This document shows, piece by piece, positions 1-64,000 of a stretch of DNA of 64,000 nt (its first letter is position 1; each line of letters begins with the position of its first letter). The stretch comes from Aphelenchoides besseyi. Taxonomy: Eukaryota; Nematoda; Chromadorea; Rhabditida; Aphelenchoididae. Position numbers and translations under genes: made by a program. The notes under the pieces are model-generated. The model was not told the DNA's origin, made no database searches, and worked only from the letters and a program-made list of their open reading frames with translations. The stretch lies in contig JAMPIQ010000003.1 in assembly GCA_024699855.1 (NCBI GenBank), positions 3,100,001 to 3,164,000 of the forward strand, read 5' to 3'.

Positions 1-948
1 ACCATAAGAGATACTCGAACTCGACCGCGGCTTCTCTGGAGCAAAACTGCTCCACGGCGGTGCGAACTGATTCTTCTTGTGTGCGGTCCATGAGTGGGCT
101 CCATGCCTTGCCCGTGTTTATGAGCTGCTTGTCGGTGAGTGGATTCAGTGGCGCCCTGGCGTCAACCGAGTACTTTTTGCACTTTGGTTTGCCTCGGTTT
201 TCAAGGAAAGACTCGTGCAACTTGGGATCTTTTGGCAATTCCAATCCCAAGCACTCTGCCCGCGACTTCGCCTCGCGCTTTGTAGGTTTTTGTCTTGGGT
301 AATCCTAGAGCCGTATTCTGAAAAAAAAAAACAAGGGAATCGATCCGAGGTCTTGAATGTTGACCTTCATCGACACTTACCTTCGTGTTCTTGCATGGCA
401 CCACGCAGTACCAGACCACACCAACGACAGCTGCGACAATCACCGCCAATCCAACCCTAAAAAGAGAAGTTAAGAAGAAAATTGAGTGACTTACAAAACA
501 GCCACGACGATAATCACCACAAGGTAAACCGGGATCTTGTCCTTGGACGGATCGTATTCCGTGGCATCAAACTGAAATCGAGACCTTTAGACGGAAGTCA
601 TCTGAACGCACTTACGAATTGGAAGTTTAAGGCCGTGAGATTCGCATGGCCCAAGTACTTGACCGTGGTAGTGTAGCCGATCCATGTTTATTTTTCGAAA
701 TTCGGCGCTCCTTTGACCGCTTGTGTAAAATCCGGCTTGCCATCGCTTTTCAACTTGATTCCTTCACCATCGGCTTTGCCGCAGATCGGGTAGAAATACA
801 TGATAACACCTGAAATCAAAATTTATCGTTGTAACGGTTTGTATTCTTACCGGTTGCGAAGTACTTTGAGCCAAGTTCATTAACAATCGCGGTCCCTGAC
901 ATTGAAACTTCACCAACTGCATCTCGTTGGCGTTCAAGAAGCGATTCG
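1..948 (-). CDS. Membrane protein gene B, left-arm copy (partial at window edge)
   Basis: Mirror copy of the gene at 43562-44814. Exons on the minus strand encode an extracellular part with the phrase CGKADGEGIK, one hydrophobic segment of about 30 residues rich in V/A/I, then WYCVVPCKNTK at the start of a charged cytoplasmic tail. The 3' part falls outside the window. No family recognised. It lies about 230 bp downstream of gene A on the same strand, and their shared plan (ectodomain, one TM, acidic/basic tail with W and Y residues) suggests tandem paralogues. That relationship is inferred. Confidence 0.6.
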
Positions 949-1174
949 CTGAATTAAATAATGAGCAACTGCAATATTCAAGCGATCACTACAGTCAAAA
1001 GAGTGAAATAGAAGTAACCTTTGACTGCTATGTCCAATTGGGTTGTTCAATGACTGCAATCAGACTGATAGAAAGCCTGGAACTCTCGAAGGCCAATTGC
1101 ATTGAATAATGATAACCGCGGACTGTTCTGATATTCAAAGATTAGTGTTTTTATAATCAGGAAAACCCGTCATT

Positions 1175-3313
1175 TCAACGACGTCTATTTCTTCCTCTAC
1201 AGCACAAGGCGTTCCGATCCCCACGGAAAAGCCAAGCGAAAAACGTATCTTTGGGATTTGAGTCTTCCTCCGTCTTCTGATCCTCGTAGCAATAAAGAAT
1301 CGTATCAATGATTTGGTACAATTGGACGTTGTCGTTTCCTTCTAAATTAATGTTTTTCAACTAAAAAAGTGTAAGAGTAGAATCCAAGAAATGTACACGT
1401 ACGTAGTTGTCGTAATCAGGCTTCAATTCCTTCAGTTTTTTTTCTAATGCCTTCGCTTCCTTAGGTCTGACTTCATAATAATGGAGTAAATGTCGCACGT
1501 CGTGTTCAAGTTGGTATTGAGAAATAAACGTCACTTGGAAACATTCCATCAAATAGTCGCGAATCTTATCGAAGTTTTTATGAACATCCTTCCACCTGAT
1601 CAGATCGGCGCTGCCGTTGGCCGGAAAAAAATAACGCGGTGGCACCAATTCATCCATGAGCTGATTCACTTCGTCTTGTGTATTGTCGGTCTTCGTCGAT
1701 CGCTGAGTTCTATCCATCACGTCTTCGGCGGCCAACTGGCCTTTCTTTGCCTCATACTTACTCTGCCCGCAACCGTTCCATACGATTATTATCGAACTCA
1801 GTAAAAACATTGCCATGTACGCTTTCGTCGGTTCTTCTTGTTCTCCTCTTTTCGTCTGTAAAAGCGTAACATATCAGTTTCTGAAGACTTACTTACCTTT
1901 CCTCGTACGACTTTTTCCCAATGTTTGTATTCATCTACCAACGCGTTGTATTGCTGATCGTTGAGTGGATTTATTACGAGGAACCTGACTAGCCTGCGAA
2001 AAAGTTTGTAGTTTGACCAGCCAAAGACAGGAAACATGTCGAACAATCGATGCCAATAGCTGATCGGATATGGTCCAGTTGGAAAATCACACTTTTCATA
2101 CTGTAATTTGGCCTTAGCTATCACTTGCTCCTTGTTTACGACACGATCTGGCAGCTTTTCTATGGCCGTATTCACGTCCTTATTTTCTGCCATCTTCTTG
2201 GCATCTTTTGGTTTGACTAGCAGCTTGATATTCGGCTTCCAACTCTTTTGAACTTTCTCGTTCTTCTTCTCTTCGTTCTTTTTCTCTTTGATTTCCTTGT
2301 TCTCTTTGATTTCCTTGTTCTCTTTTGCGAGTTTGCCGTCTGGAGCGATTGGAGCCGTTGCATTGACTATCTTCTGTTGGTTTCCATTTTCTAGATTTGC
2401 ATTGGATGCTTTCGGATCGACTTTCTTTGACTTCTTGCGGCAGCAACAGTATATGGCAACGATCACAAAGACAATAACAGCAAACACAACAAGACTGAAA
2501 CGAACAGAAGTCACTTATATTTATCTGAATACTAACCCTAAGACGATCCAACCCCAGAGTGGCATCTTGAATGCATCTTTCTCATGGTTTTCTCGGACCA
2601 CTTTGACCGACGAATCCTGAAATTTGCTTACAAGCGAAATAGGCAGAAACCAACCAATTCCACACTGACGATGTTTTCCGTGTCGACGTGAAGTTTGATG
2701 GTCGTTTTGGCTTTTCCGTCTTTCCCGAGTGTAAACGGCGATTGACAAACTGAACCTTTCTGGTTTGCACCTTTTCCTTGAAGCGTAGCTTCTGAAGTGT
2801 TTGCAACGATCTTAATTGGCGCAGTGAATGTATCATCTCCTTAAATTGCAGGAACCAATCAAGATTTCAGTTAAATTTCAACATACCGACCTTAAAAACT
2901 TGTACGGATGTTGAAAACGTCCCCGCAATTTGGCAATTGCCGATAGTGATTGAACCTCTGAACAAACGACAGTTTTGCTCAATTTCGCTGTAGACTCACT
3001 CAAAACTTTTCTCTTCCTTCTTAATCTTTATAGTCGCTTTGATCGTATTCGATGCGCTCTCCACATCGACAGACGAGTCTTTGCAAGTACCCGTGATTGT
3101 TCTGAAAACACGACCTCCGGCTTTGATTTAAACAAGAACTTACTTTCCATTCAAGCAACTGGCCTTCTTCTCCGCCGACAACAACCACGAAGAATCAGCC
3201 GCCACGAACATCGTCGCTACAACCACAAGCATCAACATCCAAGTAGTCCCGGAACCCGGCGATTTGGACATCGGCTTCCAAGCGCCACGAAGCACAAAGT
3301 CGAAGATCCCCAT
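1175..3313 (-). CDS. Membrane protein gene A, left-arm copy (intact)
   Basis: At least seven exons. The N-terminus holds a signal-like hydrophobic stretch (MLMLVVVATMFVAADSSW). It is followed by a Cys-containing ectodomain of about 130 residues, a transmembrane segment (WGWIVLGLVVFAVIVFVIVA), a CCCRKKSKK stop-transfer, a K/E-rich linker and a long cytoplasmic domain ending NALCCRGRNRRR. The first ATG is directly next to a heat-shock-like palindrome; a later in-frame ATG at MLMLVV would make a better signal peptide and may be the true start. One intron is only 38 nt and starts GTTGG. In this arm the exon after about 1860 stays open through a KKTK/RGEQEE junction to the end, whereas the right copy is frameshifted twice. 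Function unknown; single-pass surface receptor or adhesion-type protein is a guess from topology. Confidence 0.75.
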
Positions 3314-3333
3314 CTTCGGGAACGTTCCCGAAT
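3314..3333. promoter_or_regulatory. Four-unit heat-shock-element-like palindrome
   Basis: Perfect 18-bp palindrome TTCGGGAACGTTCCCGAA at 3315-3332. It is exactly four alternating nTTCn/nGAAn pentamers, the consensus HSF trimer site. It lies immediately upstream of the first possible ATG of gene A, so it would be in the promoter or 5' UTR if translation starts at the later methionine. Mirrored at 41172-41191. Confidence 0.6.
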
Positions 3334-4775
3334 CCCGAAGAACAATAGACGGAAAGCAAATCGAACATTCACCTTCGACTCTGCATCATTACTTATACTA
3401 ATTTTTGTCAACTGTCCAGAATTTTCAGATCCAAATGGATTTAACATCGTACTTGGAAACTAATGGTTAACAGTGAGATCCAGGTGATTTGATCACGTTT
3501 GAATAGTCGAAGTGTGCCATTGTGACGACGATGTTTTGTCGCGTTTGAACGCGAAAGAAAAGGGCGAACGATTGGCGAAGTCCCTCACCTCTCTCCTTTC
3601 GGTCATTCACCTCCTTAGCGTTCAGTTTGGCCTTGGCGGGCGAGATGTCTCACAGGTTGTACCCAAAAACATTAAAACTATTGGAGAAATTAGTCTCTTC
3701 GCTTACGTGCTGATAATTCGATAATCGAAAGATTTCCTACTTTACGACCAGCTGCGTTTCATTTTAAAAGCTTCATGAATTGTCTGTAGTCTACAACTGA
3801 TTTCATTGCGCCTTTCTTCTGGCTCTCTGATTGCAAAAACAGTTTCAAACAAACTGAACGTTTCCAATTGATGCTTTCCTTGAACATCATCTGCATCGTC
3901 CTCATTTCATGAATTCACGATTCCTTACATTTTAATGATTAAAGGTCTTAGATTGAAATTACTCACCTAAAACAAAAAATTTAAAGCGCGCAAACAACAG
4001 GGAAAATAATCAAAATTGGTTAAGTTCAACAATATGTATTTTTTGCTTGAATGTACTTTTAGTACCTAATTTATAGATATTTGAGATTTAATTGAACAAT
4101 ATCTTTAAAGAAGGTTATCTTTCAAAAACACCGTAGCATATACAACACCGAAGATTTTTTGAGCGCGGAAACCCCTTTTTAGATCTGAACCCTCCGGATC
4201 TTCTCCAGGCGAGCGGAAAAGTATTTTAAATGTATTACCGGGTTTACTTGTTCTTAGCACTTTGCTCTAAATTTCTTTATTCATTGAGTATATTCGTATT
4301 GTTTCGTTATGGGCTTGCGTTGTCTACATTGTGCGGAAGTTCTATGCACAGCTAAATATATGTGTCAAGTCTCATCGTGATGGCAAGCGATGGAACGTAC
4401 GTTTCAGCCGCTCAATCAAGTTCCGGGACGCCGATAAGTCTCTCGACCCAACACGACGTTGTCGATCCTAACCGATACTTTATCACTGTCGTAAATATTG
4501 GAAATAAATGAAATGAAGTCTCATCACGCTACGCGAAGACTCGCTTTGTTCCGATTGATTTTGCTGTCTCCAGTGCAATTGCTAAGAAACTTACGATGGC
4601 GTATAACAACGAAAAAGAGTGTCGCGTTAGAACGCGAAAAAACCACCAAATCGCTTAAATTGTTGCGGATCAAGAAGTCCGCCCCTCAAGTTTGAGATTA
4701 TTTAAAACACCAGTCGTTTCGTTGGTATTCTCACATTGAAAGGTGAAGACTACTACAAGAGTAACTTTTAATTAA
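3334..4775. other. No supported gene (left arm)
   Basis: AT-richer stretch without a convincing spliced reading frame. Short frames at 3512-3724 and 4498-4695 have no recognisable motif, and I treat them as chance. Mirrored at about 39730-41171. Confidence 0.5.
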
Positions 4776-5049
4776 ATGGTTCATGTAACCTGCATTGTAT
4801 TTAGGGCCCACAAGAACTTCTATCGTCCCGAGTTCTTAAGGTCGGAAATAGAAGAAATGAAGACTAGCATCGCATTTTTTGCGGCGGAGTTCTCCAAAAT
4901 CAGTCATGCCAGAGTCGGTGAAGCGCTCAAATCTTGTGTTGAAGACAAGCTGGCGAGACACGTGACTTCGAGTTCATCGTCTTTACCAAGTGTAACCCTA
5001 CGAAGAGGATCGGCGACCAAAGCTATGTAGCCAAGTTTGTCGGAAAGTA
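4776..5049 (+). CDS. Possible exon(s), unknown protein, frame-disrupted
   Basis: One frame reads MKTSIAFFAAEFSKISHARV and continues to VEDKLAR. A second frame then reads DFEFIVFTKCNPTKRIGDQS and ends VAKFVGK before a stop. The protein-like quality switches frame near 4960 without an obvious intron, suggesting either a missed splice or a small indel. No family recognised. The same arrangement is present in the other arm (39456-39730, minus). Confidence 0.3.
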
Positions 5050-5259
5050 AGCAGTTGTCCATGTATATGTTACGGTCTTTTTGTGAAATCGGAATTTTCA
5101 TGAAAAGTCCGGACCTTTTGTGAAACGGGCCGGGAAAAATGTAAAACAGCGCTTTCAAAGTTAATTAAGCACACTCAACAACACTCTTGATCGGAATTGT
5201 ATTCTTGGGCATTCTCATGAATCTATAGAAACCGGGAAATTAGAGTTCGATTTTCCGCC

Positions 5260-6560
5260 ATGAAAATGACTGTCAGCGGAGAGTCGGCTCCTCATTCCCT
5301 TGCCTTTTTTGGTGTTTTGTTTTCGTTGTTGTTTTGGAATGAATGTGATCTGCTGGTGAGTGTTACAACCGATTACATGCACTTGAATAAGATTCTAGGT
5401 TGTAGTGGAAACGTGAAGAGAAGACGAAACGGACGGTGTGGACGAAAGGTTTCGGTTAGAAGCTGCGCAACCTTTTGGACTGCTTCTGTCTTCATTCATA
5501 AACAAAAAACCTGCGGCGTCAAATCTGTTGACGAATATAAACGCATGTTGCGTGTTTTGAAGCAAAAGGCCGACGGTCTGAAAGTATATGAACAACGGGA
5601 CTACAATCTTATAAAACGGTATGTTGAGGTTTTGAAATTACGAACTCATGGCTTCTTTTTAGTTACAAACGAGAACTTGTCGGTCGAAAATACAAGTTCA
5701 AGAAAAGCCTTCTCGTCGTTCGCGATGACAAATGCTTCTGACTGCTCTGGTCGATTCACGCATCGAAAGGTCATTGTGGTCACAACATTATGATCAAGAA
5801 ACTGAAGAGTCAAAGATATGGAGGGCTGCGCAAGTAAGCTGAGCTCTTCTTGTGCTTTTACATCTCAGCGTTTCAGGGATCTGATATTATCGTTTTTCAG
5901 TTGTTGTGAACTTTGCAAGTTGGAACAATCGAAAATCAAACGCGGAGTAGTTGTGAAACCAATGATCGTAAAGGAGTATAACTCACGTGTTCAAATGGAT
6001 TTGACATTCTGAAGCCCAAAGATTGATCGAACGGGCAAATCGTGACGTCGAAGACTTGATCGCACGCGCGCTTGCCGAACGTTTCTCTACCCGTTGGGTG
6101 CCATTACTACCGATGATCCGATAGCAGAAGAACACGAGACATTATGCGGGGATCGGAATAACTCCATATCGTGCACTTTTCGGTATAGTTCAACGTTAGT
6201 TGTCGTAATGAGTTTTCTGTTTTAGGTATCGATCCAACTACTCAGCCACTCAAACTCAATTTAAGTTCCGAAGCAAATGACATTCCACTTGAATCGGTTA
6301 AGCCAGATGCCGATGAAATAAACGGGAATGCACAAATCGAGCCTTCTGTAGTGGTCGATGAACTGATTCTGGATTTGGACCCCGAACGAGCGAATTTAGT
6401 GGAGCAGACGATGGGTCGAATTAAAATTTGGGAAGCTGTTTTACGGGCCACACAAAACCAAGCCGAACGGATGCTACGCGCTTCGCAAAGACGGTAAGTG
6501 CTTCGATTTTCTTGTTTGTTTTCATTCAGTTTTAAGGTTCGGAACTGTTTGTGTTGGAAC
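5260..6560 (+). pseudogene. KRBA2/Ginger-like integrase remnant with deleted catalytic core
   Basis: Read across frames, the pieces match the order of transposon-derived integrases of the KRBA2/SCAND3/Ginger type. First comes a Lys/Arg-rich lead with YKRMLRVLKQ. Next is a zinc-binding H2C2-like region with GHNIMIKKLKSQRYGGLRK, then SCCELCKLEQSKIKRGVVVK and PMIVKEYNSRVQMDL. After that comes the C-terminal integrase phrase QRLIERANRDVEDLIARAL with GIGITPYRALFGI, followed by a tail with NQAERMLRASQR. Between VQMDL and QRLIERAN, where the D,D part of the DDE core should be, almost nothing is left. In-frame stops also occur (for example after LLPMIR). It is a non-functional relic, shared by both arms, so it predates the duplication. 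Confidence 0.65.
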
Positions 6561-6928
6561 AACAGTTTGATCAAAATTCTCATGTTGATTGTCACAAGAA
6601 TGCGAACATCGCAACATTTTCAACCGAAAACATCAAAACACACTCAACTCTGACAAGCTGAATTTCAGCAGTAATCGTTAGAGAAGAAAATGAACTCGTT
6701 TGTTTTAAAAGTTTGTTAAACATAAGAAAAACGCCAATTAGAAAAGAGACTTCTTGAGAATAGACAATCTTTTATATAGCAATTCAATCACAAAAAAATG
6801 TAATTTCAGTCTGCAGAATGGTTGGTTGTTTTCATCTGAGTTGCCATCTTGGGATGCTTGTGGAGCCGGTCGTTATTGGACAATAGTGTATAACGCGATT
6901 TTGTAGGGAAAAGCTCAGTTGAGAACGC

Positions 6929-7286
6929 TTATCGTTCGGTGTTGAAAGCTCGAACTTCTAAAAGATAAGATTAATGAATTTATATTAACTTACTTTGTGT
7001 CTCTGCCAAAAGGTGCTTCGCTTTCAGTTCCAGAGTTTTCCTTTGAACCTTTTTGATCAGCTTCCTTGCTTGCTCCAGGATGTCGGCTTTTTGCATCTGA
7101 ACTTCAGGGTAAAACTCGATCTCTTCGATAACACTTCGAAGCTCCTGGTACTGCAGTTGGAGTCGATGAAGGCGAATTGCTTGGCGGTCACCTTTACCCA
7201 TCTAAAAGAAATTTAATAAAAACAGAAATTTACTTACTTTTGGATGATGAGGCCCATCGTTTGAATCGTTGTAGCGCTTGGACATG
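6929..7286 (-). CDS. Small HES-like helix-loop-helix protein (left copy)
   Basis: Three exons give about 95 residues: MSKRYNDSNDGPHHPK, then a central part, then a short end KVRAFNTER. The centre contains LQLQYQELRSVIEEIEF as helix 1, a loop, and QKADILEQARKLIKKVQ as helix 2. The second helix follows the HES/E(spl) bHLH consensus (KADILE with A/V, L and a terminal basic-hydrophobic pattern). The basic region before helix 1 is weak: it lacks the ER-x-RR signature, so DNA binding is uncertain and a dominant-negative or heterodimer-only role is possible. Introns are 33-35 nt, with GTAAGT donors. The right copy at 37216-37572 appears identical in sense. Confidence 0.6.
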
Positions 7287-7832
7287 TTGACTAGACTTCA
7301 AAACGACTTGCTCTCGACACTGATGGCTGTGGTTTTGTATGTAGCTTCCGATCTGTCAGTTGAGTCGCTTCGATTCATCTAACTAGATTGATTGGGGACC
7401 TCGAGGTATTTTCGTTTTGAATTACAAAATGACATTTGCAACCCAAAATGTCCAGAAGGAATGACTGCTGATTAGTGGTATTGTTGTCACAATTTATGGT
7501 TGCGACCACCGGGTCGATCAAAAGATCGGTCGAGTTACACAACACTAGCAATTTGGGTTGTAAATGTGAAGCGCCGATCAGTGACTGTCAACAAAGTGAA
7601 AGAATACCGCGATGGTGTTTCTTACTATCGTCGTATCCTGCAGCTGATTGCAAATTTTTTCAAGTCATCGTCTTAGAATTTCATGCCGTTGATCAACACA
7701 TTCAAAATTAGCATTTTTGAGTATGCAAATTTTATTTGACTGTTCCACGAATCAATCAAATTCGTCAGTTGGAATTTATTCCGAGCTTTCGAACAGTCGT
7801 CCCAAATTATTGCTGAAACGTTGAACCTTGAG

Positions 7833-9584
7833 ATGCCAACGACACCGACGACTGAGGGATCAAAAGAAGGTGAATCGAAAGAGTTTCGATGGAGGACTTT
7901 GCCGGACGATTTGGCGGCTCTGAGTTTCTACGTTGGCTTTTTGCCTCGGTGAGTCCAATGGGAATACGAGATTTGATTTGCTGTTTCAGAGATGCCGTTG
8001 AATCACTATTGAAGAACGACGGCGACTACGCTATTTGGGCCGAAAAACGCGAGAGCGGATCACGTTGGTGTTTCATGTTGGCAGTTCAGACGAAGCCTGG
8101 AAAAGTGAGTTCCAAGTCACTTTGTGTGTGGAACGACCAGTTTTCTTTTTCAGGTCCGACATTTGAATCTCAACTTCTCTCCGACTGGTGGCGAAAAATG
8201 TTGGACTGTTGAAATGATGAAGGAAGCGGAGAAATACCGTGCCCCGACAATCACAGAGCTTGTTTCTGCTCTTCATCAGAAAGCAGACATCTCGTTCACT
8301 GATGGCTCCGCACCAATCAAACTCGTTAAATGCGTCAAACGTTCTTCAAAACTCTTCGGTGAATGCAAGGACTTGAAGGTCAAAGGTAAACGTCTTGGAG
8401 AAGGTAATGAGTAAAATTCTTTGATCGATTAATTGATTTTCTAGGAAACTTCTGCAACATAATTTTGGGCGAGTTGATAACGCCTTCAGGTACGCCTAAA
8501 AAAGTGGCGATCAAAGCGTGCAAAGATGCTATGCCCAATACGGTCAGTTTTTCTTCTCTATTCCATTTACTGTTTAAGTTGCAGACTGAAGATCACATTG
8601 CACTTGACCAGAAGGAACTCTTCATGGAAGCAAAGACACTTTCAAAACTTCAGCATCCCAACATCATCGAGTTCTTAGGAATCGTCTGCTTCAAAACACC
8701 AATCAAAGTTAGTTTTATGCGAAAGCCATAGAACAAAGACTCGATTCCAGATTGTGATGGAGTTCTGTCCAGGTGGAAGTTTGTTCATTCATCTGCAAAA
8801 ACACGCGGAGAAGATCTCAGTTGGCGAACGATTGCTCTACATGTTTGAAGTCGCACGTGGAATGTACTATCTGGAACAACGCGAAACAATTCATCGTGAT
8901 CTGGCGGCTCGCAACTGTCTAATCAGCAAGGACTCAACGATCAAGATTGCCGACTTTGGTTTGAGCATCACGAAGAAAGCGGCCGTACATGAACGTTGTC
9001 AAAAGCTTCGAGTGCCAATCCGCCAAATGGCACCGGAAACCATCGGCCGACAACCACGGTTCTCCAACAAGTCGGACGTTTGGGCCTACGGTATGTTTAT
9101 TTGGGAGGTTTTCAGCAACGGTCAGAAGGCGTGGATAGATGTGGAGGTCAAATTCATCGCCCAGAACATCAAAGAGCGCAACATGCCAACTTTGCCAGGT
9201 CAGTGATGAGAACGAACGAGTTTTCATTTCTTGTTTTCAGCCAACACTCCTCGTGAAGTCTTTGACATAGTCGCCAATTGTTGGAAACTTGAGATTGAAA
9301 AGCGTCCGAGTTTTGAACAACTTACCGAGGTCACCAGCAAACTCGTCCAGGACCCGAAATTCGCGCTTCCACCGATCTCAGCACGTACCATCTGTGTTTA
9401 CAAGGGGTTGAATCCACGCAAAAGCGACGACTTCGAAATCGAACCAGCAGTCAAAAATTCACCTCGATCGCTCCATGTAATCTCAGAGTTGATGATTCTT
9501 ATTGTTGATTTGCAGGCCCAAACTGAGACCCAACAATCACCAGATGATCGCCGTCGCACTAACAAACCCGACGGCACGGAATAA
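7833..9584 (+). CDS. SH2-tyrosine kinase of the nematode Fer-like group (left copy, intact)
   Basis: Spliced product of about 450 residues: a short N-terminus (MPTTPTTEGSKEGESKEF), an SH2-like domain (from FYVGFLPRDAVESLLKNDGD to about residue 115), then a kinase domain. The kinase has a glycine loop GEGNFCNI, the VAIK lysine, HRDLAARN catalytic loop, ADFGLS, MAPE and DVWAYG, so it should be catalytically competent as a cytosolic protein-tyrosine kinase. The SH2 core position that normally reads FLVR reads YAIWA here, so the phosphotyrosine-binding arginine appears to be Trp. All introns are 40-55 nt. Exon ends such as PIK|IVMEFC splice cleanly in this arm. An AATAAA lies at 9618-9623, after the TAA. 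Confidence 0.9.
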
Positions 9585-9847
9585 CCGTCGATTTCAATTT
9601 TGTCGGAGTCGTTCACAAATAAACATTTCAATTGAATTCGTTTCCTTGACAAGAAATTAAGGATTTCTGGCATGTTTACTTTTTGTAAAAATGTTCACTT
9701 AAAGATCATTAGCTTAAGACATAGTGGTCAGCAAAGCCTGCTCGTTTTAGAGAATGTTTTTGAAAGTTTTAATGCTTTGATGGCTTCAACATCTACGAAG
9801 TTTATTACAACAATAGATGGCCGTAGTTGATCTTCGTCTCTTAACTT

Positions 9848-10039
9848 TCAAATCTCCACGCTTTGCCCGTTATTGTCCAACAGTTTTTTGAGGCGACGTT
9901 GGTAATCTTCGACCGACCGTTCGATCATCTCTTGTGGCAAGTTATCGAACACTCGCACGCTTCGCCCTTGAAGATCCTCGAGATTGTCCGGTTTGGTCCG
10001 GTACACGAGGCTCTTCACGAATCGAGCGCAGAACCTCTG
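9848..10039 (-). pseudogene. 3' fragment of a DDE (IS630/Tc1-mariner-related) transposase
   Basis: The minus-strand exon reads FVKSLVYRTKPDNLEDLQG, then a segment with NLPQEMIERSVEDYQRRLKK, ending NGQSVEI-stop. This is the C-terminal signature of DDE_3-type transposases (L/F-K-S-x-V-Y-R-x-KP, then IPQEMI and xRRLxxC). The catalytic part is missing upstream. It lies between the intact kinase and the broken second kinase. Mirrored at 34463-34654. Confidence 0.55.
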
Positions 10040-10268
10040 CTACCGTATCCTCCGTACGCGGTGCTAAGAAACAAAGAGATAAAGAAGCACGAATCAGATG
10101 ACTAGCTACACCCAATGTTCGTCGTCTCATCGGAGTTAGTGCCAAGATAGTAAGTTTATAGACAACGATCTTACAACCAAGAAAGATACCTGTAGGCTTT
10201 CAACTGTTCTTTCAGTTGATTTCTTTACCTCTATTCTGAGGGACAAAGTTAATGTTGATGTTTACAGG

Positions 10269-10848
10269 AACCATTGATAATCGCGCTCGAATGTGTCGGC
10301 GGTAGTTCGTTGATCGAGTTTCCGAATTAAAACCGCGACAGCTTGCTGTTGCCAACAAAGCAATATACTGTTCAATGTGGCTTGCAGTTTCGACTATTTA
10401 CACTCTTGCAATTGCATTCGCGTGACATTGCCGCCCGAAACTGTCTTGTTTGTGTGAAATACGGAATCGTGAAGATTTCGGGTTTTGTTTTTCGAGTGTT
10501 GACAACTTTTGGACCGTAGATCGCACAAAACCGGCTCCTATTCATTGGTGAGCTCCGAAGGTTCTCGGTTGGCTATATATTTTATTTCTCTTTTTTAATC
10601 ATGAGTTTTTAGGTATGGCGAAATACTCCAAAGCCGCCGATGTCCGGAGTTTAACGTAAGTTTCTTTGCTTATTCATGTTTGTAGCTTCAACTTTCAGAA
10701 TCACCTGATGGGAAATCTCTACGTGCGCACAGAAGCTTCCGTTCAAGAACTACACATTGGCCGAAATACTACAGACGATTCTTCAAGACGCCAAGTTGCA
10801 TCCGAATATGCCTGCCGATTGTCTGTTGGAAACGACACGCTTAGCTGA
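10269..10848 (+). pseudogene. Second SH2-kinase-like gene, decayed (left copy)
   Basis: The pieces follow a tyrosine kinase in order: EPLIIALECVGGSSLIEF (hinge), HSRDIAARNCLV (catalytic loop) and VKISGF where DFG should stand. Then comes KYSKAADVRSL (the SDVWSF position) and, after a stop, WEISTCAQKLPFKNYTLAE through MPADCLLETTRLAE-stop. The N-lobe is absent, the DFG aspartate is Ser, and several stops interrupt it. It is probably a tandem relative of the kinase at 7833-9584 that died before the arms duplicated, since both arms carry it. Confidence 0.7.
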
Positions 10849-12722
10849 ATGACGAATTGGAAATGGAACTTTCGAAATTACATACACGAACGTGTTGACT
10901 ACAACTGGACAACAGTCCAACATTTTTGTAAAAAAATGTGTAAAAACACGGTCAGTTCGTATGAAAACTCAAAATCACACGAACCGACCGCCAACCTTTC
11001 TTGGAAGAACGTGTATCCTCTAAAAACAATCAGAGCACCATGTCGGACAACAAAAATCTGAAATCGAAAGATCGCCGCTCAAGGAACTACGTATAAACTT
11101 GGTCGCTTGTCTTCAACCTAACCATCAATTCGTCAAAATCATTCAATGTAATTGAAAGCGAGAAGATAAACGCTAAGTCAAACAAAATCAAATGAAGATT
11201 TCAGATAAGCGAAGTTCAATTACACGCGATTTGAAAGAATCATTGATGAAAGCGATTGCATTTGGCTGATCAATTTCATTGTTCCTTTCACATCCAAGAC
11301 TTTGAAGTCAGTTCCAGAACAGCAAAGATTACCAAATTGATGATGCGTTTGTGAACATAGACAGATTGTCTGCTGGAAACAATAATTTATAATTGTTGAA
11401 TAGAATTCGTTTTACCTTTTCACACGGTCAGCAGAATTTAGAAAACGCAGACCAAAGCTCGTTACGAAGCGGTTTGGCCGTTTACAAGTTTCACTGCTCT
11501 TCCAAGTTAAACAGCACTACAAAGTTGTCAATGTCATTGTTAGACTTCTGCACTAGACGTGCCCACGCTCTTTTCTAAATCAAGCATCATATACGTTGTC
11601 GATATTTCCAATCGATTGTGATTCTGAACGAGTACTTGTAGTGAACAGGAAAACGCAATTCGTCGATGCGAATTTGTGAATAAACATCAGTAAAGTTGTT
11701 TCCATCGACCTTATGGTCTTGTTCGCATTTTATATCAGATATTATTAGATATCTTGAGCAAATGAATTCACCAATTTTGCTGTGTCGCATTTGCTTCTAG
11801 AACACATAATAGTTAAATTGACCTTTTCATCGATTGTTCATCAAACTGAACCAAAAATAATTTCCATGTTAACACAACACTTTCCATCAGATTCAAATTA
11901 TTCAAAAAAAGTTTATTTCAAGCGGATATAAGAGAACCGAGAAGTGACCATCATTCTCAATGTGTATGACTTCTTGCGTGACAGTGCAAATTGGACCAAA
12001 TAATGTGTTATTGTACAACAGTTCATCAAAATAAAAATAAGAGATGTGTGGAACCAACGACTGTGCTCGTTAAGCTGGTATATGAAGAACTCTATTGGAA
12101 AATCCAACTTTTCATTGTTTTTGCTCTGACTTTCGAACGAATGCCATTCACTAATTCTTGATAGCGCCCGGGGACTCCAATCAGTGTAGAACCAAAATTG
12201 ATTTCAAATATCAATTATTGTGTCCACTACCAGACTGCTTCCGAAAGTGACCGGAGTAGGAGAGGAGTTTATTGATCGGATTAATCAGGCACGGCGGGCA
12301 AAACACAAAGGCGCGAAACACCGGCGGAGGGCGGGGAAAAGTCGGCGACTGTTCGGTTCGTCCGCTTCAGTCTCGACTCCCCGGTTTTCCACCGAAAGGT
12401 CCGAAGTGAACAACAACAATCGAACCGGTAGCCAAGTCAACAATCGTGTTGGGAGAGCGGAATGTGTTGAGAGGCATTTTCGGACGAGAAGACTCGATAC
12501 ACAACATCAATCTTAAGCGCACCTCTAGGATGAGAGGTTCCACGCCCACCGAGCCGAAGTCGAGCCACGGTACGACGCGGTACTCAATACGTTGTTGACG
12601 GGACAAAGCGTGGTGTTGATCAGGAAAAATGGCAACCAGAGCACATCACTTTCCAAAAGTTGAACGGAATCCAGTCGGCCTCTTCCAGATCCCAGTCCTC
12701 GAAGTCAAAGTCAGTGAGGAAG
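10849..12722. other. No confident gene (left arm)
   Basis: Several frames of 60-100 codons occur on both strands here, but none shows a recognisable domain, signal peptide or clean splice chain. The stretch at 12220-12600 has better GC and long opposed frames on both strands; I could not decide which, if any, is coding. Mirrored at 31781-33653. Confidence 0.4.
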
Positions 12723-13049
12723 CTATGAGTCTTCCACGATGTTTACGCAGCGTTGTTTCGTCTCGTTGTCTTGATGACAAATGCAGATGCATTTTCCATC
12801 TTCACTGTAGTTGCTAAAAACAGTAATACAGTAATTTAGAAAAATTAAGTAATCACTTACAGCTTCATTCGCTCAGCAAGAGTTGCCACATTACGGTCAA
12901 AAATTTCGTCACGAAGCTTGTCGACGTCTTCGTAGTTCCAAAAGTTGTGTTGTTCTGGCACGTTGTTTGTCGCAAACTTCCATTTTAAATGTGCTGAAAA
13001 TACAATAAGTAAATTGCGGAAACGCGTGAAATAGTGCTCGAAAGTTAAA
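12723..13049 (-). CDS. Unknown protein, two-exon fragment (left copy)
   Basis: On the minus strand one frame runs LTFEHYFTRFRNLLIVFSAH, KWKFATNNVPEQHNFWNYED, then KLRDEIFDRNVATLAERMKL. It splices (GTAAGT/TTTTAG) to NYSEDGKCICICHQDNETK and ends IVEDS-stop. The start is not identified. The continuous frame across 190 nt and the clean junction argue for a real exon pair. No family recognised. Mirrored at 31454-31780. Confidence 0.4.
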
Positions 13050-13693
13050 CTGAAATTGAGAATAAGAGGATATGATCGAAATTGTAGGTTTTAGATGATT
13101 ATGTTTGATTGTAAACGCTAGACCGCCGAGTTGTATCAACGGTTTTGCTTAATCAAAGTATTTGGAAAGCTATAGGTGATTGTGTGAGAAGCATTGAATT
13201 GAAATCCAAAGATGGAAATATACAGTAGTTGATTTACAGCAAGTGAAATTAAAATGATCGTAAAACAGTAAAATCGATATCAAAATAATGAATTTTGATT
13301 TGATGAGCGAAAAAGAACGAAAAACTTTGCAATGAAGCTCTGTTACATGAACACCGTCTATAAGTAGTGACCGATCATCTGCACCTGAGGAAAGCTATAC
13401 ATGCAACTTGGCTTCCAGTCATCGCGCTAAACCGCAGCGTCGCAATTTTAATTGACCAGTTATTGGGTAACGCATAGTATCGGTTACAAACAATGGTAGC
13501 GCGCTAAATAATAACCATCGGAAAAAGTCATGAGACAGTTGCCACGAGTCATTGTTACGGTAAACAATTGTCCGTTTGGAAGTATTCTTACTGGAAGGAA
13601 CAATTCAAAAACCGGGTTGCTAGCTGATCTTTTGGATCAAATTTAGTGTATTTTGTCCATTAGTTTCTATTCAACACCGCCATAAATCTACAG

Positions 13694-14374
13694 ATGCCCA
13701 ACTTTGACCAATCGTCTTCTGATGTCGACAGTAATGGAATGCTTGTTCGGTTTGTTTGATTGTTGCGGGATTTCACGAATTTCTTTATGGACTTTAAATC
13801 ATCAGTGTGAATACGTTTATAACGATGGTTCAACGTGTTCGCATGTCAAGCTGACGGCGAATCGTCCCCCTGGGGCTGTGCTCAACGCCAACAGATGTGC
13901 GTCGAAGTCGGAGATTCGGAAGTCAGTGAGGACAACTTTTGTATCATTTTAAATCATTTCCACAGCTATGCGCCTTAAACTTATCACATTTTTTGCCTGA
14001 CAAAACCAAATCGAACGATAACTTTTCGGTGGGCCTTCTTGTTATTGAAGATCGGGCGAACAACAAAACCGAATTGAAAGTTTAATACGACTCGAAAGAC
14101 GAAGAAGAAAAGCAAGTAATTGAAACATTGCAAACCAACCGTCAAAGCAAGTTGTTTTGCGGCAAAGGCCCTTTGGACAGTAGGTGTTTAAGTTGTTTTG
14201 TTATGCCACCATTTTTGCAGAGGATGTTCTCCGTATTGAGGTGAGTCCCCTGAATATCTGGAAGTACTCAGTGATGAGGACGAATTGTCTGGTTTGAATG
14301 AAATGGAAAACAAAAAGTTCGTCGAGTTGAAGTCTTATGTTCCACCGGCAGAACCAAACAAAAAAACGTCTTAG
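13694..14374 (+). pseudogene. Possible gene with stops, Cys-bearing N-part and acidic C-part (left copy)
   Basis: Protein-like segments occur in order but with frame changes. They are MPNFDQSSSDVDSNGML; a Cys segment HQCEYVYNDGSTCSHVKL; PDKTKSNDNFSVGLLVIEDR, broken by one TAA before YDSKDEEEKQVIETLQTNRQ; and after a spliced junction SPEYLEVLSDEDELSGLNEM to VPPAEPNKKTS-stop. The TAA is present in both arms. It could be an old pseudogene or a gene with an unrecognised intron. Domain identity unknown. Mirrored at 30128-30808. Confidence 0.35.
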
Positions 14375-14684
14375 TTACATCACCTCTGATTTAGAAGAAT
14401 AAAGGCAATCTCGAAGCCGCTGATGTGTTCTGTGATTTAAGTTATCTTACAAAGAAAAATATTGCAAATCCTACAATTCGAGGTTTAATTTGATAGTATC
14501 GGTTGATAATTGACAAGACAATTGCTTCGTTTCCGTCTTGACCGGTAGCTTGGCGTTGATTTGTAGCGTGAATTGGGGAAATTGACTGACTGGCGATAAA
14601 AAGTTTTCAACCTAGAACAGTGCAAGACCACCGATTGCTTCCGCAATAAAAACACTCCAAAATTCAGAGGCTGTCACTCTCTAA

Positions 14685-14751
14685 ATGGCTCAAAAGGCTC
14701 CTCCACGATCACCCTTCGGTCGATTGTTTCTCCGCTTTTTCGTCCCGTTGG
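14685..14751 (+). pseudogene. Duplicated first codons of the breakpoint gene, truncated by the arm end
   Basis: Twenty-two codons identical to the start of the gene at 29065-29817 (MAQKAPPRSPFGRLFLRFFV and two more). At 14751 the arm ends and the frame continues into unrelated spacer sequence (GCFGWLSIHSNSHKISY) before a stop. The 5' exon was therefore copied with the arm and cut off from the rest. Confidence 0.7.
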
Positions 14752-15185
14752 GTTGTTTCGGGTGGTTGAGCATTCATTCTAATTCCCATAAAATTTCTTA
14801 TCCTATCAACTGGATTACTACGGTAGGGAAGAGTTAACATTTGATTGCTTAAGAATTCGAGATAAACTCCGATTATGCTCAACTTTGAGAAGGCAATGAA
14901 GAGCCCAGGATGACTAAACGGCCATTTTAAATTCTTTTCCGTTTCTAATTAGTTACAGAATTTATTTGACTAAACAACGGATTTCGGGAATACTGATGTC
15001 TCGTATGTATCACTAGATCGCACCAGAATTTTCGGTTTAGTCAAACATCCAAACCATCGTTTCGACTCCTGAGCGATTGGCGGGTGAAGAGAAAGAGCAC
15101 GTGAAAGGCGTTTGGGTAAATGAGTTGTTCTTGTGAACATAACACTAAAATAATGTCAACAGAATTTCATATCTGAACAACAAGC
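14752..15185. other. Spacer DNA next to left inner breakpoint, no gene seen
   Basis: No open frame with coding features and no counterpart on the right side of the spacer. It separates the arm end from the 3' end of the first chemoreceptor gene. Confidence 0.5.
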
Positions 15186-16295
15186 TTACGAGCTATTCTC
15201 CAGTTGTATTTTAGTGAGTCGGTGAAATCGAATGAAGTTCACAAGCGGCCTTCGGTAGGGTTCCACGTAAACCAAGACGAGAAGATTCGCAAATAGCGGA
15301 TAGGCGTCACCAAAAGCCAAAGATATGGTGATGATTTTTGATCCCCAATCGTAGTTTCCAATGACGGAAACGAAACACAAAGTGATCGTAAAGAAACCGG
15401 CCACTGCTGCAACACAAACGTCGATGACCAACATCATTAAAAGCGATTTGTACAATCGGGCCGTGCGACCTCGTAGTTTGTGTCGATTCACACGTAGAAA
15501 CTTGAAGCAGCCGATAATTGAGAACAAAATGACCAGGCAGACAATAGTGAAAAAGGCCAAAGAACTGACTACCACATAAATAATTTGATTTCCAGTTTTT
15601 ACCTGAAAAAAAGAATGAATCATCGATACTCGCGGCATTCATTTACATTAATACCAACATTCACGTTTCCAGTGAGCATTCGTTTGTACGCCTCTGGATC
15701 AACATCTTTCATTGCCGCTCTCAAGTAATCGGTCGATTGCAGTTGAAATGTTAGTGGATAGATAATAGTTGCAATGACAAACAGAACGAAGACGACATAA
15801 CATAACGCGTAATATCGCATATCCGATAGATAAGAGATGAATCTGCTCTGAGTTGTTTGAAAAAACCGAAACAAAAACATAGCTGCTGTGGTATAAATGG
15901 TTCCACTCAAAGCAACTATTGCTATGTAAATGTAAATGTTTTGCAACCAAAACGGAAACTAAAATGAAATCTTACAATCTTTCTTTGAGCCAAAATCTCA
16001 CGTTGAGAATGTTCGAAATTCCTCTGCAAATCAAAATTGGATAAGGAAGAATGCCTTCCGGATGAAAGCTAAAAATAAGTAGACCAAGGATCAAGCCATG
16101 CGTCGCATTGACCACAATATACCATCGATAAACTTGTAAGGTTTTGGGTGAGTAGTGACGAACAATAATGAGCAGTAGCACGTAAGAAATAACCGTGCCA
16201 AAAAAGATTGTTGCTTGAACATTCTCACAAAAATGAAGCAAATCATCCGATACAAATTGAACGACTTTGAAGTCGAACGGTACAACATTGACCAT
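15186..16295 (-). CDS. Serpentine 7TM chemoreceptor, Str-superfamily type
   Basis: Three exons joined in phase give about 340 residues with seven hydrophobic helices. Exon 1 covers TM1-2 (FFGTVISYVLLLIIVRHY and a second helix). Exon 2 starts FPFWLQNIYIYIAIVALSG. Exon 3, after GIN|VKTGNQ, carries TM5-7 and ends EPYRRPLVNFIRFHRLTKIQ. The PYRRP after TM7 is the hallmark of the Str/Srh/Sri group of nematode chemosensory GPCRs. Introns: the first has donor GTGAGA and acceptor TTTTAG; the second has donor GTAAAT and acceptor TTTCAG. Likely expressed in sensory neurons; ligand unknown. The exact subfamily cannot be fixed by eye. Confidence 0.8.
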
Positions 16296-16723
16296 CGAAT
16301 TGTATGGTTGGATTAACTACACAGTAGATTACAAACGGAAAATTCGAATAACATTTGCGACTTCTAGGCCACTTTTTCTTGTAAAAAATGTACAAATTTG
16401 ATGTCATTTGGTCTGTTAATTTGATCTTAGGCCCTAATACCACAGGTGAAAAGAGTTTGTTAACCGTTTCGAAGTATTCGAGACTCAGATTTGCCAAACA
16501 ATTCGATGAAACTGGTTATTCGACTGTCAAAAATTAAATCACGAACCATAAGCAAAACTCCCGTATTGATCTAACAGACTAAAAACAGTGTCTATGATGG
16601 TCAAAGCTCACTGCTCAAAGAAATTGTTTTTGGACAACATAATCAAATGATTGTAAATGAACACCCACAGTTCTTTAGAGACAAGTCAACCGGTTTATTA
16701 TCGGAAACTTTTAGTAAAACTGT
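16296..16723. other. Intergenic, nothing recognised
   Basis: AT-rich DNA between the chemoreceptor start and the 3' end of the next minus-strand gene. It probably contains the receptor promoter; no specific site was identified. Confidence 0.4.
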
Positions 16724-17416
16724 TCAGTGGAGAACGGGAAGAGAGGATCGGATAGAACCGTCGGTTTGTACTAATTTAACGGAAATTATTTCAATTTGAC
16801 GGGAATTCAATTGTAGTGGAATCAGAATCTTTTGGTTTTGACCATCGACGACAACATCCAACTCCAGTTGGTTAATTGTCGAAGCTACAAAAATCAAAAG
16901 AGAAACTCACGTTTTAGCGGTGTTGGCAACTCCGACTTACCTTCATCCAACTCGTCTACCTCGTGATTTCGTAGATTATGGACGAGCAAATGGTCTTCTG
17001 AACGACGAGAGACATTGCGACGATAATTTGAGCGATTTGGTTTCTTTTTCTTGCGAAGAGGAGGAATAGCCGGTGGGAGCGACGGAAAGAAACGTCGACG
17101 ATCTCGTGGTTCACTTCTGTAGCTCCCGACATCGTGAGAACGAAGAACCATCGGATGTGTTCGAGTGGACGGCAGAAGCGAATTGGAAGTTCGAAACGAT
17201 CGACTGTGAGGTGCTGATTGTGCGAAACTCGTTTGAGCTCGCAAATTGCTACGAGTTGTATTCAATTGATGTCCGAAATGAACTTTATGTTTGTTGGCCG
17301 ATTGTCGATTACTCTCAATGCTTGAAGAAGTAAAATGAACATGACGCTAAGAAACAATCGATCTCATTAACAATTTCACTCACCGAACGATTATTTGAGT
17401 CAGTGAAACGATTCAT
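16724..17416 (-). CDS. Unknown basic Arg/Ser-rich protein
   Basis: Three exons splice cleanly: MNRFTDSNNRS, then a long exon, then ASTINQLELDVVVDGQNQKI to SLPVLH-stop, for about 190 residues. The long exon is rich in R, S and H (LRSHDVGSYRSEPRDRRRFF) with a poly-basic patch PLRKKKKPNRSNYRRN that could act as a nuclear localisation signal. The C-terminus resembles a short beta-rich segment. No family recognised. It is close to two other minus-strand genes, but the spacing does not prove an operon. Confidence 0.55.
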
Positions 17417-17592
17417 TGCGGAAATCAACAGGTTGAGTGGAGAAGTCACTAAAGTGCAATATGACAGCTTCGTTTCGATAATTTTCAATTAGCATAATTT
17501 GAATCAGTTCAAATCACAATCTTCAGATGGTAAGTTTATTTTGACAATGTCGATTGACAATAAGTTAAAGACGGAGATAAATTGACTGGAGA

Positions 17593-17849
17593 TCAAACTG
17601 CTCGGCGAAGTCGTTCATCAGCCATCATTCGTTGAAGAGCCTTAAGAATAGAGTATGATTGTTCTTTAAGTTCTCGATTACCTGATTTCTATTCCAAAAC
17701 GATCGCAAACGTCCGAACGCCGGGAAGTTGTAGTTGCGAACCATTCGACTTGGTATGAAGGCCATTTCTTCTTCGTTGTCAAGTTGTTGAGCGTTTGTAC
17801 ACAAAACAATCGCCGCGAAGAATATGATAAGAGTTTTCGTAAGTTCCAT
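17593..17849 (-). CDS. Small secreted peptide, possible neuropeptide precursor
   Basis: Two exons give 71 residues. The N-terminus is a clear signal peptide (MELTKTLIIFFAAIVLCTNA). The mature part has an acidic spacer QQLDNEEEMAF, then RNYNFPAFGRLRSFWNRNQ, and ends MMADERLRRAV. The segment NFPAFGR could be cut at Arg and amidated at Gly, giving a PAF-amide-type peptide. This is inference, since single-Arg sites are weak evidence. No known family recognised. Confidence 0.55.
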
Positions 17850-18648
17850 TTCTCTGGAAATAAGATTAAAAGAAAGCTATCCTTCAAACTACTGCGCGGT
17901 TTACGATTTCAAAACTATAGAGACAACAAACTTGTGGGCGGATCCTAATTTGTACGGAAATATGAGTCTGCAAACTCAAATACTTGCTTTTTGGTCTTCA
18001 AAAATAATTGGATCTTGACGTCATCAGAAGAATTTATTTAATCAGCACTCAGAGACTCATCGTTTAAGTTCCGTTGTTGTTACAATACTCCGAATTTAGT
18101 TTGATATCTAAACCAAATCAAAAGTGTTCTTAGAAGATGAAAACTTAATTTAACACGGAACCACTTTTAAACGTAACTCATGTACCGTCAAACACCTGTG
18201 GTGTTTCTGTCAACAACAGTTTCTAATTAGAAAATTGGAACTGGATTAAAATATTAATCGAAACTAAAGAACATTGTTTCAATCGGTCTTTGAAGTCGGG
18301 AATCGAGAATAACACGAAAGGCGGCCCTCCAAATAACCTTCTACCCATCAACTCGACAGTTTCCAGAAGTTGTCATTAAACTCAATAAAACAAGTGGAAA
18401 CAGAAGTCGTTTTATTGAGAACACACTCTCAATAACCTTTTCATTTGTGTTCTCGTTCATTCCACTACTCACATGAACTCCACCAAACTCTGTAATAGCT
18501 ACAAAAACCCTTTAACGTTTATTTCCTATTCATTACGGAGAAGTACAAACTGAGCCAACAAACGTGATGTCATCCCACCCGTACAGTTACAAAGTTTCTC
18601 CTCATTTCATGCAACTTTACTACTGTCATGATGTATTGATTATCGTTT
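17850..18648. other. Intergenic, no gene supported
   Basis: About 0.8 kb between the peptide gene's 5' end and the channel gene's 3' end. Short frames lack coding character. Confidence 0.4.
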
Positions 18649-20694
18649 TTATGTGCATATAGGATCACCTTGAACCTCGACAAAAGCATAATAAAAAAGA
18701 AAGATAATGAAAACGCACGGATACAAAACTTTAAAGTTTTCGTCTAACCATCGACCTAATTGATGCATTCGTTTGCTTTCCATTAGAAGTCGAAGAGATT
18801 TATCGACACCGAGAATCTCGCCATGTCTTTCCACCATTTGTCTCTGAAAGTAAACAAATGTTTATGCCAACTCCGTCTTCTTTCGACCGTGCCTTTTCTT
18901 TACTCGAGTTCTCTAATCGAATCACCAGAAGTGCTTGCAACATTGTGGCAAAAACGAATGAAGCAGTAAACCCAAACCAAATGTCGATTGATTTCACGTA
19001 ACTGACTTTTGGCAACGTTTCTTTAGCAGCATTGCTTTCAGCAGAGAGAGTTAAAAAGACCGTCAACGAAACGAACACTCGACCTTCTACAAACTCTTCT
19101 GGAAGCCAGACACTGATCCAACTGAAGAGAACACACATAGCCGTGGGCGCATAACTAAAAGTCAGTGTTCATTTGAAACATTCATTTGTTTTACGTTTGA
19201 GCGAGATGAAATCCGATGTTTCGTTTGAGTTTGAATCGAGCTTCCAAACACGTGAAGTTGCCTGAAAGTAAGATTTCAGAAGGTGGTTCTAAATTCCGAC
19301 TTACCAGTTTTTCGACGTGCATCACAAGTCGTCGTATCATAACTGATGATTGTAAACTCGGGTAGTTGAAGATTTCGATTCACGCGAATTGCATCACGTT
19401 TCAACGGAAACCAACGGAAATTTATTGTTGTCATTGCAACTCAAAAGAACAACATAATCGTTTAATGTTTCTAATTTACTTGAGCTGATTCGAACGTAAA
19501 GAGTCTGCCAATCATGAGGGAACTTTTGAAGACAAAGTTGAGAGGTTGCTTTGATGTAAACTCTAAACGTTTGATACTCAAGTTTCGAATAAAACAAATT
19601 ACCGTGCTTCGAAAAAAACTTCACCTTCCGGAAAGACGAATATGTAGAAGTTGAGAAATGTAACGCGATGAAAAAGCGATTCCATACTATTAATAAAAAC
19701 GGCGTCGGGTCTCCAGAGCCGTCGTAGATACGATTCTTCGGTGAATAGAATAGGTGCACTTAGTCCATGAGCTAAACGAGGATCTCGCCAAGCTAAACGC
19801 ACGTATGCATCCAAATCATAATCCGAAAATACCGAGAGTAATTTTGAACATTTTTTCAAGTTTATTACCATAGTCGTGAGTTCGAAATTGGAAACCGATT
19901 GAACATGAAGTCCGGTTCTAACAATTACTGTATGGTTTTCACTTGCCATTGGCGGGATTCGTGGATCGTATTTCAACTTCTTCACTGAAATCAACGACAT
20001 AACAAACGAGTGAGTAATTTAACCTACTGAGTGGAAGAATGAAAGTTGATGCAAATGGTTTCTGTCCGGTTCGACTCATCTTTTCGAACTATTCAATTGG
20101 AAATGAACAATAGAACTACGATCGAAATATACCTGTCTTAAAATCTGATCCATCTCTAAGTCGTCGGTCTTCGCTTTCTCCAAACTCTCCAGATTCTTTT
20201 CTCCCAACAAATCCAAGTTTATGCCAACCGATCCTACGCAAACTTTTCATATTGTTCCACAAGCGGATTCGATTACCTGATTCTTCACTAAGCTCAAAAG
20301 TCGTCGAATTGTCCGCTGTCGCATTTGTTTTCTTCATTTGATTCTCTTGAATAGTCGGAAACTGCAGTTCCAATTCGAAACACAACGACTCCAGAACAAC
20401 GGCAATGTACGCGTATTGTCGAAGCATATGATCGGCTTGTTCTGTTTTATTCGAATGGATATCCTCCATGTTCACGTAGTGAATTCGACGGCTGAGAGCC
20501 TAAAACAAAAACTGAAACACAAACTCAGTGGTTAGTCGTACAAATGGTGTGCAGTAGAGTCGAAGGAAACGATCCAAATCCAAACCGACGTTCTCGGCGT
20601 CGTTCATTGTCGAGATCCACAAAGGCTCGTATCTCCATTGACCTCCGATTGGAATGACAAAAGTTAAAATAACAGAAACTAATAAGAAACGCAT
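18649..20694 (-). CDS. Pentameric ligand-gated ion channel subunit without Cys-loop cysteines
   Basis: Many exons: signal peptide MRFLLVSVILTFVIPIGGQW, a long N-terminal insert, and the ligand-binding domain with DYDLDAYVRLAWRDPRLAHG and RRLWRPDAVFINS. Next come CLQKFPHDWQTLYVRI, FRWFPLKRDAIRVN and TTTCDARRKTGNFTCLEARF (loop C). M1 holds SWISVWLPEEF, M2 and its flank read EGRVFVSLTVFLTLSAESNA to LPKVSYVKSIDIWF, and M4 lies near the C-terminus. FPxDxQ is kept, but the two Cys-loop cysteines are replaced (Ser and Leu at the expected places). The anion-channel PAR before M2 reads EGR. Leu at 9' is kept. One intron in the M3-M4 loop would be only 28 nt (18844-18871). Most like glycine/GABA/glutamate-gated anion channels, but selectivity is uncertain. 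Two early junctions are approximate. Confidence 0.85.
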
Positions 20695-21454
20695 CGAGGT
20701 CGCATTGCACAAACGCTTCGGGCGGAAGTGCGATTGACAACTGACGAAAACTTACCGTCCAACAACGCGCGTTTTTTCGCTTCGTTGGACTCGAGCAAAT
20801 CAAATCAACTGCTCGGCAGACAAGTCGGTTGCTAAACAAGCGAATTGAAGGATTTGGTTGATCACGCAAAGGTTTAATAAGAGTTCTTGTGGAAGAATCG
20901 TAAGTTGGATTCGAAGATCAAAACGTGCGATCGGCATTTTAAGCGAACAGCCGGAAAGTCGTGACGTTTAAAGCTGTGGCTTCCGAATTCGATTAACCAC
21001 TTCAAGCGGGTCAATGGAATTTGATTTTTAGTTCGATTACAGTGCTCGTTGATCAGTTTACCTGTCGCTCAATTATGTCGACGAGGAAGTTCACTGATCA
21101 TCGATCGACTTTCAATGTGCACTGCTTCGACGTTGTTTCGTTCAAATGTCTCTTTGCCTGAGGATTTGGATTTTCGTTGCTTTCTCGTTCATACTTTCGA
21201 ATAAAAAACCGAACCGTCTATTTAGTTTCCGACCTTTAGATACATTTGCAGTTCATGCTTTTGAACTTTTTCCGATCTGTTTATGATTCACGGCCTTTTC
21301 AATGCAAAACAAATATTCTCGGGGCGTGCAAAGCAAAGATAAGAGAATACGCTTCGGCTGCTTTTCGACGTGCTCTTCGAAACATAGAGCACTAACAGTT
21401 CTAATAGCTAACAGTTTCTGTTAAGTGATTGCACATTAATGGTTCAACTTGACC
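20695..21454. other. Divergent promoter region
   Basis: The region between the channel gene (minus) and the PGAP4-like gene (plus), whose 5' ends face each other. It should contain both promoters. No coding frame supported and no specific site recognised. Confidence 0.4.
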
Positions 21455-22654
21455 ATGTCGTTCTACGCGTTTATTCGACAGATTAGCATAGTGATTATAA
21501 CGGGACTTCTTTTATTTGAAATCTTAGCAATGACCACCTGTTCCTACGATTATAAGCGAAATCATTTTCGTTATGGTTATCGAAACTACGACGAGCTGCA
21601 AATGAGTAACGAATATCGCTTAAACCGTTCACGTGATTATTTGTCACAAACGAACTTCTTTGCTTTTAAGGTAAAGAAGATCTTGAGTTGTTATTTGAAC
21701 TTGTTAGGAACAATCTTCACACTCAGCTCTGAGCATTGGAATCGTCGCATCTGATCGTCAAGATTATTTTTACTTAACTCAAACTCTCGGCCATCTTGTT
21801 TATGAACTCAATTTGACTGTGTTTCCATTACTAGTATGTTATACTGGACGAGATTCAAATGCGGAAACCGATGAACTTCGTCGAAAATTTCGGTTCACTT
21901 TCCTTTATTCCAACCGCTCTTTTCCGTCTTTGCCTTCGGGTAAAAGTGATGCACGAATAGAAAAAGAATCGAACGACTATTGGGAATGTTTGGAAAGAAC
22001 AGCAAAACTTGTTCCGTCAGATTTTGTTCTTTTACTTGAAGACGATGCTGTCGCTGATACGAGCACTGCTGGTCAACTTCTTTCTATTGTGCAACAGCTT
22101 CAGAATACGAAAAAAGTTGACTACATTAAACTGTATCATCTCTGGTCATTGAGAAAGATCCCGTCTTTTATTCAGGTAGGTAATTGAAAGCTCGCACTTC
22201 TACAGATTACAATTCAGATTACCACTGCATGTACTTTCTATACGCTTGTATTCTTCTACTTTAATTCGAAGCTTGGATTTAAATTCAAAGTTATAGGAGT
22301 TCTATTTGCATCGACTGTTTTAACAGTTTTTGGCATAAAATATCACGTTGAGGTTGCTGTCAACTTCCAGTTGGTCATAACATTCTGTTTAAGTTGCCTT
22401 CAAATTTACGTTTTCTTCTGAGTCCTTCGGCCTATTTGACTATGTCTGAGTCCTGTTGTACACCGGCAGTGTTATATCGAATGTCGTCAATTGGTCGAAT
22501 GGTTTCTGAACTGAAAGCCGTCAAAACTCGATTGGGATACGCAAAAGATTCCGCTCTAGACGACAGCAACTTTGTTTCTTTGTCAACTGAGCGAAACATT
22601 TTCGTTCACATCGGCTATTACTCTTCAGTTCGTGATGCTTTAGTTTCTGTTTAA
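21455..22654 (+). CDS. PGAP4-like GPI-GalNAc transferase
   Basis: Four exons give about 310 residues. The order matches PGAP4 (TMEM246), the Golgi enzyme that adds GalNAc to GPI anchors. There is an N-terminal signal anchor (RQISIVIITGLLLFEILA) and a GT-A start ALSIGIVASDRQDYFYLTQT. The acidic catalytic motif is DFVLLLEDDAV. A membrane hairpin is inserted in the GT-A domain (ACTFYTLVFFYFNSK and VIGVLFASTVLTVFGI). After KYHVE|LPSNL comes SESCCTPAVLY, and the end is RNIFVHIGYYSSVRD. The last intron begins GTTGCT. Shorter than vertebrate PGAP4 (about 400 residues) but all core parts are present. Confidence 0.85.
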
Positions 22655-22941
22655 GATTGGAAATGTATTCTACAAACTCATGAGCAATTCGTACGTATTT
22701 TACTTCAATTGGTTTTAAACGACAGGAATAAAGTTTATTATTGAAGTTTTGCTCATTACGCTCGTATTATTACCTTGATTTAACGACTATTATTATCTAA
22801 AAAACGATTACATCACGTTTGTTTGGTCTTGAGACGCTGTAAAAAGATTGTCAATTCTTAAGGTCTTGTGCAAATGCTAACAATAAGTTATTTGAGTAAC
22901 AGGAATATGAATGAGTAGATTAACAATGTGTAGTCAGACAT

Positions 22942-24057
22942 TCAAGCCGAATTTCCTTGGACTTTACTTACTGACGCGACGACTGTAGTTCCACCGAAAC
23001 GTGTTTTTGAAAGTTTGGCAAAGTAAACGCAATCTTTTCGAATGGTGCGATTCATCAGAAGGTAAATGACACTTGGAAGTCCTAAATGTCACATTAACTT
23101 ATGTTATTCACTTGTTGTGATTACCGTGAACTAAAAGCCATGCGTAAGATCCGAGGATGACGACATGTAAATCGACAGGAAAGAAGTTCATATAAACGTA
23201 AATCAGACAACCGATCACGTTCACCGAGCTGATCAAAAGAACTTGCAAGAAAGTGCCAAATTGTTTACTGGATCGTGATTGTGGCATAAGTCCTCGTAAA
23301 ATCGAGGAGCGAATGGTAAGCACAATGGCAAAACAAACGTAAAGAGCCGGAAGACCGAAAGCTACCAACATGTTATTTACACTGTGCAAATTATTTGTAT
23401 ATGACTTGACATCATCGAAGTAACCAAAATGCGGATTAAAGAACCACGCACAAAGAACACTATTCAACAGTGCTGGTTTTCCATACCAACAAAAAACACT
23501 AGAAAGACATTGACGTAAACGAAGAAATAGAATACTTACATGCTGTACAATATCGGAACAGCTAACCAAATGTGAACTCGATTTCCGCCAAATAGCCGAC
23601 TCGCAAGATCACTGTTCACCATTTCGACACAGCGGTTGAAAGCCAAAATTAAAGATGTTAAAGCGACCATCGACCAAAGCGATGTAACTGCGGTGCCTAA
23701 CCAAAAAATGAGGGTTGGGTGCGAGCAATAGACCCATCCTTGTGATAGTCCTATACCCGTAAAGATTCCGTTTATGAACATAACCAAGACGTCGAGAGTT
23801 CCAATGAAGAACATAATGCGATAACAAGCATGGTGGATATGTCGATAAATTGATGTCAAACATGGAATGTACAAAATCTAAAGAACAGTTTACTGAGATG
23901 TATTCGACTGTGTTACCTCGAAAAATATCGCCAACGTACAAAGCGAAACACCTATGATCGGATGTTGACGTTGTGATAGTGGGATTTGATCGACTGAATA
24001 GAAAGAACAATTATACAGAGCCTCCCATTCAGTGGAATGTAGAAGATAGCGTTCCAT
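22942..24057 (-). CDS. Serpentine chemoreceptor class T (Srt)
   Basis: Four exons give about 330 residues. The N-terminus has the Srt signature: EWEALYNCSFYSVDQIPLSQ, RQHPIIGVS, then FFEILYIPCLTSI. TM3 is followed by FNRCVEMVN, and later helices include MLVAFGLPALYVCFAIVLTI and TFLQVLLISSVNVIGCLIYV. The last exon HGLPSVIYLLMNRTIRKD closes TM7. Junctions check out in phase (FFE|ILY, ILYS-I-VFCW, HG|LPS). Seven-pass plasma-membrane GPCR, probably chemosensory. The PGAP4-like gene converges on its 3' end with a gap of only about 290 bp. Confidence 0.92.
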
Positions 24058-26624
24058 TTCACAATATCAGCGAAGTGAGATATTCAACCTGTGAAAGTGG
24101 TTTCTTAAATATCATCAATTATCAGGCTTAGGCGCCGCCCTTTTAAACGCGAGTAATTTCCCGTAACGAGTTCGAATGTTGAAATGAGTTTACGGTAGTT
24201 CGCGACCTCTATAATTGCGAGGTTAATGTGCTGATTAAAAATGTTTGAGCTAAAGTTGAAAGTGCACATAATAACCTTTGAACTTTTAAGAACGATAGTA
24301 TGGGCTAAATTGAGATGTCCAGACATGTTCAGATTTCATTTTTGTTACGCAAAACAATCGACCGTCTTTGTCGAATGATGTTTTTGGACGTAAATTACGA
24401 CCATTCGTAGCGGAATGTTGATTGTTAATATTTTTTTCAAAATGCAAGTTGATTGTTCAATTCATAGGATGCTTTTGAAGATGTTGCGATTACCACTCTA
24501 TTCAACTAACCACTCAAAAACCGAAAATACACTCTCGGTTAATTGGCAGATAGATTTTGATAATGTCGCGAAAATTGAGACTAACGGCAAAGTTCAACAC
24601 TTGATATTGCGAACAAAAGTATAAGTGGGTGGTTAAAAAAATGATGTTAGGCTATGGACTTTGTACTTTTCATTAAGCTGCGAAAATGCATTAAAGACCT
24701 TTTAAATCTTCAAAACCTCAACTTCATTTTGTACCTCTGCTAAAGCAATATTGTTGAATTGAAGGATTGCTCATAATGTTTTACGTAAAAACACGGTGGA
24801 TTACAATCAACACAAACTACTTTATTAGTCAATCTTTCACTTTTCTTGTATGGCAGATTTTCATGCAAACACTTTTGATCAACTGTTCATCATCATAACC
24901 GACACTTCCGCAACAACATGCACTTACATATGACGATTAGAGATTAACCAACAAATTTCTTAAAATTACTTTTTGCAGTCTCATACAGTAAGCAACGGTT
25001 GAAAAGACGTGATGAAGAAGCAAATGTCGTGAAAGACAAGCACGACAATTGAACCTTAATGAAACGAGTTACGAATGTTGGCTCGTGTTGAAAATATGAT
25101 TGAGTTCGTTGTTGGAGTGCAAAAAACATTCAAGACAAACAACATGACCAAAACCATAAAAAAATTACCGTCAATTGTGGAACAAAATAGTCACGTATTT
25201 CGGCCATTTCAATCATCGTTTTTTGTTACTGAACGCGATAAATTGAGCAATTGAAAGCGACGTTTGTTATCGACTACCGTAGAGCGAAAATGCTACAATG
25301 TCGTAGTTTATCGTCTTGTTTGGAGTAGGAGAATTCGAGAGTGAAATGAGAATGTGGGCCTTTCCTTTGCAGTGTCGTCATTTGGACTTCCATTTAAGTC
25401 AACGTGCTTCACAATTTAATTCGGTAACTCGACCTTCGCCGTTCTTCTCCGACAGTTCCGAGAAGGCGGTCAACGAGTTCAACATTTGAAATTCAATTGA
25501 ACTCGGGTATTGAATGTCGTAAATCTGCAGATTCGTGTCGTTAAACTTCTTAATTTATGTGTTAAAATAGTTTTTTACAAGTTCGTCGCGTTAATCGGTT
25601 ATTTGTTTTCGTCCGGAAACTTTGATCTACGATTTGACAGTCGTTTGCTAACAACTAGTTTAAGTTAGAGACAGTAATTTTAAGATAAAATGTCGATTTG
25701 AAAGCGAGACGGGAGACTATAACCCAAAAACGAATTATAAGTTTTGCTGTTTGTTATTCATCGTGTTTGGACAAATTCTATGCAGACAGCAACTAGGGAG
25801 TACGAGAGTAAAATTGGAAAAATTTCGCAAAAGACGGTGTTTCTCTGAAATCTCATGAGTTTTATTTCAGCGAGCAAAGTAATTAAGTTTCAATATTGCC
25901 AATAAAACCCGGAAACGAGTTTACAACCCATTGTTATTGGATTATCAACTACCTAACAAAATCTTGTTTTTTTGTATCAAATCAACTGTTCTTTTGAATA
26001 TTGAAGCCACTAACATAATCATATAGATCATCATTGAAATGTCGCGGATAGTACGAACAAAAAGCGTGACGATTACGATACAGTTTCTGAACTTAGTTTT
26101 CTTACCGTTGACCTCGGAGAAGTTCGTGTTCTGCAAATCCAAGACACTTACTGTTTGAGTCAAAAAGTGATAACAGGCACCGTAGCAAATGTATCTTGGT
26201 TCACGTAAAAAATGCCACACGAATTCCGTATTTCTACGCCAATCTCGATGGTCGTTCGTTGTTATGCAAAAACCATCCAACCAACGTCGTTTGCAATCGT
26301 AATTGTTTGTCAAGTTGTTTTTGTAAGTTTAAATCAAACGTCTACCCCACTTTATGTTGGAGTTATATGTATGGTAATTGACAATTGAAATGTGCTGCAT
26401 CGAGAGAACCTTTTTTATTCGCAATTATTCTGAACAGTCTGCAAAATGTGAGATCATATCATTGGATACGAAAGAGTGGATAGGAACAGTTTTAATTTTA
26501 CTCATTAAGTAAGGTCAACGAGCAGCGATGGAGAACTAATACATGAAATTTGAACGAATAGTGATTATTCAAACGAGTTTAATGTTTATCGTTTTGTTTT
26601 CGAGTAAGTTGAATTCGACACGTA
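24058..26624. other. Long gene-poor part of the spacer
   Basis: About 2.5 kb without a supported gene. A minus-strand frame at 25945-26313 (with CYGACYHFLTQTVSVLDLQN) has weak splice-like interruptions but no recognisable domain. The region ends at the TA target site of the Tc1-like element. Confidence 0.4.
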
Positions 26625-26847
26625 CAGTAGCGAGCAAAAATCTGGACACTTTTTTATGTTCAGTTAGAAGCGCATTTAGTTGCGCTGTTGTTTGCGCATT
26701 TAAAAAAAGTTGTTTAAAAAATGTAGAGCATTGTCTTAGCTTCAATTTGACACCAAATATGCATTATTCTGAACGTTCTCTATAGAAATTGGTTTTGACA
26801 ACAGCAAATCGGTTGAAAAATCTGCGAGCAAAAATCTGGACACTTTT
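26625..26847 (+). repeat. Left terminal inverted repeat of the Tc1-like element
   Basis: Outer transposase-binding-type motif at the tip and an inner copy at 26824-26847. The intervening sequence matches the right end apart from an A-run length difference. Confidence 0.9.
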
Positions 26848-26912
26848 TCTTATAAGAAATTTCTTTCGGTTTCCCCATTGTTTTTCATTGTTTTTGTTAT
26901 TCATTTACTGCA

Positions 26913-27957
26913 ATGACTCCAAGAGTTAAAACTAGTCTACAAATCGAGCAGTTGATTCTAAAATTGCGAGATGTTGACGAGCTGACATTCGAAGAAATTG
27001 GAAATCGCGTATCAATGGGCAAAAGTGCCGTCCGGAAAGTTTACGTACGTGCCAAGAAGCCGGTGAATGATGAAAAACGTGGACGACCACGTAAGACATC
27101 GTCGGGGTTAGTTTTAAACTTCTACTATTGTTCAGTGCGTTTAGAACCGACCGTAAACTTGTGCGTGTTTCAAAAAAGACTCGAAATTATCGGCATCCGA
27201 ATTCGCCACAGAAGCCGGCGTCTCACAAATTCAAGTTCACACAGTTCGAAGACGCTTATCAGAAGTTGGATTACATGGTCAAATCGCTGCCAAGAAACCG
27301 TTCATCTCTGAAATCAACAAGAAGAAACGACTGGCTTTTGCCCGAGAGCATGCGCAATGGACGATCGACGACTGGAAGAAAGTTATTTGGAGCGACGAAT
27401 CAAAGTTCAATCTGTGCAATTCTGATGGTATTCGTTACGTCCGTCGTCCGTCCAACACTCGATTTGATCCGAAGTACACTATTGGTACGGTAAAACACGG
27501 CGGTGGTAATGTCATGGTCTGGAGCTGTTTTAGTCTGGAAGGGTTGGGTCCGTTGTTTCAAATTGACGGTATCATGGATCAATTCAAGTACAAGAATATC
27601 TTGGAAACTATCATGTTACCTTGGGCACAACAAAAAGGAACTCCGGGATGGGTTTTTCAACACGACAATGATCCCAAACATACCGCCAAATCGGTCAAAA
27701 AATTTCTCGGGTCAAAGAAAGTGAAAGTTTTATCGTGGCCGGCTCAGTCTCCGGACCTCAACCCTATTGAGAATCTTTGGTCAAAACTCCAAGAAGGTCT
27801 CCGTGGTAAAAAGTTCAAAAAACGGGAAGAACTTTTCGCTGAACTTTCGTATCAATGGTCTCAAATCCCCACTTTATATTTTTCCAAATTGATCGAGTCA
27901 ATGCCCCGCCGGTGCGCAGCCGTAATCAAGCAAAAAGGATCCGCGACAAAATATTGA
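26913..27957 (+). pseudogene. Tc1-family transposase (DD34E), one apparent frameshift
   Basis: The N-terminus is an HTH (MTPRVKTSLQIEQLILKLRD to GKSAVRKVYV) followed by a GRPRKTS hook. A 29-nt intron-like gap (27107-27135) then joins to FRTDRKLVRVSKKT. After that one base is missing in an A run near 27185, and the frame shifts to LSASEFATEAGVS. The catalytic part is complete: IWSDESKFNL (D), VFQHDNDPKHTA (D) and PDLNPIENLW (E), with 34 residues between the second D and E. It ends QKGSATKY. Only the apparent frameshift prevents a full product; whether it is real or a consensus error cannot be told here. Confidence 0.88.
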
Positions 27958-28019
27958 TCTCAACTTATTAAAATCAGCCAAATAAACCGACTTTTCTTCT
28001 GTTTATTTCATATGTCTGT

Positions 28020-28243
28020 AAAAGTGTCCAGATTTTTGCTCGCAGATTTTTCAACCGATTTGCTGTTGTCAAAACCAATTTCTATAGAGAACGTTCAGAA
28101 TAATGCATATTTGGTGTCAAATTGAAGCTAAGACAATGCTCTACATTTTTTTAAACAACTTTTTTTAAATGCGCAAACAACAGCGCAACTAAATGCGCTT
28201 CTAACTGAACATAAAAAAGTGTCCAGATTTTTGCTCGCTACTG
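28020..28243 (-). repeat. Right terminal inverted repeat of the Tc1-like element
   Basis: Reverse complement of 26625-26847. The inner motif copy is at 28020-28043, just after the transposase 3' UTR. Confidence 0.9.
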
Positions 28244-28245
28244 TA

Positions 28246-29064
28246 AATTGAAGCAGAAAGATTTTAACTTACTGTAATTTTAAGCGGAAGAGGTCGAGGA
28301 TCGTGTACTCACGACCTCCGTTCTTAACCAAAAATCGGCTATCAATAACATGCTGATCATCGATGCCGGGCACCGCAAAGCTGCCCATCAATTGTCGTTC
28401 GTATTTCGCTGGTTGCCATCATTATAGGTGAATATCTGAACGTTTGAATTAATGAAGAAGATTTGAAGTATAACGAGATCAATGAACGTCGCTTAATAAT
28501 GACGCGACTACAATGGGAACAAGAAGGCAAAATTCACAAAGAAAAAACTGAATTGATTGAACCGAAAGTTGGATTCAGAAAGCGATCGAGTTCCTTGGAG
28601 ATAACTGAAAAGTTGATTTTGCAAGACCTCTCGAGGACACAGATGTCAAGGGAATGCTGTTGTGCATTTTGCATAGTGGCGTCATGAATTTCCTTTGTTT
28701 TTTTCGAAAACACTCCAAGCACTGCTGAGTGATTCTGGAGCGTCTAAAATAAGCTAGTAACTGATTGATACAAATTATAAATACTGTTCGTCTTAAAATA
28801 ATAAAAATTTTGCGATTAGATACCCATAAGTTAATTTGAGGCTTGTATTGACACTGATGTGCATTTCGGTTGACCAGTGGCGGACCATTTGAGGAGGTTA
28901 ACGTAAAATTGTAGTAACGATTGTTTGACATTGCGAGAGATCGGTTTTCGGTTCGATTAGATGTTTGGTCGCCATAAAGACATTGCCAAACGCCTTCATT
29001 GCACTTCAATAACAGTTATAACCATGGTCCACATACTCGTAACTCACTTCAACCAAAAGTTTCG
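28246..29064. other. Unresolved coding-like DNA, possible paralogous exon
   Basis: On the minus strand about 28530-28735 reads ESLSSAWSVFEKTKEIHDAT to ERSCKINFSVISKELDRFLN. It resembles the second exon of the breakpoint gene (ESLSSCSRAFEKNKFYQ), so a tandem relative or fragment lies here. Start and end were not resolved. Confidence 0.35.
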
Positions 29065-29817
29065 TTAAGCAATGTTGAAAACTATACAGATTGCTAGAGC
29101 TGTCAGTGTTGCCATTTGTTTGTCGTAGACTTCAACTTCGATTTGGTCAGCCTCGTTTTCTTCTCTATCTGGAGTAACTTCTTGTTTTTCGCTCCTGGTT
29201 GGAAATTCGCCCACATTTTCTTCCTCTAGAGTTGAAGACTCATCTGTTCTTTTTTCTTCATTGGCAATATCGGGCTCATTTTAAAAGAAGCAATTAAAAT
29301 TTTAAAAGAACTATTGACTTGCCTGCGCATATTGTTGCATTACATCAACCCATGAACATATGAGGCTGTGAACGACGAATAACACTGGGTTCACCGATTC
29401 CCAAGCTTTCCTCCACTGGTGGCCATCTCCAAGCAACAATGTGACCGAAAAGCTCGGAAGCATGTTGATTCGTGTCGTCTCCACTCAGACTACTTTTTGC
29501 ACAAATTCCACACTTCAAGGTCTTCGTTACATTGCTCGTTGTGTTGTTGTCAATTTGGTTCGTTCACTTTTGCGCATTGTCCAAGTTTCCGAGCCAAAGT
29601 TGATAAAATTTGTTTTTTTCGAAAGCCCTCGAACAGGAGCTGAGTGATTCTGAAAGTTTGAATATGTTAAGATAAAGAACAAGAATCAAAACTTACCTCG
29701 AATGGCGTATTCTTCGAGGATTACTATTGCGCATCGTCTAAGTTTCCAAGCCAACGGGACGAAAAAGCGGAGAAACAATCGACCGAAGGGTGATCGTGGA
29801 GGAGCCTTTTGAGCCAT
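29065..29817 (-). CDS. Unknown C-terminally anchored protein spanning the inner breakpoint
   Basis: Exon 1 reads MAQKAPPRSPFGRLFLRFFV, PLAWKLRRCAIVILEEYAIR, then a GTAAGT donor. A middle part carries GDGHQWRKAWESVNPVLFVV and SLICSWVDVMQQYAQ. The last exon is acidic (NEPDIANEEKRTDESSTLEE to EVEVYDKQ) and ends with a hydrophobic tail, MATLTALAICIVFNIA-stop. The path between exon 1 and GDGHQW is not fully resolved (competing frames with stops). The arm boundary at 29751 falls after codon 22, so the first exon is shared with the left arm and the rest is unique. Family unknown. Confidence 0.5.
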
Positions 29818-30127
29818 TTAGAGAGTGACAGCCTCTGAATTTTGGAGTGTTTTTATTGCGGAAGCAATCGGTGGTCTTGCACTGTTCTAGGTTGAAAACT
29901 TTTTATCGCCAGTCAGTCAATTTCCCCAATTCACGCTACAAATCAACGCCAAGCTACCGGTCAAGACGGAAACGAAGCAATTGTCTTGTCAATTATCAAC
30001 CGATACTATCAAATTAAACCTCGAATTGTAGGATTTGCAATATTTTTCTTTGTAAGATAACTTAAATCACAGAACACATCAGCGGCTTCGAGATTGCCTT
30101 TATTCTTCTAAATCAGAGGTGATGTAA

Positions 30128-30808
30128 CTAAGACGTTTTTTTGTTTGGTTCTGCCGGTGGAACATAAGACTTCAACTCGACGAACTTTTTGTTTTCCATT
30201 TCATTCAAACCAGACAATTCGTCCTCATCACTGAGTACTTCCAGATATTCAGGGGACTCACCTCAATACGGAGAACATCCTCTGCAAAAATGGTGGCATA
30301 ACAAAAACAACTTAAACACCTACTGTCCAAAGGGCCTTTGCCGCAAAACAACTTGCTTTGACGGTTGGTTTGCAATGTTTCAATTACTTGCTTTTCTTCT
30401 TCGTCTTTCGAGTCGTATTAAACTTTCAATTCGGTTTTGTTGTTCGCCCGATCTTCAATAACAAGAAGGCCCACCGAAAAGTTATCGTTCGATTTGGTTT
30501 TGTCAGGCAAAAAATGTGATAAGTTTAAGGCGCATAGCTGTGGAAATGATTTAAAATGATACAAAAGTTGTCCTCACTGACTTCCGAATCTCCGACTTCG
30601 ACGCACATCTGTTGGCGTTGAGCACAGCCCCAGGGGGACGATTCGCCGTCAGCTTGACATGCGAACACGTTGAACCATCGTTATAAACGTATTCACACTG
30701 ATGATTTAAAGTCCATAAAGAAATTCGTGAAATCCCGCAACAATCAAACAAACCGAACAAGCATTCCATTACTGTCGACATCAGAAGACGATTGGTCAAA
30801 GTTGGGCA
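30128..30808 (-). pseudogene. Possible gene with stops, Cys-bearing N-part and acidic C-part (right copy)
   Basis: Inverted copy of 13694-14374, with the same internal TAA and the same C-terminal exon ending PPAEPNKKTS. No copy-specific difference noticed. Confidence 0.35.
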
Positions 30809-31453
30809 TCTGTAGATTTATGGCGGTGTTGAATAGAAACTAATGGACAAAATACACTAAATTTGATCCAAAAGATCAGCTAGCAACCCGGTTTTTGAAT
30901 TGTTCCTTCCAGTAAGAATACTTCCAAACGGACAATTGTTTACCGTAACAATGACTCGTGGCAACTGTCTCATGACTTTTTCCGATGGTTATTATTTAGC
31001 GCGCTACCATTGTTTGTAACCGATACTATGCGTTACCCAATAACTGGTCAATTAAAATTGCGACGCTGCGGTTTAGCGCGATGACTGGAAGCCAAGTTGC
31101 ATGTATAGCTTTCCTCAGGTGCAGATGATCGGTCACTACTTATAGACGGTGTTCATGTAACAGAGCTTCATTGCAAAGTTTTTCGTTCTTTTTCGCTCAT
31201 CAAATCAAAATTCATTATTTTGATATCGATTTTACTGTTTTACGATCATTTTAATTTCACTTGCTGTAAATCAACTACTGTATATTTCCATCTTTGGATT
31301 TCAATTCAATGCTTCTCACACAATCACCTATAGCTTTCCAAATACTTTGATTAAGCAAAACCGTTGATACAACTCGGCGGTCTAGCGTTTACAATCAAAC
31401 ATAATCATCTAAAACCTACAATTTCGATCATATCCTCTTATTCTCAATTTCAG
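30809..31453. other. No gene seen (right arm; mirrors 13050-13693)
   Basis: AT-rich DNA identical by eye to its left-arm partner. No frame with coding character. Confidence 0.4.
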
Positions 31454-31780
31454 TTTAACTTTCGAGCACTATTTCACGCGTTTCCGCAATTTACTTATTG
31501 TATTTTCAGCACATTTAAAATGGAAGTTTGCGACAAACAACGTGCCAGAACAACACAACTTTTGGAACTACGAAGACGTCGACAAGCTTCGTGACGAAAT
31601 TTTTGACCGTAATGTGGCAACTCTTGCTGAGCGAATGAAGCTGTAAGTGATTACTTAATTTTTCTAAATTACTGTATTACTGTTTTTAGCAACTACAGTG
31701 AAGATGGAAAATGCATCTGCATTTGTCATCAAGACAACGAGACGAAACAACGCTGCGTAAACATCGTGGAAGACTCATAG
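31454..31780 (+). CDS. Unknown protein, two-exon fragment (right copy)
   Basis: Same exon pair as 12723-13049: a frame with NVPEQHNFWNYEDVDKLRDE spliced to NYSEDGKCICICHQDNETK and stopping at 31780. Start not identified. Confidence 0.4.
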
Positions 31781-33653
31781 CTTCCTCACTGACTTTGACT
31801 TCGAGGACTGGGATCTGGAAGAGGCCGACTGGATTCCGTTCAACTTTTGGAAAGTGATGTGCTCTGGTTGCCATTTTTCCTGATCAACACCACGCTTTGT
31901 CCCGTCAACAACGTATTGAGTACCGCGTCGTACCGTGGCTCGACTTCGGCTCGGTGGGCGTGGAACCTCTCATCCTAGAGGTGCGCTTAAGATTGATGTT
32001 GTGTATCGAGTCTTCTCGTCCGAAAATGCCTCTCAACACATTCCGCTCTCCCAACACGATTGTTGACTTGGCTACCGGTTCGATTGTTGTTGTTCACTTC
32101 GGACCTTTCGGTGGAAAAAACGGGGAGTCGAGACTGAAGCGGACGAACCGAACAGTCGCCGACTTTTCCCCGCCCTCCGCCGGTGTTTCGCGCCTTTGTG
32201 TTTTGCCCGCCGTGCCTGATTAATCCGATCAATAAACTCCTCTCCTACTCCGGTCACTTTCGGAAGCAGTCTGGTAGTGGACACAATAATTGATATTTGA
32301 AATCAATTTTGGTTCTACACTGATTGGAGTCCCCGGGCGCTATCAAGAATTAGTGAATGGCATTCGTTCGAAAGTCAGAGCAAAAACAATGAAAAGTTGG
32401 ATTTTCCAATAGAGTTCTTCATATACCAGCTTAACGAGCACAGTCGTTGGTTCCACACATCTCTTATTTTTATTTTGATGAACTGTTGTACAATAACACA
32501 TTATTTGGTCCAATTTGCACTGTCACGCAAGAAGTCATACACATTGAGAATGATGGTCACTTCTCGGTTCTCTTATATCCGCTTGAAATAAACTTTTTGA
32601 ATAATTTGAATCTGATGGAAAGTGTTGTGTTAACATGGAAATTATTTTTGGTTCAGTTTGATGAACAATCGATGAAAAGGTCAATTTAACTATTATGTGT
32701 TCTAGAAGCAAATGCGACACAGCAAAATTGGTGAATTCATTTGCTCAAGATATCTAATAATATCTGATATAAAATGCGAACAAGACCATAAGGTCGATGG
32801 AAACAACTTTACTGATGTTTATTCACAAATTCGCATCGACGAATTGCGTTTTCCTGTTCACTACAAGTACTCGTTCAGAATCACAATCGATTGGAAATAT
32901 CGACAACGTATATGATGCTTGATTTAGAAAAGAGCGTGGGCACGTCTAGTGCAGAAGTCTAACAATGACATTGACAACTTTGTAGTGCTGTTTAACTTGG
33001 AAGAGCAGTGAAACTTGTAAACGGCCAAACCGCTTCGTAACGAGCTTTGGTCTGCGTTTTCTAAATTCTGCTGACCGTGTGAAAAGGTAAAACGAATTCT
33101 ATTCAACAATTATAAATTATTGTTTCCAGCAGACAATCTGTCTATGTTCACAAACGCATCATCAATTTGGTAATCTTTGCTGTTCTGGAACTGACTTCAA
33201 AGTCTTGGATGTGAAAGGAACAATGAAATTGATCAGCCAAATGCAATCGCTTTCATCAATGATTCTTTCAAATCGCGTGTAATTGAACTTCGCTTATCTG
33301 AAATCTTCATTTGATTTTGTTTGACTTAGCGTTTATCTTCTCGCTTTCAATTACATTGAATGATTTTGACGAATTGATGGTTAGGTTGAAGACAAGCGAC
33401 CAAGTTTATACGTAGTTCCTTGAGCGGCGATCTTTCGATTTCAGATTTTTGTTGTCCGACATGGTGCTCTGATTGTTTTTAGAGGATACACGTTCTTCCA
33501 AGAAAGGTTGGCGGTCGGTTCGTGTGATTTTGAGTTTTCATACGAACTGACCGTGTTTTTACACATTTTTTTACAAAAATGTTGGACTGTTGTCCAGTTG
33601 TAGTCAACACGTTCGTGTATGTAATTTCGAAAGTTCCATTTCCAATTCGTCAT
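31781..33653. other. No confident gene (right arm; mirrors 10849-12722)
   Basis: Same ambiguous frames as the left arm. A one-base longer A/T run near 32117 changes the frame of the largest shadow frame relative to the left copy. Confidence 0.4.
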
Positions 33654-34233
33654 TCAGCTAAGCGTGTCGTTTCCAACAGACAATCGGCAGGCATATTCGG
33701 ATGCAACTTGGCGTCTTGAAGAATCGTCTGTAGTATTTCGGCCAATGTGTAGTTCTTGAACGGAAGCTTCTGTGCGCACGTAGAGATTTCCCATCAGGTG
33801 ATTCTGAAAGTTGAAGCTACAAACATGAATAAGCAAAGAAACTTACGTTAAACTCCGGACATCGGCGGCTTTGGAGTATTTCGCCATACCTAAAAACTCA
33901 TGATTAAAAAAGAGAAATAAAATATATAGCCAACCGAGAACCTTCGGAGCTCACCAATGAATAGGAGCCGGTTTTGTGCGATCTACGGTCCAAAAGTTGT
34001 CAACACTCGAAAAACAAAACCCGAAATCTTCACGATTCCGTATTTCACACAAACAAGACAGTTTCGGGCGGCAATGTCACGCGAATGCAATTGCAAGAGT
34101 GTAAATAGTCGAAACTGCAAGCCACATTGAACAGTATATTGCTTTGTTGGCAACAGCAAGCTGTCGCGGTTTTAATTCGGAAACTCGATCAACGAACTAC
34201 CGCCGACACATTCGAGCGCGATTATCAATGGTT
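33654..34233 (-). pseudogene. Second kinase, decayed (right copy)
   Basis: Inverted copy of 10269-10848 with the same lost DFG aspartate and the same stops, so inactivation came before duplication. Confidence 0.7.
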
Positions 34234-34462
34234 CCTGTAAACATCAACATTAACTTTGTCCCTCAGAATAGAGGTAAAGAAATCAACTGAAAGAACAGTT
34301 GAAAGCCTACAGGTATCTTTCTTGGTTGTAAGATCGTTGTCTATAAACTTACTATCTTGGCACTAACTCCGATGAGACGACGAACATTGGGTGTAGCTAG
34401 TCATCTGATTCGTGCTTCTTTATCTCTTTGTTTCTTAGCACCGCGTACGGAGGATACGGTAG

Positions 34463-34654
34463 CAGAGGTTCTGCGCTCGATTCGTGAAGAGCCTCGTGTA
34501 CCGGACCAAACCGGACAATCTCGAGGATCTTCAAGGGCGAAGCGTGCGAGTGTTCGATAACTTGCCACAAGAGATGATCGAACGGTCGGTCGAAGATTAC
34601 CAACGTCGCCTCAAAAAACTGTTGGACAATAACGGGCAAAGCGTGGAGATTTGA
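34463..34654 (+). pseudogene. 3' fragment of DDE transposase (right copy)
   Basis: Inverted copy of 9848-10039, ending NGQSVEI-stop. Confidence 0.55.
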
Positions 34655-34917
34655 AAGTTAAGAGACGAAGATCAACTACGGCCATCTATTGTTGTAATAA
34701 ACTTCGTAGATGTTGAAGCCATCAAAGCATTAAAACTTTCAAAAACATTCTCTAAAACGAGCAGGCTTTGCTGACCACTATGTCTTAAGCTAATGATCTT
34801 TAAGTGAACATTTTTACAAAAAGTAAACATGCCAGAAATCCTTAATTTCTTGTCAAGGAAACGAATTCAATTGAAATGTTTATTTGTGAACGACTCCGAC
34901 AAAATTGAAATCGACGG

Positions 34918-36670
34918 TTATTCCGTGCCGTCGGGTTTGTTAGTGCGACGGCGATCATCTGGTGATTGTTGGGTCTCAGTTTGGGCCTGCAAATCAACAA
35001 TAAGAATCATCAACTCTGAGATTACATGGAGCGATCGAGGTGAATTTTTGACTGCTGGTTCGATTTCGAAGTCGTCGCTTTTGCGTGGATTCAACCCCTT
35101 GTAAACACAGATGGTACGTGCTGAGATCGGTGGAAGCGCGAATTTCGGGTCCTGGACGAGTTTGCTGGTGACCTCGGTAAGTTGTTCAAAACTCGGACGC
35201 TTTTCAATCTCAAGTTTCCAACAATTGGCGACTATGTCAAAGACTTCACGAGGAGTGTTGGCTGAAAACAAGAAATGAAAACTCGTTCGTTCTCATCACT
35301 GACCTGGCAAAGTTGGCATGTTGCGCTCTTTGATGTTCTGGGCGATGAATTTGACCTCCACATCTATCCACGCCTTCTGACCGTTGCTGAAAACCTCCCA
35401 AATAAACATACCGTAGGCCCAAACGTCCGACTTGTTGGAGAACCGTGGTTGTCGGCCGATGGTTTCCGGTGCCATTTGGCGGATTGGCACTCGAAGCTTT
35501 TGACAACGTTCATGTACGGCCGCTTTCTTCGTGATGCTCAAACCAAAGTCGGCAATCTTGATCGTTGAGTCCTTGCTGATTAGACAGTTGCGAGCCGCCA
35601 GATCACGATGAATTGTTTCGCGTTGTTCCAGATAGTACATTCCACGTGCGACTTCAAACATGTAGAGCAATCGTTCGCCAACTGAGATCTTCTCCGCGTG
35701 TTTTTGCAGATGAATGAACAAACTTCCACCTGGACAGAACTCCATCACAATCTGGAATCGAGTCTTTGTTCTATGGCTTTCGCATAAAACTAACTTTGAT
35801 TGGTGTTTTTGAAGCAGACGATTCCTAAGAACTCGATGATGTTGGGATGCTGAAGTTTTGAAAGTGTCTTTGCTTCCATGAAGAGTTCCTTCTGGTCAAG
35901 TGCAATGTGATCTTCAGTCTGCAACTTAAACAGTAAATGGAATAGAGAAGAAAAACTGACCGTATTGGGCATAGCATCTTTGCACGCTTTGATCGCCACT
36001 TTTTTAGGCGTACCTGAAGGCGTTATCAACTCGCCCAAAATTATGTTGCAGAAGTTTCCTAGAAAATCAATTAATCGATCAAAGAATTTTACTCATTACC
36101 TTCTCCAAGACGTTTACCTTTGACCTTCAAGTCCTTGCATTCACCGAAGAGTTTTGAAGAACGTTTGACGCATTTAACGAGTTTGATTGGTGCGGAGCCA
36201 TCAGTGAACGAGATGTCTGCTTTCTGATGAAGAGCAGAAACAAGCTCTGTGATTGTCGGGGCACGGTATTTCTCCGCTTCCTTCATCATTTCAACAGTCC
36301 AACATTTTTCGCCACCAGTCGGAGAGAAGTTGAGATTCAAATGTCGGACCTGAAAAAGAAAACTGGTCGTTCCACACACAAAGTGACTTGGAACTCACTT
36401 TTCCAGGCTTCGTCTGAACTGCCAACATGAAACACCAACGTGATCCGCTCTCGCGTTTTTCGGCCCAAATAGCGTAGTCGCCGTCGTTCTTCAATAGTGA
36501 TTCAACGGCATCTCTGAAACAGCAAATCAAATCTCGTATTCCCATTGGACTCACCGAGGCAAAAAGCCAACGTAGAAACTCAGAGCCGCCAAATCGTCCG
36601 GCAAAGTCCTCCATCGAAACTCTTTCGATTCACCTTCTTTTGATCCCTCAGTCGTCGGTGTCGTTGGCAT
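34918..36670 (-). CDS. SH2-tyrosine kinase, right copy with one frameshift
   Basis: Same exon set as 7833-9584 with all kinase motifs. The T run at 35806-35810 is one base longer than in the left copy. This shifts the exon ending VCFK before its donor, so the splice to IVMEFC would be out of frame. Either this copy is newly inactivated or the run length is a consensus error. The Trp in place of the SH2 arginine is shared. Confidence 0.85.
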
Positions 36671-37215
36671 CTCAAGGTTCAACGTTTCAGCAATAATTTG
36701 GGACGACTGTTCGAAAGCTCGGAATAAATTCCAACTGACGAATTTGATTGATTCGTGGAACAGTCAAATAAAATTTGCATACTCAAAAATGCTAATTTTG
36801 AATGTGTTGATCAACGGCATGAAATTCTAAGACGATGACTTGAAAAAATTTGCAATCAGCTGCAGGATACGACGATAGTAAGAAACACCATCGCGGTATT
36901 CTTTCACTTTGTTGACAGTCACTGATCGGCGCTTCACATTTACAACCCAAATTGCTAGTGTTGTGTAACTCGACCGATCTTTTGATCGACCCGGTGGTCG
37001 CAACCATAAATTGTGACAACAATACCACTAATCAGCAGTCATTCCTTCTGGACATTTTGGGTTGCAAATGTCATTTTGTAATTCAAAACGAAAATACCTC
37101 GAGGTCCCAATCAATCTAGTTAGATGAATCGAAGCGACTCAACTGACAGATCGGAAGCTACATACAAACCACAGCCATCAGTGTCGAGAGCAAGTCGTTT
37201 TGAAGTCTAGTCAAC

Positions 37216-37572
37216 ATGTCCAAGCGCTACAACGATTCAAACGATGGGCCTCATCATCCAAAAGTAAGTAAATTTCTGTTTTTATTAAATTTCTTTTAGA
37301 TGGGTAAAGGTGACCGCCAAGCAATTCGCCTTCATCGACTCCAACTGCAGTACCAGGAGCTTCGAAGTGTTATCGAAGAGATCGAGTTTTACCCTGAAGT
37401 TCAGATGCAAAAAGCCGACATCCTGGAGCAAGCAAGGAAGCTGATCAAAAAGGTTCAAAGGAAAACTCTGGAACTGAAAGCGAAGCACCTTTTGGCAGAG
37501 ACACAAAGTAAGTTAATATAAATTCATTAATCTTATCTTTTAGAAGTTCGAGCTTTCAACACCGAACGATAA
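37216..37572 (+). CDS. Small HES-like helix-loop-helix protein (right copy)
   Basis: Inverted copy of 6929-7286. ATG, both short introns and the stop are preserved, and helix 2 reads QKADILEQARKLIKKVQ. Both copies look functional, so gene dosage may be doubled. Confidence 0.6.
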
Positions 37573-37949
37573 GCGTTCTCAACTGAGCTTTTCCCTACAA
37601 AATCGCGTTATACACTATTGTCCAATAACGACCGGCTCCACAAGCATCCCAAGATGGCAACTCAGATGAAAACAACCAACCATTCTGCAGACTGAAATTA
37701 CATTTTTTTGTGATTGAATTGCTATATAAAAGATTGTCTATTCTCAAGAAGTCTCTTTTCTAATTGGCGTTTTTCTTATGTTTAACAAACTTTTAAAACA
37801 AACGAGTTCATTTTCTTCTCTAACGATTACTGCTGAAATTCAGCTTGTCAGAGTTGAGTGTGTGTTTGATGTTTTCGGTTGAAAATGTTGCGATGTTCGC
37901 ATTCTTGTGACAATCAACATGAGAATTTTGATCAAACTGTTGTTCCAAC

Positions 37950-39246
37950 ACAAACAGTTCCGAACCTTAAAACTGAATGAAAACAAACAAGAAAATCGAA
38001 GCACTTACCGTCTTTGCGAAGCGCGTAGCATCCGTTCGGCTTGGTTTTGTGTGGCCCGTAAAACAGCTTCCCCAAATTTTAATTCGACCCATCGTCTGCT
38101 CCACTAAATTCGCTCGTTCGGGGTCCAAATCCAGAATCAGTTCATCATCGACCACTACAGAAGGCTCGATTTGTGCATTCCCGTTTATTTCATCGGCATC
38201 TGGCTTAACCGATTCAAGTGGAATGTCATTTGCTTCGGAACTTAAATTGAGTTTGAGTGGCTGAGTAGTTGGATCGATACCTAAAACAGAAAACTCATTA
38301 CGACAACTAACGTTGAACTATACCGAAAAGTGCACGATATGGAGTTATTCCGATCCCCGCATAATGTCTCGTGTTCTTCTGCTATCGGATCATCGGTAGT
38401 AATGGCACCCAACGGGTAGAGAAACGTTCGGCAAGCGCGCGTGCGATCAAGTCTTCGACGTCACGATTTGCCCGTTCGATCAATCTTTGGGCTTCAGAAT
38501 GTCAAATCCATTTGAACACGTGAGTTATACTCCTTTACGATCATTGGTTTCACAACTACTCCGCGTTTGATTTTCGATTGTTCCAACTTGCAAAGTTCAC
38601 AACAACTGAAAAACGATAATATCAGATCCCTGAAACGCTGAGATGTAAAAGCACAAGAAGAGCTCAGCTTACTTGCGCAGCCCTCCATATCTTTGACTCT
38701 TCAGTTTCTTGATCATAATGTTGTGACCACAATGACCTTTCGATGCGTGAATCGACCAGAGCAGTCAGAAGCATTTGTCATCGCGAACGACGAGAAGGCT
38801 TTTCTTGAACTTGTATTTTCGACCGACAAGTTCTCGTTTGTAACTAAAAAGAAGCCATGAGTTCGTAATTTCAAAACCTCAACATACCGTTTTATAAGAT
38901 TGTAGTCCCGTTGTTCATATACTTTCAGACCGTCGGCCTTTTGCTTCAAAACACGCAACATGCGTTTATATTCGTCAACAGATTTGACGCCGCAGGTTTT
39001 TTGTTTATGAATGAAGACAGAAGCAGTCCAAAAGGTTGCGCAGCTTCTAACCGAAACCTTTCGTCCACACCGTCCGTTTCGTCTTCTCTTCACGTTTCCA
39101 CTACAACCTAGAATCTTATTCAAGTGCATGTAATCGGTTGTAACACTCACCAGCAGATCACATTCATTCCAAAAACAACAACGAAAAAAAACACCAAAAA
39201 AGGCAAGGGAATGAGGAGCCGACTCTCCGCTGACAGTCATTTTCAT
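37950..39246 (-). pseudogene. KRBA2/Ginger-like integrase remnant (right copy)
   Basis: Inverted copy of 5260-6560 with the same missing catalytic core. It differs by an extra C at 38070-38073, an extra CAT triplet near 38140, and a changed T run near 39185, so a few mutations have accumulated since duplication. Confidence 0.65.
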
Positions 39247-39455
39247 GGCGGAAAATCGAACTCTAATTTCCCGGTTTCTATAGATTCATGAGAATGCCCA
39301 AGAATACAATTCCGATCAAGAGTGTTGTTGAGTGTGCTTAATTAACTTTGAAAGCGCTGTTTTACATTTTTCCCGGCCCGTTTCACAAAAGGTCCGGACT
39401 TTTCATGAAAATTCCGATTTCACAAAAAGACCGTAACATATACATGGACAACTGC

Positions 39456-39730
39456 TTACTTTCCGACAAACTTGGCTACATAGCTTTGGTCGCCGATCCT
39501 CTTCGTAGGGTTACACTTGGTAAAGACGATGAACTCGAAGTCACGTGTCTCGCCAGCTTGTCTTCAACACAAGATTTGAGCGCTTCACCGACTCTGGCAT
39601 GACTGATTTTGGAGAACTCCGCCGCAAAAAATGCGATGCTAGTCTTCATTTCTTCTATTTCCGACCTTAAGAACTCGGGACGATAGAAGTTCTTGTGGGC
39701 CCTAAATACAATGCAGGTTACATGAACCAT
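39456..39730 (-). CDS. Possible exon(s), unknown protein (right copy)
   Basis: Inverted copy of 4776-5049, with the same frame switch. Confidence 0.3.
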
Positions 39731-41171
39731 TTAATTAAAAGTTACTCTTGTAGTAGTCTTCACCTTTCAATGTGAGAATACCAACGAAACGACTGGTGTT
39801 TTAAATAATCTCAAACTTGAGGGGCGGACTTCTTGATCCGCAACAATTTAAGCGATTTGGTGGTTTTTTCGCGTTCTAACGCGACACTCTTTTTCGTTGT
39901 TATACGCCATCGTAAGTTTCTTAGCAATTGCACTGGAGACAGCAAAATCAATCGGAACAAAGCGAGTCTTCGCGTAGCGTGATGAGACTTCATTTCATTT
40001 ATTTCCAATATTTACGACAGTGATAAAGTATCGGTTAGGATCGACAACGTCGTGTTGGGTCGAGAGACTTATCGGCGTCCCGGAACTTGATTGAGCGGCT
40101 GAACGTACGTTCCATCGCTTGCCATCACGATGAGACTTGACACATATATTTAGCTGTGCATAGAACTTCCGCACAATGTAGACAACGCAAGCCCATAACG
40201 AAACAATACGAATATACTCAATGAATAAAGAAATTTAGAGCAAAGTGCTAAGAACAAGTAAACCCGGTAATACATTTAAAATACTTTTCCGCTCGCCTGG
40301 AGAAGATCCGGAGGGTTCAGATCTAAAAAGGGGTTTCCGCGCTCAAAAAATCTTCGGTGTTGTATATGCTACGGTGTTTTTGAAAGATAACCTTCTTTAA
40401 AGATATTGTTCAATTAAATCTCAAATATCTATAAATTAGGTACTAAAAGTACATTCAAGCAAAAAATACATATTGTTGAACTTAACCAATTTTGATTATT
40501 TTCCCTGTTGTTTGCGCGCTTTAAATTTTTTGTTTTAGGTGAGTAATTTCAATCTAAGACCTTTAATCATTAAAATGTAAGGAATCGTGAATTCATGAAA
40601 TGAGGACGATGCAGATGATGTTCAAGGAAAGCATCAATTGGAAACGTTCAGTTTGTTTGAAACTGTTTTTGCAATCAGAGAGCCAGAAGAAAGGCGCAAT
40701 GAAATCAGTTGTAGACTACAGACAATTCATGAAGCTTTTAAAATGAAACGCAGCTGGTCGTAAAGTAGGAAATCTTTCGATTATCGAATTATCAGCACGT
40801 AAGCGAAGAGACTAATTTCTCCAATAGTTTTAATGTTTTTGGGTACAACCTGTGAGACATCTCGCCCGCCAAGGCCAAACTGAACGCTAAGGAGGTGAAT
40901 GACCGAAAGGAGAGAGGTGAGGGACTTCGCCAATCGTTCGCCCTTTTCTTTCGCGTTCAAACGCGACAAAACATCGTCGTCACAATGGCACACTTCGACT
41001 ATTCAAACGTGATCAAATCACCTGGATCTCACTGTTAACCATTAGTTTCCAAGTACGATGTTAAATCCATTTGGATCTGAAAATTCTGGACAGTTGACAA
41101 AAATTAGTATAAGTAATGATGCAGAGTCGAAGGTGAATGTTCGATTTGCTTTCCGTCTATTGTTCTTCGGG
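39731..41171. other. No supported gene (right arm; mirrors 3334-4775)
   Basis: Same AT-rich DNA as the left arm. It lies just upstream of gene A and so probably includes its promoter. Confidence 0.5.
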
Positions 41172-41191
41172 ATTCGGGAACGTTCCCGAAG
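41172..41191. promoter_or_regulatory. Four-unit heat-shock-element-like palindrome (right copy)
   Basis: The 18-bp palindrome at 41173-41190 is identical to that at 3315-3332 and ends one base before the first ATG of gene A. Preserved in both arms. Confidence 0.6.
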
Positions 41192-43335
41192 ATGGGGATC
41201 TTCGACTTTGTGCTTCGTGGCGCTTGGAAGCCGATGTCCAAATCGCCGGGTTCCGGGACTACTTGGATGTTGATGCTTGTGGTTGTAGCGACGATGTTCG
41301 TGGCGGCTGATTCTTCGTGGTTGTTGTCGGCGGAGAAGAAGGCCAGTTGCTTGAATGGAAAGTAAGTTCTTGTTTAAATCAAAGCCGGAGGTCGTGTTTT
41401 CAGAACAATCACGGGTACTTGCAAAGACTCGTCTGTCGATGTGGAGAGCGCATCGAATACGATCAAAGCGACTATAAAGATCAAGAAGGGAGAGAAAGAT
41501 TTTGAGTGAGTCTACAGTGGAACTAAACAAAACTGTCGTTTGTTCAGAGGTTCAATCACTATCGGCAATTGCCAAATTGCGGGGACGTTTTCAACATCCC
41601 TACAACTTTTTAAGATCGGTATGTTGAAATTTAACTGAAATCTTGATTGGTTCCTGCAATTTAAGGGACTGTTGGCTCATTTGATGCGCCAATTGAGATC
41701 GTTGCAACAAGTTCAGAAGTCACGCTTCAAGGAAAGTTTGCAAATCAGAAAGGTTCTGTTTGTCAATCGCCGTTCACACTCGGGAAAGACGGAAAAGCCA
41801 AAACGACCATCAAACTTCACGTCGACACGGAAAACATCGTCAGTGTGGAATTGGTTGGTTTCTGCCTATTTCGCTTGTAAGCAAATTTCAGGATTCGTCG
41901 GTCAAAGTGGTCCGAGAAAACCATGAGAAAGATGCATTCAAGATGCCACTCTGGGGTTGGATCGTCTTAGGGTTAGTATTCAGATAAATATAAGTGACTT
42001 CTGTTCGTTTCAGTCTTGTTGTGTTTGCTGTTATTGTCTTTGTGATCGTTGCCATATACTGTTGCTGCCGCAAGAAGTCAAAGAAAGTCGATCCGAAAGC
42101 ATCCAATGCAAATCTAGAAAATGGAAACCAACAGAAGATAGTCAATGCAACGGCTCCAATCGCTCCAGACGGCAAACTCGCAAAAGAGAACAAGGAAATC
42201 AAAGAGAACAAGGAAATCAAAGAGAAAAAGAACGAAGAGAAGAAGAACGAGAAAGTTCAAAAGAGTTGGAAGCCGAATATCAAGCTGCTAGTCAAACCAA
42301 AAGATGCCAAGAAGATGGCAGAAAATAAGGACGTGAATACGGCCATAGAAAAGCTGCCAGATCGTGTCGTAAACAAGGAGCAAGTGATAGCTAAGGCCAA
42401 ATTACAGTATGAAAAGTGTGATTTTCCAACTGGACCATATCCGATCAGCTATTGGCATCGATTGTTCGACATGTTTCCTGTCTTTGGCTGGTCAAACTAC
42501 AAACTTTTTCGCAGGCTAGTCAGGTTCCTCGTAATAAATCCACTCAACGATCAGCAATACAACGCGTTGGTAGATGAATACAAACATTGGGAAAAAGTCG
42601 TACGAGGAAAGGTAAGTAAGTCTTCAGAAACTGATATGTTACGCTTTTACAGACGAAAAGAGAGAGAACAAGAAGAACCGACGAAAGCGTACATGGCAAT
42701 GTTTTTACTGAGTTCGATAATAATCGTATGGAACGGTTGCGGGCAGAGTAAGTATGAGGCAAAGAAAGGCCAGTTGGCCGCCGAAGACGTGATGGATAGA
42801 ACTCAGCGATCGACGAAGACCGACAATACACAAGACGAAGTGAATCAGCTCATGGATGAATTGGTGCCACCGCGTTATTTTTTTCCGGCCAACGGCAGCG
42901 CCGATCTGATCAGGTGGAAGGATGTTCATAAAAACTTCGATAAGATTCGCGACTATTTGATGGAATGTTTCCAAGTGACGTTTATTTCTCAATACCAACT
43001 TGAACACGACGTGCGACATTTACTCCATTATTATGAAGTCAGACCTAAGGAAGCGAAGGCATTAGAAAAAAAAACTGAAGGAATTGAAGCCTGATTACGA
43101 CAACTACGTACGTGTACATTTCTTGGATTCTACTCTTACACTTTTTTAGTTGAAAAACATTAATTTAGAAGGAAACGACAACGTCCAATTGTACCAAATC
43201 ATTGATACGATTCTTTATTGCTACGAGGATCAGAAGACGGAGGAAGACTCAAATCCCAAAGATACGTTTTTCGCTTGGCTTTTCCGTGGGGATCGGAACG
43301 CCTTGTGCTGTAGAGGAAGAAATAGACGTCGTTGA
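41192..43335 (+). CDS. Membrane protein gene A, right-arm copy (two frameshifts)
   Basis: Same architecture as the left copy: signal region, Cys-containing ectodomain, TM WGWIVLGLVVFAVIVFVIVA, CCCRKKSKK, charged tail. Ectodomain exon 3 differs strongly from the left copy (TSLQLFKIGTVGSFDAPIEI here against TSVQVFKVGDDTFTAPIKI). One extra base in the GAGAGAG run at about 42660 and one extra A in the run at 43067-43075 shift the frame of the cytoplasmic exons. Taken literally the tail is truncated; if these are run-length errors the gene is intact. Confidence 0.75.
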
Positions 43336-43561
43336 AATGACGGGTTTTCCTGATTATAAAAACACTAATCTTTGAATATCAGAACAGTCCGCGGTTATCA
43401 TTATTCAATGCAATTGGCCTTCGAGAGTTCCAGGCTTTCTATCAGTCTGATTGCAGTCATTGAACAACCCAATTGGACATAGCAGTCAAAGGTTACTTCT
43501 ATTTCACTCTTTTGACTGTAGTGATCGCTTGAATATTGCAGTTGCTCATTATTTAATTCAG

Positions 43562-44814
43562 CGAATCGCTTCTTGAACGCCAACGAGATGCAGTTGGTGA
43601 AGTTTCAATGTCAGGGACCGCGATTGTTAATGAACTTGGCTCAAAGTACTTCGCAACCGGTAAGAATACAAACCGTTACAACGATAAATTTTGATTTCAG
43701 GTGTTATCATGTATTTCTACCCGATCTGCGGCAAAGCCGATGGTGAAGGAATCAAGTTGAAAAGCGATGGCAAGCCGGATTTTACACAAGCGGTCAAAGG
43801 AGCGCCGAATTTCGAAAAAACATGGATCGGCTACACTACCACGGTCAAGTACTTGGGCCATGCGAATCTCACGGCCTTAAACTTCCAATTCGTAAGTGCG
43901 TTCAGATGACTTCCGTCTAAAGGTCTCGATTTCAGTTTGATGCCACGGAATACGATCCGTCCAAGGACAAGATCCCGGTTTACCTTGTGGTGATTATCGT
44001 CGTGGCTGTTTTGTAAGTCACTCAATTTTCTTCTTAACTTCTCTTTTTAGGGTTGGATTGGCGGTGATTGTCGCAGCTGTCGTTGGTGTGGTCTGGTACT
44101 GCGTGGTGCCATGCAAGAACACGAAGGTAAGTGTCGATGAAGGTCAACATTCAAGACCTCGGATCGATTCCCTTGTTTTTTTTTCAGAATACGGCTCTAG
44201 GATTACCCAAGACAAAAACCTACAAAGCGCGAGGCGAAGTCGCGGGCAGAGTGCTTGGGATTGGAATTGCCAAAAGATCCCAAGTTGCACGAGTCTTTCC
44301 TTGAAAACCGAGGCAAACCAAAGTGCAAAAAGTACTCGGTTGACGCCAGGGCGCCACTGAATCCACTCACCGACAAGCAGCTCATAAACACGGGCAAGGC
44401 ATGGAGCCCACTCATGGACCGCACACAAGAAGAATCAGTTCGCACCGCCGTGGAGCAGTTTTGCTCCAGAGAAGCCGCGGTCGAGTTCGAGTATCTCTTA
44501 TGGTTGAGCCAAAGTTCGAGGTCATCACTCATCTGCTCTCTTTGCCGATTTGGTGGCAACGATTCGACTTGTACTTCGACATGCCAGTCGAAGTTGTTCG
44601 TCCGCTGATCAAGGAGGCAAAGGAACGGTTGATCCGCTATCGCAACACCTTCGCCGAGGTAAGTCCATTCGCTTTTAATGTTTACTAATCGTTCTATTTT
44701 TAGGACTCGATCTTGCGAGCAACCGTCGACGAAGATCTGAAGGAGTTGGAGCAAGTCGAGATGGTCGCTGACCAAGTGTCAGCGGCCAAGACGGGGGCGG
44801 AAAAAGTGAGTTGA
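43562..44814 (+). CDS. Membrane protein gene B, right-arm copy
   Basis: Exons give SESLLERQRDAVGEVSMSGT to KYFATG|VIMYFYPICGKADGEG, TWIGYTTTVKYLGHANLTAL, then DKIPVYLVVIIVVAVLVGLA as TM and WYCVVPCKNTK. The tail contains CLGLELPKDPKLHESFLENR and TGKAWSPLMDRTQEESVRTA. Near 44500 the frame must slip by one base to reach VEPKFEVITHLLSLPIWWQR and end GAEKVS-stop. The 5' exon with the expected signal peptide was not identified. The acceptor before DYPRQKP (CTCTAG) is non-standard. Tandem relative of gene A by layout. Family unknown. Confidence 0.55.
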
Positions 44815-45026
44815 CCATTGATTTTTGATCTAATATTATCTTTTCAATATCGTCTACCGTACTCCTGTAAAGTTTGGGCTCTTTACTTAAAATTTAAATC
44901 GAACGATCCAATTATGCGGTTTATTGTAGCTACTAGTTTAACAACAGTTAGAGCGGGAAGGAATCCGACTTGCTGCAAGGAGCGGATTGAGGAGTGATCG
45001 GGACACGACCGCTCGAAAGCTTCCCT

Positions 45027-46141
45027 TCAAGTAGACGGGCCTCCTCTAAACAAATTTCTTACGGGTCTAGAGATCCGTACAACATTACCGTTACGATTGA
45101 TTACTTGGAGCACGCGATTTGGCATCGAACGGGCGAGATTCTGCAGAGTTGCTTCAGAAGTTTTGGTCTATGTCGATAAAATTGTTTTCTTGAGGTCTTC
45201 AACTGATTGAAATTGACGGTTTTTCGCGTATATCCTACGGACCAAATGCGACCAAAGATTCTCCATCGGATCTAGGTCTGGCGAACAAGACGGCCATTCC
45301 AAAAGGTCGATTTTATGGTTGGAAAGCCATTGTCGCGTTTTCCGGCTCGCATGACAAGATGCGTTGTCCTGTTGAAAAGTGAAATTTCAACGGCTCCGAC
45401 GGCGAAAAAACGGTAACAGATTCTCGTTGAGTACGCCAATGTATTCGCGGCTGTTCATTCTTGAAGAAGTGAACGCGATGGCAACTTTCTCGTCAGCGCA
45501 AAACGACGCCCAGACCTGAAAAAAACGGGATAAATGAGAACGCAAATTTTTCTTATCATAACCGATCCTCCGCCGAAGTTGCGTCTTGAGAATGTTAAGG
45601 GCTCTTTTCTGAGATCGTGCCAGTACGAATTGAATCCATCGGGACCATCCAACTTAAACTTTTTCTCATCAGAAAAAACTACCTGAAATCGAACGGAGAT
45701 CAAAGGGAAGAAACCGGTTATTTTACCTGTTCCCAATTGCGTGCCATATTCTCTCGTGCGAATGATAATCGCGCAGTCTTGTGTGTCATTTAAGTTCGGT
45801 ATCTTAGCCATTCGAGCACGTACAATGTGTGGATTACGGTGAATTGCCAAGCGAACAGTCTCGTTCGATACATCAAGTTCCAGTTTCCGTCTGATTTTGG
45901 CTGCCGAGATGTTTGAATTGGATGCCAATCGTCCGATCCTTCTTTCTTCTCTTGTTGTCAGCTTCTTTGGGGCACCGGTTTGTTTTCGTTGCCCGTAACC
46001 ATTCAATTTGGAAGGGTACATCTGAACTCCACTTTTTGATCGACGAATCTTCTTTGCTATCCATGCGTATGAATGGCCATCTTCACGATAGGCATCAATT
46101 CGGGCCTTCTCGGCGACTGTAAGGCTTTTCCCACGAGGCAT
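45027..46141 (-). pseudogene. Tc3-like transposase with two nonsense codons
   Basis: Starts MPRGKSLTVAEKARIDAYRE with a paired HTH (DGHSYAWIAKKIRRSKSGVQ). Two introns follow, giving [67 protein letters not shown] and [14 protein letters not shown]. The catalytic D, D and E are present with DD34E spacing. TGA at 45387-45389 and TAG at 45168-45170 (where Trp is expected) interrupt the last exon. Typical of an old, inactive copy. Confidence 0.85.
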
Positions 46142-46359
46142 TGAAAAAGAAAGAAGATACAGCACGAGTATTTATACTAATTTGGAAGTCGAAAATCTTA
46201 GTTCGAACAAAATTGCCATTTTTTGCCCGATTTACACGCGTGTTTTTTCTTTATTGATTGCTTATACCACCAGCTAAACGCACACCAAATTTGAGAGAAA
46301 TCGAACAAATACCCGCAAAGTTTCTTCACAAACAGAGAGGGTATTTATACTAATTTGGA
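45027..46359 (-). mobile_element. Tc3-like DNA element, dead and end-truncated
   Basis: Transposase on the minus strand plus an upstream end carrying two direct copies of GTATTTATACTAATTTGGA (46168-46186 and 46341-46359), an IR/DR-like arrangement. No matching inverted copy was found beyond the transposase 3' end near 45000, so that end is probably lost. Confidence 0.75.
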
Positions 46360-46375
46360 TGAGTGTATAATTCTG

Positions 46376-46799
46376 ATCAAAATTAGCACAGGAGTTGGTT
46401 TCTATAGCTGTAAATTGCATGAACTCGATATTCAGTAAAAGTAAATAACCTGAAAGGCATTAGACTGAATCTCTAGTTTGAGATTTGAGCTCAAAAGTCG
46501 TAGATGAAATGTAACGATTGTAACTCAAGAATTAATTAATGGGCAAGTTTGTTATCAACTAGACTAATACCGCTAATCTTAAAACATGCGTATTAGCGGA
46601 TGAGACCCAATCGATCCAGTTTCTAGGTAACACAACTTGAAACTTTAAGTCTGAAAACACTGCGCAATCAAGTTGAATTGAAAGGAGCATTGCAATTTGC
46701 ACCAGTAAACTGTCATCGAAATTTGAAATTGAGATTGAAAGACGACGTCAAGTCCTGGCACTGTTTGCTTCTCGATCTGGTCGTCTTAACTGGGTTGCT
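46376..46799. other. Intergenic, nothing recognised
   Basis: Follows the outer end of the Tc3-like element. No coding frame supported. Confidence 0.4.
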
Positions 46800-47164
46800 G
46801 TGACATTAATGCGGAGACAAGCCCAAATTTCAATGTGTGAAGAAGGAATCTCGTTTGCCAAAAACGCGTGAGCCTTCGTTTTACGGAATTCAGTGCAAGC
46901 ATCAATTCTCACAAAAGTTGGGTTATACTTCCAATTTGAACTATCCAGATAAAGTCGATTACAAGTTTCTCTACGCAAACTACAAACAAGTGAGTTAACA
47001 ATCTTATTCAGTTTTAAAGCGTTGGTTAGGGACCGAGAATCTGCGAAGTCAGATTGGAGGATCCATACGATTGGAAAGACGAACAGAAGCAAAGCAGCGT
47101 CTCGAAGGATCAGCGAAATCGCAGAGCCCAGTTTCAACAATCTCGTTCTTTTTGCCGTCAATAA
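46800..47164 (+). CDS. Tentative secreted-type protein, two-exon fragment
   Basis: One frame reads CGDKPKFQCVKKESRLPKTR, then FYGIQCKHQFSQKLGYTSNL and KVDYKFLYANYKQ, followed by a GTGAGT donor. An acceptor before GPRICEVRLEDPYDWKDEQK continues to RRAQFQQSRSFCRQ-stop. The start was not found; Cys spacing and basic content suggest a secreted or lysosomal domain. Family unknown. A further Cys-bearing frame (SQFYEHENEVCEHVGDSWTG) at 47370-47512 may belong to the same locus. Confidence 0.35.
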
Positions 47165-47512
47165 ACGAAATTCGACGTGTTTTCAAACTTGGATTTGTGA
47201 GTAACTAGACCATTTAGGTATCCGAACAAAAGGTTGTTTGTTGAAGAGCTCCTTGGTAGAAAGCTTCATAATCGAAATAAAAGAGGTTTTTGAGTTCTCA
47301 TTGAGAACAACTGAATTGAAATCTGTGGTTCTTTTATTTGAACTTATCACAATTCTATGAACATGAAAACGAAGTCTGTGAACATGTTGGCGATTCATGG
47401 ACTGGAATTTTCAACAATGAGACGAATCGTGTTCTGATGGCCAAATTGACTTCCTCGTTTACGCTGCGCGCTTCCGCTCAGAAAGCAAATTGAATTTCTT
47501 GCTCTGAAGTCG

Positions 47513-49275
47513 TAAATCATCCCACTCGTTGTGTTTCATTTCAATTGTCCTTCTTTCACTACCAACAATTTTGCTACTTTCTTCAAACTTGTTTTCGCTT
47601 CTGTTCCAGTTGCAGCAGAGGTTTCACTTAACGTCAGATTCCTTAAACGGCACGTGGATTAGCATATCGGTGCGTATCGAATTGCGCTGTTTTGGAGCGG
47701 AAGTTTCGTGCAAATCGTACGTTTAGTCGAAACTTTCTAATTTCCATTCTCTTTTGTTCGTAACTTCCGATGTGCTTTTACGTCGAATACCAAGAACTTG
47801 TCCTTGGAACTTCGCTCATATCGAAGGTTCTGACTGCTCATTTAACATGAAGCCGCTGTCCCGTCGGTCATGTTGGCAACCGAACGGTTTTAATGACGAA
47901 AAGCGTGTGAAGTTGAGTATTAATGCCGATTCTCGTGTCGGACCCCGAACAGTCCTCGGGTTTTAGACAAATTAACTCAATTTAATTCCGCGACATTTCT
48001 GATGAACGCTGTGAATTGCAAATGACCGCGGACAAAAGTTTTCGTCTGTGAATTTCTGTTGACATTCGACATTTGTTTGTTCATTTGACTTCTTTCAGGC
48101 AACAAACCACTTGTCCTCGTATTCTCATGAGATATCTTTGGTTTTTGAACTCGTCAACCATTGAGCATTCTAATTGAAGATGAGTGTAACAGCCTCGAAG
48201 CCGTCGCATATTCAAATGATCCCAACCAATGTCCGAAACTCAATTAAACGTAAGCGCTATAAAGAGCTTTTGTTGCAACGAACTTTACGACGCTGAAAAG
48301 AGAATTCGTAACCAGTGGAATGACAAAACAAAAAGCACTTCCGTTTCCTTTATCCAAAATGTCATTTGCAGCAACAACCTCGTTCTTTTGCCCTTAGGCT
48401 TCTGACTGACAACTACAAAACGTTTGGAATTACAAAGATCGAAGATCCTTTCGTGTCGATCGAAGGTTCTGACAATCGTGGATTAAGCATCATGTCTCCA
48501 TTTCCGCTTTGGTTCGTGCCATAAGCTCGTAAGAACGGAGCTTTTTCACTCCTTCCGCCCCTACACATTTATGGCTTCTAGGCGTCGTGCATTCTAACGA
48601 ATTTCGATTATTGGTCTCCTTCACAAGTGATGACGTTCGATCTTCTGATCCGCTAATTCGTCTGAATTTCAAGCTTCAAAGTCTTCCGTCGAAGACGTTC
48701 GGAAGTTCAAGAGACTAAAAGCGTGGAAAATAAGCGGCGCAAAAAAAAAACAAAAAGAAAACGTCCGTCTCGACGTTCTTCTTTTTTTGTATTGACACTT
48801 TCTGTTATTGCGCATTTTTACCGTAGAAATGTTCAATTCATCTTTCGGTCAACTTCTTCGCCACGAGATTTTTGAGCGTTCGCTTTTTCGTTTCGAACAT
48901 CGAGATCACGTTGGGAAACTTGAGATTTTCTGAATCGTAATCACTGCGCAGTTTTCATTCGAATCCCAACTGACGAGGCGCATCGATTTCTCAAACGCCA
49001 CGACCCCCAAAACGCCATTCGAAAAAATGCGGGAATCCGTGGACGTTGAAGCCGCACAGGCAGAACGGCCGCGCTTTTTGTTTGCATTTTCCATTTACGC
49101 CACTCTATAATCTATGCGTCAATTTCGAGGGTCATCATGGAGATTGGCAGCCGCGAATATTTGAGTCGTTGAGATCCTTTGCTTTGTATCGGTTACCCTT
49201 TTGCACTCTTCGTGTAGACGACTTATTACCAAGAAGTTTATTTCAGACAACGACTTTAATACACTCAATGCACAG
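47513..49275. other. Unresolved region, no confident gene
   Basis: Isolated exon-like frames (for example LQQRFHLTSDSLNGTWISIS after a TTCCAG at about 47610) could not be chained. The A-rich then T-rich stretch at 48739-48795 can pair through CGTC...GACG. Nothing here is assigned. Confidence 0.35.
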
Positions 49276-50681
49276 ATGTACATTTTGGGTTGGTGTTGCA
49301 AAACAATCATTGCGATCATGTTGCTTCCAATGATTGTACAGACGGTTATGAGTGCCGATGAACCGGCCGATATGATCAGTGATCCATGTCATTTCCCGGC
49401 GCCTCATTTCGCAAACTTCAAAGCTCATTGTCAACTTCAGTATCATCGTAATGAGTCAAACGGTTATTTTCAAATCCTATGCGTTTTTAGGTGTTGGTTT
49501 TGTTTGCGATCCAATGGCTGTGTTGAGTAGAACGGAGGCGGAGTTGTTGAACAGACGTTTTTCGAAGTTCGGATTAAACGGATGTGTTGACTGCGACACA
49601 TCACCAAGAACTTCTTATTGTGTCGCAAAAAAAGCATCAAACTATCGAATTAGCATAATTATTGTTCCTTATGCCAACGTACAACGGTAACTCCAGCACA
49701 CCAGCACACAATTGACCACAAGTTTAGAATCGAATCGTGTGTTGGTGGCCGTTTTGGTTATTCACGAATGGCTCCACGCGATGCTGCTCGAGAGTTTGCA
49801 GCGGCTGTCACCCAAAACTGGAGCCAATCCGGTTGTTCGGTCGATCTAACAATCCTCTACCTCGGAACATTACATAGCTCAGTTCAATTGGCACAACCGG
49901 GGCCATTCGTCGTTCGAATGTTTACGTGAGTTTATTTCAAATTCACCGTATTTTTGCTGAGAGAAATTCAATCCGTGACCTTTCGAATTTCTTCTTGTTC
50001 CCGAATCTCCACGGATAAGTATGAATTTCAAAACGTAATCCGCACGGATTGAATTTCTTGACTTCCGTGTTGTAATCATGAGCTAAAAATAGCCTTCAGC
50101 AGTTTAAGATTTCACATTCCAGAAACCGATTGATCGAGTTCTCTCATCTGGGAACTGTCGAAATAGTGAACGAAGATGCCCGACCGTTCGATGTTTTGTA
50201 TTCGGTTCTGAATCAAAGCCTCTCAGATGCGCGAATTGACGAACGTTTTGCCAACGAACAAGAAGCATTTCAACCGAAGAACAATCATTTTGGCGGTGTT
50301 CCCACTTGGGCATTTCAACTCTGTGCTCTGCTTCTGCTTTTGGTTGCTATCACCGCGTATATCGGTCGATGTGTAACCAAACGCTTCGATCTAAGAGCAC
50401 AAGTAAAACCAGCGAAGTTGACGTCTTTATCACCCAAATTTCAGCAGAAAAAATTCAACTCTAATCGATCAAATGCTCACAACGCGAATTCAAGTGGATT
50501 AACGGCAACCGGAAGCAGCAGTTTGCTGAACGGTGGAACCGGCGGCTCGAGTGCTCCAACAACGTTGATGGGAAATATGGCACTTCAGAGCACAAAAAGT
50601 TCAATGATGTTCCGTCAATTCTCGAACAACAATGCCAAGAAACAAAAAGCACGAGCAGCAGCAAGTCTCCAGCAAATTTAA
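49276..50681 (+). CDS. MOLO-1-like TPM-domain membrane protein
   Basis: Exons 49276-49447, 49491-49686, 49728-49925 and 50123-50681 join in phase. The signal peptide is MYILGWCCKTIIAIMLLPMI. The TPM-type ectodomain has CHFPAPHFANFKAHC, VGFVCDPMAVLSRTEAELLN, a Cys-rich turn, APRDAAREFAAAVTQNWSQS, GCSVDLTILYLGT and VQLAQPGPFVVRMFT. A single TM (WAFQLCALLLLLVAITAYIG) precedes a long S/N/G-rich tail. In C. elegans MOLO-1 is an auxiliary subunit that raises levamisole-receptor activity, so a neuromuscular receptor partner is likely here. The third intron (197 nt) is long for this window. Confidence 0.82.
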
Positions 50682-51484
50682 GTGCAACGATTTTCGACAC
50701 AAATCTTATCGATCGATAACTCGGGTCTTGTTTTGACGATATTTTTAAGTACAAACACTAAAACGGTTGCTTTAATAAACGATTTGTTAGGTCCATTTCT
50801 GTTGTTTTTCTTCGAATGAAACGATAAGCCAATAAGTGACATAAGAATTTTGTTCGAGAAGACCATAAAAGTGATTTCATGGTTGTATTCACCTGCGTCG
50901 GCAAGTGGGATACGCGCTTCGTGTGGCGAGATTCATCCACAATCCTACTGAATCGTCGGATAACACAAAAATCTGACCCACTTTGTCGATGACAGCAATT
51001 GAGCTTATGCGGGCGCAAACTCGTCGTCGATCGTTACACCTGCAATAGTATTGAGATGAATTCGATTTCTGTTTGAGTTATTTCGAGTATACAAGTTGCG
51101 GTTAGACGAAGTATTATCTCAATACGATAAGACATCTGCGCAAAAATTGTTGCTCAATTCGAGCAACTTAATGAGTGCAATAACGACGATCTTGGTGCGT
51201 TCTTGAAGTCGTTGTGTTCTTTGTCGGTATTCGCGCGTCATTGTCGGCGATCTTCCCATTCACGGTAATCAGTTCGACTATCTGATTGACCTGCTTACTC
51301 GCGTCGCTCATCTATCAATTTGACCTCCAAGGAAGATCGCCGTCATCTTTCGCGCTGACGATCAACCGCGAGAAGTTCAGTTTTTGAGTTCATTCGACAT
51401 CGTGCTTCTTTTTTAACCGTGTAACATTTCCGAGTTTATTCGGATATCAATACAATCTAAAGTCGCTTCAGGTCGTCTCCACTC
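50682..51484. other. Intergenic, no gene supported
   Basis: About 0.8 kb between the MOLO-1-like stop and the next gene. Probably 3' UTR plus promoter. A minus-strand frame at 50758-51018 lacks coding features. Confidence 0.4.
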
Positions 51485-52489
51485 ATGATGCGTGTTCTGG
51501 GACTTGTTCTCTTGGTTTGTGCAGTTTTTGCCAATGCTCAACTCAAAAACCCGGTTCGTGGAGTTCACTGCAGCAAAAACCAGGTACATGCTTTGATTGA
51601 GCATACATTAATCGCTGTTCTTGTAGGCTGTTAACAAAGTTACGGTTTATGAAGACGGAGCAATTGAAGCAGAATGCGGTCCAATTCCATGTGGTTCAAG
51701 TGGCGCTCAATGTATCGACGACATGGCTCATTGCAAACCGGAAAGCGACATTTACAGTGGAATGCGATGGGCGAAGAATGGAAAAAGGTTAGAGCAAAAA
51801 TGAGGATACAAAACAGTCTCAATGTTTCAGCCTTCTGCTCCGCTGTTGCACATACAAATTCCCGTCAAAAACGTAAATTAAAATCTTTTGTTTTTGCTTT
51901 AACTGAAGTTTTTAGTTACATTGGAACCGATTTAGTTCCATTGGGATGTAAGTTTGCTTGTTGAGTTATTAATGATTGCCAAATTAGCTTACTACACTGG
52001 TGGATTGGTTGCCCGAAAAGACATGTACGCCAATGCGGGACCTGAATACGATTTGGTTGCCAATATTCGCATGGAACAGTACGTCTCGTAAAACAGAAAG
52101 TCTCAACTTCGCGTTATTGCAGAGGTGGACTACGTGTTTGGGTTTATCGCATTTTGTGTCCAAATGCAACGGAAACTGAACAACTCGAACACACGCCCAG
52201 TCGTTTTGTGTACGTTACAAAACAAAAAGATTTTTATTCAATTTCAATTTAGCGAAGAAGATAAATCGCAAGCAATGGAAGCACATCGACAACATTTGTT
52301 GAGGTGATTGACATCTTAAATCCATCGAAAAGAAATCATTTCAGACAAATTGCCGAACAACAACAACCCGTCGAAGTTGCTCCAAGCGTCGACGAAGAGC
52401 CACTTCAAGAGCCCGTTAATCCGCTTCAATATCGTCCACCGGCACGTCGACGTGATTCGCCATTGGCCGCTTCACAACGAGTTCTTTAA
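51485..52489 (+). CDS. Secreted Cys-rich nematode protein
   Basis: Seven exons give about 235 residues: signal peptide MMRVLGLVLLVCAVFANAQ, VRGVHCSKNQ, VYEDGAIEAECGPIPCGSSG, AQCIDDMAHC, SGMRWAKNGKSLLLRCCTYK, TYIGTDLVPLGSYYTGGLVA, RMEQGGLRVWVYRILCPNAT, and a Q/P/E-rich tail ending ASQRVL. Eight cysteines in the globular part point to disulphides. The opening resembles the Cys pattern of nematode hedgehog-related N-domains, but I cannot confirm that by eye. Extracellular or cuticle-facing role inferred. The next gene starts 377 bp downstream on the same strand. Confidence 0.75.
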
Positions 52490-52865
52490 ATCCAATTTCC
52501 TCCCGTTCACTTTTATGGTCTCTACCACTAAATCCAAAGTCATAACAACTAAGCAGAGATTAACTCTCTGTTCCCCATACGATTATTGTCTCCTAATTAA
52601 TAAATCTTCCAATCAAATGTTCACAAGAAAGCAAAGTAGAAGCCGCAGAACTGCGTCCACGAGACTGCAATTGCGGTCCACCAAACAAACTCCCATGTTC
52701 TCGTGTGCAATAAAACGGACGACGTGGAATAGCGGCGGTGAAAAAAGACGTTTGATTTTAAGTTCATTTGCTTCCCAAACCGCCGGCGGCTTTGCGATTT
52801 CCGCTCGCAGCTTCATATCGATTGCAATCGTTAAATTTATTTTCTAATCAAAATTTCTTCTCAAA

Positions 52866-55800
52866 ATGCCTCCGGACGATCTAAGCAACGAAGGACCATT
52901 GACGGCAAGTAGTTCGACTTTGCTCATGGAACAACCAGATCGTGTTAAACAGCTGGAGGTACGTAGTGATTTTGTTCCATCTCATCGTCGTATTCTCAGA
53001 CTGAAAACGCTGAACTGCGGCACGAACTGAAAATTGTGAGCACAAAGAAAGCAGAACTCGAAGACCAGCTCATCGATTTGAGAGCTCAGCTAATTGAAAG
53101 ACGACAATCCGAGCAGGTAGTTTTTCCATTTAATTTTCTTCCACTTGTGTGTCTTAAGGAGCTTCAAAATCAACTAAAAACGTTGAGTGAATTCGCAATC
53201 ACCAATGGATCGCATCAGAAGACCGTCGATTTGCAACGTATGTACGATCAGATGGTCTACAAGGACGGGCGAATTGTGGAGTTGAACAACACGATCATGG
53301 AGAAGGAACGAATGATAATGGATCTTCAAGAAATGTGCAGAGAACAAGGACAAGTGGCACAAGCCAAATCTTTGGCCGTTCAAATCGTCAATCGACGTCT
53401 GAAAGACATTGATTCGCGAAAATTCCAAGACGCATCAACGGAAACTGATTCAACATTCCAAAACAAAAAGCAACTAACGAATGGAACAACAAAACGCGAA
53501 AACTCTCCGGGACGTGCGATTCCTCAATTGAAAATCAACGGAAATGGCAATGGATCTCCACCACCCGATCCATCCGAAGAGCAATCGTCATACACGACCG
53601 AGACTGCCGCCTATCCCGATGAAATGGAGATGGATCGAGAATGGAGTGGTAGTAAGTTAGTTTTTCGATTTGATTTTGTTATCATTCAGGTCCTCATGGT
53701 CCGTCAACTTCGAAACTTGTTAGGAAACATCGCAAACGTGTGACTTTCGATTTGAATGCTCGAAAATCGGAGTTAAGCGGCGAGTTGTCCAAAGTCAAAC
53801 AGGAGATCGACGACGGACAGAATGTCGAAGCTCAAAGTTTGGCTCAAGCAGTTGTTGATCTGAGCAACGAAAACGATCAGTTGCGACGTACAATTGCCGA
53901 AATGGAACGAGCGTTGTCATCGTCGGAAGGTGGACACAAAATCGCTGAGGTTGGTTAACGTGTTGAATAGAAATATTGAGTTTGTTTAGTTGGAAGAAGA
54001 AGCCGAACAAGCTCGAAAGGAAGGCAAGAATCAAGCTCTGAAGGCTCGTGCTGCTGCTCAAGCACGAATCAAAGAGTTAGAAATGAAGTTGTTTGAATTG
54101 AGGGTTAGCTCGTCGAAAGAGGTACGTAAAGTAGTTTGTTTATGTTTTTAATTTTAAATTCAGATTGAGAATCTCAAAGCGGCGACTGAAGTTCTGAAGT
54201 CGAGTCGTGAATGGTCGTTGATGGAGAATTCACGTCTGTTGGAACAAATTGCCACCGGAAAGTGAGTATTAAAGACTGTACACAGACGATTCAAACTATT
54301 CAGAACGAAAATGGAAGATTTACGCGGTGAATTGGATTCAAGTCTTGAAGCTACCACTTACTTCCGACAGAAACTGGAGAGCGAACAACGTCGAAACGAA
54401 AATCTAAACATCGAACTTCGTGCTGCAAATCGCAGAGCTCAACAGTTCGGCGAAGAGCGTGAGTTTTTGCAAAGTGAAATTGCGAGGTTGAAAGGTACAA
54501 TTGACTTCATGGGATTTTGATCAGAATCGATTTCAGAAGCCATTGCGGCACAAGACGAGTTTGTTAGTCTACTCGAAGGCGATTTGATTGTGTACGAAGC
54601 TCATGTCGGAATACTTCGAGAATCTTTGGGCGCTTCGAAAAAGGAAGACCGTCAAGTGATTCGATCAAAAGCGTTTGCAGCAAAATTGAACGCTTTGCAA
54701 GTCGAGAATCAACAGATTGCTAAAAGAAACAACGGTAATCGGATACAAATTAAGTAAACTTACTGCCATTGTTTTAAGACGAGAGGCTTCGAACGAAAGC
54801 GCTAAATGTGAAGATTCGTCAGTTGGAACAAGAAAGAGATGAGTTGTTGCTGAGGTTGTCGCAGTATGAAGGAAATAACACTCACGACGTTGGAGAATCG
54901 TTGATTAGTACCGATGACGAGCTGATGAACGATACGAAACCAACATTCGATGAACAAGCGGCTTTGATGGTTGAAAGCACGGTCTCTGAACCGATTCTTC
55001 CGTCGGGTAACCATTTCTATGAAGACCAACAACTTGGACAAACAACTTTGGAAGTCCAACTAACTTCTGCTTTTGAGCCTCTACCTCAACTTTCAAGTCA
55101 ATCGACTTTGCCAACGGTTGTTGACGCAAATAGCACAACCGCCGAAAGTGCAAATGTCGACCAAACCGAAGAATTGGAACGTATCTTCGAACAAAGAACT
55201 GAAGCAATTGCTGTTCTGAATCACTTTATGCAAAGCATTTGCGAACATTTGTACGCTCATGGTCAATCAACTCTCGCTGATCAAATGGAAACCGATTTAC
55301 GAACATATCAACAATCTCCCGATCTGGTAATATAAATACTTAAACGTAACGATAATCGTGTATTTTCAGGAATTGATTGTTGTCGTAAATCAGGTTCGTC
55401 GTTTCGTAGATCAAGTTATCGAATCGTTGGTCTACGATGTTTCAACTTTGCGTGTTGAAAAAGCGGCTATTCGTGATCAATACGAGTTGGTTCGACATAC
55501 GTTGGCAGAAGCAGAAGATGTTCGACGAAACGTTGAGAACGCGCAGCAACAGGTTAGTTTCGTTTATATATGGTGCAGTTTATTGTGGTTGTTGGGTGGT
55601 TTTCGTTTTTTGGCCCGCATTTTACCCTTGTGCTTACGTTTTACATTACAAGTGGCTTTCTGCTTTCAATTTCTGCAAACTCCAATTTGAAAACTCAAAA
55701 ACTGACTGTTGCGTCGTAACGTTGTGAATGTCAAGTTCTTTTGTTGTCGTTTTGCTTGGCTTCTCCCAAGGAATAGCGCCCATTTGTAGATGGCGGCTGA

Positions 55801-58800
55801 TAAGCTTAGGCTTGAAACCGATTGGCTTCGCGTCAAGAACACCTTGCTTCTTCAGAGGTCTTCTGTACAGTCGAATCAAATGGTCGATTCCGAGTCCCAG
55901 GAGCTGGAGAGCGACGAGACGATGGTCCAACTTCAAGATGCGCGAGAAGCAAAACAACGATTGGAAGCTCGAATCGATGAAATGGACAAGCGGGTAAGTT
56001 AACATCACTCCGACGACTTTTAAACGAAAACTCAGGTGCTGGAAATGATGGTCGAACGCGGTCAATTTGAGCAGAAAATCGCACAAATTCAGGTAGAAGA
56101 TGACGTTAACTTCGACTTATTGTTTTCATTTTCAGAGCGTGAATTCACAGATTGCAAATGAACATGCACGTGCGACTGCTCAACTTAGCGATTCGCAACG
56201 CCAAAACGTTCAGTTGGAAACGATTGCCGATCAATTGCGCTCAGAAATCGATCGACTTCGCGTTGAAGCTGAAGTTTCGCGAAATTGTTTGGAGGATTTG
56301 CGAAACAATGCGAATTGGCGTCAATCAACTTCTCAAGAACAAGCTCCAGTTGTTCTTCGACCCCAACCTCAAGTTGCTGCTGCCATAACTCAATCGGTTC
56401 ATCAAACGGCTCAACAAGTTCAAGTCCAACCATTGCAATCACAAGCTCAACCACCTCAACAGCATATCGTCTTACAACCGGCCAATTCTTCGGCCTTTGT
56501 TCCTGTGGAACGTACGGTAGACGCGACAGCACGCAAAACCGTTCAAATGAATGCAAACGTCACGATGGAAATGCCATTAGATGAGCAACAACCCGGTCCT
56601 TCACATCGCCAATCACCAACAGTTGATCCTCAACAACTCAATTCATCAGTTCTCTCTGATGTCGACGATGCCGCAGTTCTCGGTGAAATGGCCCGTTCCA
56701 GTCAGCAAGTGGCCGAATATCTTCGACTCAAATCCGCTCGTATTGCAAATGATTCAAATAGTCGACCACACCGACCACATTTAGACTACGAATCGTCAAC
56801 AACTGCGAGTCAAACCGACCACGTAATTCACCAGCACGCAGATGTTCAGGCAACAGACTTTTACAACGAGGAGCAATTGGAAAACTTGGAAACTCAAATT
56901 CACCAGCGAGATTTGGACATATACTCACTGATTGCTCAACGTGACAATTTGTTGCAACAAATTAACGATCTCAACATTCGACTCACTCAATCGGAAAACG
57001 AAAGAGCTCAATTTGGTAAATAAAACTTTTGTCAATTATCTTGTAATATTTCAGCCATTCAAGCACAGCAACGTTCAATCGAATCAGAAGAATACTCAGC
57101 TACTGCCGACGAATTTCAAGGAATGATTGCCAAGTTGCAATCTGAACGCGAAGCTTTGGAAGATTCTCTGCGTCATTACATGGAGCGAGAACAACAACTT
57201 CGCCAATACGTTGATCAATTGGAAAATGAAAGAACGGAGTTGGAAACACAAACTATTAAAGCAACTGCTGATGAAGCAGCGAAGATCACGGAGCTGATTG
57301 TTGAACGAAACTCTTTGACTCAACAACTAAATCACATGCAATTGAGAATCGATGAACTTCGAGTGGAACACGAACGACCAGTTCAATCATCGACACCAAA
57401 CTTTTCGTTGAATGTCGATTTTGGTTTGTTTATTTCAACAAGGAAAAGCTAAAAGAATATTTTTAGCTCAGCAGTTTGATCACATCGTACCGTCTAATGA
57501 AGCTCATGCACAAACGGAATTTGAAGAGTCACCCGCTATTCAAACCGTGAGTCAACAACAACAATGGACACAACCGATTGATGTCGAACAAGCGGCTCAG
57601 CAACAAACCGCTCAATTGGCCAACATGTCTCGAGTTGTCAATGAACAGAAAGCCATCTTGCGTTCATGTATCGAAGAAAGTAATCAAATGGAAATTGCAA
57701 TGAACACTGGAGTTGAAAGCTTGGTCTCATTGAATGTCGAGTTAGAAAACTGCGCCGAAGCAATTCGAGCTCAAGTTCACGCGTTGAGTCAACAAATCGC
57801 ACGAGAACTGTCGGAACAACGAGAGTTGGTTGCTCGTTTGGATTCGAATCGTGATGTTTCCAACGAAGAATTGACGGCTTTGCGAACTGAGTTAGCAGAA
57901 GCAAAGAACGAAAACGAGTTGAATTTACGTCGAATCTCCGATCTTGAAGAAGCACATCGAACGCTGCAACAAACATACGAAGAACTAACTGAACGTTATG
58001 CCGCTTTGCAAACGGCTTTCGAAGAGTTGCGTTTGATGATGAATGCAAAAGCAGAAACTGCGGAAACGTCGACCGAAACGAAACTTGACGGCGAAACAGT
58101 TGAAAGAATGTTCGCATTAACAGCCACAATTGAGGTAGAACGTTTAGTTTTCAATGCGTTTCAAACAACAATTTCAGGAAATGTCAATCTCAACGGCCAC
58201 AGCTCGCAATGAACTACAGAGTTATCGAGAACGTTTGCAAAGACTTCAAATCCTAATGGCCACTGAGCTTTCACATACACACGAGAAGTTAGCCGAATTG
58301 AAAACGGACGAGATCTCTGCGTTAAAATCGTCGGTGGTTGCGAGCATTGGAGAGTTTAAGACCTATCTTCTGCACTCGTTTGGTCAATTGCAACAAGCAC
58401 TTGAAACCAATGAAACAGCCGACAATTCGATGCCATCAACTGTTCTTGCCGATGAAACGATGCGAAGAGAACTGGAAAACACGGAAAGAATCTCTCGAGC
58501 TTTGATTCTCTGTGAACAAATTTGTCGGGACATTGAAGAGGTAATAGAAAACCAAGCATTTCACTTAGTGTTGTTAAATTTAGGATTCTCGAAACGCAAA
58601 TGAACAAATCGAAACGAGTGAATGTTTGGAATCAATGCTCAAACGAATTCACAATCATTGGAATCAAAAGCAATTGGAGTTAGCAGAAAATGTACGTGCA
58701 CTACAAGAACAACGACATCTTTCCGAAGTGTTGGAAGGTCGACTGAACGAAGCCGAAGCCCAATTGACTTTCCTACAAAATCGTCACGTCGGAGAAGTAT

Positions 58801-59815
58801 CAGATGGTGAGTTGTGTGCTTTTGTCGTGTCCAAATGTGTAATTGCTTTTCGACTATGAGGTCAATAGTAGATTGTATGCTCAAGCGAATTCAATATACA
58901 TAACTTTTGCTTACCACCAAAACTATTGAATTCACTGCCTCATTAAAAAGTGACCAGTTGAATAAAATTCAACCGGCAGTTCTGTTCGTCGCAGTCTTGG
59001 CATTGCTTCCAGGCCGCACATCTACGTCTTCTAACAGCCAAACTAATTGCAACCGTTCAACTCAGCCCAATCTCCATTTAGCCATACTTGCTGCTCGACT
59101 CACATCCAAACAAGCCGACAACGACGCACTCTTCCGTTGCAATTCTGAATTGGCACATGTCAACGTTACTCTTCATTCTCAAGTGGAACAACTTCAAACA
59201 ACCGTGCAGCGAGTTAGCGACGAACTTCAGTCTCTGTCTTCCGGTTCTCGTCATTCGAGTATCAGCGCGTTGGCTAAACCTGCCGAATCACCGACGGAAT
59301 CAAGAAGCCGACACGAATCCGAAGAAACTGCGAATACTCGACCATTGATTCCAGAAACTCCAACAGCAAACATTTTGGTTAATGCAGCCTTGGAACGAAT
59401 CGACGAACAACCGACCATCTTAACAACTATCGCAATTCAAAGTACATCAAAAGCAACTGCAAAAGTGAAAACAGTTAAATCCCGAAAAGTCAAATCGACT
59501 GCAACTCCGGAAAAAAAGAAAGTTGAGCCGAAGATCGAAGAACCGTCAGTATCGACTTCTGCTGTTGATGATTCGTGGGCTTGGGGTGAAGACGAGCCAT
59601 CGACTCTATCTGTAATCCCTTCTAAACCCTCGGCTACGCCATCAAAATTGAAGCCACAGAAACCCGTTTCTCCAGCTTCACATAAACAAACAGTAGAAGA
59701 AACGTCGACAGTCGATAATGCTGCTGATGCATGGGCTTGGAATGAAAACGAAGAGGATGAGAAGCCAATTGACGATGTCAAAGATGATGAAGATGGAAAT
59801 TGGGAAGATTGGTAA
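52866..59815 (+). CDS. Very long coiled-coil protein with acidic-tryptophan C-terminus (golgin-like)
   Basis: About 20 exons, close to 2,000 residues. It starts MPPDDLSNEGPLTASSSTLL and runs almost wholly as heptad-rich coiled coil (for example RVKQLETENAELRHELK, LEEEAEQARKEGKNQALKAR, LQQTYEELTERYAALQTAFE). A Q/P-rich hinge around 56320-56600 breaks it. The last 90 residues are acidic and carry DDSWAWGEDE, DAWAWNENEEDE and a terminal GNWEDW. No GRIP or GRAB domain was seen. Tryptophans in an acidic context are the known ligand type of the coatomer delta subunit, and golgins use tryptophans to catch vesicles, so a Golgi or ER tether is my best inference. The junction near 58805-58975 has alternative acceptors. 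Confidence 0.75.
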
Positions 59816-60224
59816 ACACATAAGTTGTAAGTCGCATTCGTATTTTATATAATGTACCCTGTGATCGGTTTTATTACGCAATTTCTTGTCAAAATTTTGG
59901 GCTCAAATCAAAACATTTCCGAATTACCAAATTGATAGTGGACTCTAGTGCTTATTTATTTTTATTCTGAGCTTCATGTACTTTTATAATAGGTTCTTTG
60001 TCTTTGGGGGATTAATAGTCATTTCAATGCGTGTATTCAGTTAAATGTAATAAATAAACTCTGTCCTATGTCACTCGTTGTCAACTGAAGCATAGAACGA
60101 TGAAATTATTTGACAGCTATATTGCATGTTGAATTTGCATAAACAAAATGTTACATTCAATCTTACAAGGCTCATTCCGTGTCCATTAGTCGGCATTAAG
60201 TGATCGGTTGGAAGTGACGAAAAA
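59816..60224. other. 3' UTR and intergenic
   Basis: Contains AATAAATAAA-like signals near 60048 and no coding frame. Serves as 3' flank of the coiled-coil gene and promoter of the next gene. Confidence 0.4.
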
Positions 60225-60920
60225 ATGAGTTCTCCGCGTCGTCGATCGTGAGTTTCGGGTTTTCTATTCGAAGATTTCTTAAATTCAGTAGTCCAAACAG
60301 CAATTCGATTCGTCGTGCAAACGATAGCTGTCTACGCAGTTTCAGTTCGGAAAGTGGATCTCAGTTCGCCGAAATTTGCTATTGGCCGTCGGTTATGGTG
60401 GTTTTAACCGGTGGATTGGCGAATTTGGTTTTCTCGTGTATTGGCGGCTTTGTGGGCTCCATTTTGGCGTTAATTCTTTCGACAATTTTCTTCGAATGGA
60501 TCGATTTGCACAGCGAAAAGTTAACGCGTCGTGAGGTTAGTTCCGAATTACCATTCTATCATTTGTTTTCGATTTAGCACCCTTTCTTTGATGAAGTGAA
60601 CATCCTTGGAACGTCGGAAGCTTTTGAATTTAATCTAAGCCCCGTTATTGAAGACACAACTCCAGGCGTTCCAGGCGCCTGTTGTGGTCCCTATCCGAAA
60701 CCACAAGGTCTGATCGCTTCGCTTTTTCGCAACGAAAAAGAAGAGGATATGCAAAATGTAAGGAGTCGAAATCCGTGGCTTAGCTTATGAAACGGTTTAG
60801 TTTTATCGCACGAATTATGGTGGTATGTACACAATAGCTAAAAAAGCACAAGAAGAACAGAAAGATGGGCCTGCTGGTGGTTCAACGGAAACCGAAAAGA
60901 ACAAACCGAAACGAAGTTGA
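60225..60920 (+). CDS. Unknown two-helix membrane protein
   Basis: Four exons give about 185 residues. N-terminal Ser/Arg-rich cytosolic part (MSSPRRRSSPNSNSIRRAND), then a hydrophobic hairpin (VMVVLTGGLANLVFSCIGGF and FVGSILALILSTIFFEWIDL). A conserved-looking tail follows with CCGPYPKPQGLIASLF and TNYGGMYTIAKKAQEEQ, ending KNKPKRS. The C-terminal K/R and the hairpin could suit an ER-shaping or ER-retained protein, which is inference only. AATAAA lies shortly after the stop (about 60952). Confidence 0.65.
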
Positions 60921-61455
60921 TTGATGGTTGTAGAAGTTTGTCCATCTGTAAATAAACGTTTAACTCAAGAGCCGAGCAAGGTTGTTCAAAACCAAGAGAA
61001 ATGATCTAAAGATACCCGATCTTTGAGTTCTCATTGCCATCGACCAACTTTTCATTGCGGTCGATGGCAGTTCGCAATGAGAAGGACGCAAGTTCGTGAA
61101 CAGAAATTGTGTGTTGAAAATTTTCGCCAAATAAAAACAAGTTTAACGGAATCGTGAATGTGTGTATTTCCACATCTAATGACATCAACAGTCCGCAAAA
61201 GTGCGCTCGCCGATCCAAATGTCGAATTGACAATGAAATCACGAAGGTGAGTCAGCGGTTCGTTTGACGTTCGAACTTTTGGCGCCTTTTATGTGCTCCG
61301 CCTTCTTCGTCCTTTAAGTTCATTGACAGAGTTCGGGAAATACGATTCAAAGTTGCTTTTGAAGTTGGCGTGTGTCTTGAGAATCGTTAAAAAAGAGATC
61401 TCGTTGTGGTTGTTTGTATTCCACGATCATTGTTACACCTTTCGCTCGCTTTTCA
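60921..61455. other. Intergenic with a strong imperfect hairpin
   Basis: No supported gene. An inverted repeat lies at 61028-61083: outer TTCTCATTGC/GCAATGAGAA and inner CCATCGACC/GGTCGATGG arms around a 13-nt loop. The minus-strand frame at 61006-61242 overlaps it and is not supported. Confidence 0.45.
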
Positions 61456-62534
61456 ATGGCCGCACTTGTGGATCGTCGCTCATTATTTCAATGGTTTCCT
61501 GTGCATTTAGAGATGATTGAGACGGACGACGACTTGCCACCTCCGTACGTGTGGTTCGAACATCAAATTGCTGGTCATCATCCGTCCGTCGTAAAGAATG
61601 GACTTCGACAAATTGGTAACTTCAATTTGTCTTGTCTTCGAATGCCCATCTTATAGGAATCATTAAGAAGCCGAACACAAACGTTCTGTTGAAGGTCGTA
61701 CAAGACGGAGTACGTGGACAATGCGAAGAACATCTCTACACGGATATTGTTGAGGCTTACGAGAATGGACGTAAAGATTTGACTGCTCTCTACAATCTAT
61801 ACTCTTTGGTACCACGATTCTACGGTACACACAAAATCGAAATTGGAAAACGAAAGAAAGGTTTGTGAATTCGAGTTTTCAGAAGTCGATTGGCTTTTAG
61901 AATACAAATTCCTGGAACTTGAAGATGTGGTTTTCTCGTACCATCGTCCGTGTGTAATGGACGTGAAAATCGGTCGTGTTACTTACGATCCAACGGCTTC
62001 CGAAGAGAAACAGTTGGCCGAATTAGCGAAATCACCATTCCAACAAATTTGCGGGTTTCGAATTCTCGGTTACCGGGTAATTTCTTTTAATTGGTTTGTT
62101 TCTATTCGATTGAAATTATAGATCTCAACTTTTGACAATCCGAGAATCAAAGGAAAAGAGTGGGGTCGCGATCAAACGGCCGAAACTGTTGATGACGGTA
62201 AATTCAGAAGTCCACAGCAGAATGTAATGATGGAGTTCTAGCTTTTGCCGAGTTTCTTGAAGGTCGTCCCGGTTGTTTTCACGAGCTCACCAAAGAGTTT
62301 CTTCGACGTATTCGCATCGTAGAGAATTATTTCAATGATCAACAGTCACTTCAATTCTATGCCTCTTCGCTTTTGTTCGTTTATGAAGCCGATCCCGAAC
62401 ACGATTTGAACGTAGATTTGCGTATGATCGACTTCTCACATGTCTTTCGTGACCAATCGGTTCGTGACGAAAACTACATCGTCGGTGTTCGCTACATTTC
62501 CGACATCTTCAATCGTCTAATCGATCGACAATGA
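61456..62534 (+). CDS. Inositol polyphosphate multikinase (IPMK/IP6K/IP3K family)
   Basis: Starts MAALVDRRSLFQWFPVHLEM and totals about 305 residues. The family's PxxxDxKxG motif is present as PCVMDVKIG, preceded by FLELEDVVFSYHR. Downstream are GFRILGYR, then SSLLFVYEAD and the catalytic-site DLRMIDFSHVFRD (the family's DFAH-like motif), ending YISDIFNRLIDRQ. It phosphorylates soluble inositol phosphates (IP3 to IP5) in nucleus or cytosol. At 61861-61882 a GT...AG gap of only 22 nt, or alternatively a one-base insertion nearby, is needed to keep the frame into VDWLLEYKF. AATAAA-type signal near 62664. Confidence 0.88.
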
Positions 62535-62717
62535 ACTCAATTGATCTTCTCTCAATTCTTATGCTCGTTGCTACGTTTCCTAACATTCCTATATCCGTCA
62601 AAAACCCTTGCCTTGTTTTAAATCGCGTGCTTTACGCTTTTTAACGCTCATTGTCCGGTTGCAATAAACTCAAGCGGCTAAATTTCGTTTATTTTCAACA
62701 ACAACAAAACTAAACAA

Positions 62718-63168
62718 TCAATCTAAATCACCCAAAGCATCAGGATAAGTCCAATGAGCCGGTGGGTGCTTGTAAAAAGTCTTCTTGAATGCATCGTCCT
62801 TCTCCTTTTTTTCGTTGTCTTCCGTCAAAAAGTCGATCGATGGAACGTGCTGACGAGCGTACTCCTTCGATTCCTCGTTCCAAATCTTCAGAAACATATC
62901 AAGCGCCTTCAATTCCGACGGACTGATCGAAATGTCAAACGGCTCTTCATCGTCCGTTTGTTCTTCAATCTAAACAACGACAATAGCCGACAGTTTGTTA
63001 ACGTCCACTTGCATCAGAATAATCAACAAGCGATTCGGCTCCGTTTCCCGAAAACCAGTCTATGGGTGCCTGAAATGCTCATCGTTTCGAATGGCTACAA
63101 CGACAACAAACCGCGATGATCACAGTCGCTGATACCAACCGCACAAAAACAAACAAATTCACACGCAT
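62718..63168 (-). CDS. Small secreted acidic protein, unknown
   Basis: Three exons give about 120 residues: signal peptide MRVNLFVFVRLVSATVIIA, APIDWFSGNGAESL, then IEEQTDDEEPFDISISPSEL, KALDMFLKIWNEESKEYA, and an end AHWTYPDALGDLD. Introns begin GTTTGT and GTTGAT and end TTTCAG/TTTAG. Tail-to-tail with the IPMK gene, 180 bp apart. No family recognised. Confidence 0.6.
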
Positions 63169-63699
63169 TTTCAAGAGCAAAACTTAACGAATGATATTGA
63201 AAAACGAGGTTGAGTAAAATTTTGTTTATGCAAATTTTGATCAACATTGTAATAGGAGGTAAAGTCTACGAATTTCAACACTCGAATCTGCTTGTTTTTC
63301 ATCTGTTGTACTCGAAAGATGTGATTTGGACCTTGTGCTCAAATAACCGCAGTTCACGTCAATCACTTCAATTGGCATTTTTAGGCGACAGATAGAAACT
63401 GAAATGGTCAATAAAGTAATTTAATTTAGACGATCGAAATGTTGTTCGCAACTTCACTGAACGTCCACACGAATCGACCGATCTTTGGATACAGACAAAC
63501 TTTACTCGATTCTTATAAGAGGGTTTGAAAGAGTTACTGTCAAAAGAAAGTTCAATATCTGTGCATAGAACTTCGAAAGCGATTGTCCGTTAAACTACAC
63601 GCGCTGTAGTTTGATTTGTCGATTGGTGGTTCGAATAAAAAGAAAACCAACGGGTTTGCTCGGTTTCCATTTTGATTGCTCGTCGTTCTTTTTGCTAAA
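63169..63699. other. Intergenic, divergent promoters
   Basis: Lies between the 5' ends of the small secreted gene (minus) and the reductase gene (plus). No coding frame supported. Confidence 0.4.
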
Positions 63700-64000
63700 A
63701 TGCCGTCTATACACTGTCGTTGTATTCGCTATTGTGCCCACGGTGATCCGAGAAAAGTAATTGAAATCTGTCGATGGTCTTGTTGTTATATTTGTAGGTT
63801 TTATCATTGGAAAACACAGACGTGGATACGAAATTAAGACCAACGGAAGTGGTAAATCGTAGTATTATGGTTCTTTTAATTGTTTTAACGTATTTAGTTA
63901 GTGCGTTGGATTGCATCAAGTGTCTTGCCGTCAGATATTAACATCGTTGAAAATGTCTATTGGAAGAAAAGGCCTGCGCCAGCTTTTTTCGGATCTGAAG
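63700..64000 (+). CDS. Mitochondrial trans-2-enoyl-CoA (ACP) reductase, 5' part only
   Basis: Exon 1 MPSIHCRCIRYCAHGDPRK, exon 2 VLSLENTDVDTKLRPTEV, exon 3 LVRWIASSVLPSDINIVENV and on to APAFFGSE at the window edge. This is the N-terminal GroES-like fold of MECR/ETR1 (HGDPxxV, L-E-N, then P-SDIN). The enzyme does the last reduction step of mitochondrial fatty acid synthesis, using NADPH. The gene continues past the window. A mitochondrial presequence is not obvious from the first methionine. Confidence 0.75.

What the first reader, a model, noticed from the sequence alone, without database searches (positions are those of the whole stretch)
1..44504. Near-identical >=14.75-kb inverted duplication around a unique 15.0-kb spacer
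Both arms share genes, pseudogenes and non-coding DNA in inverted order with almost no change, while the spacer is unique and full of single-copy genes. Near-identity implies very recent origin or continuing arm-to-arm gene conversion, as in sex-chromosome palindromes. A spacer-less chimeric read would not give this layout, but an assembly mis-join of haplotypes remains possible.
Basis: seen in the sequence. Interest (0 to 1): 0.8.

Follow-up and report, generated by a model that had tools for sequence, protein, structure and literature searches.

The report
Young inverted duplication in a nematode
A 15-thousand-base stretch of a plant nematode chromosome appears to have been copied, flipped, 15 thousand bases away so recently that the two copies are almost identical, within a sequence family that also swaps pieces with other copies; it is a very readable young example of a known kind of event.

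Summary
The inverted repeat is real; its arms are window -361..14755 and 29747..44866 (15,117 and 15,120 bp) around a 14,991-bp spacer. The genome is an Aphelenchoides besseyi assembly. Of 37 arm-to-arm substitutions, 32 lie in one ~291-bp patch, 3 near the outer edge, 1 at the inner junction, 1 elsewhere. Of 17 small indels 16 lie outside the patch, 12 of them 1 bp, which points to consensus errors more than to divergence. Other family copies polarise the event: at both ends arm A carries the ancestral sequence, while arm B abuts a full-length dispersed repeat outside and, through 3-4 bp of microhomology, a truncated LINE-like fragment inside. B is best read as a very recent inverted copy of A. 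The patch in A, the mosaic identity with a third copy (2,400 bp without substitution beside stretches 8-11% different) and B's composite outer edge show exchange among family copies. Arm-to-arm conversion is not shown; sex linkage was not testable. Three more inverted pairs of arm-related sequence were found. Assembly error is unlikely but only reads can exclude it; spacer orientation is the least secure point.

The parts
1..14755 (+). Arm A (source copy, ancestral edges); in the genome it begins 361 bp left of the window edge, at C3:3099639
   Evidence: polarity
14756..29746 (.). Spacer, 14,991 bp
29747..44866 (-). Arm B (derived inverted copy); unbroken identity starts at about 29751
2733..3023 (.). 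Divergent patch in arm A (32 of all 37 substitutions and one 3-bp indel); reads as a conversion tract from a paralogue not found in the assembly
41482..41775 (.). Same place in arm B, which keeps a state 97.6% like the third copy
14511..14779 (+). Dispersed repeat that runs across the inner edge of arm A (cut at the same place in B)
   Evidence: (4 of 4 loci examined align on to 14779)
29521..29754 (.). Dispersed fragment, read by eye as 3' part of an RTE-type LINE, truncated at the inner edge of arm B; overlap CCA or CCAA with the arm at 29751-29754
44866..45082 (+). Full-length copy of a ~216-bp dispersed repeat that begins where the homology of arm B ends
   Evidence: (5 of 5 copies examined start within 1 bp and end within 4 bp of each other)
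1364..3385 (-). Open frames of a predicted membrane protein and a small secreted protein in arm A (judged by eye); mirrored in B
   Evidence: no Pfam match above cut-off
8411..9581 (+). Protein tyrosine kinase domain in arm A; mirrored in B
15186..16295 (-). Spacer gene: Srh-type chemoreceptor (limits by eye)
18649..20694 (-). Spacer gene: neurotransmitter-gated ion-channel family (limits approximate, by eye)
22942..24057 (-). Spacer gene: Srt-type chemoreceptor (public name M3Y96_01050000; limits by eye)
26623..28245 (+). Tc1/mariner-type transposon in the spacer with ~225-bp terminal inverted repeats, 99.6% alike

Best explanation
A very recent segmental duplication placed a second copy of about 15.1 kb of chromosome C3, inverted, about 15 kb away, on the far side of chemoreceptor and ion-channel genes. 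Arm A is the source and arm B the copy. The likely route (inferred) is repair- or replication-based copying with template switching: one end joined through 3-4 bp of microhomology inside an old LINE-like fragment, the other end at a dispersed repeat. Arms of this length and likeness would allow inversion of the spacer and arm-to-arm conversion (inferred, not shown). Since then, or around the event, short conversion from other family copies has altered small stretches, best seen in a ~291-bp patch in arm A.
For: Arms: 37 substitutions and 17 indels in 15,131 columns; outside the patch, the outer ~110 bp and the inner junction base, 1 substitution remains. Outer end: copy C (C3:3231066-) matches A to -1088 and copy D (C3:2.878 Mb) to -912, both past the arm edge at -361, while B stops at a full-length 216-bp repeat. 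Inner end: a dispersed repeat runs across the edge of A in 4 of 4 loci examined and is cut in B, which passes into a LINE-like fragment with CCA(A) overlap. Patch: B is 97.6% like C there and A 87.5%, while on both sides A and B are equal and at least 99.4% like C. A patch of this length fits the conversion tracts tabulated for Caenorhabditis paralogues (mean 117 bp, range 12-2,958 for 7,829 pairs; section read); one 15-kb tract lies far outside that range, which favours a single duplication.
Against: The outermost 165 bp of B are identical to copy D while A differs there at 3 sites, and the switch to identity with A lies between -252 and -196; so B is not a plain copy of today's A to its very edge. 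Either B already held a family copy there, or A was converted at its edge later. The mosaic of copy C shows that divergence can be erased over kilobases in this family, and long tracts may build up from many short ones, so an older duplication cannot be dismissed. No reads, no second individual and no syntenic outgroup could be examined.
Confidence: 0.62

Rival explanations
1. Older palindrome kept alike by continuing arm-to-arm gene conversion, as proposed for human Y palindromes and for Caenorhabditis inverted gene pairs.
For: Exchange in this family is evident: arm B against copy C shows a 2,400-bp stretch without substitution (largest of 5,000 shuffles: 573) although some 500-bp bins differ by 8-11%; L009 is 0.0% different in 7 of the 8 250-bp bins from A 5750 to 7672 but 4.0% and 5.2% in two other bins. 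Difference at the extreme outer edge is where conversion would fail. In another A. besseyi assembly two kinase paralogues share 251 residues in a row and then diverge, both only 78-81% like the arm kinase.
Against: A foreign patch persists in one arm only; 15 kb exceeds single tracts tabulated for Caenorhabditis. The layout of the other assembly's kinase pair is unknown, and the spacer genes did not settle synteny. L007 and L008, 96% like the arm, show no long identical stretch (bins 0.4-10.8%).
Confidence: 0.22
2. Assembly artefact: mis-joined haplotigs, or a repeat wrongly placed by the assembler; arm B does not exist as drawn.
For: The consensus looks imperfect: 16 indels against 1 substitution outside patch, edge and junction, whereas arm A against copy C gives 62 gap openings to 236 substitutions (P about 2e-10 for so few substitutions at that ratio). 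Arms of 15 kb may exceed many reads (inference).
Against: Both edges of B are specific: a full-length repeat outside, a microhomology join inside; B's edge carries three bases that A lacks and copy D has. Both novel joints fall on the same arm, as one copying event predicts. Of the 13 indels that copy C covers outside the patch, 4 are private to A, 6 to B and 3 are unresolved, so neither arm is simply a bad copy of the other.
Confidence: 0.12
3. Arms real, but the spacer orientation is wrong or polymorphic (inversion by recombination between arms).
For: 15-kb near-identical inverted arms permit it in principle; orientation can only be read from molecules longer than an arm (inference).
Against: In the drawn orientation both ancestral edges sit on arm A, the simplest history.
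Confidence: 0.15

Closest known systems
Long inverted repeats of paralogous gene pairs in Caenorhabditis (Zhao et al. 2007, PMC1803023; abstract, first of four parts, duplication section and discussion read)
   Same: Nematode, near-identical inverted gene copies including non-coding DNA; conversion proposed
   Different: In the examples read: arms of about 0.1 to 2.2 kb, spacers of 126 and 414 bp, structure shared by species; here 15-kb arms, a 15-kb spacer, and no evidence of conservation between species
Large segmental duplication of C. elegans (Vergara et al. 2009, PMC2728738; abstract and section headings seen): 108-kb pair at 99.7%, present in 29 of 76 strains
   Same: Very young large duplication with near-identical copies
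   Different: Headings there speak of tandem duplication; here inverted with a spacer
Newborn C. elegans gene duplicates, often adjacent and in inverted orientation (stated in PMC2728529, one passage seen)
   Same: Inversion may arise with the duplication; no divergence yet
   Different: Here much longer, and separated by several other genes
Human Y-chromosome palindromes (PMC3723533, start of abstract seen in the listing)
   Same: Very similar inverted arms
   Different: No sex linkage, testis expression or arm-to-arm conversion shown here

Membership tests
Recent inverted segmental duplication | Two inverted copies longer than 1 kb and above 90% identity, with other DNA around | tested here: met
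Recent inverted segmental duplication | Ancestral edges on one copy, novel joints on the other | tested here: met
   the outermost 165 bp of B are D-like rather than A-like
Recent inverted segmental duplication | Empty site in a related genome | not testable with these tools
   no relatives of this genome are held
Conversion-maintained palindrome (Y type, Caenorhabditis type) | Arms more alike within a genome than orthologous arms between genomes | tested here: inconclusive
   kinase pair tagged M3Y94 alike within, different from the window's, but its layout is unknown; spacer genes did not settle synteny
Conversion-maintained palindrome (Y type, Caenorhabditis type) | Arm-to-arm conversion tracts | tested here: inconclusive
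   exchange with third copies seen; patch in A not homogenised
Sex-chromosome palindrome | Location on a sex-limited or hemizygous chromosome | not testable with these tools
   no depth by sex
Assembly artefact | No molecule spans the joints; abnormal depth | not testable with these tools
   no reads held

The most novel reading that the evidence does not exclude
The arms belong to a network of inverted and direct family copies on C3 and C2 that exchange cassettes: most of the unit is kept alike while a short stretch coding for the putative outer part of a membrane protein is swapped in from donor copies, diversifying it in frame. The donor of the patch was not found in the assembly, so the network may be larger than assembled.
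Probability: 0.1. Interest if true: 0.65.

Novelty: new member of a known kind. Interest (0 to 1): 0.35.

Why it matters
It is a nearly unaged inverted duplication whose source, copy, both joints and later conversion tracts can be read from sequence. That makes it a good place to measure in a nematode how inverted copies arise, how fast spacers flip and how fast arms convert. It also warns that gene copies annotated in such arms may carry uncorrected consensus indels.

Tried and rejected
Spacer synteny in other A. besseyi assemblies: the Srt query gave 12 proteins, of which one is named A. besseyi, this assembly's own (M3Y96_01050000, 99%); the Srh query gave one protein, M3Y98_00573300, 83%, on a contig of 16.07 Mb. 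Proteins are clustered at 90%, so absence of an M3Y94 entry proves nothing; left inconclusive.

Donor of the A patch: the search found 5 loci, the two arms and three others at 91% over the 451-bp query; inside the patch the three others are 87.5-88.2% like A and arm B is 89.0%. No donor found.

Reading the paired 85-bp hits as transposon ends was dropped because their order of orientations is not constant. The name RTE-type LINE is by eye and recall; no family search of it was made. An SH2 domain before the kinase was suspected by eye; Pfam gave none for that frame. Nine ORFs between A 9845 and 14187 gave no Pfam family except one weak kinase piece below cut-off, and one spacer ORF (16897-17346) gave none.

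Sex-palindrome reading: nothing in the data bears on it.

Literature: the rows listed by seven full-text searches (capped lists) show no description of this duplication. The A. besseyi genome paper (title and authors recalled) was not found as a text of its own; its title phrase occurs once each in 7 other papers (listing). It was not read.

Full report
What is there. The window is G000:C3:3100001-3164000 of a 47.39-Mb genome in 31 contigs. A public protein lying on a contig of exactly the length of C3 (9,972,226) is named Aphelenchoides besseyi, and the spacer's Srt gene matches M3Y96_01050000 of A. besseyi on a contig of that length at 99%. C1, C2 and C3 are 18.1, 17.8 and 10.0 Mb. A published karyotype catalogue lists the number 6 for A. 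besseyi (PMC11555361, row seen without headings), which I read as 2n = 6 and which fits three large contigs.

The inverted repeat. Extending the window by 30 kb left and 20 kb right gives arms -361..14755 and 29747..44866 (window coordinates; position 0 is C3:3100000), 99.6% alike. A global alignment of 15,131 columns has 37 substitutions and 17 indels. Thirty-two substitutions and one 3-bp indel sit in A 2733-3023. Three substitutions sit at -342, -333 and -252; one, at 14752, belongs to the junction; one remains, at 12384. Of the 16 indels outside the patch 12 are 1 bp. Arm A against the third copy shows 236 substitutions to 62 gap openings over 11,003 columns; with that ratio, at most one substitution among 17 events has P about 2e-10. 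Uncorrected consensus errors in a repeat are the simplest reading; real indel-rich mutation is not excluded, and copy C may carry such errors too. With 1 substitution in about 14.7 kb and a recalled C. elegans rate of 2.7e-9 per site and generation, an upper limit of some 60,000 generations follows by hand; it is rough and assumes no conversion.

Other copies. One arm gave 71 matches in the genome with 36 of 243 candidates scored; the list shows neither arm nor copy C, so it is a lower bound. Copy C at C3:3231066-3243274, same orientation as A, covers A -1088..10832 with an extra ~240 bp at A 9827-9832. It is a mosaic: arm B differs from it by 8.2, 9.0 and 11.0% in the 500-bp bins at 0, 1000 and 1500, while arm A differs by 0.0-0.4% in 14 of the 15 250-bp bins from 3500 to 7249, the exception being 2.0%. 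The longest stretch of B against C without substitution is 2,400 bp, where 5,000 shuffles reached at most 573; the index of dispersion is 20. L009 on C3 at 3.50 Mb behaves alike, while L007 and L008, 96% like A, vary between 0.4 and 10.8% per bin without long identical stretches. I compared five distinct pairs of fetched loci, chosen because searches listed them with similar scores. Three are inverted: L014/L015 (C2, about 75 kb apart, 99.8% over 3.5 kb), L012/L016 (C3, about 9 kb apart, 98.6% over 2.6 kb), L019/L021 (C2, about 13 kb apart, 96.6% over 0.8 kb). Two are direct: L007/L008 (98.8% over 7.3 kb) and L023/L025. This is no census.

Which arm is the copy. Copies C and D, the two other family copies that one search lists at this edge, continue past the outer edge of A, to -1088 and -912. 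B instead runs into a ~216-bp dispersed repeat; 5 of 5 other copies examined start within 1 bp and end within 4 bp of each other. At the inner edge A lies in a dispersed repeat that aligns on to 14779 in 4 of 4 loci examined. B passes into a fragment found elsewhere in the genome, read by eye as RTE-type LINE; at five other places it goes on differently after GCCA (L023, L025, L027) or GCCAA (L026), and in L024 the likeness runs three bases further, to 29757, with a gap. The overlap with the arm is thus CCA or CCAA. Both novel joints are on B. A wrong spacer orientation would put one novel joint on each arm, so the drawn orientation is the simpler one.

Exchange between copies. In the patch, B is 97.6% like C and A 87.5%; on both sides A and B are equal and at least 99.4% like C. 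So A changed, by sequence from a paralogue that the assembly search did not show. The patch touches what I read by eye as two exons of a minus-strand gene with signal-peptide-like and membrane-like segments; the change keeps the frame and alters many residues. At the outer edge B equals D from -361 to -197 and switches to A between -252 and -196. Either B had a D-like family copy before and was overwritten inward, or A's edge was converted later; at -342 A sides with C, at the other two sites A stands alone.

Gene content. Arms: predicted membrane and secreted proteins (by eye) without a Pfam family above cut-off, and a protein tyrosine kinase domain. Spacer: Srh and Srt chemoreceptors, a neurotransmitter-gated channel and a Tc1/mariner-type element. 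In another A. besseyi assembly two kinase paralogues, M3Y94_01103500 and M3Y94_01105500, share 251 residues in a row and then diverge, and are 78 and 81% like the arm kinase: likeness within that genome too, but the layout is unknown.

Verdict. A very young, inverted, spaced segmental duplication within a conversion-prone sequence family; a known kind of event, unusually readable. For the arms themselves one recent copying event is the simpler account: tracts tabulated for Caenorhabditis reach 2,958 bp (PMC3966223, section 4.1 read). The long inverted repeats of PMC1803023 (parts read) are the nearest nematode precedent that I saw. Sex linkage, depth and spanning reads could not be tested.

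Noticed in passing
window 26623-28245: Tc1/mariner-type transposon in the spacer with long (about 225 bp) and nearly identical terminal inverted repeats.
   Followed up: partly
L014 / L015 (C2:3947687-3952077 and 4023437-4027827): Another inverted pair, 99.8% over at least 3.5 kb and about 75 kb apart; the match runs to the end of the fetched stretch, so it may be longer.
   Followed up: partly
window 35810 and 38073 (arm B) and their mates in arm A: Single-base length differences between the arms inside open frames, one in the kinase domain; probably consensus errors, otherwise one arm's gene is broken. An open frame exists in the other arm.
   Followed up: partly
window 9827-9832; L007, L008 and third copy: Other copies carry roughly 240-260 bp extra here with a 6-bp overlap, absent from both arms, like the insertion or loss of a small mobile element.
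   Followed up: no
window 2733-3023: The donor of the patch in arm A was not found in the assembly, so further family copies or an alternative haplotype may be unassembled.
   Followed up: partly
window 45455-46171: Tc3-like transposase piece (Pfam HTH_Tnp_Tc3_2_like) just outside arm B, shortly after the 216-bp repeat.
   Followed up: no
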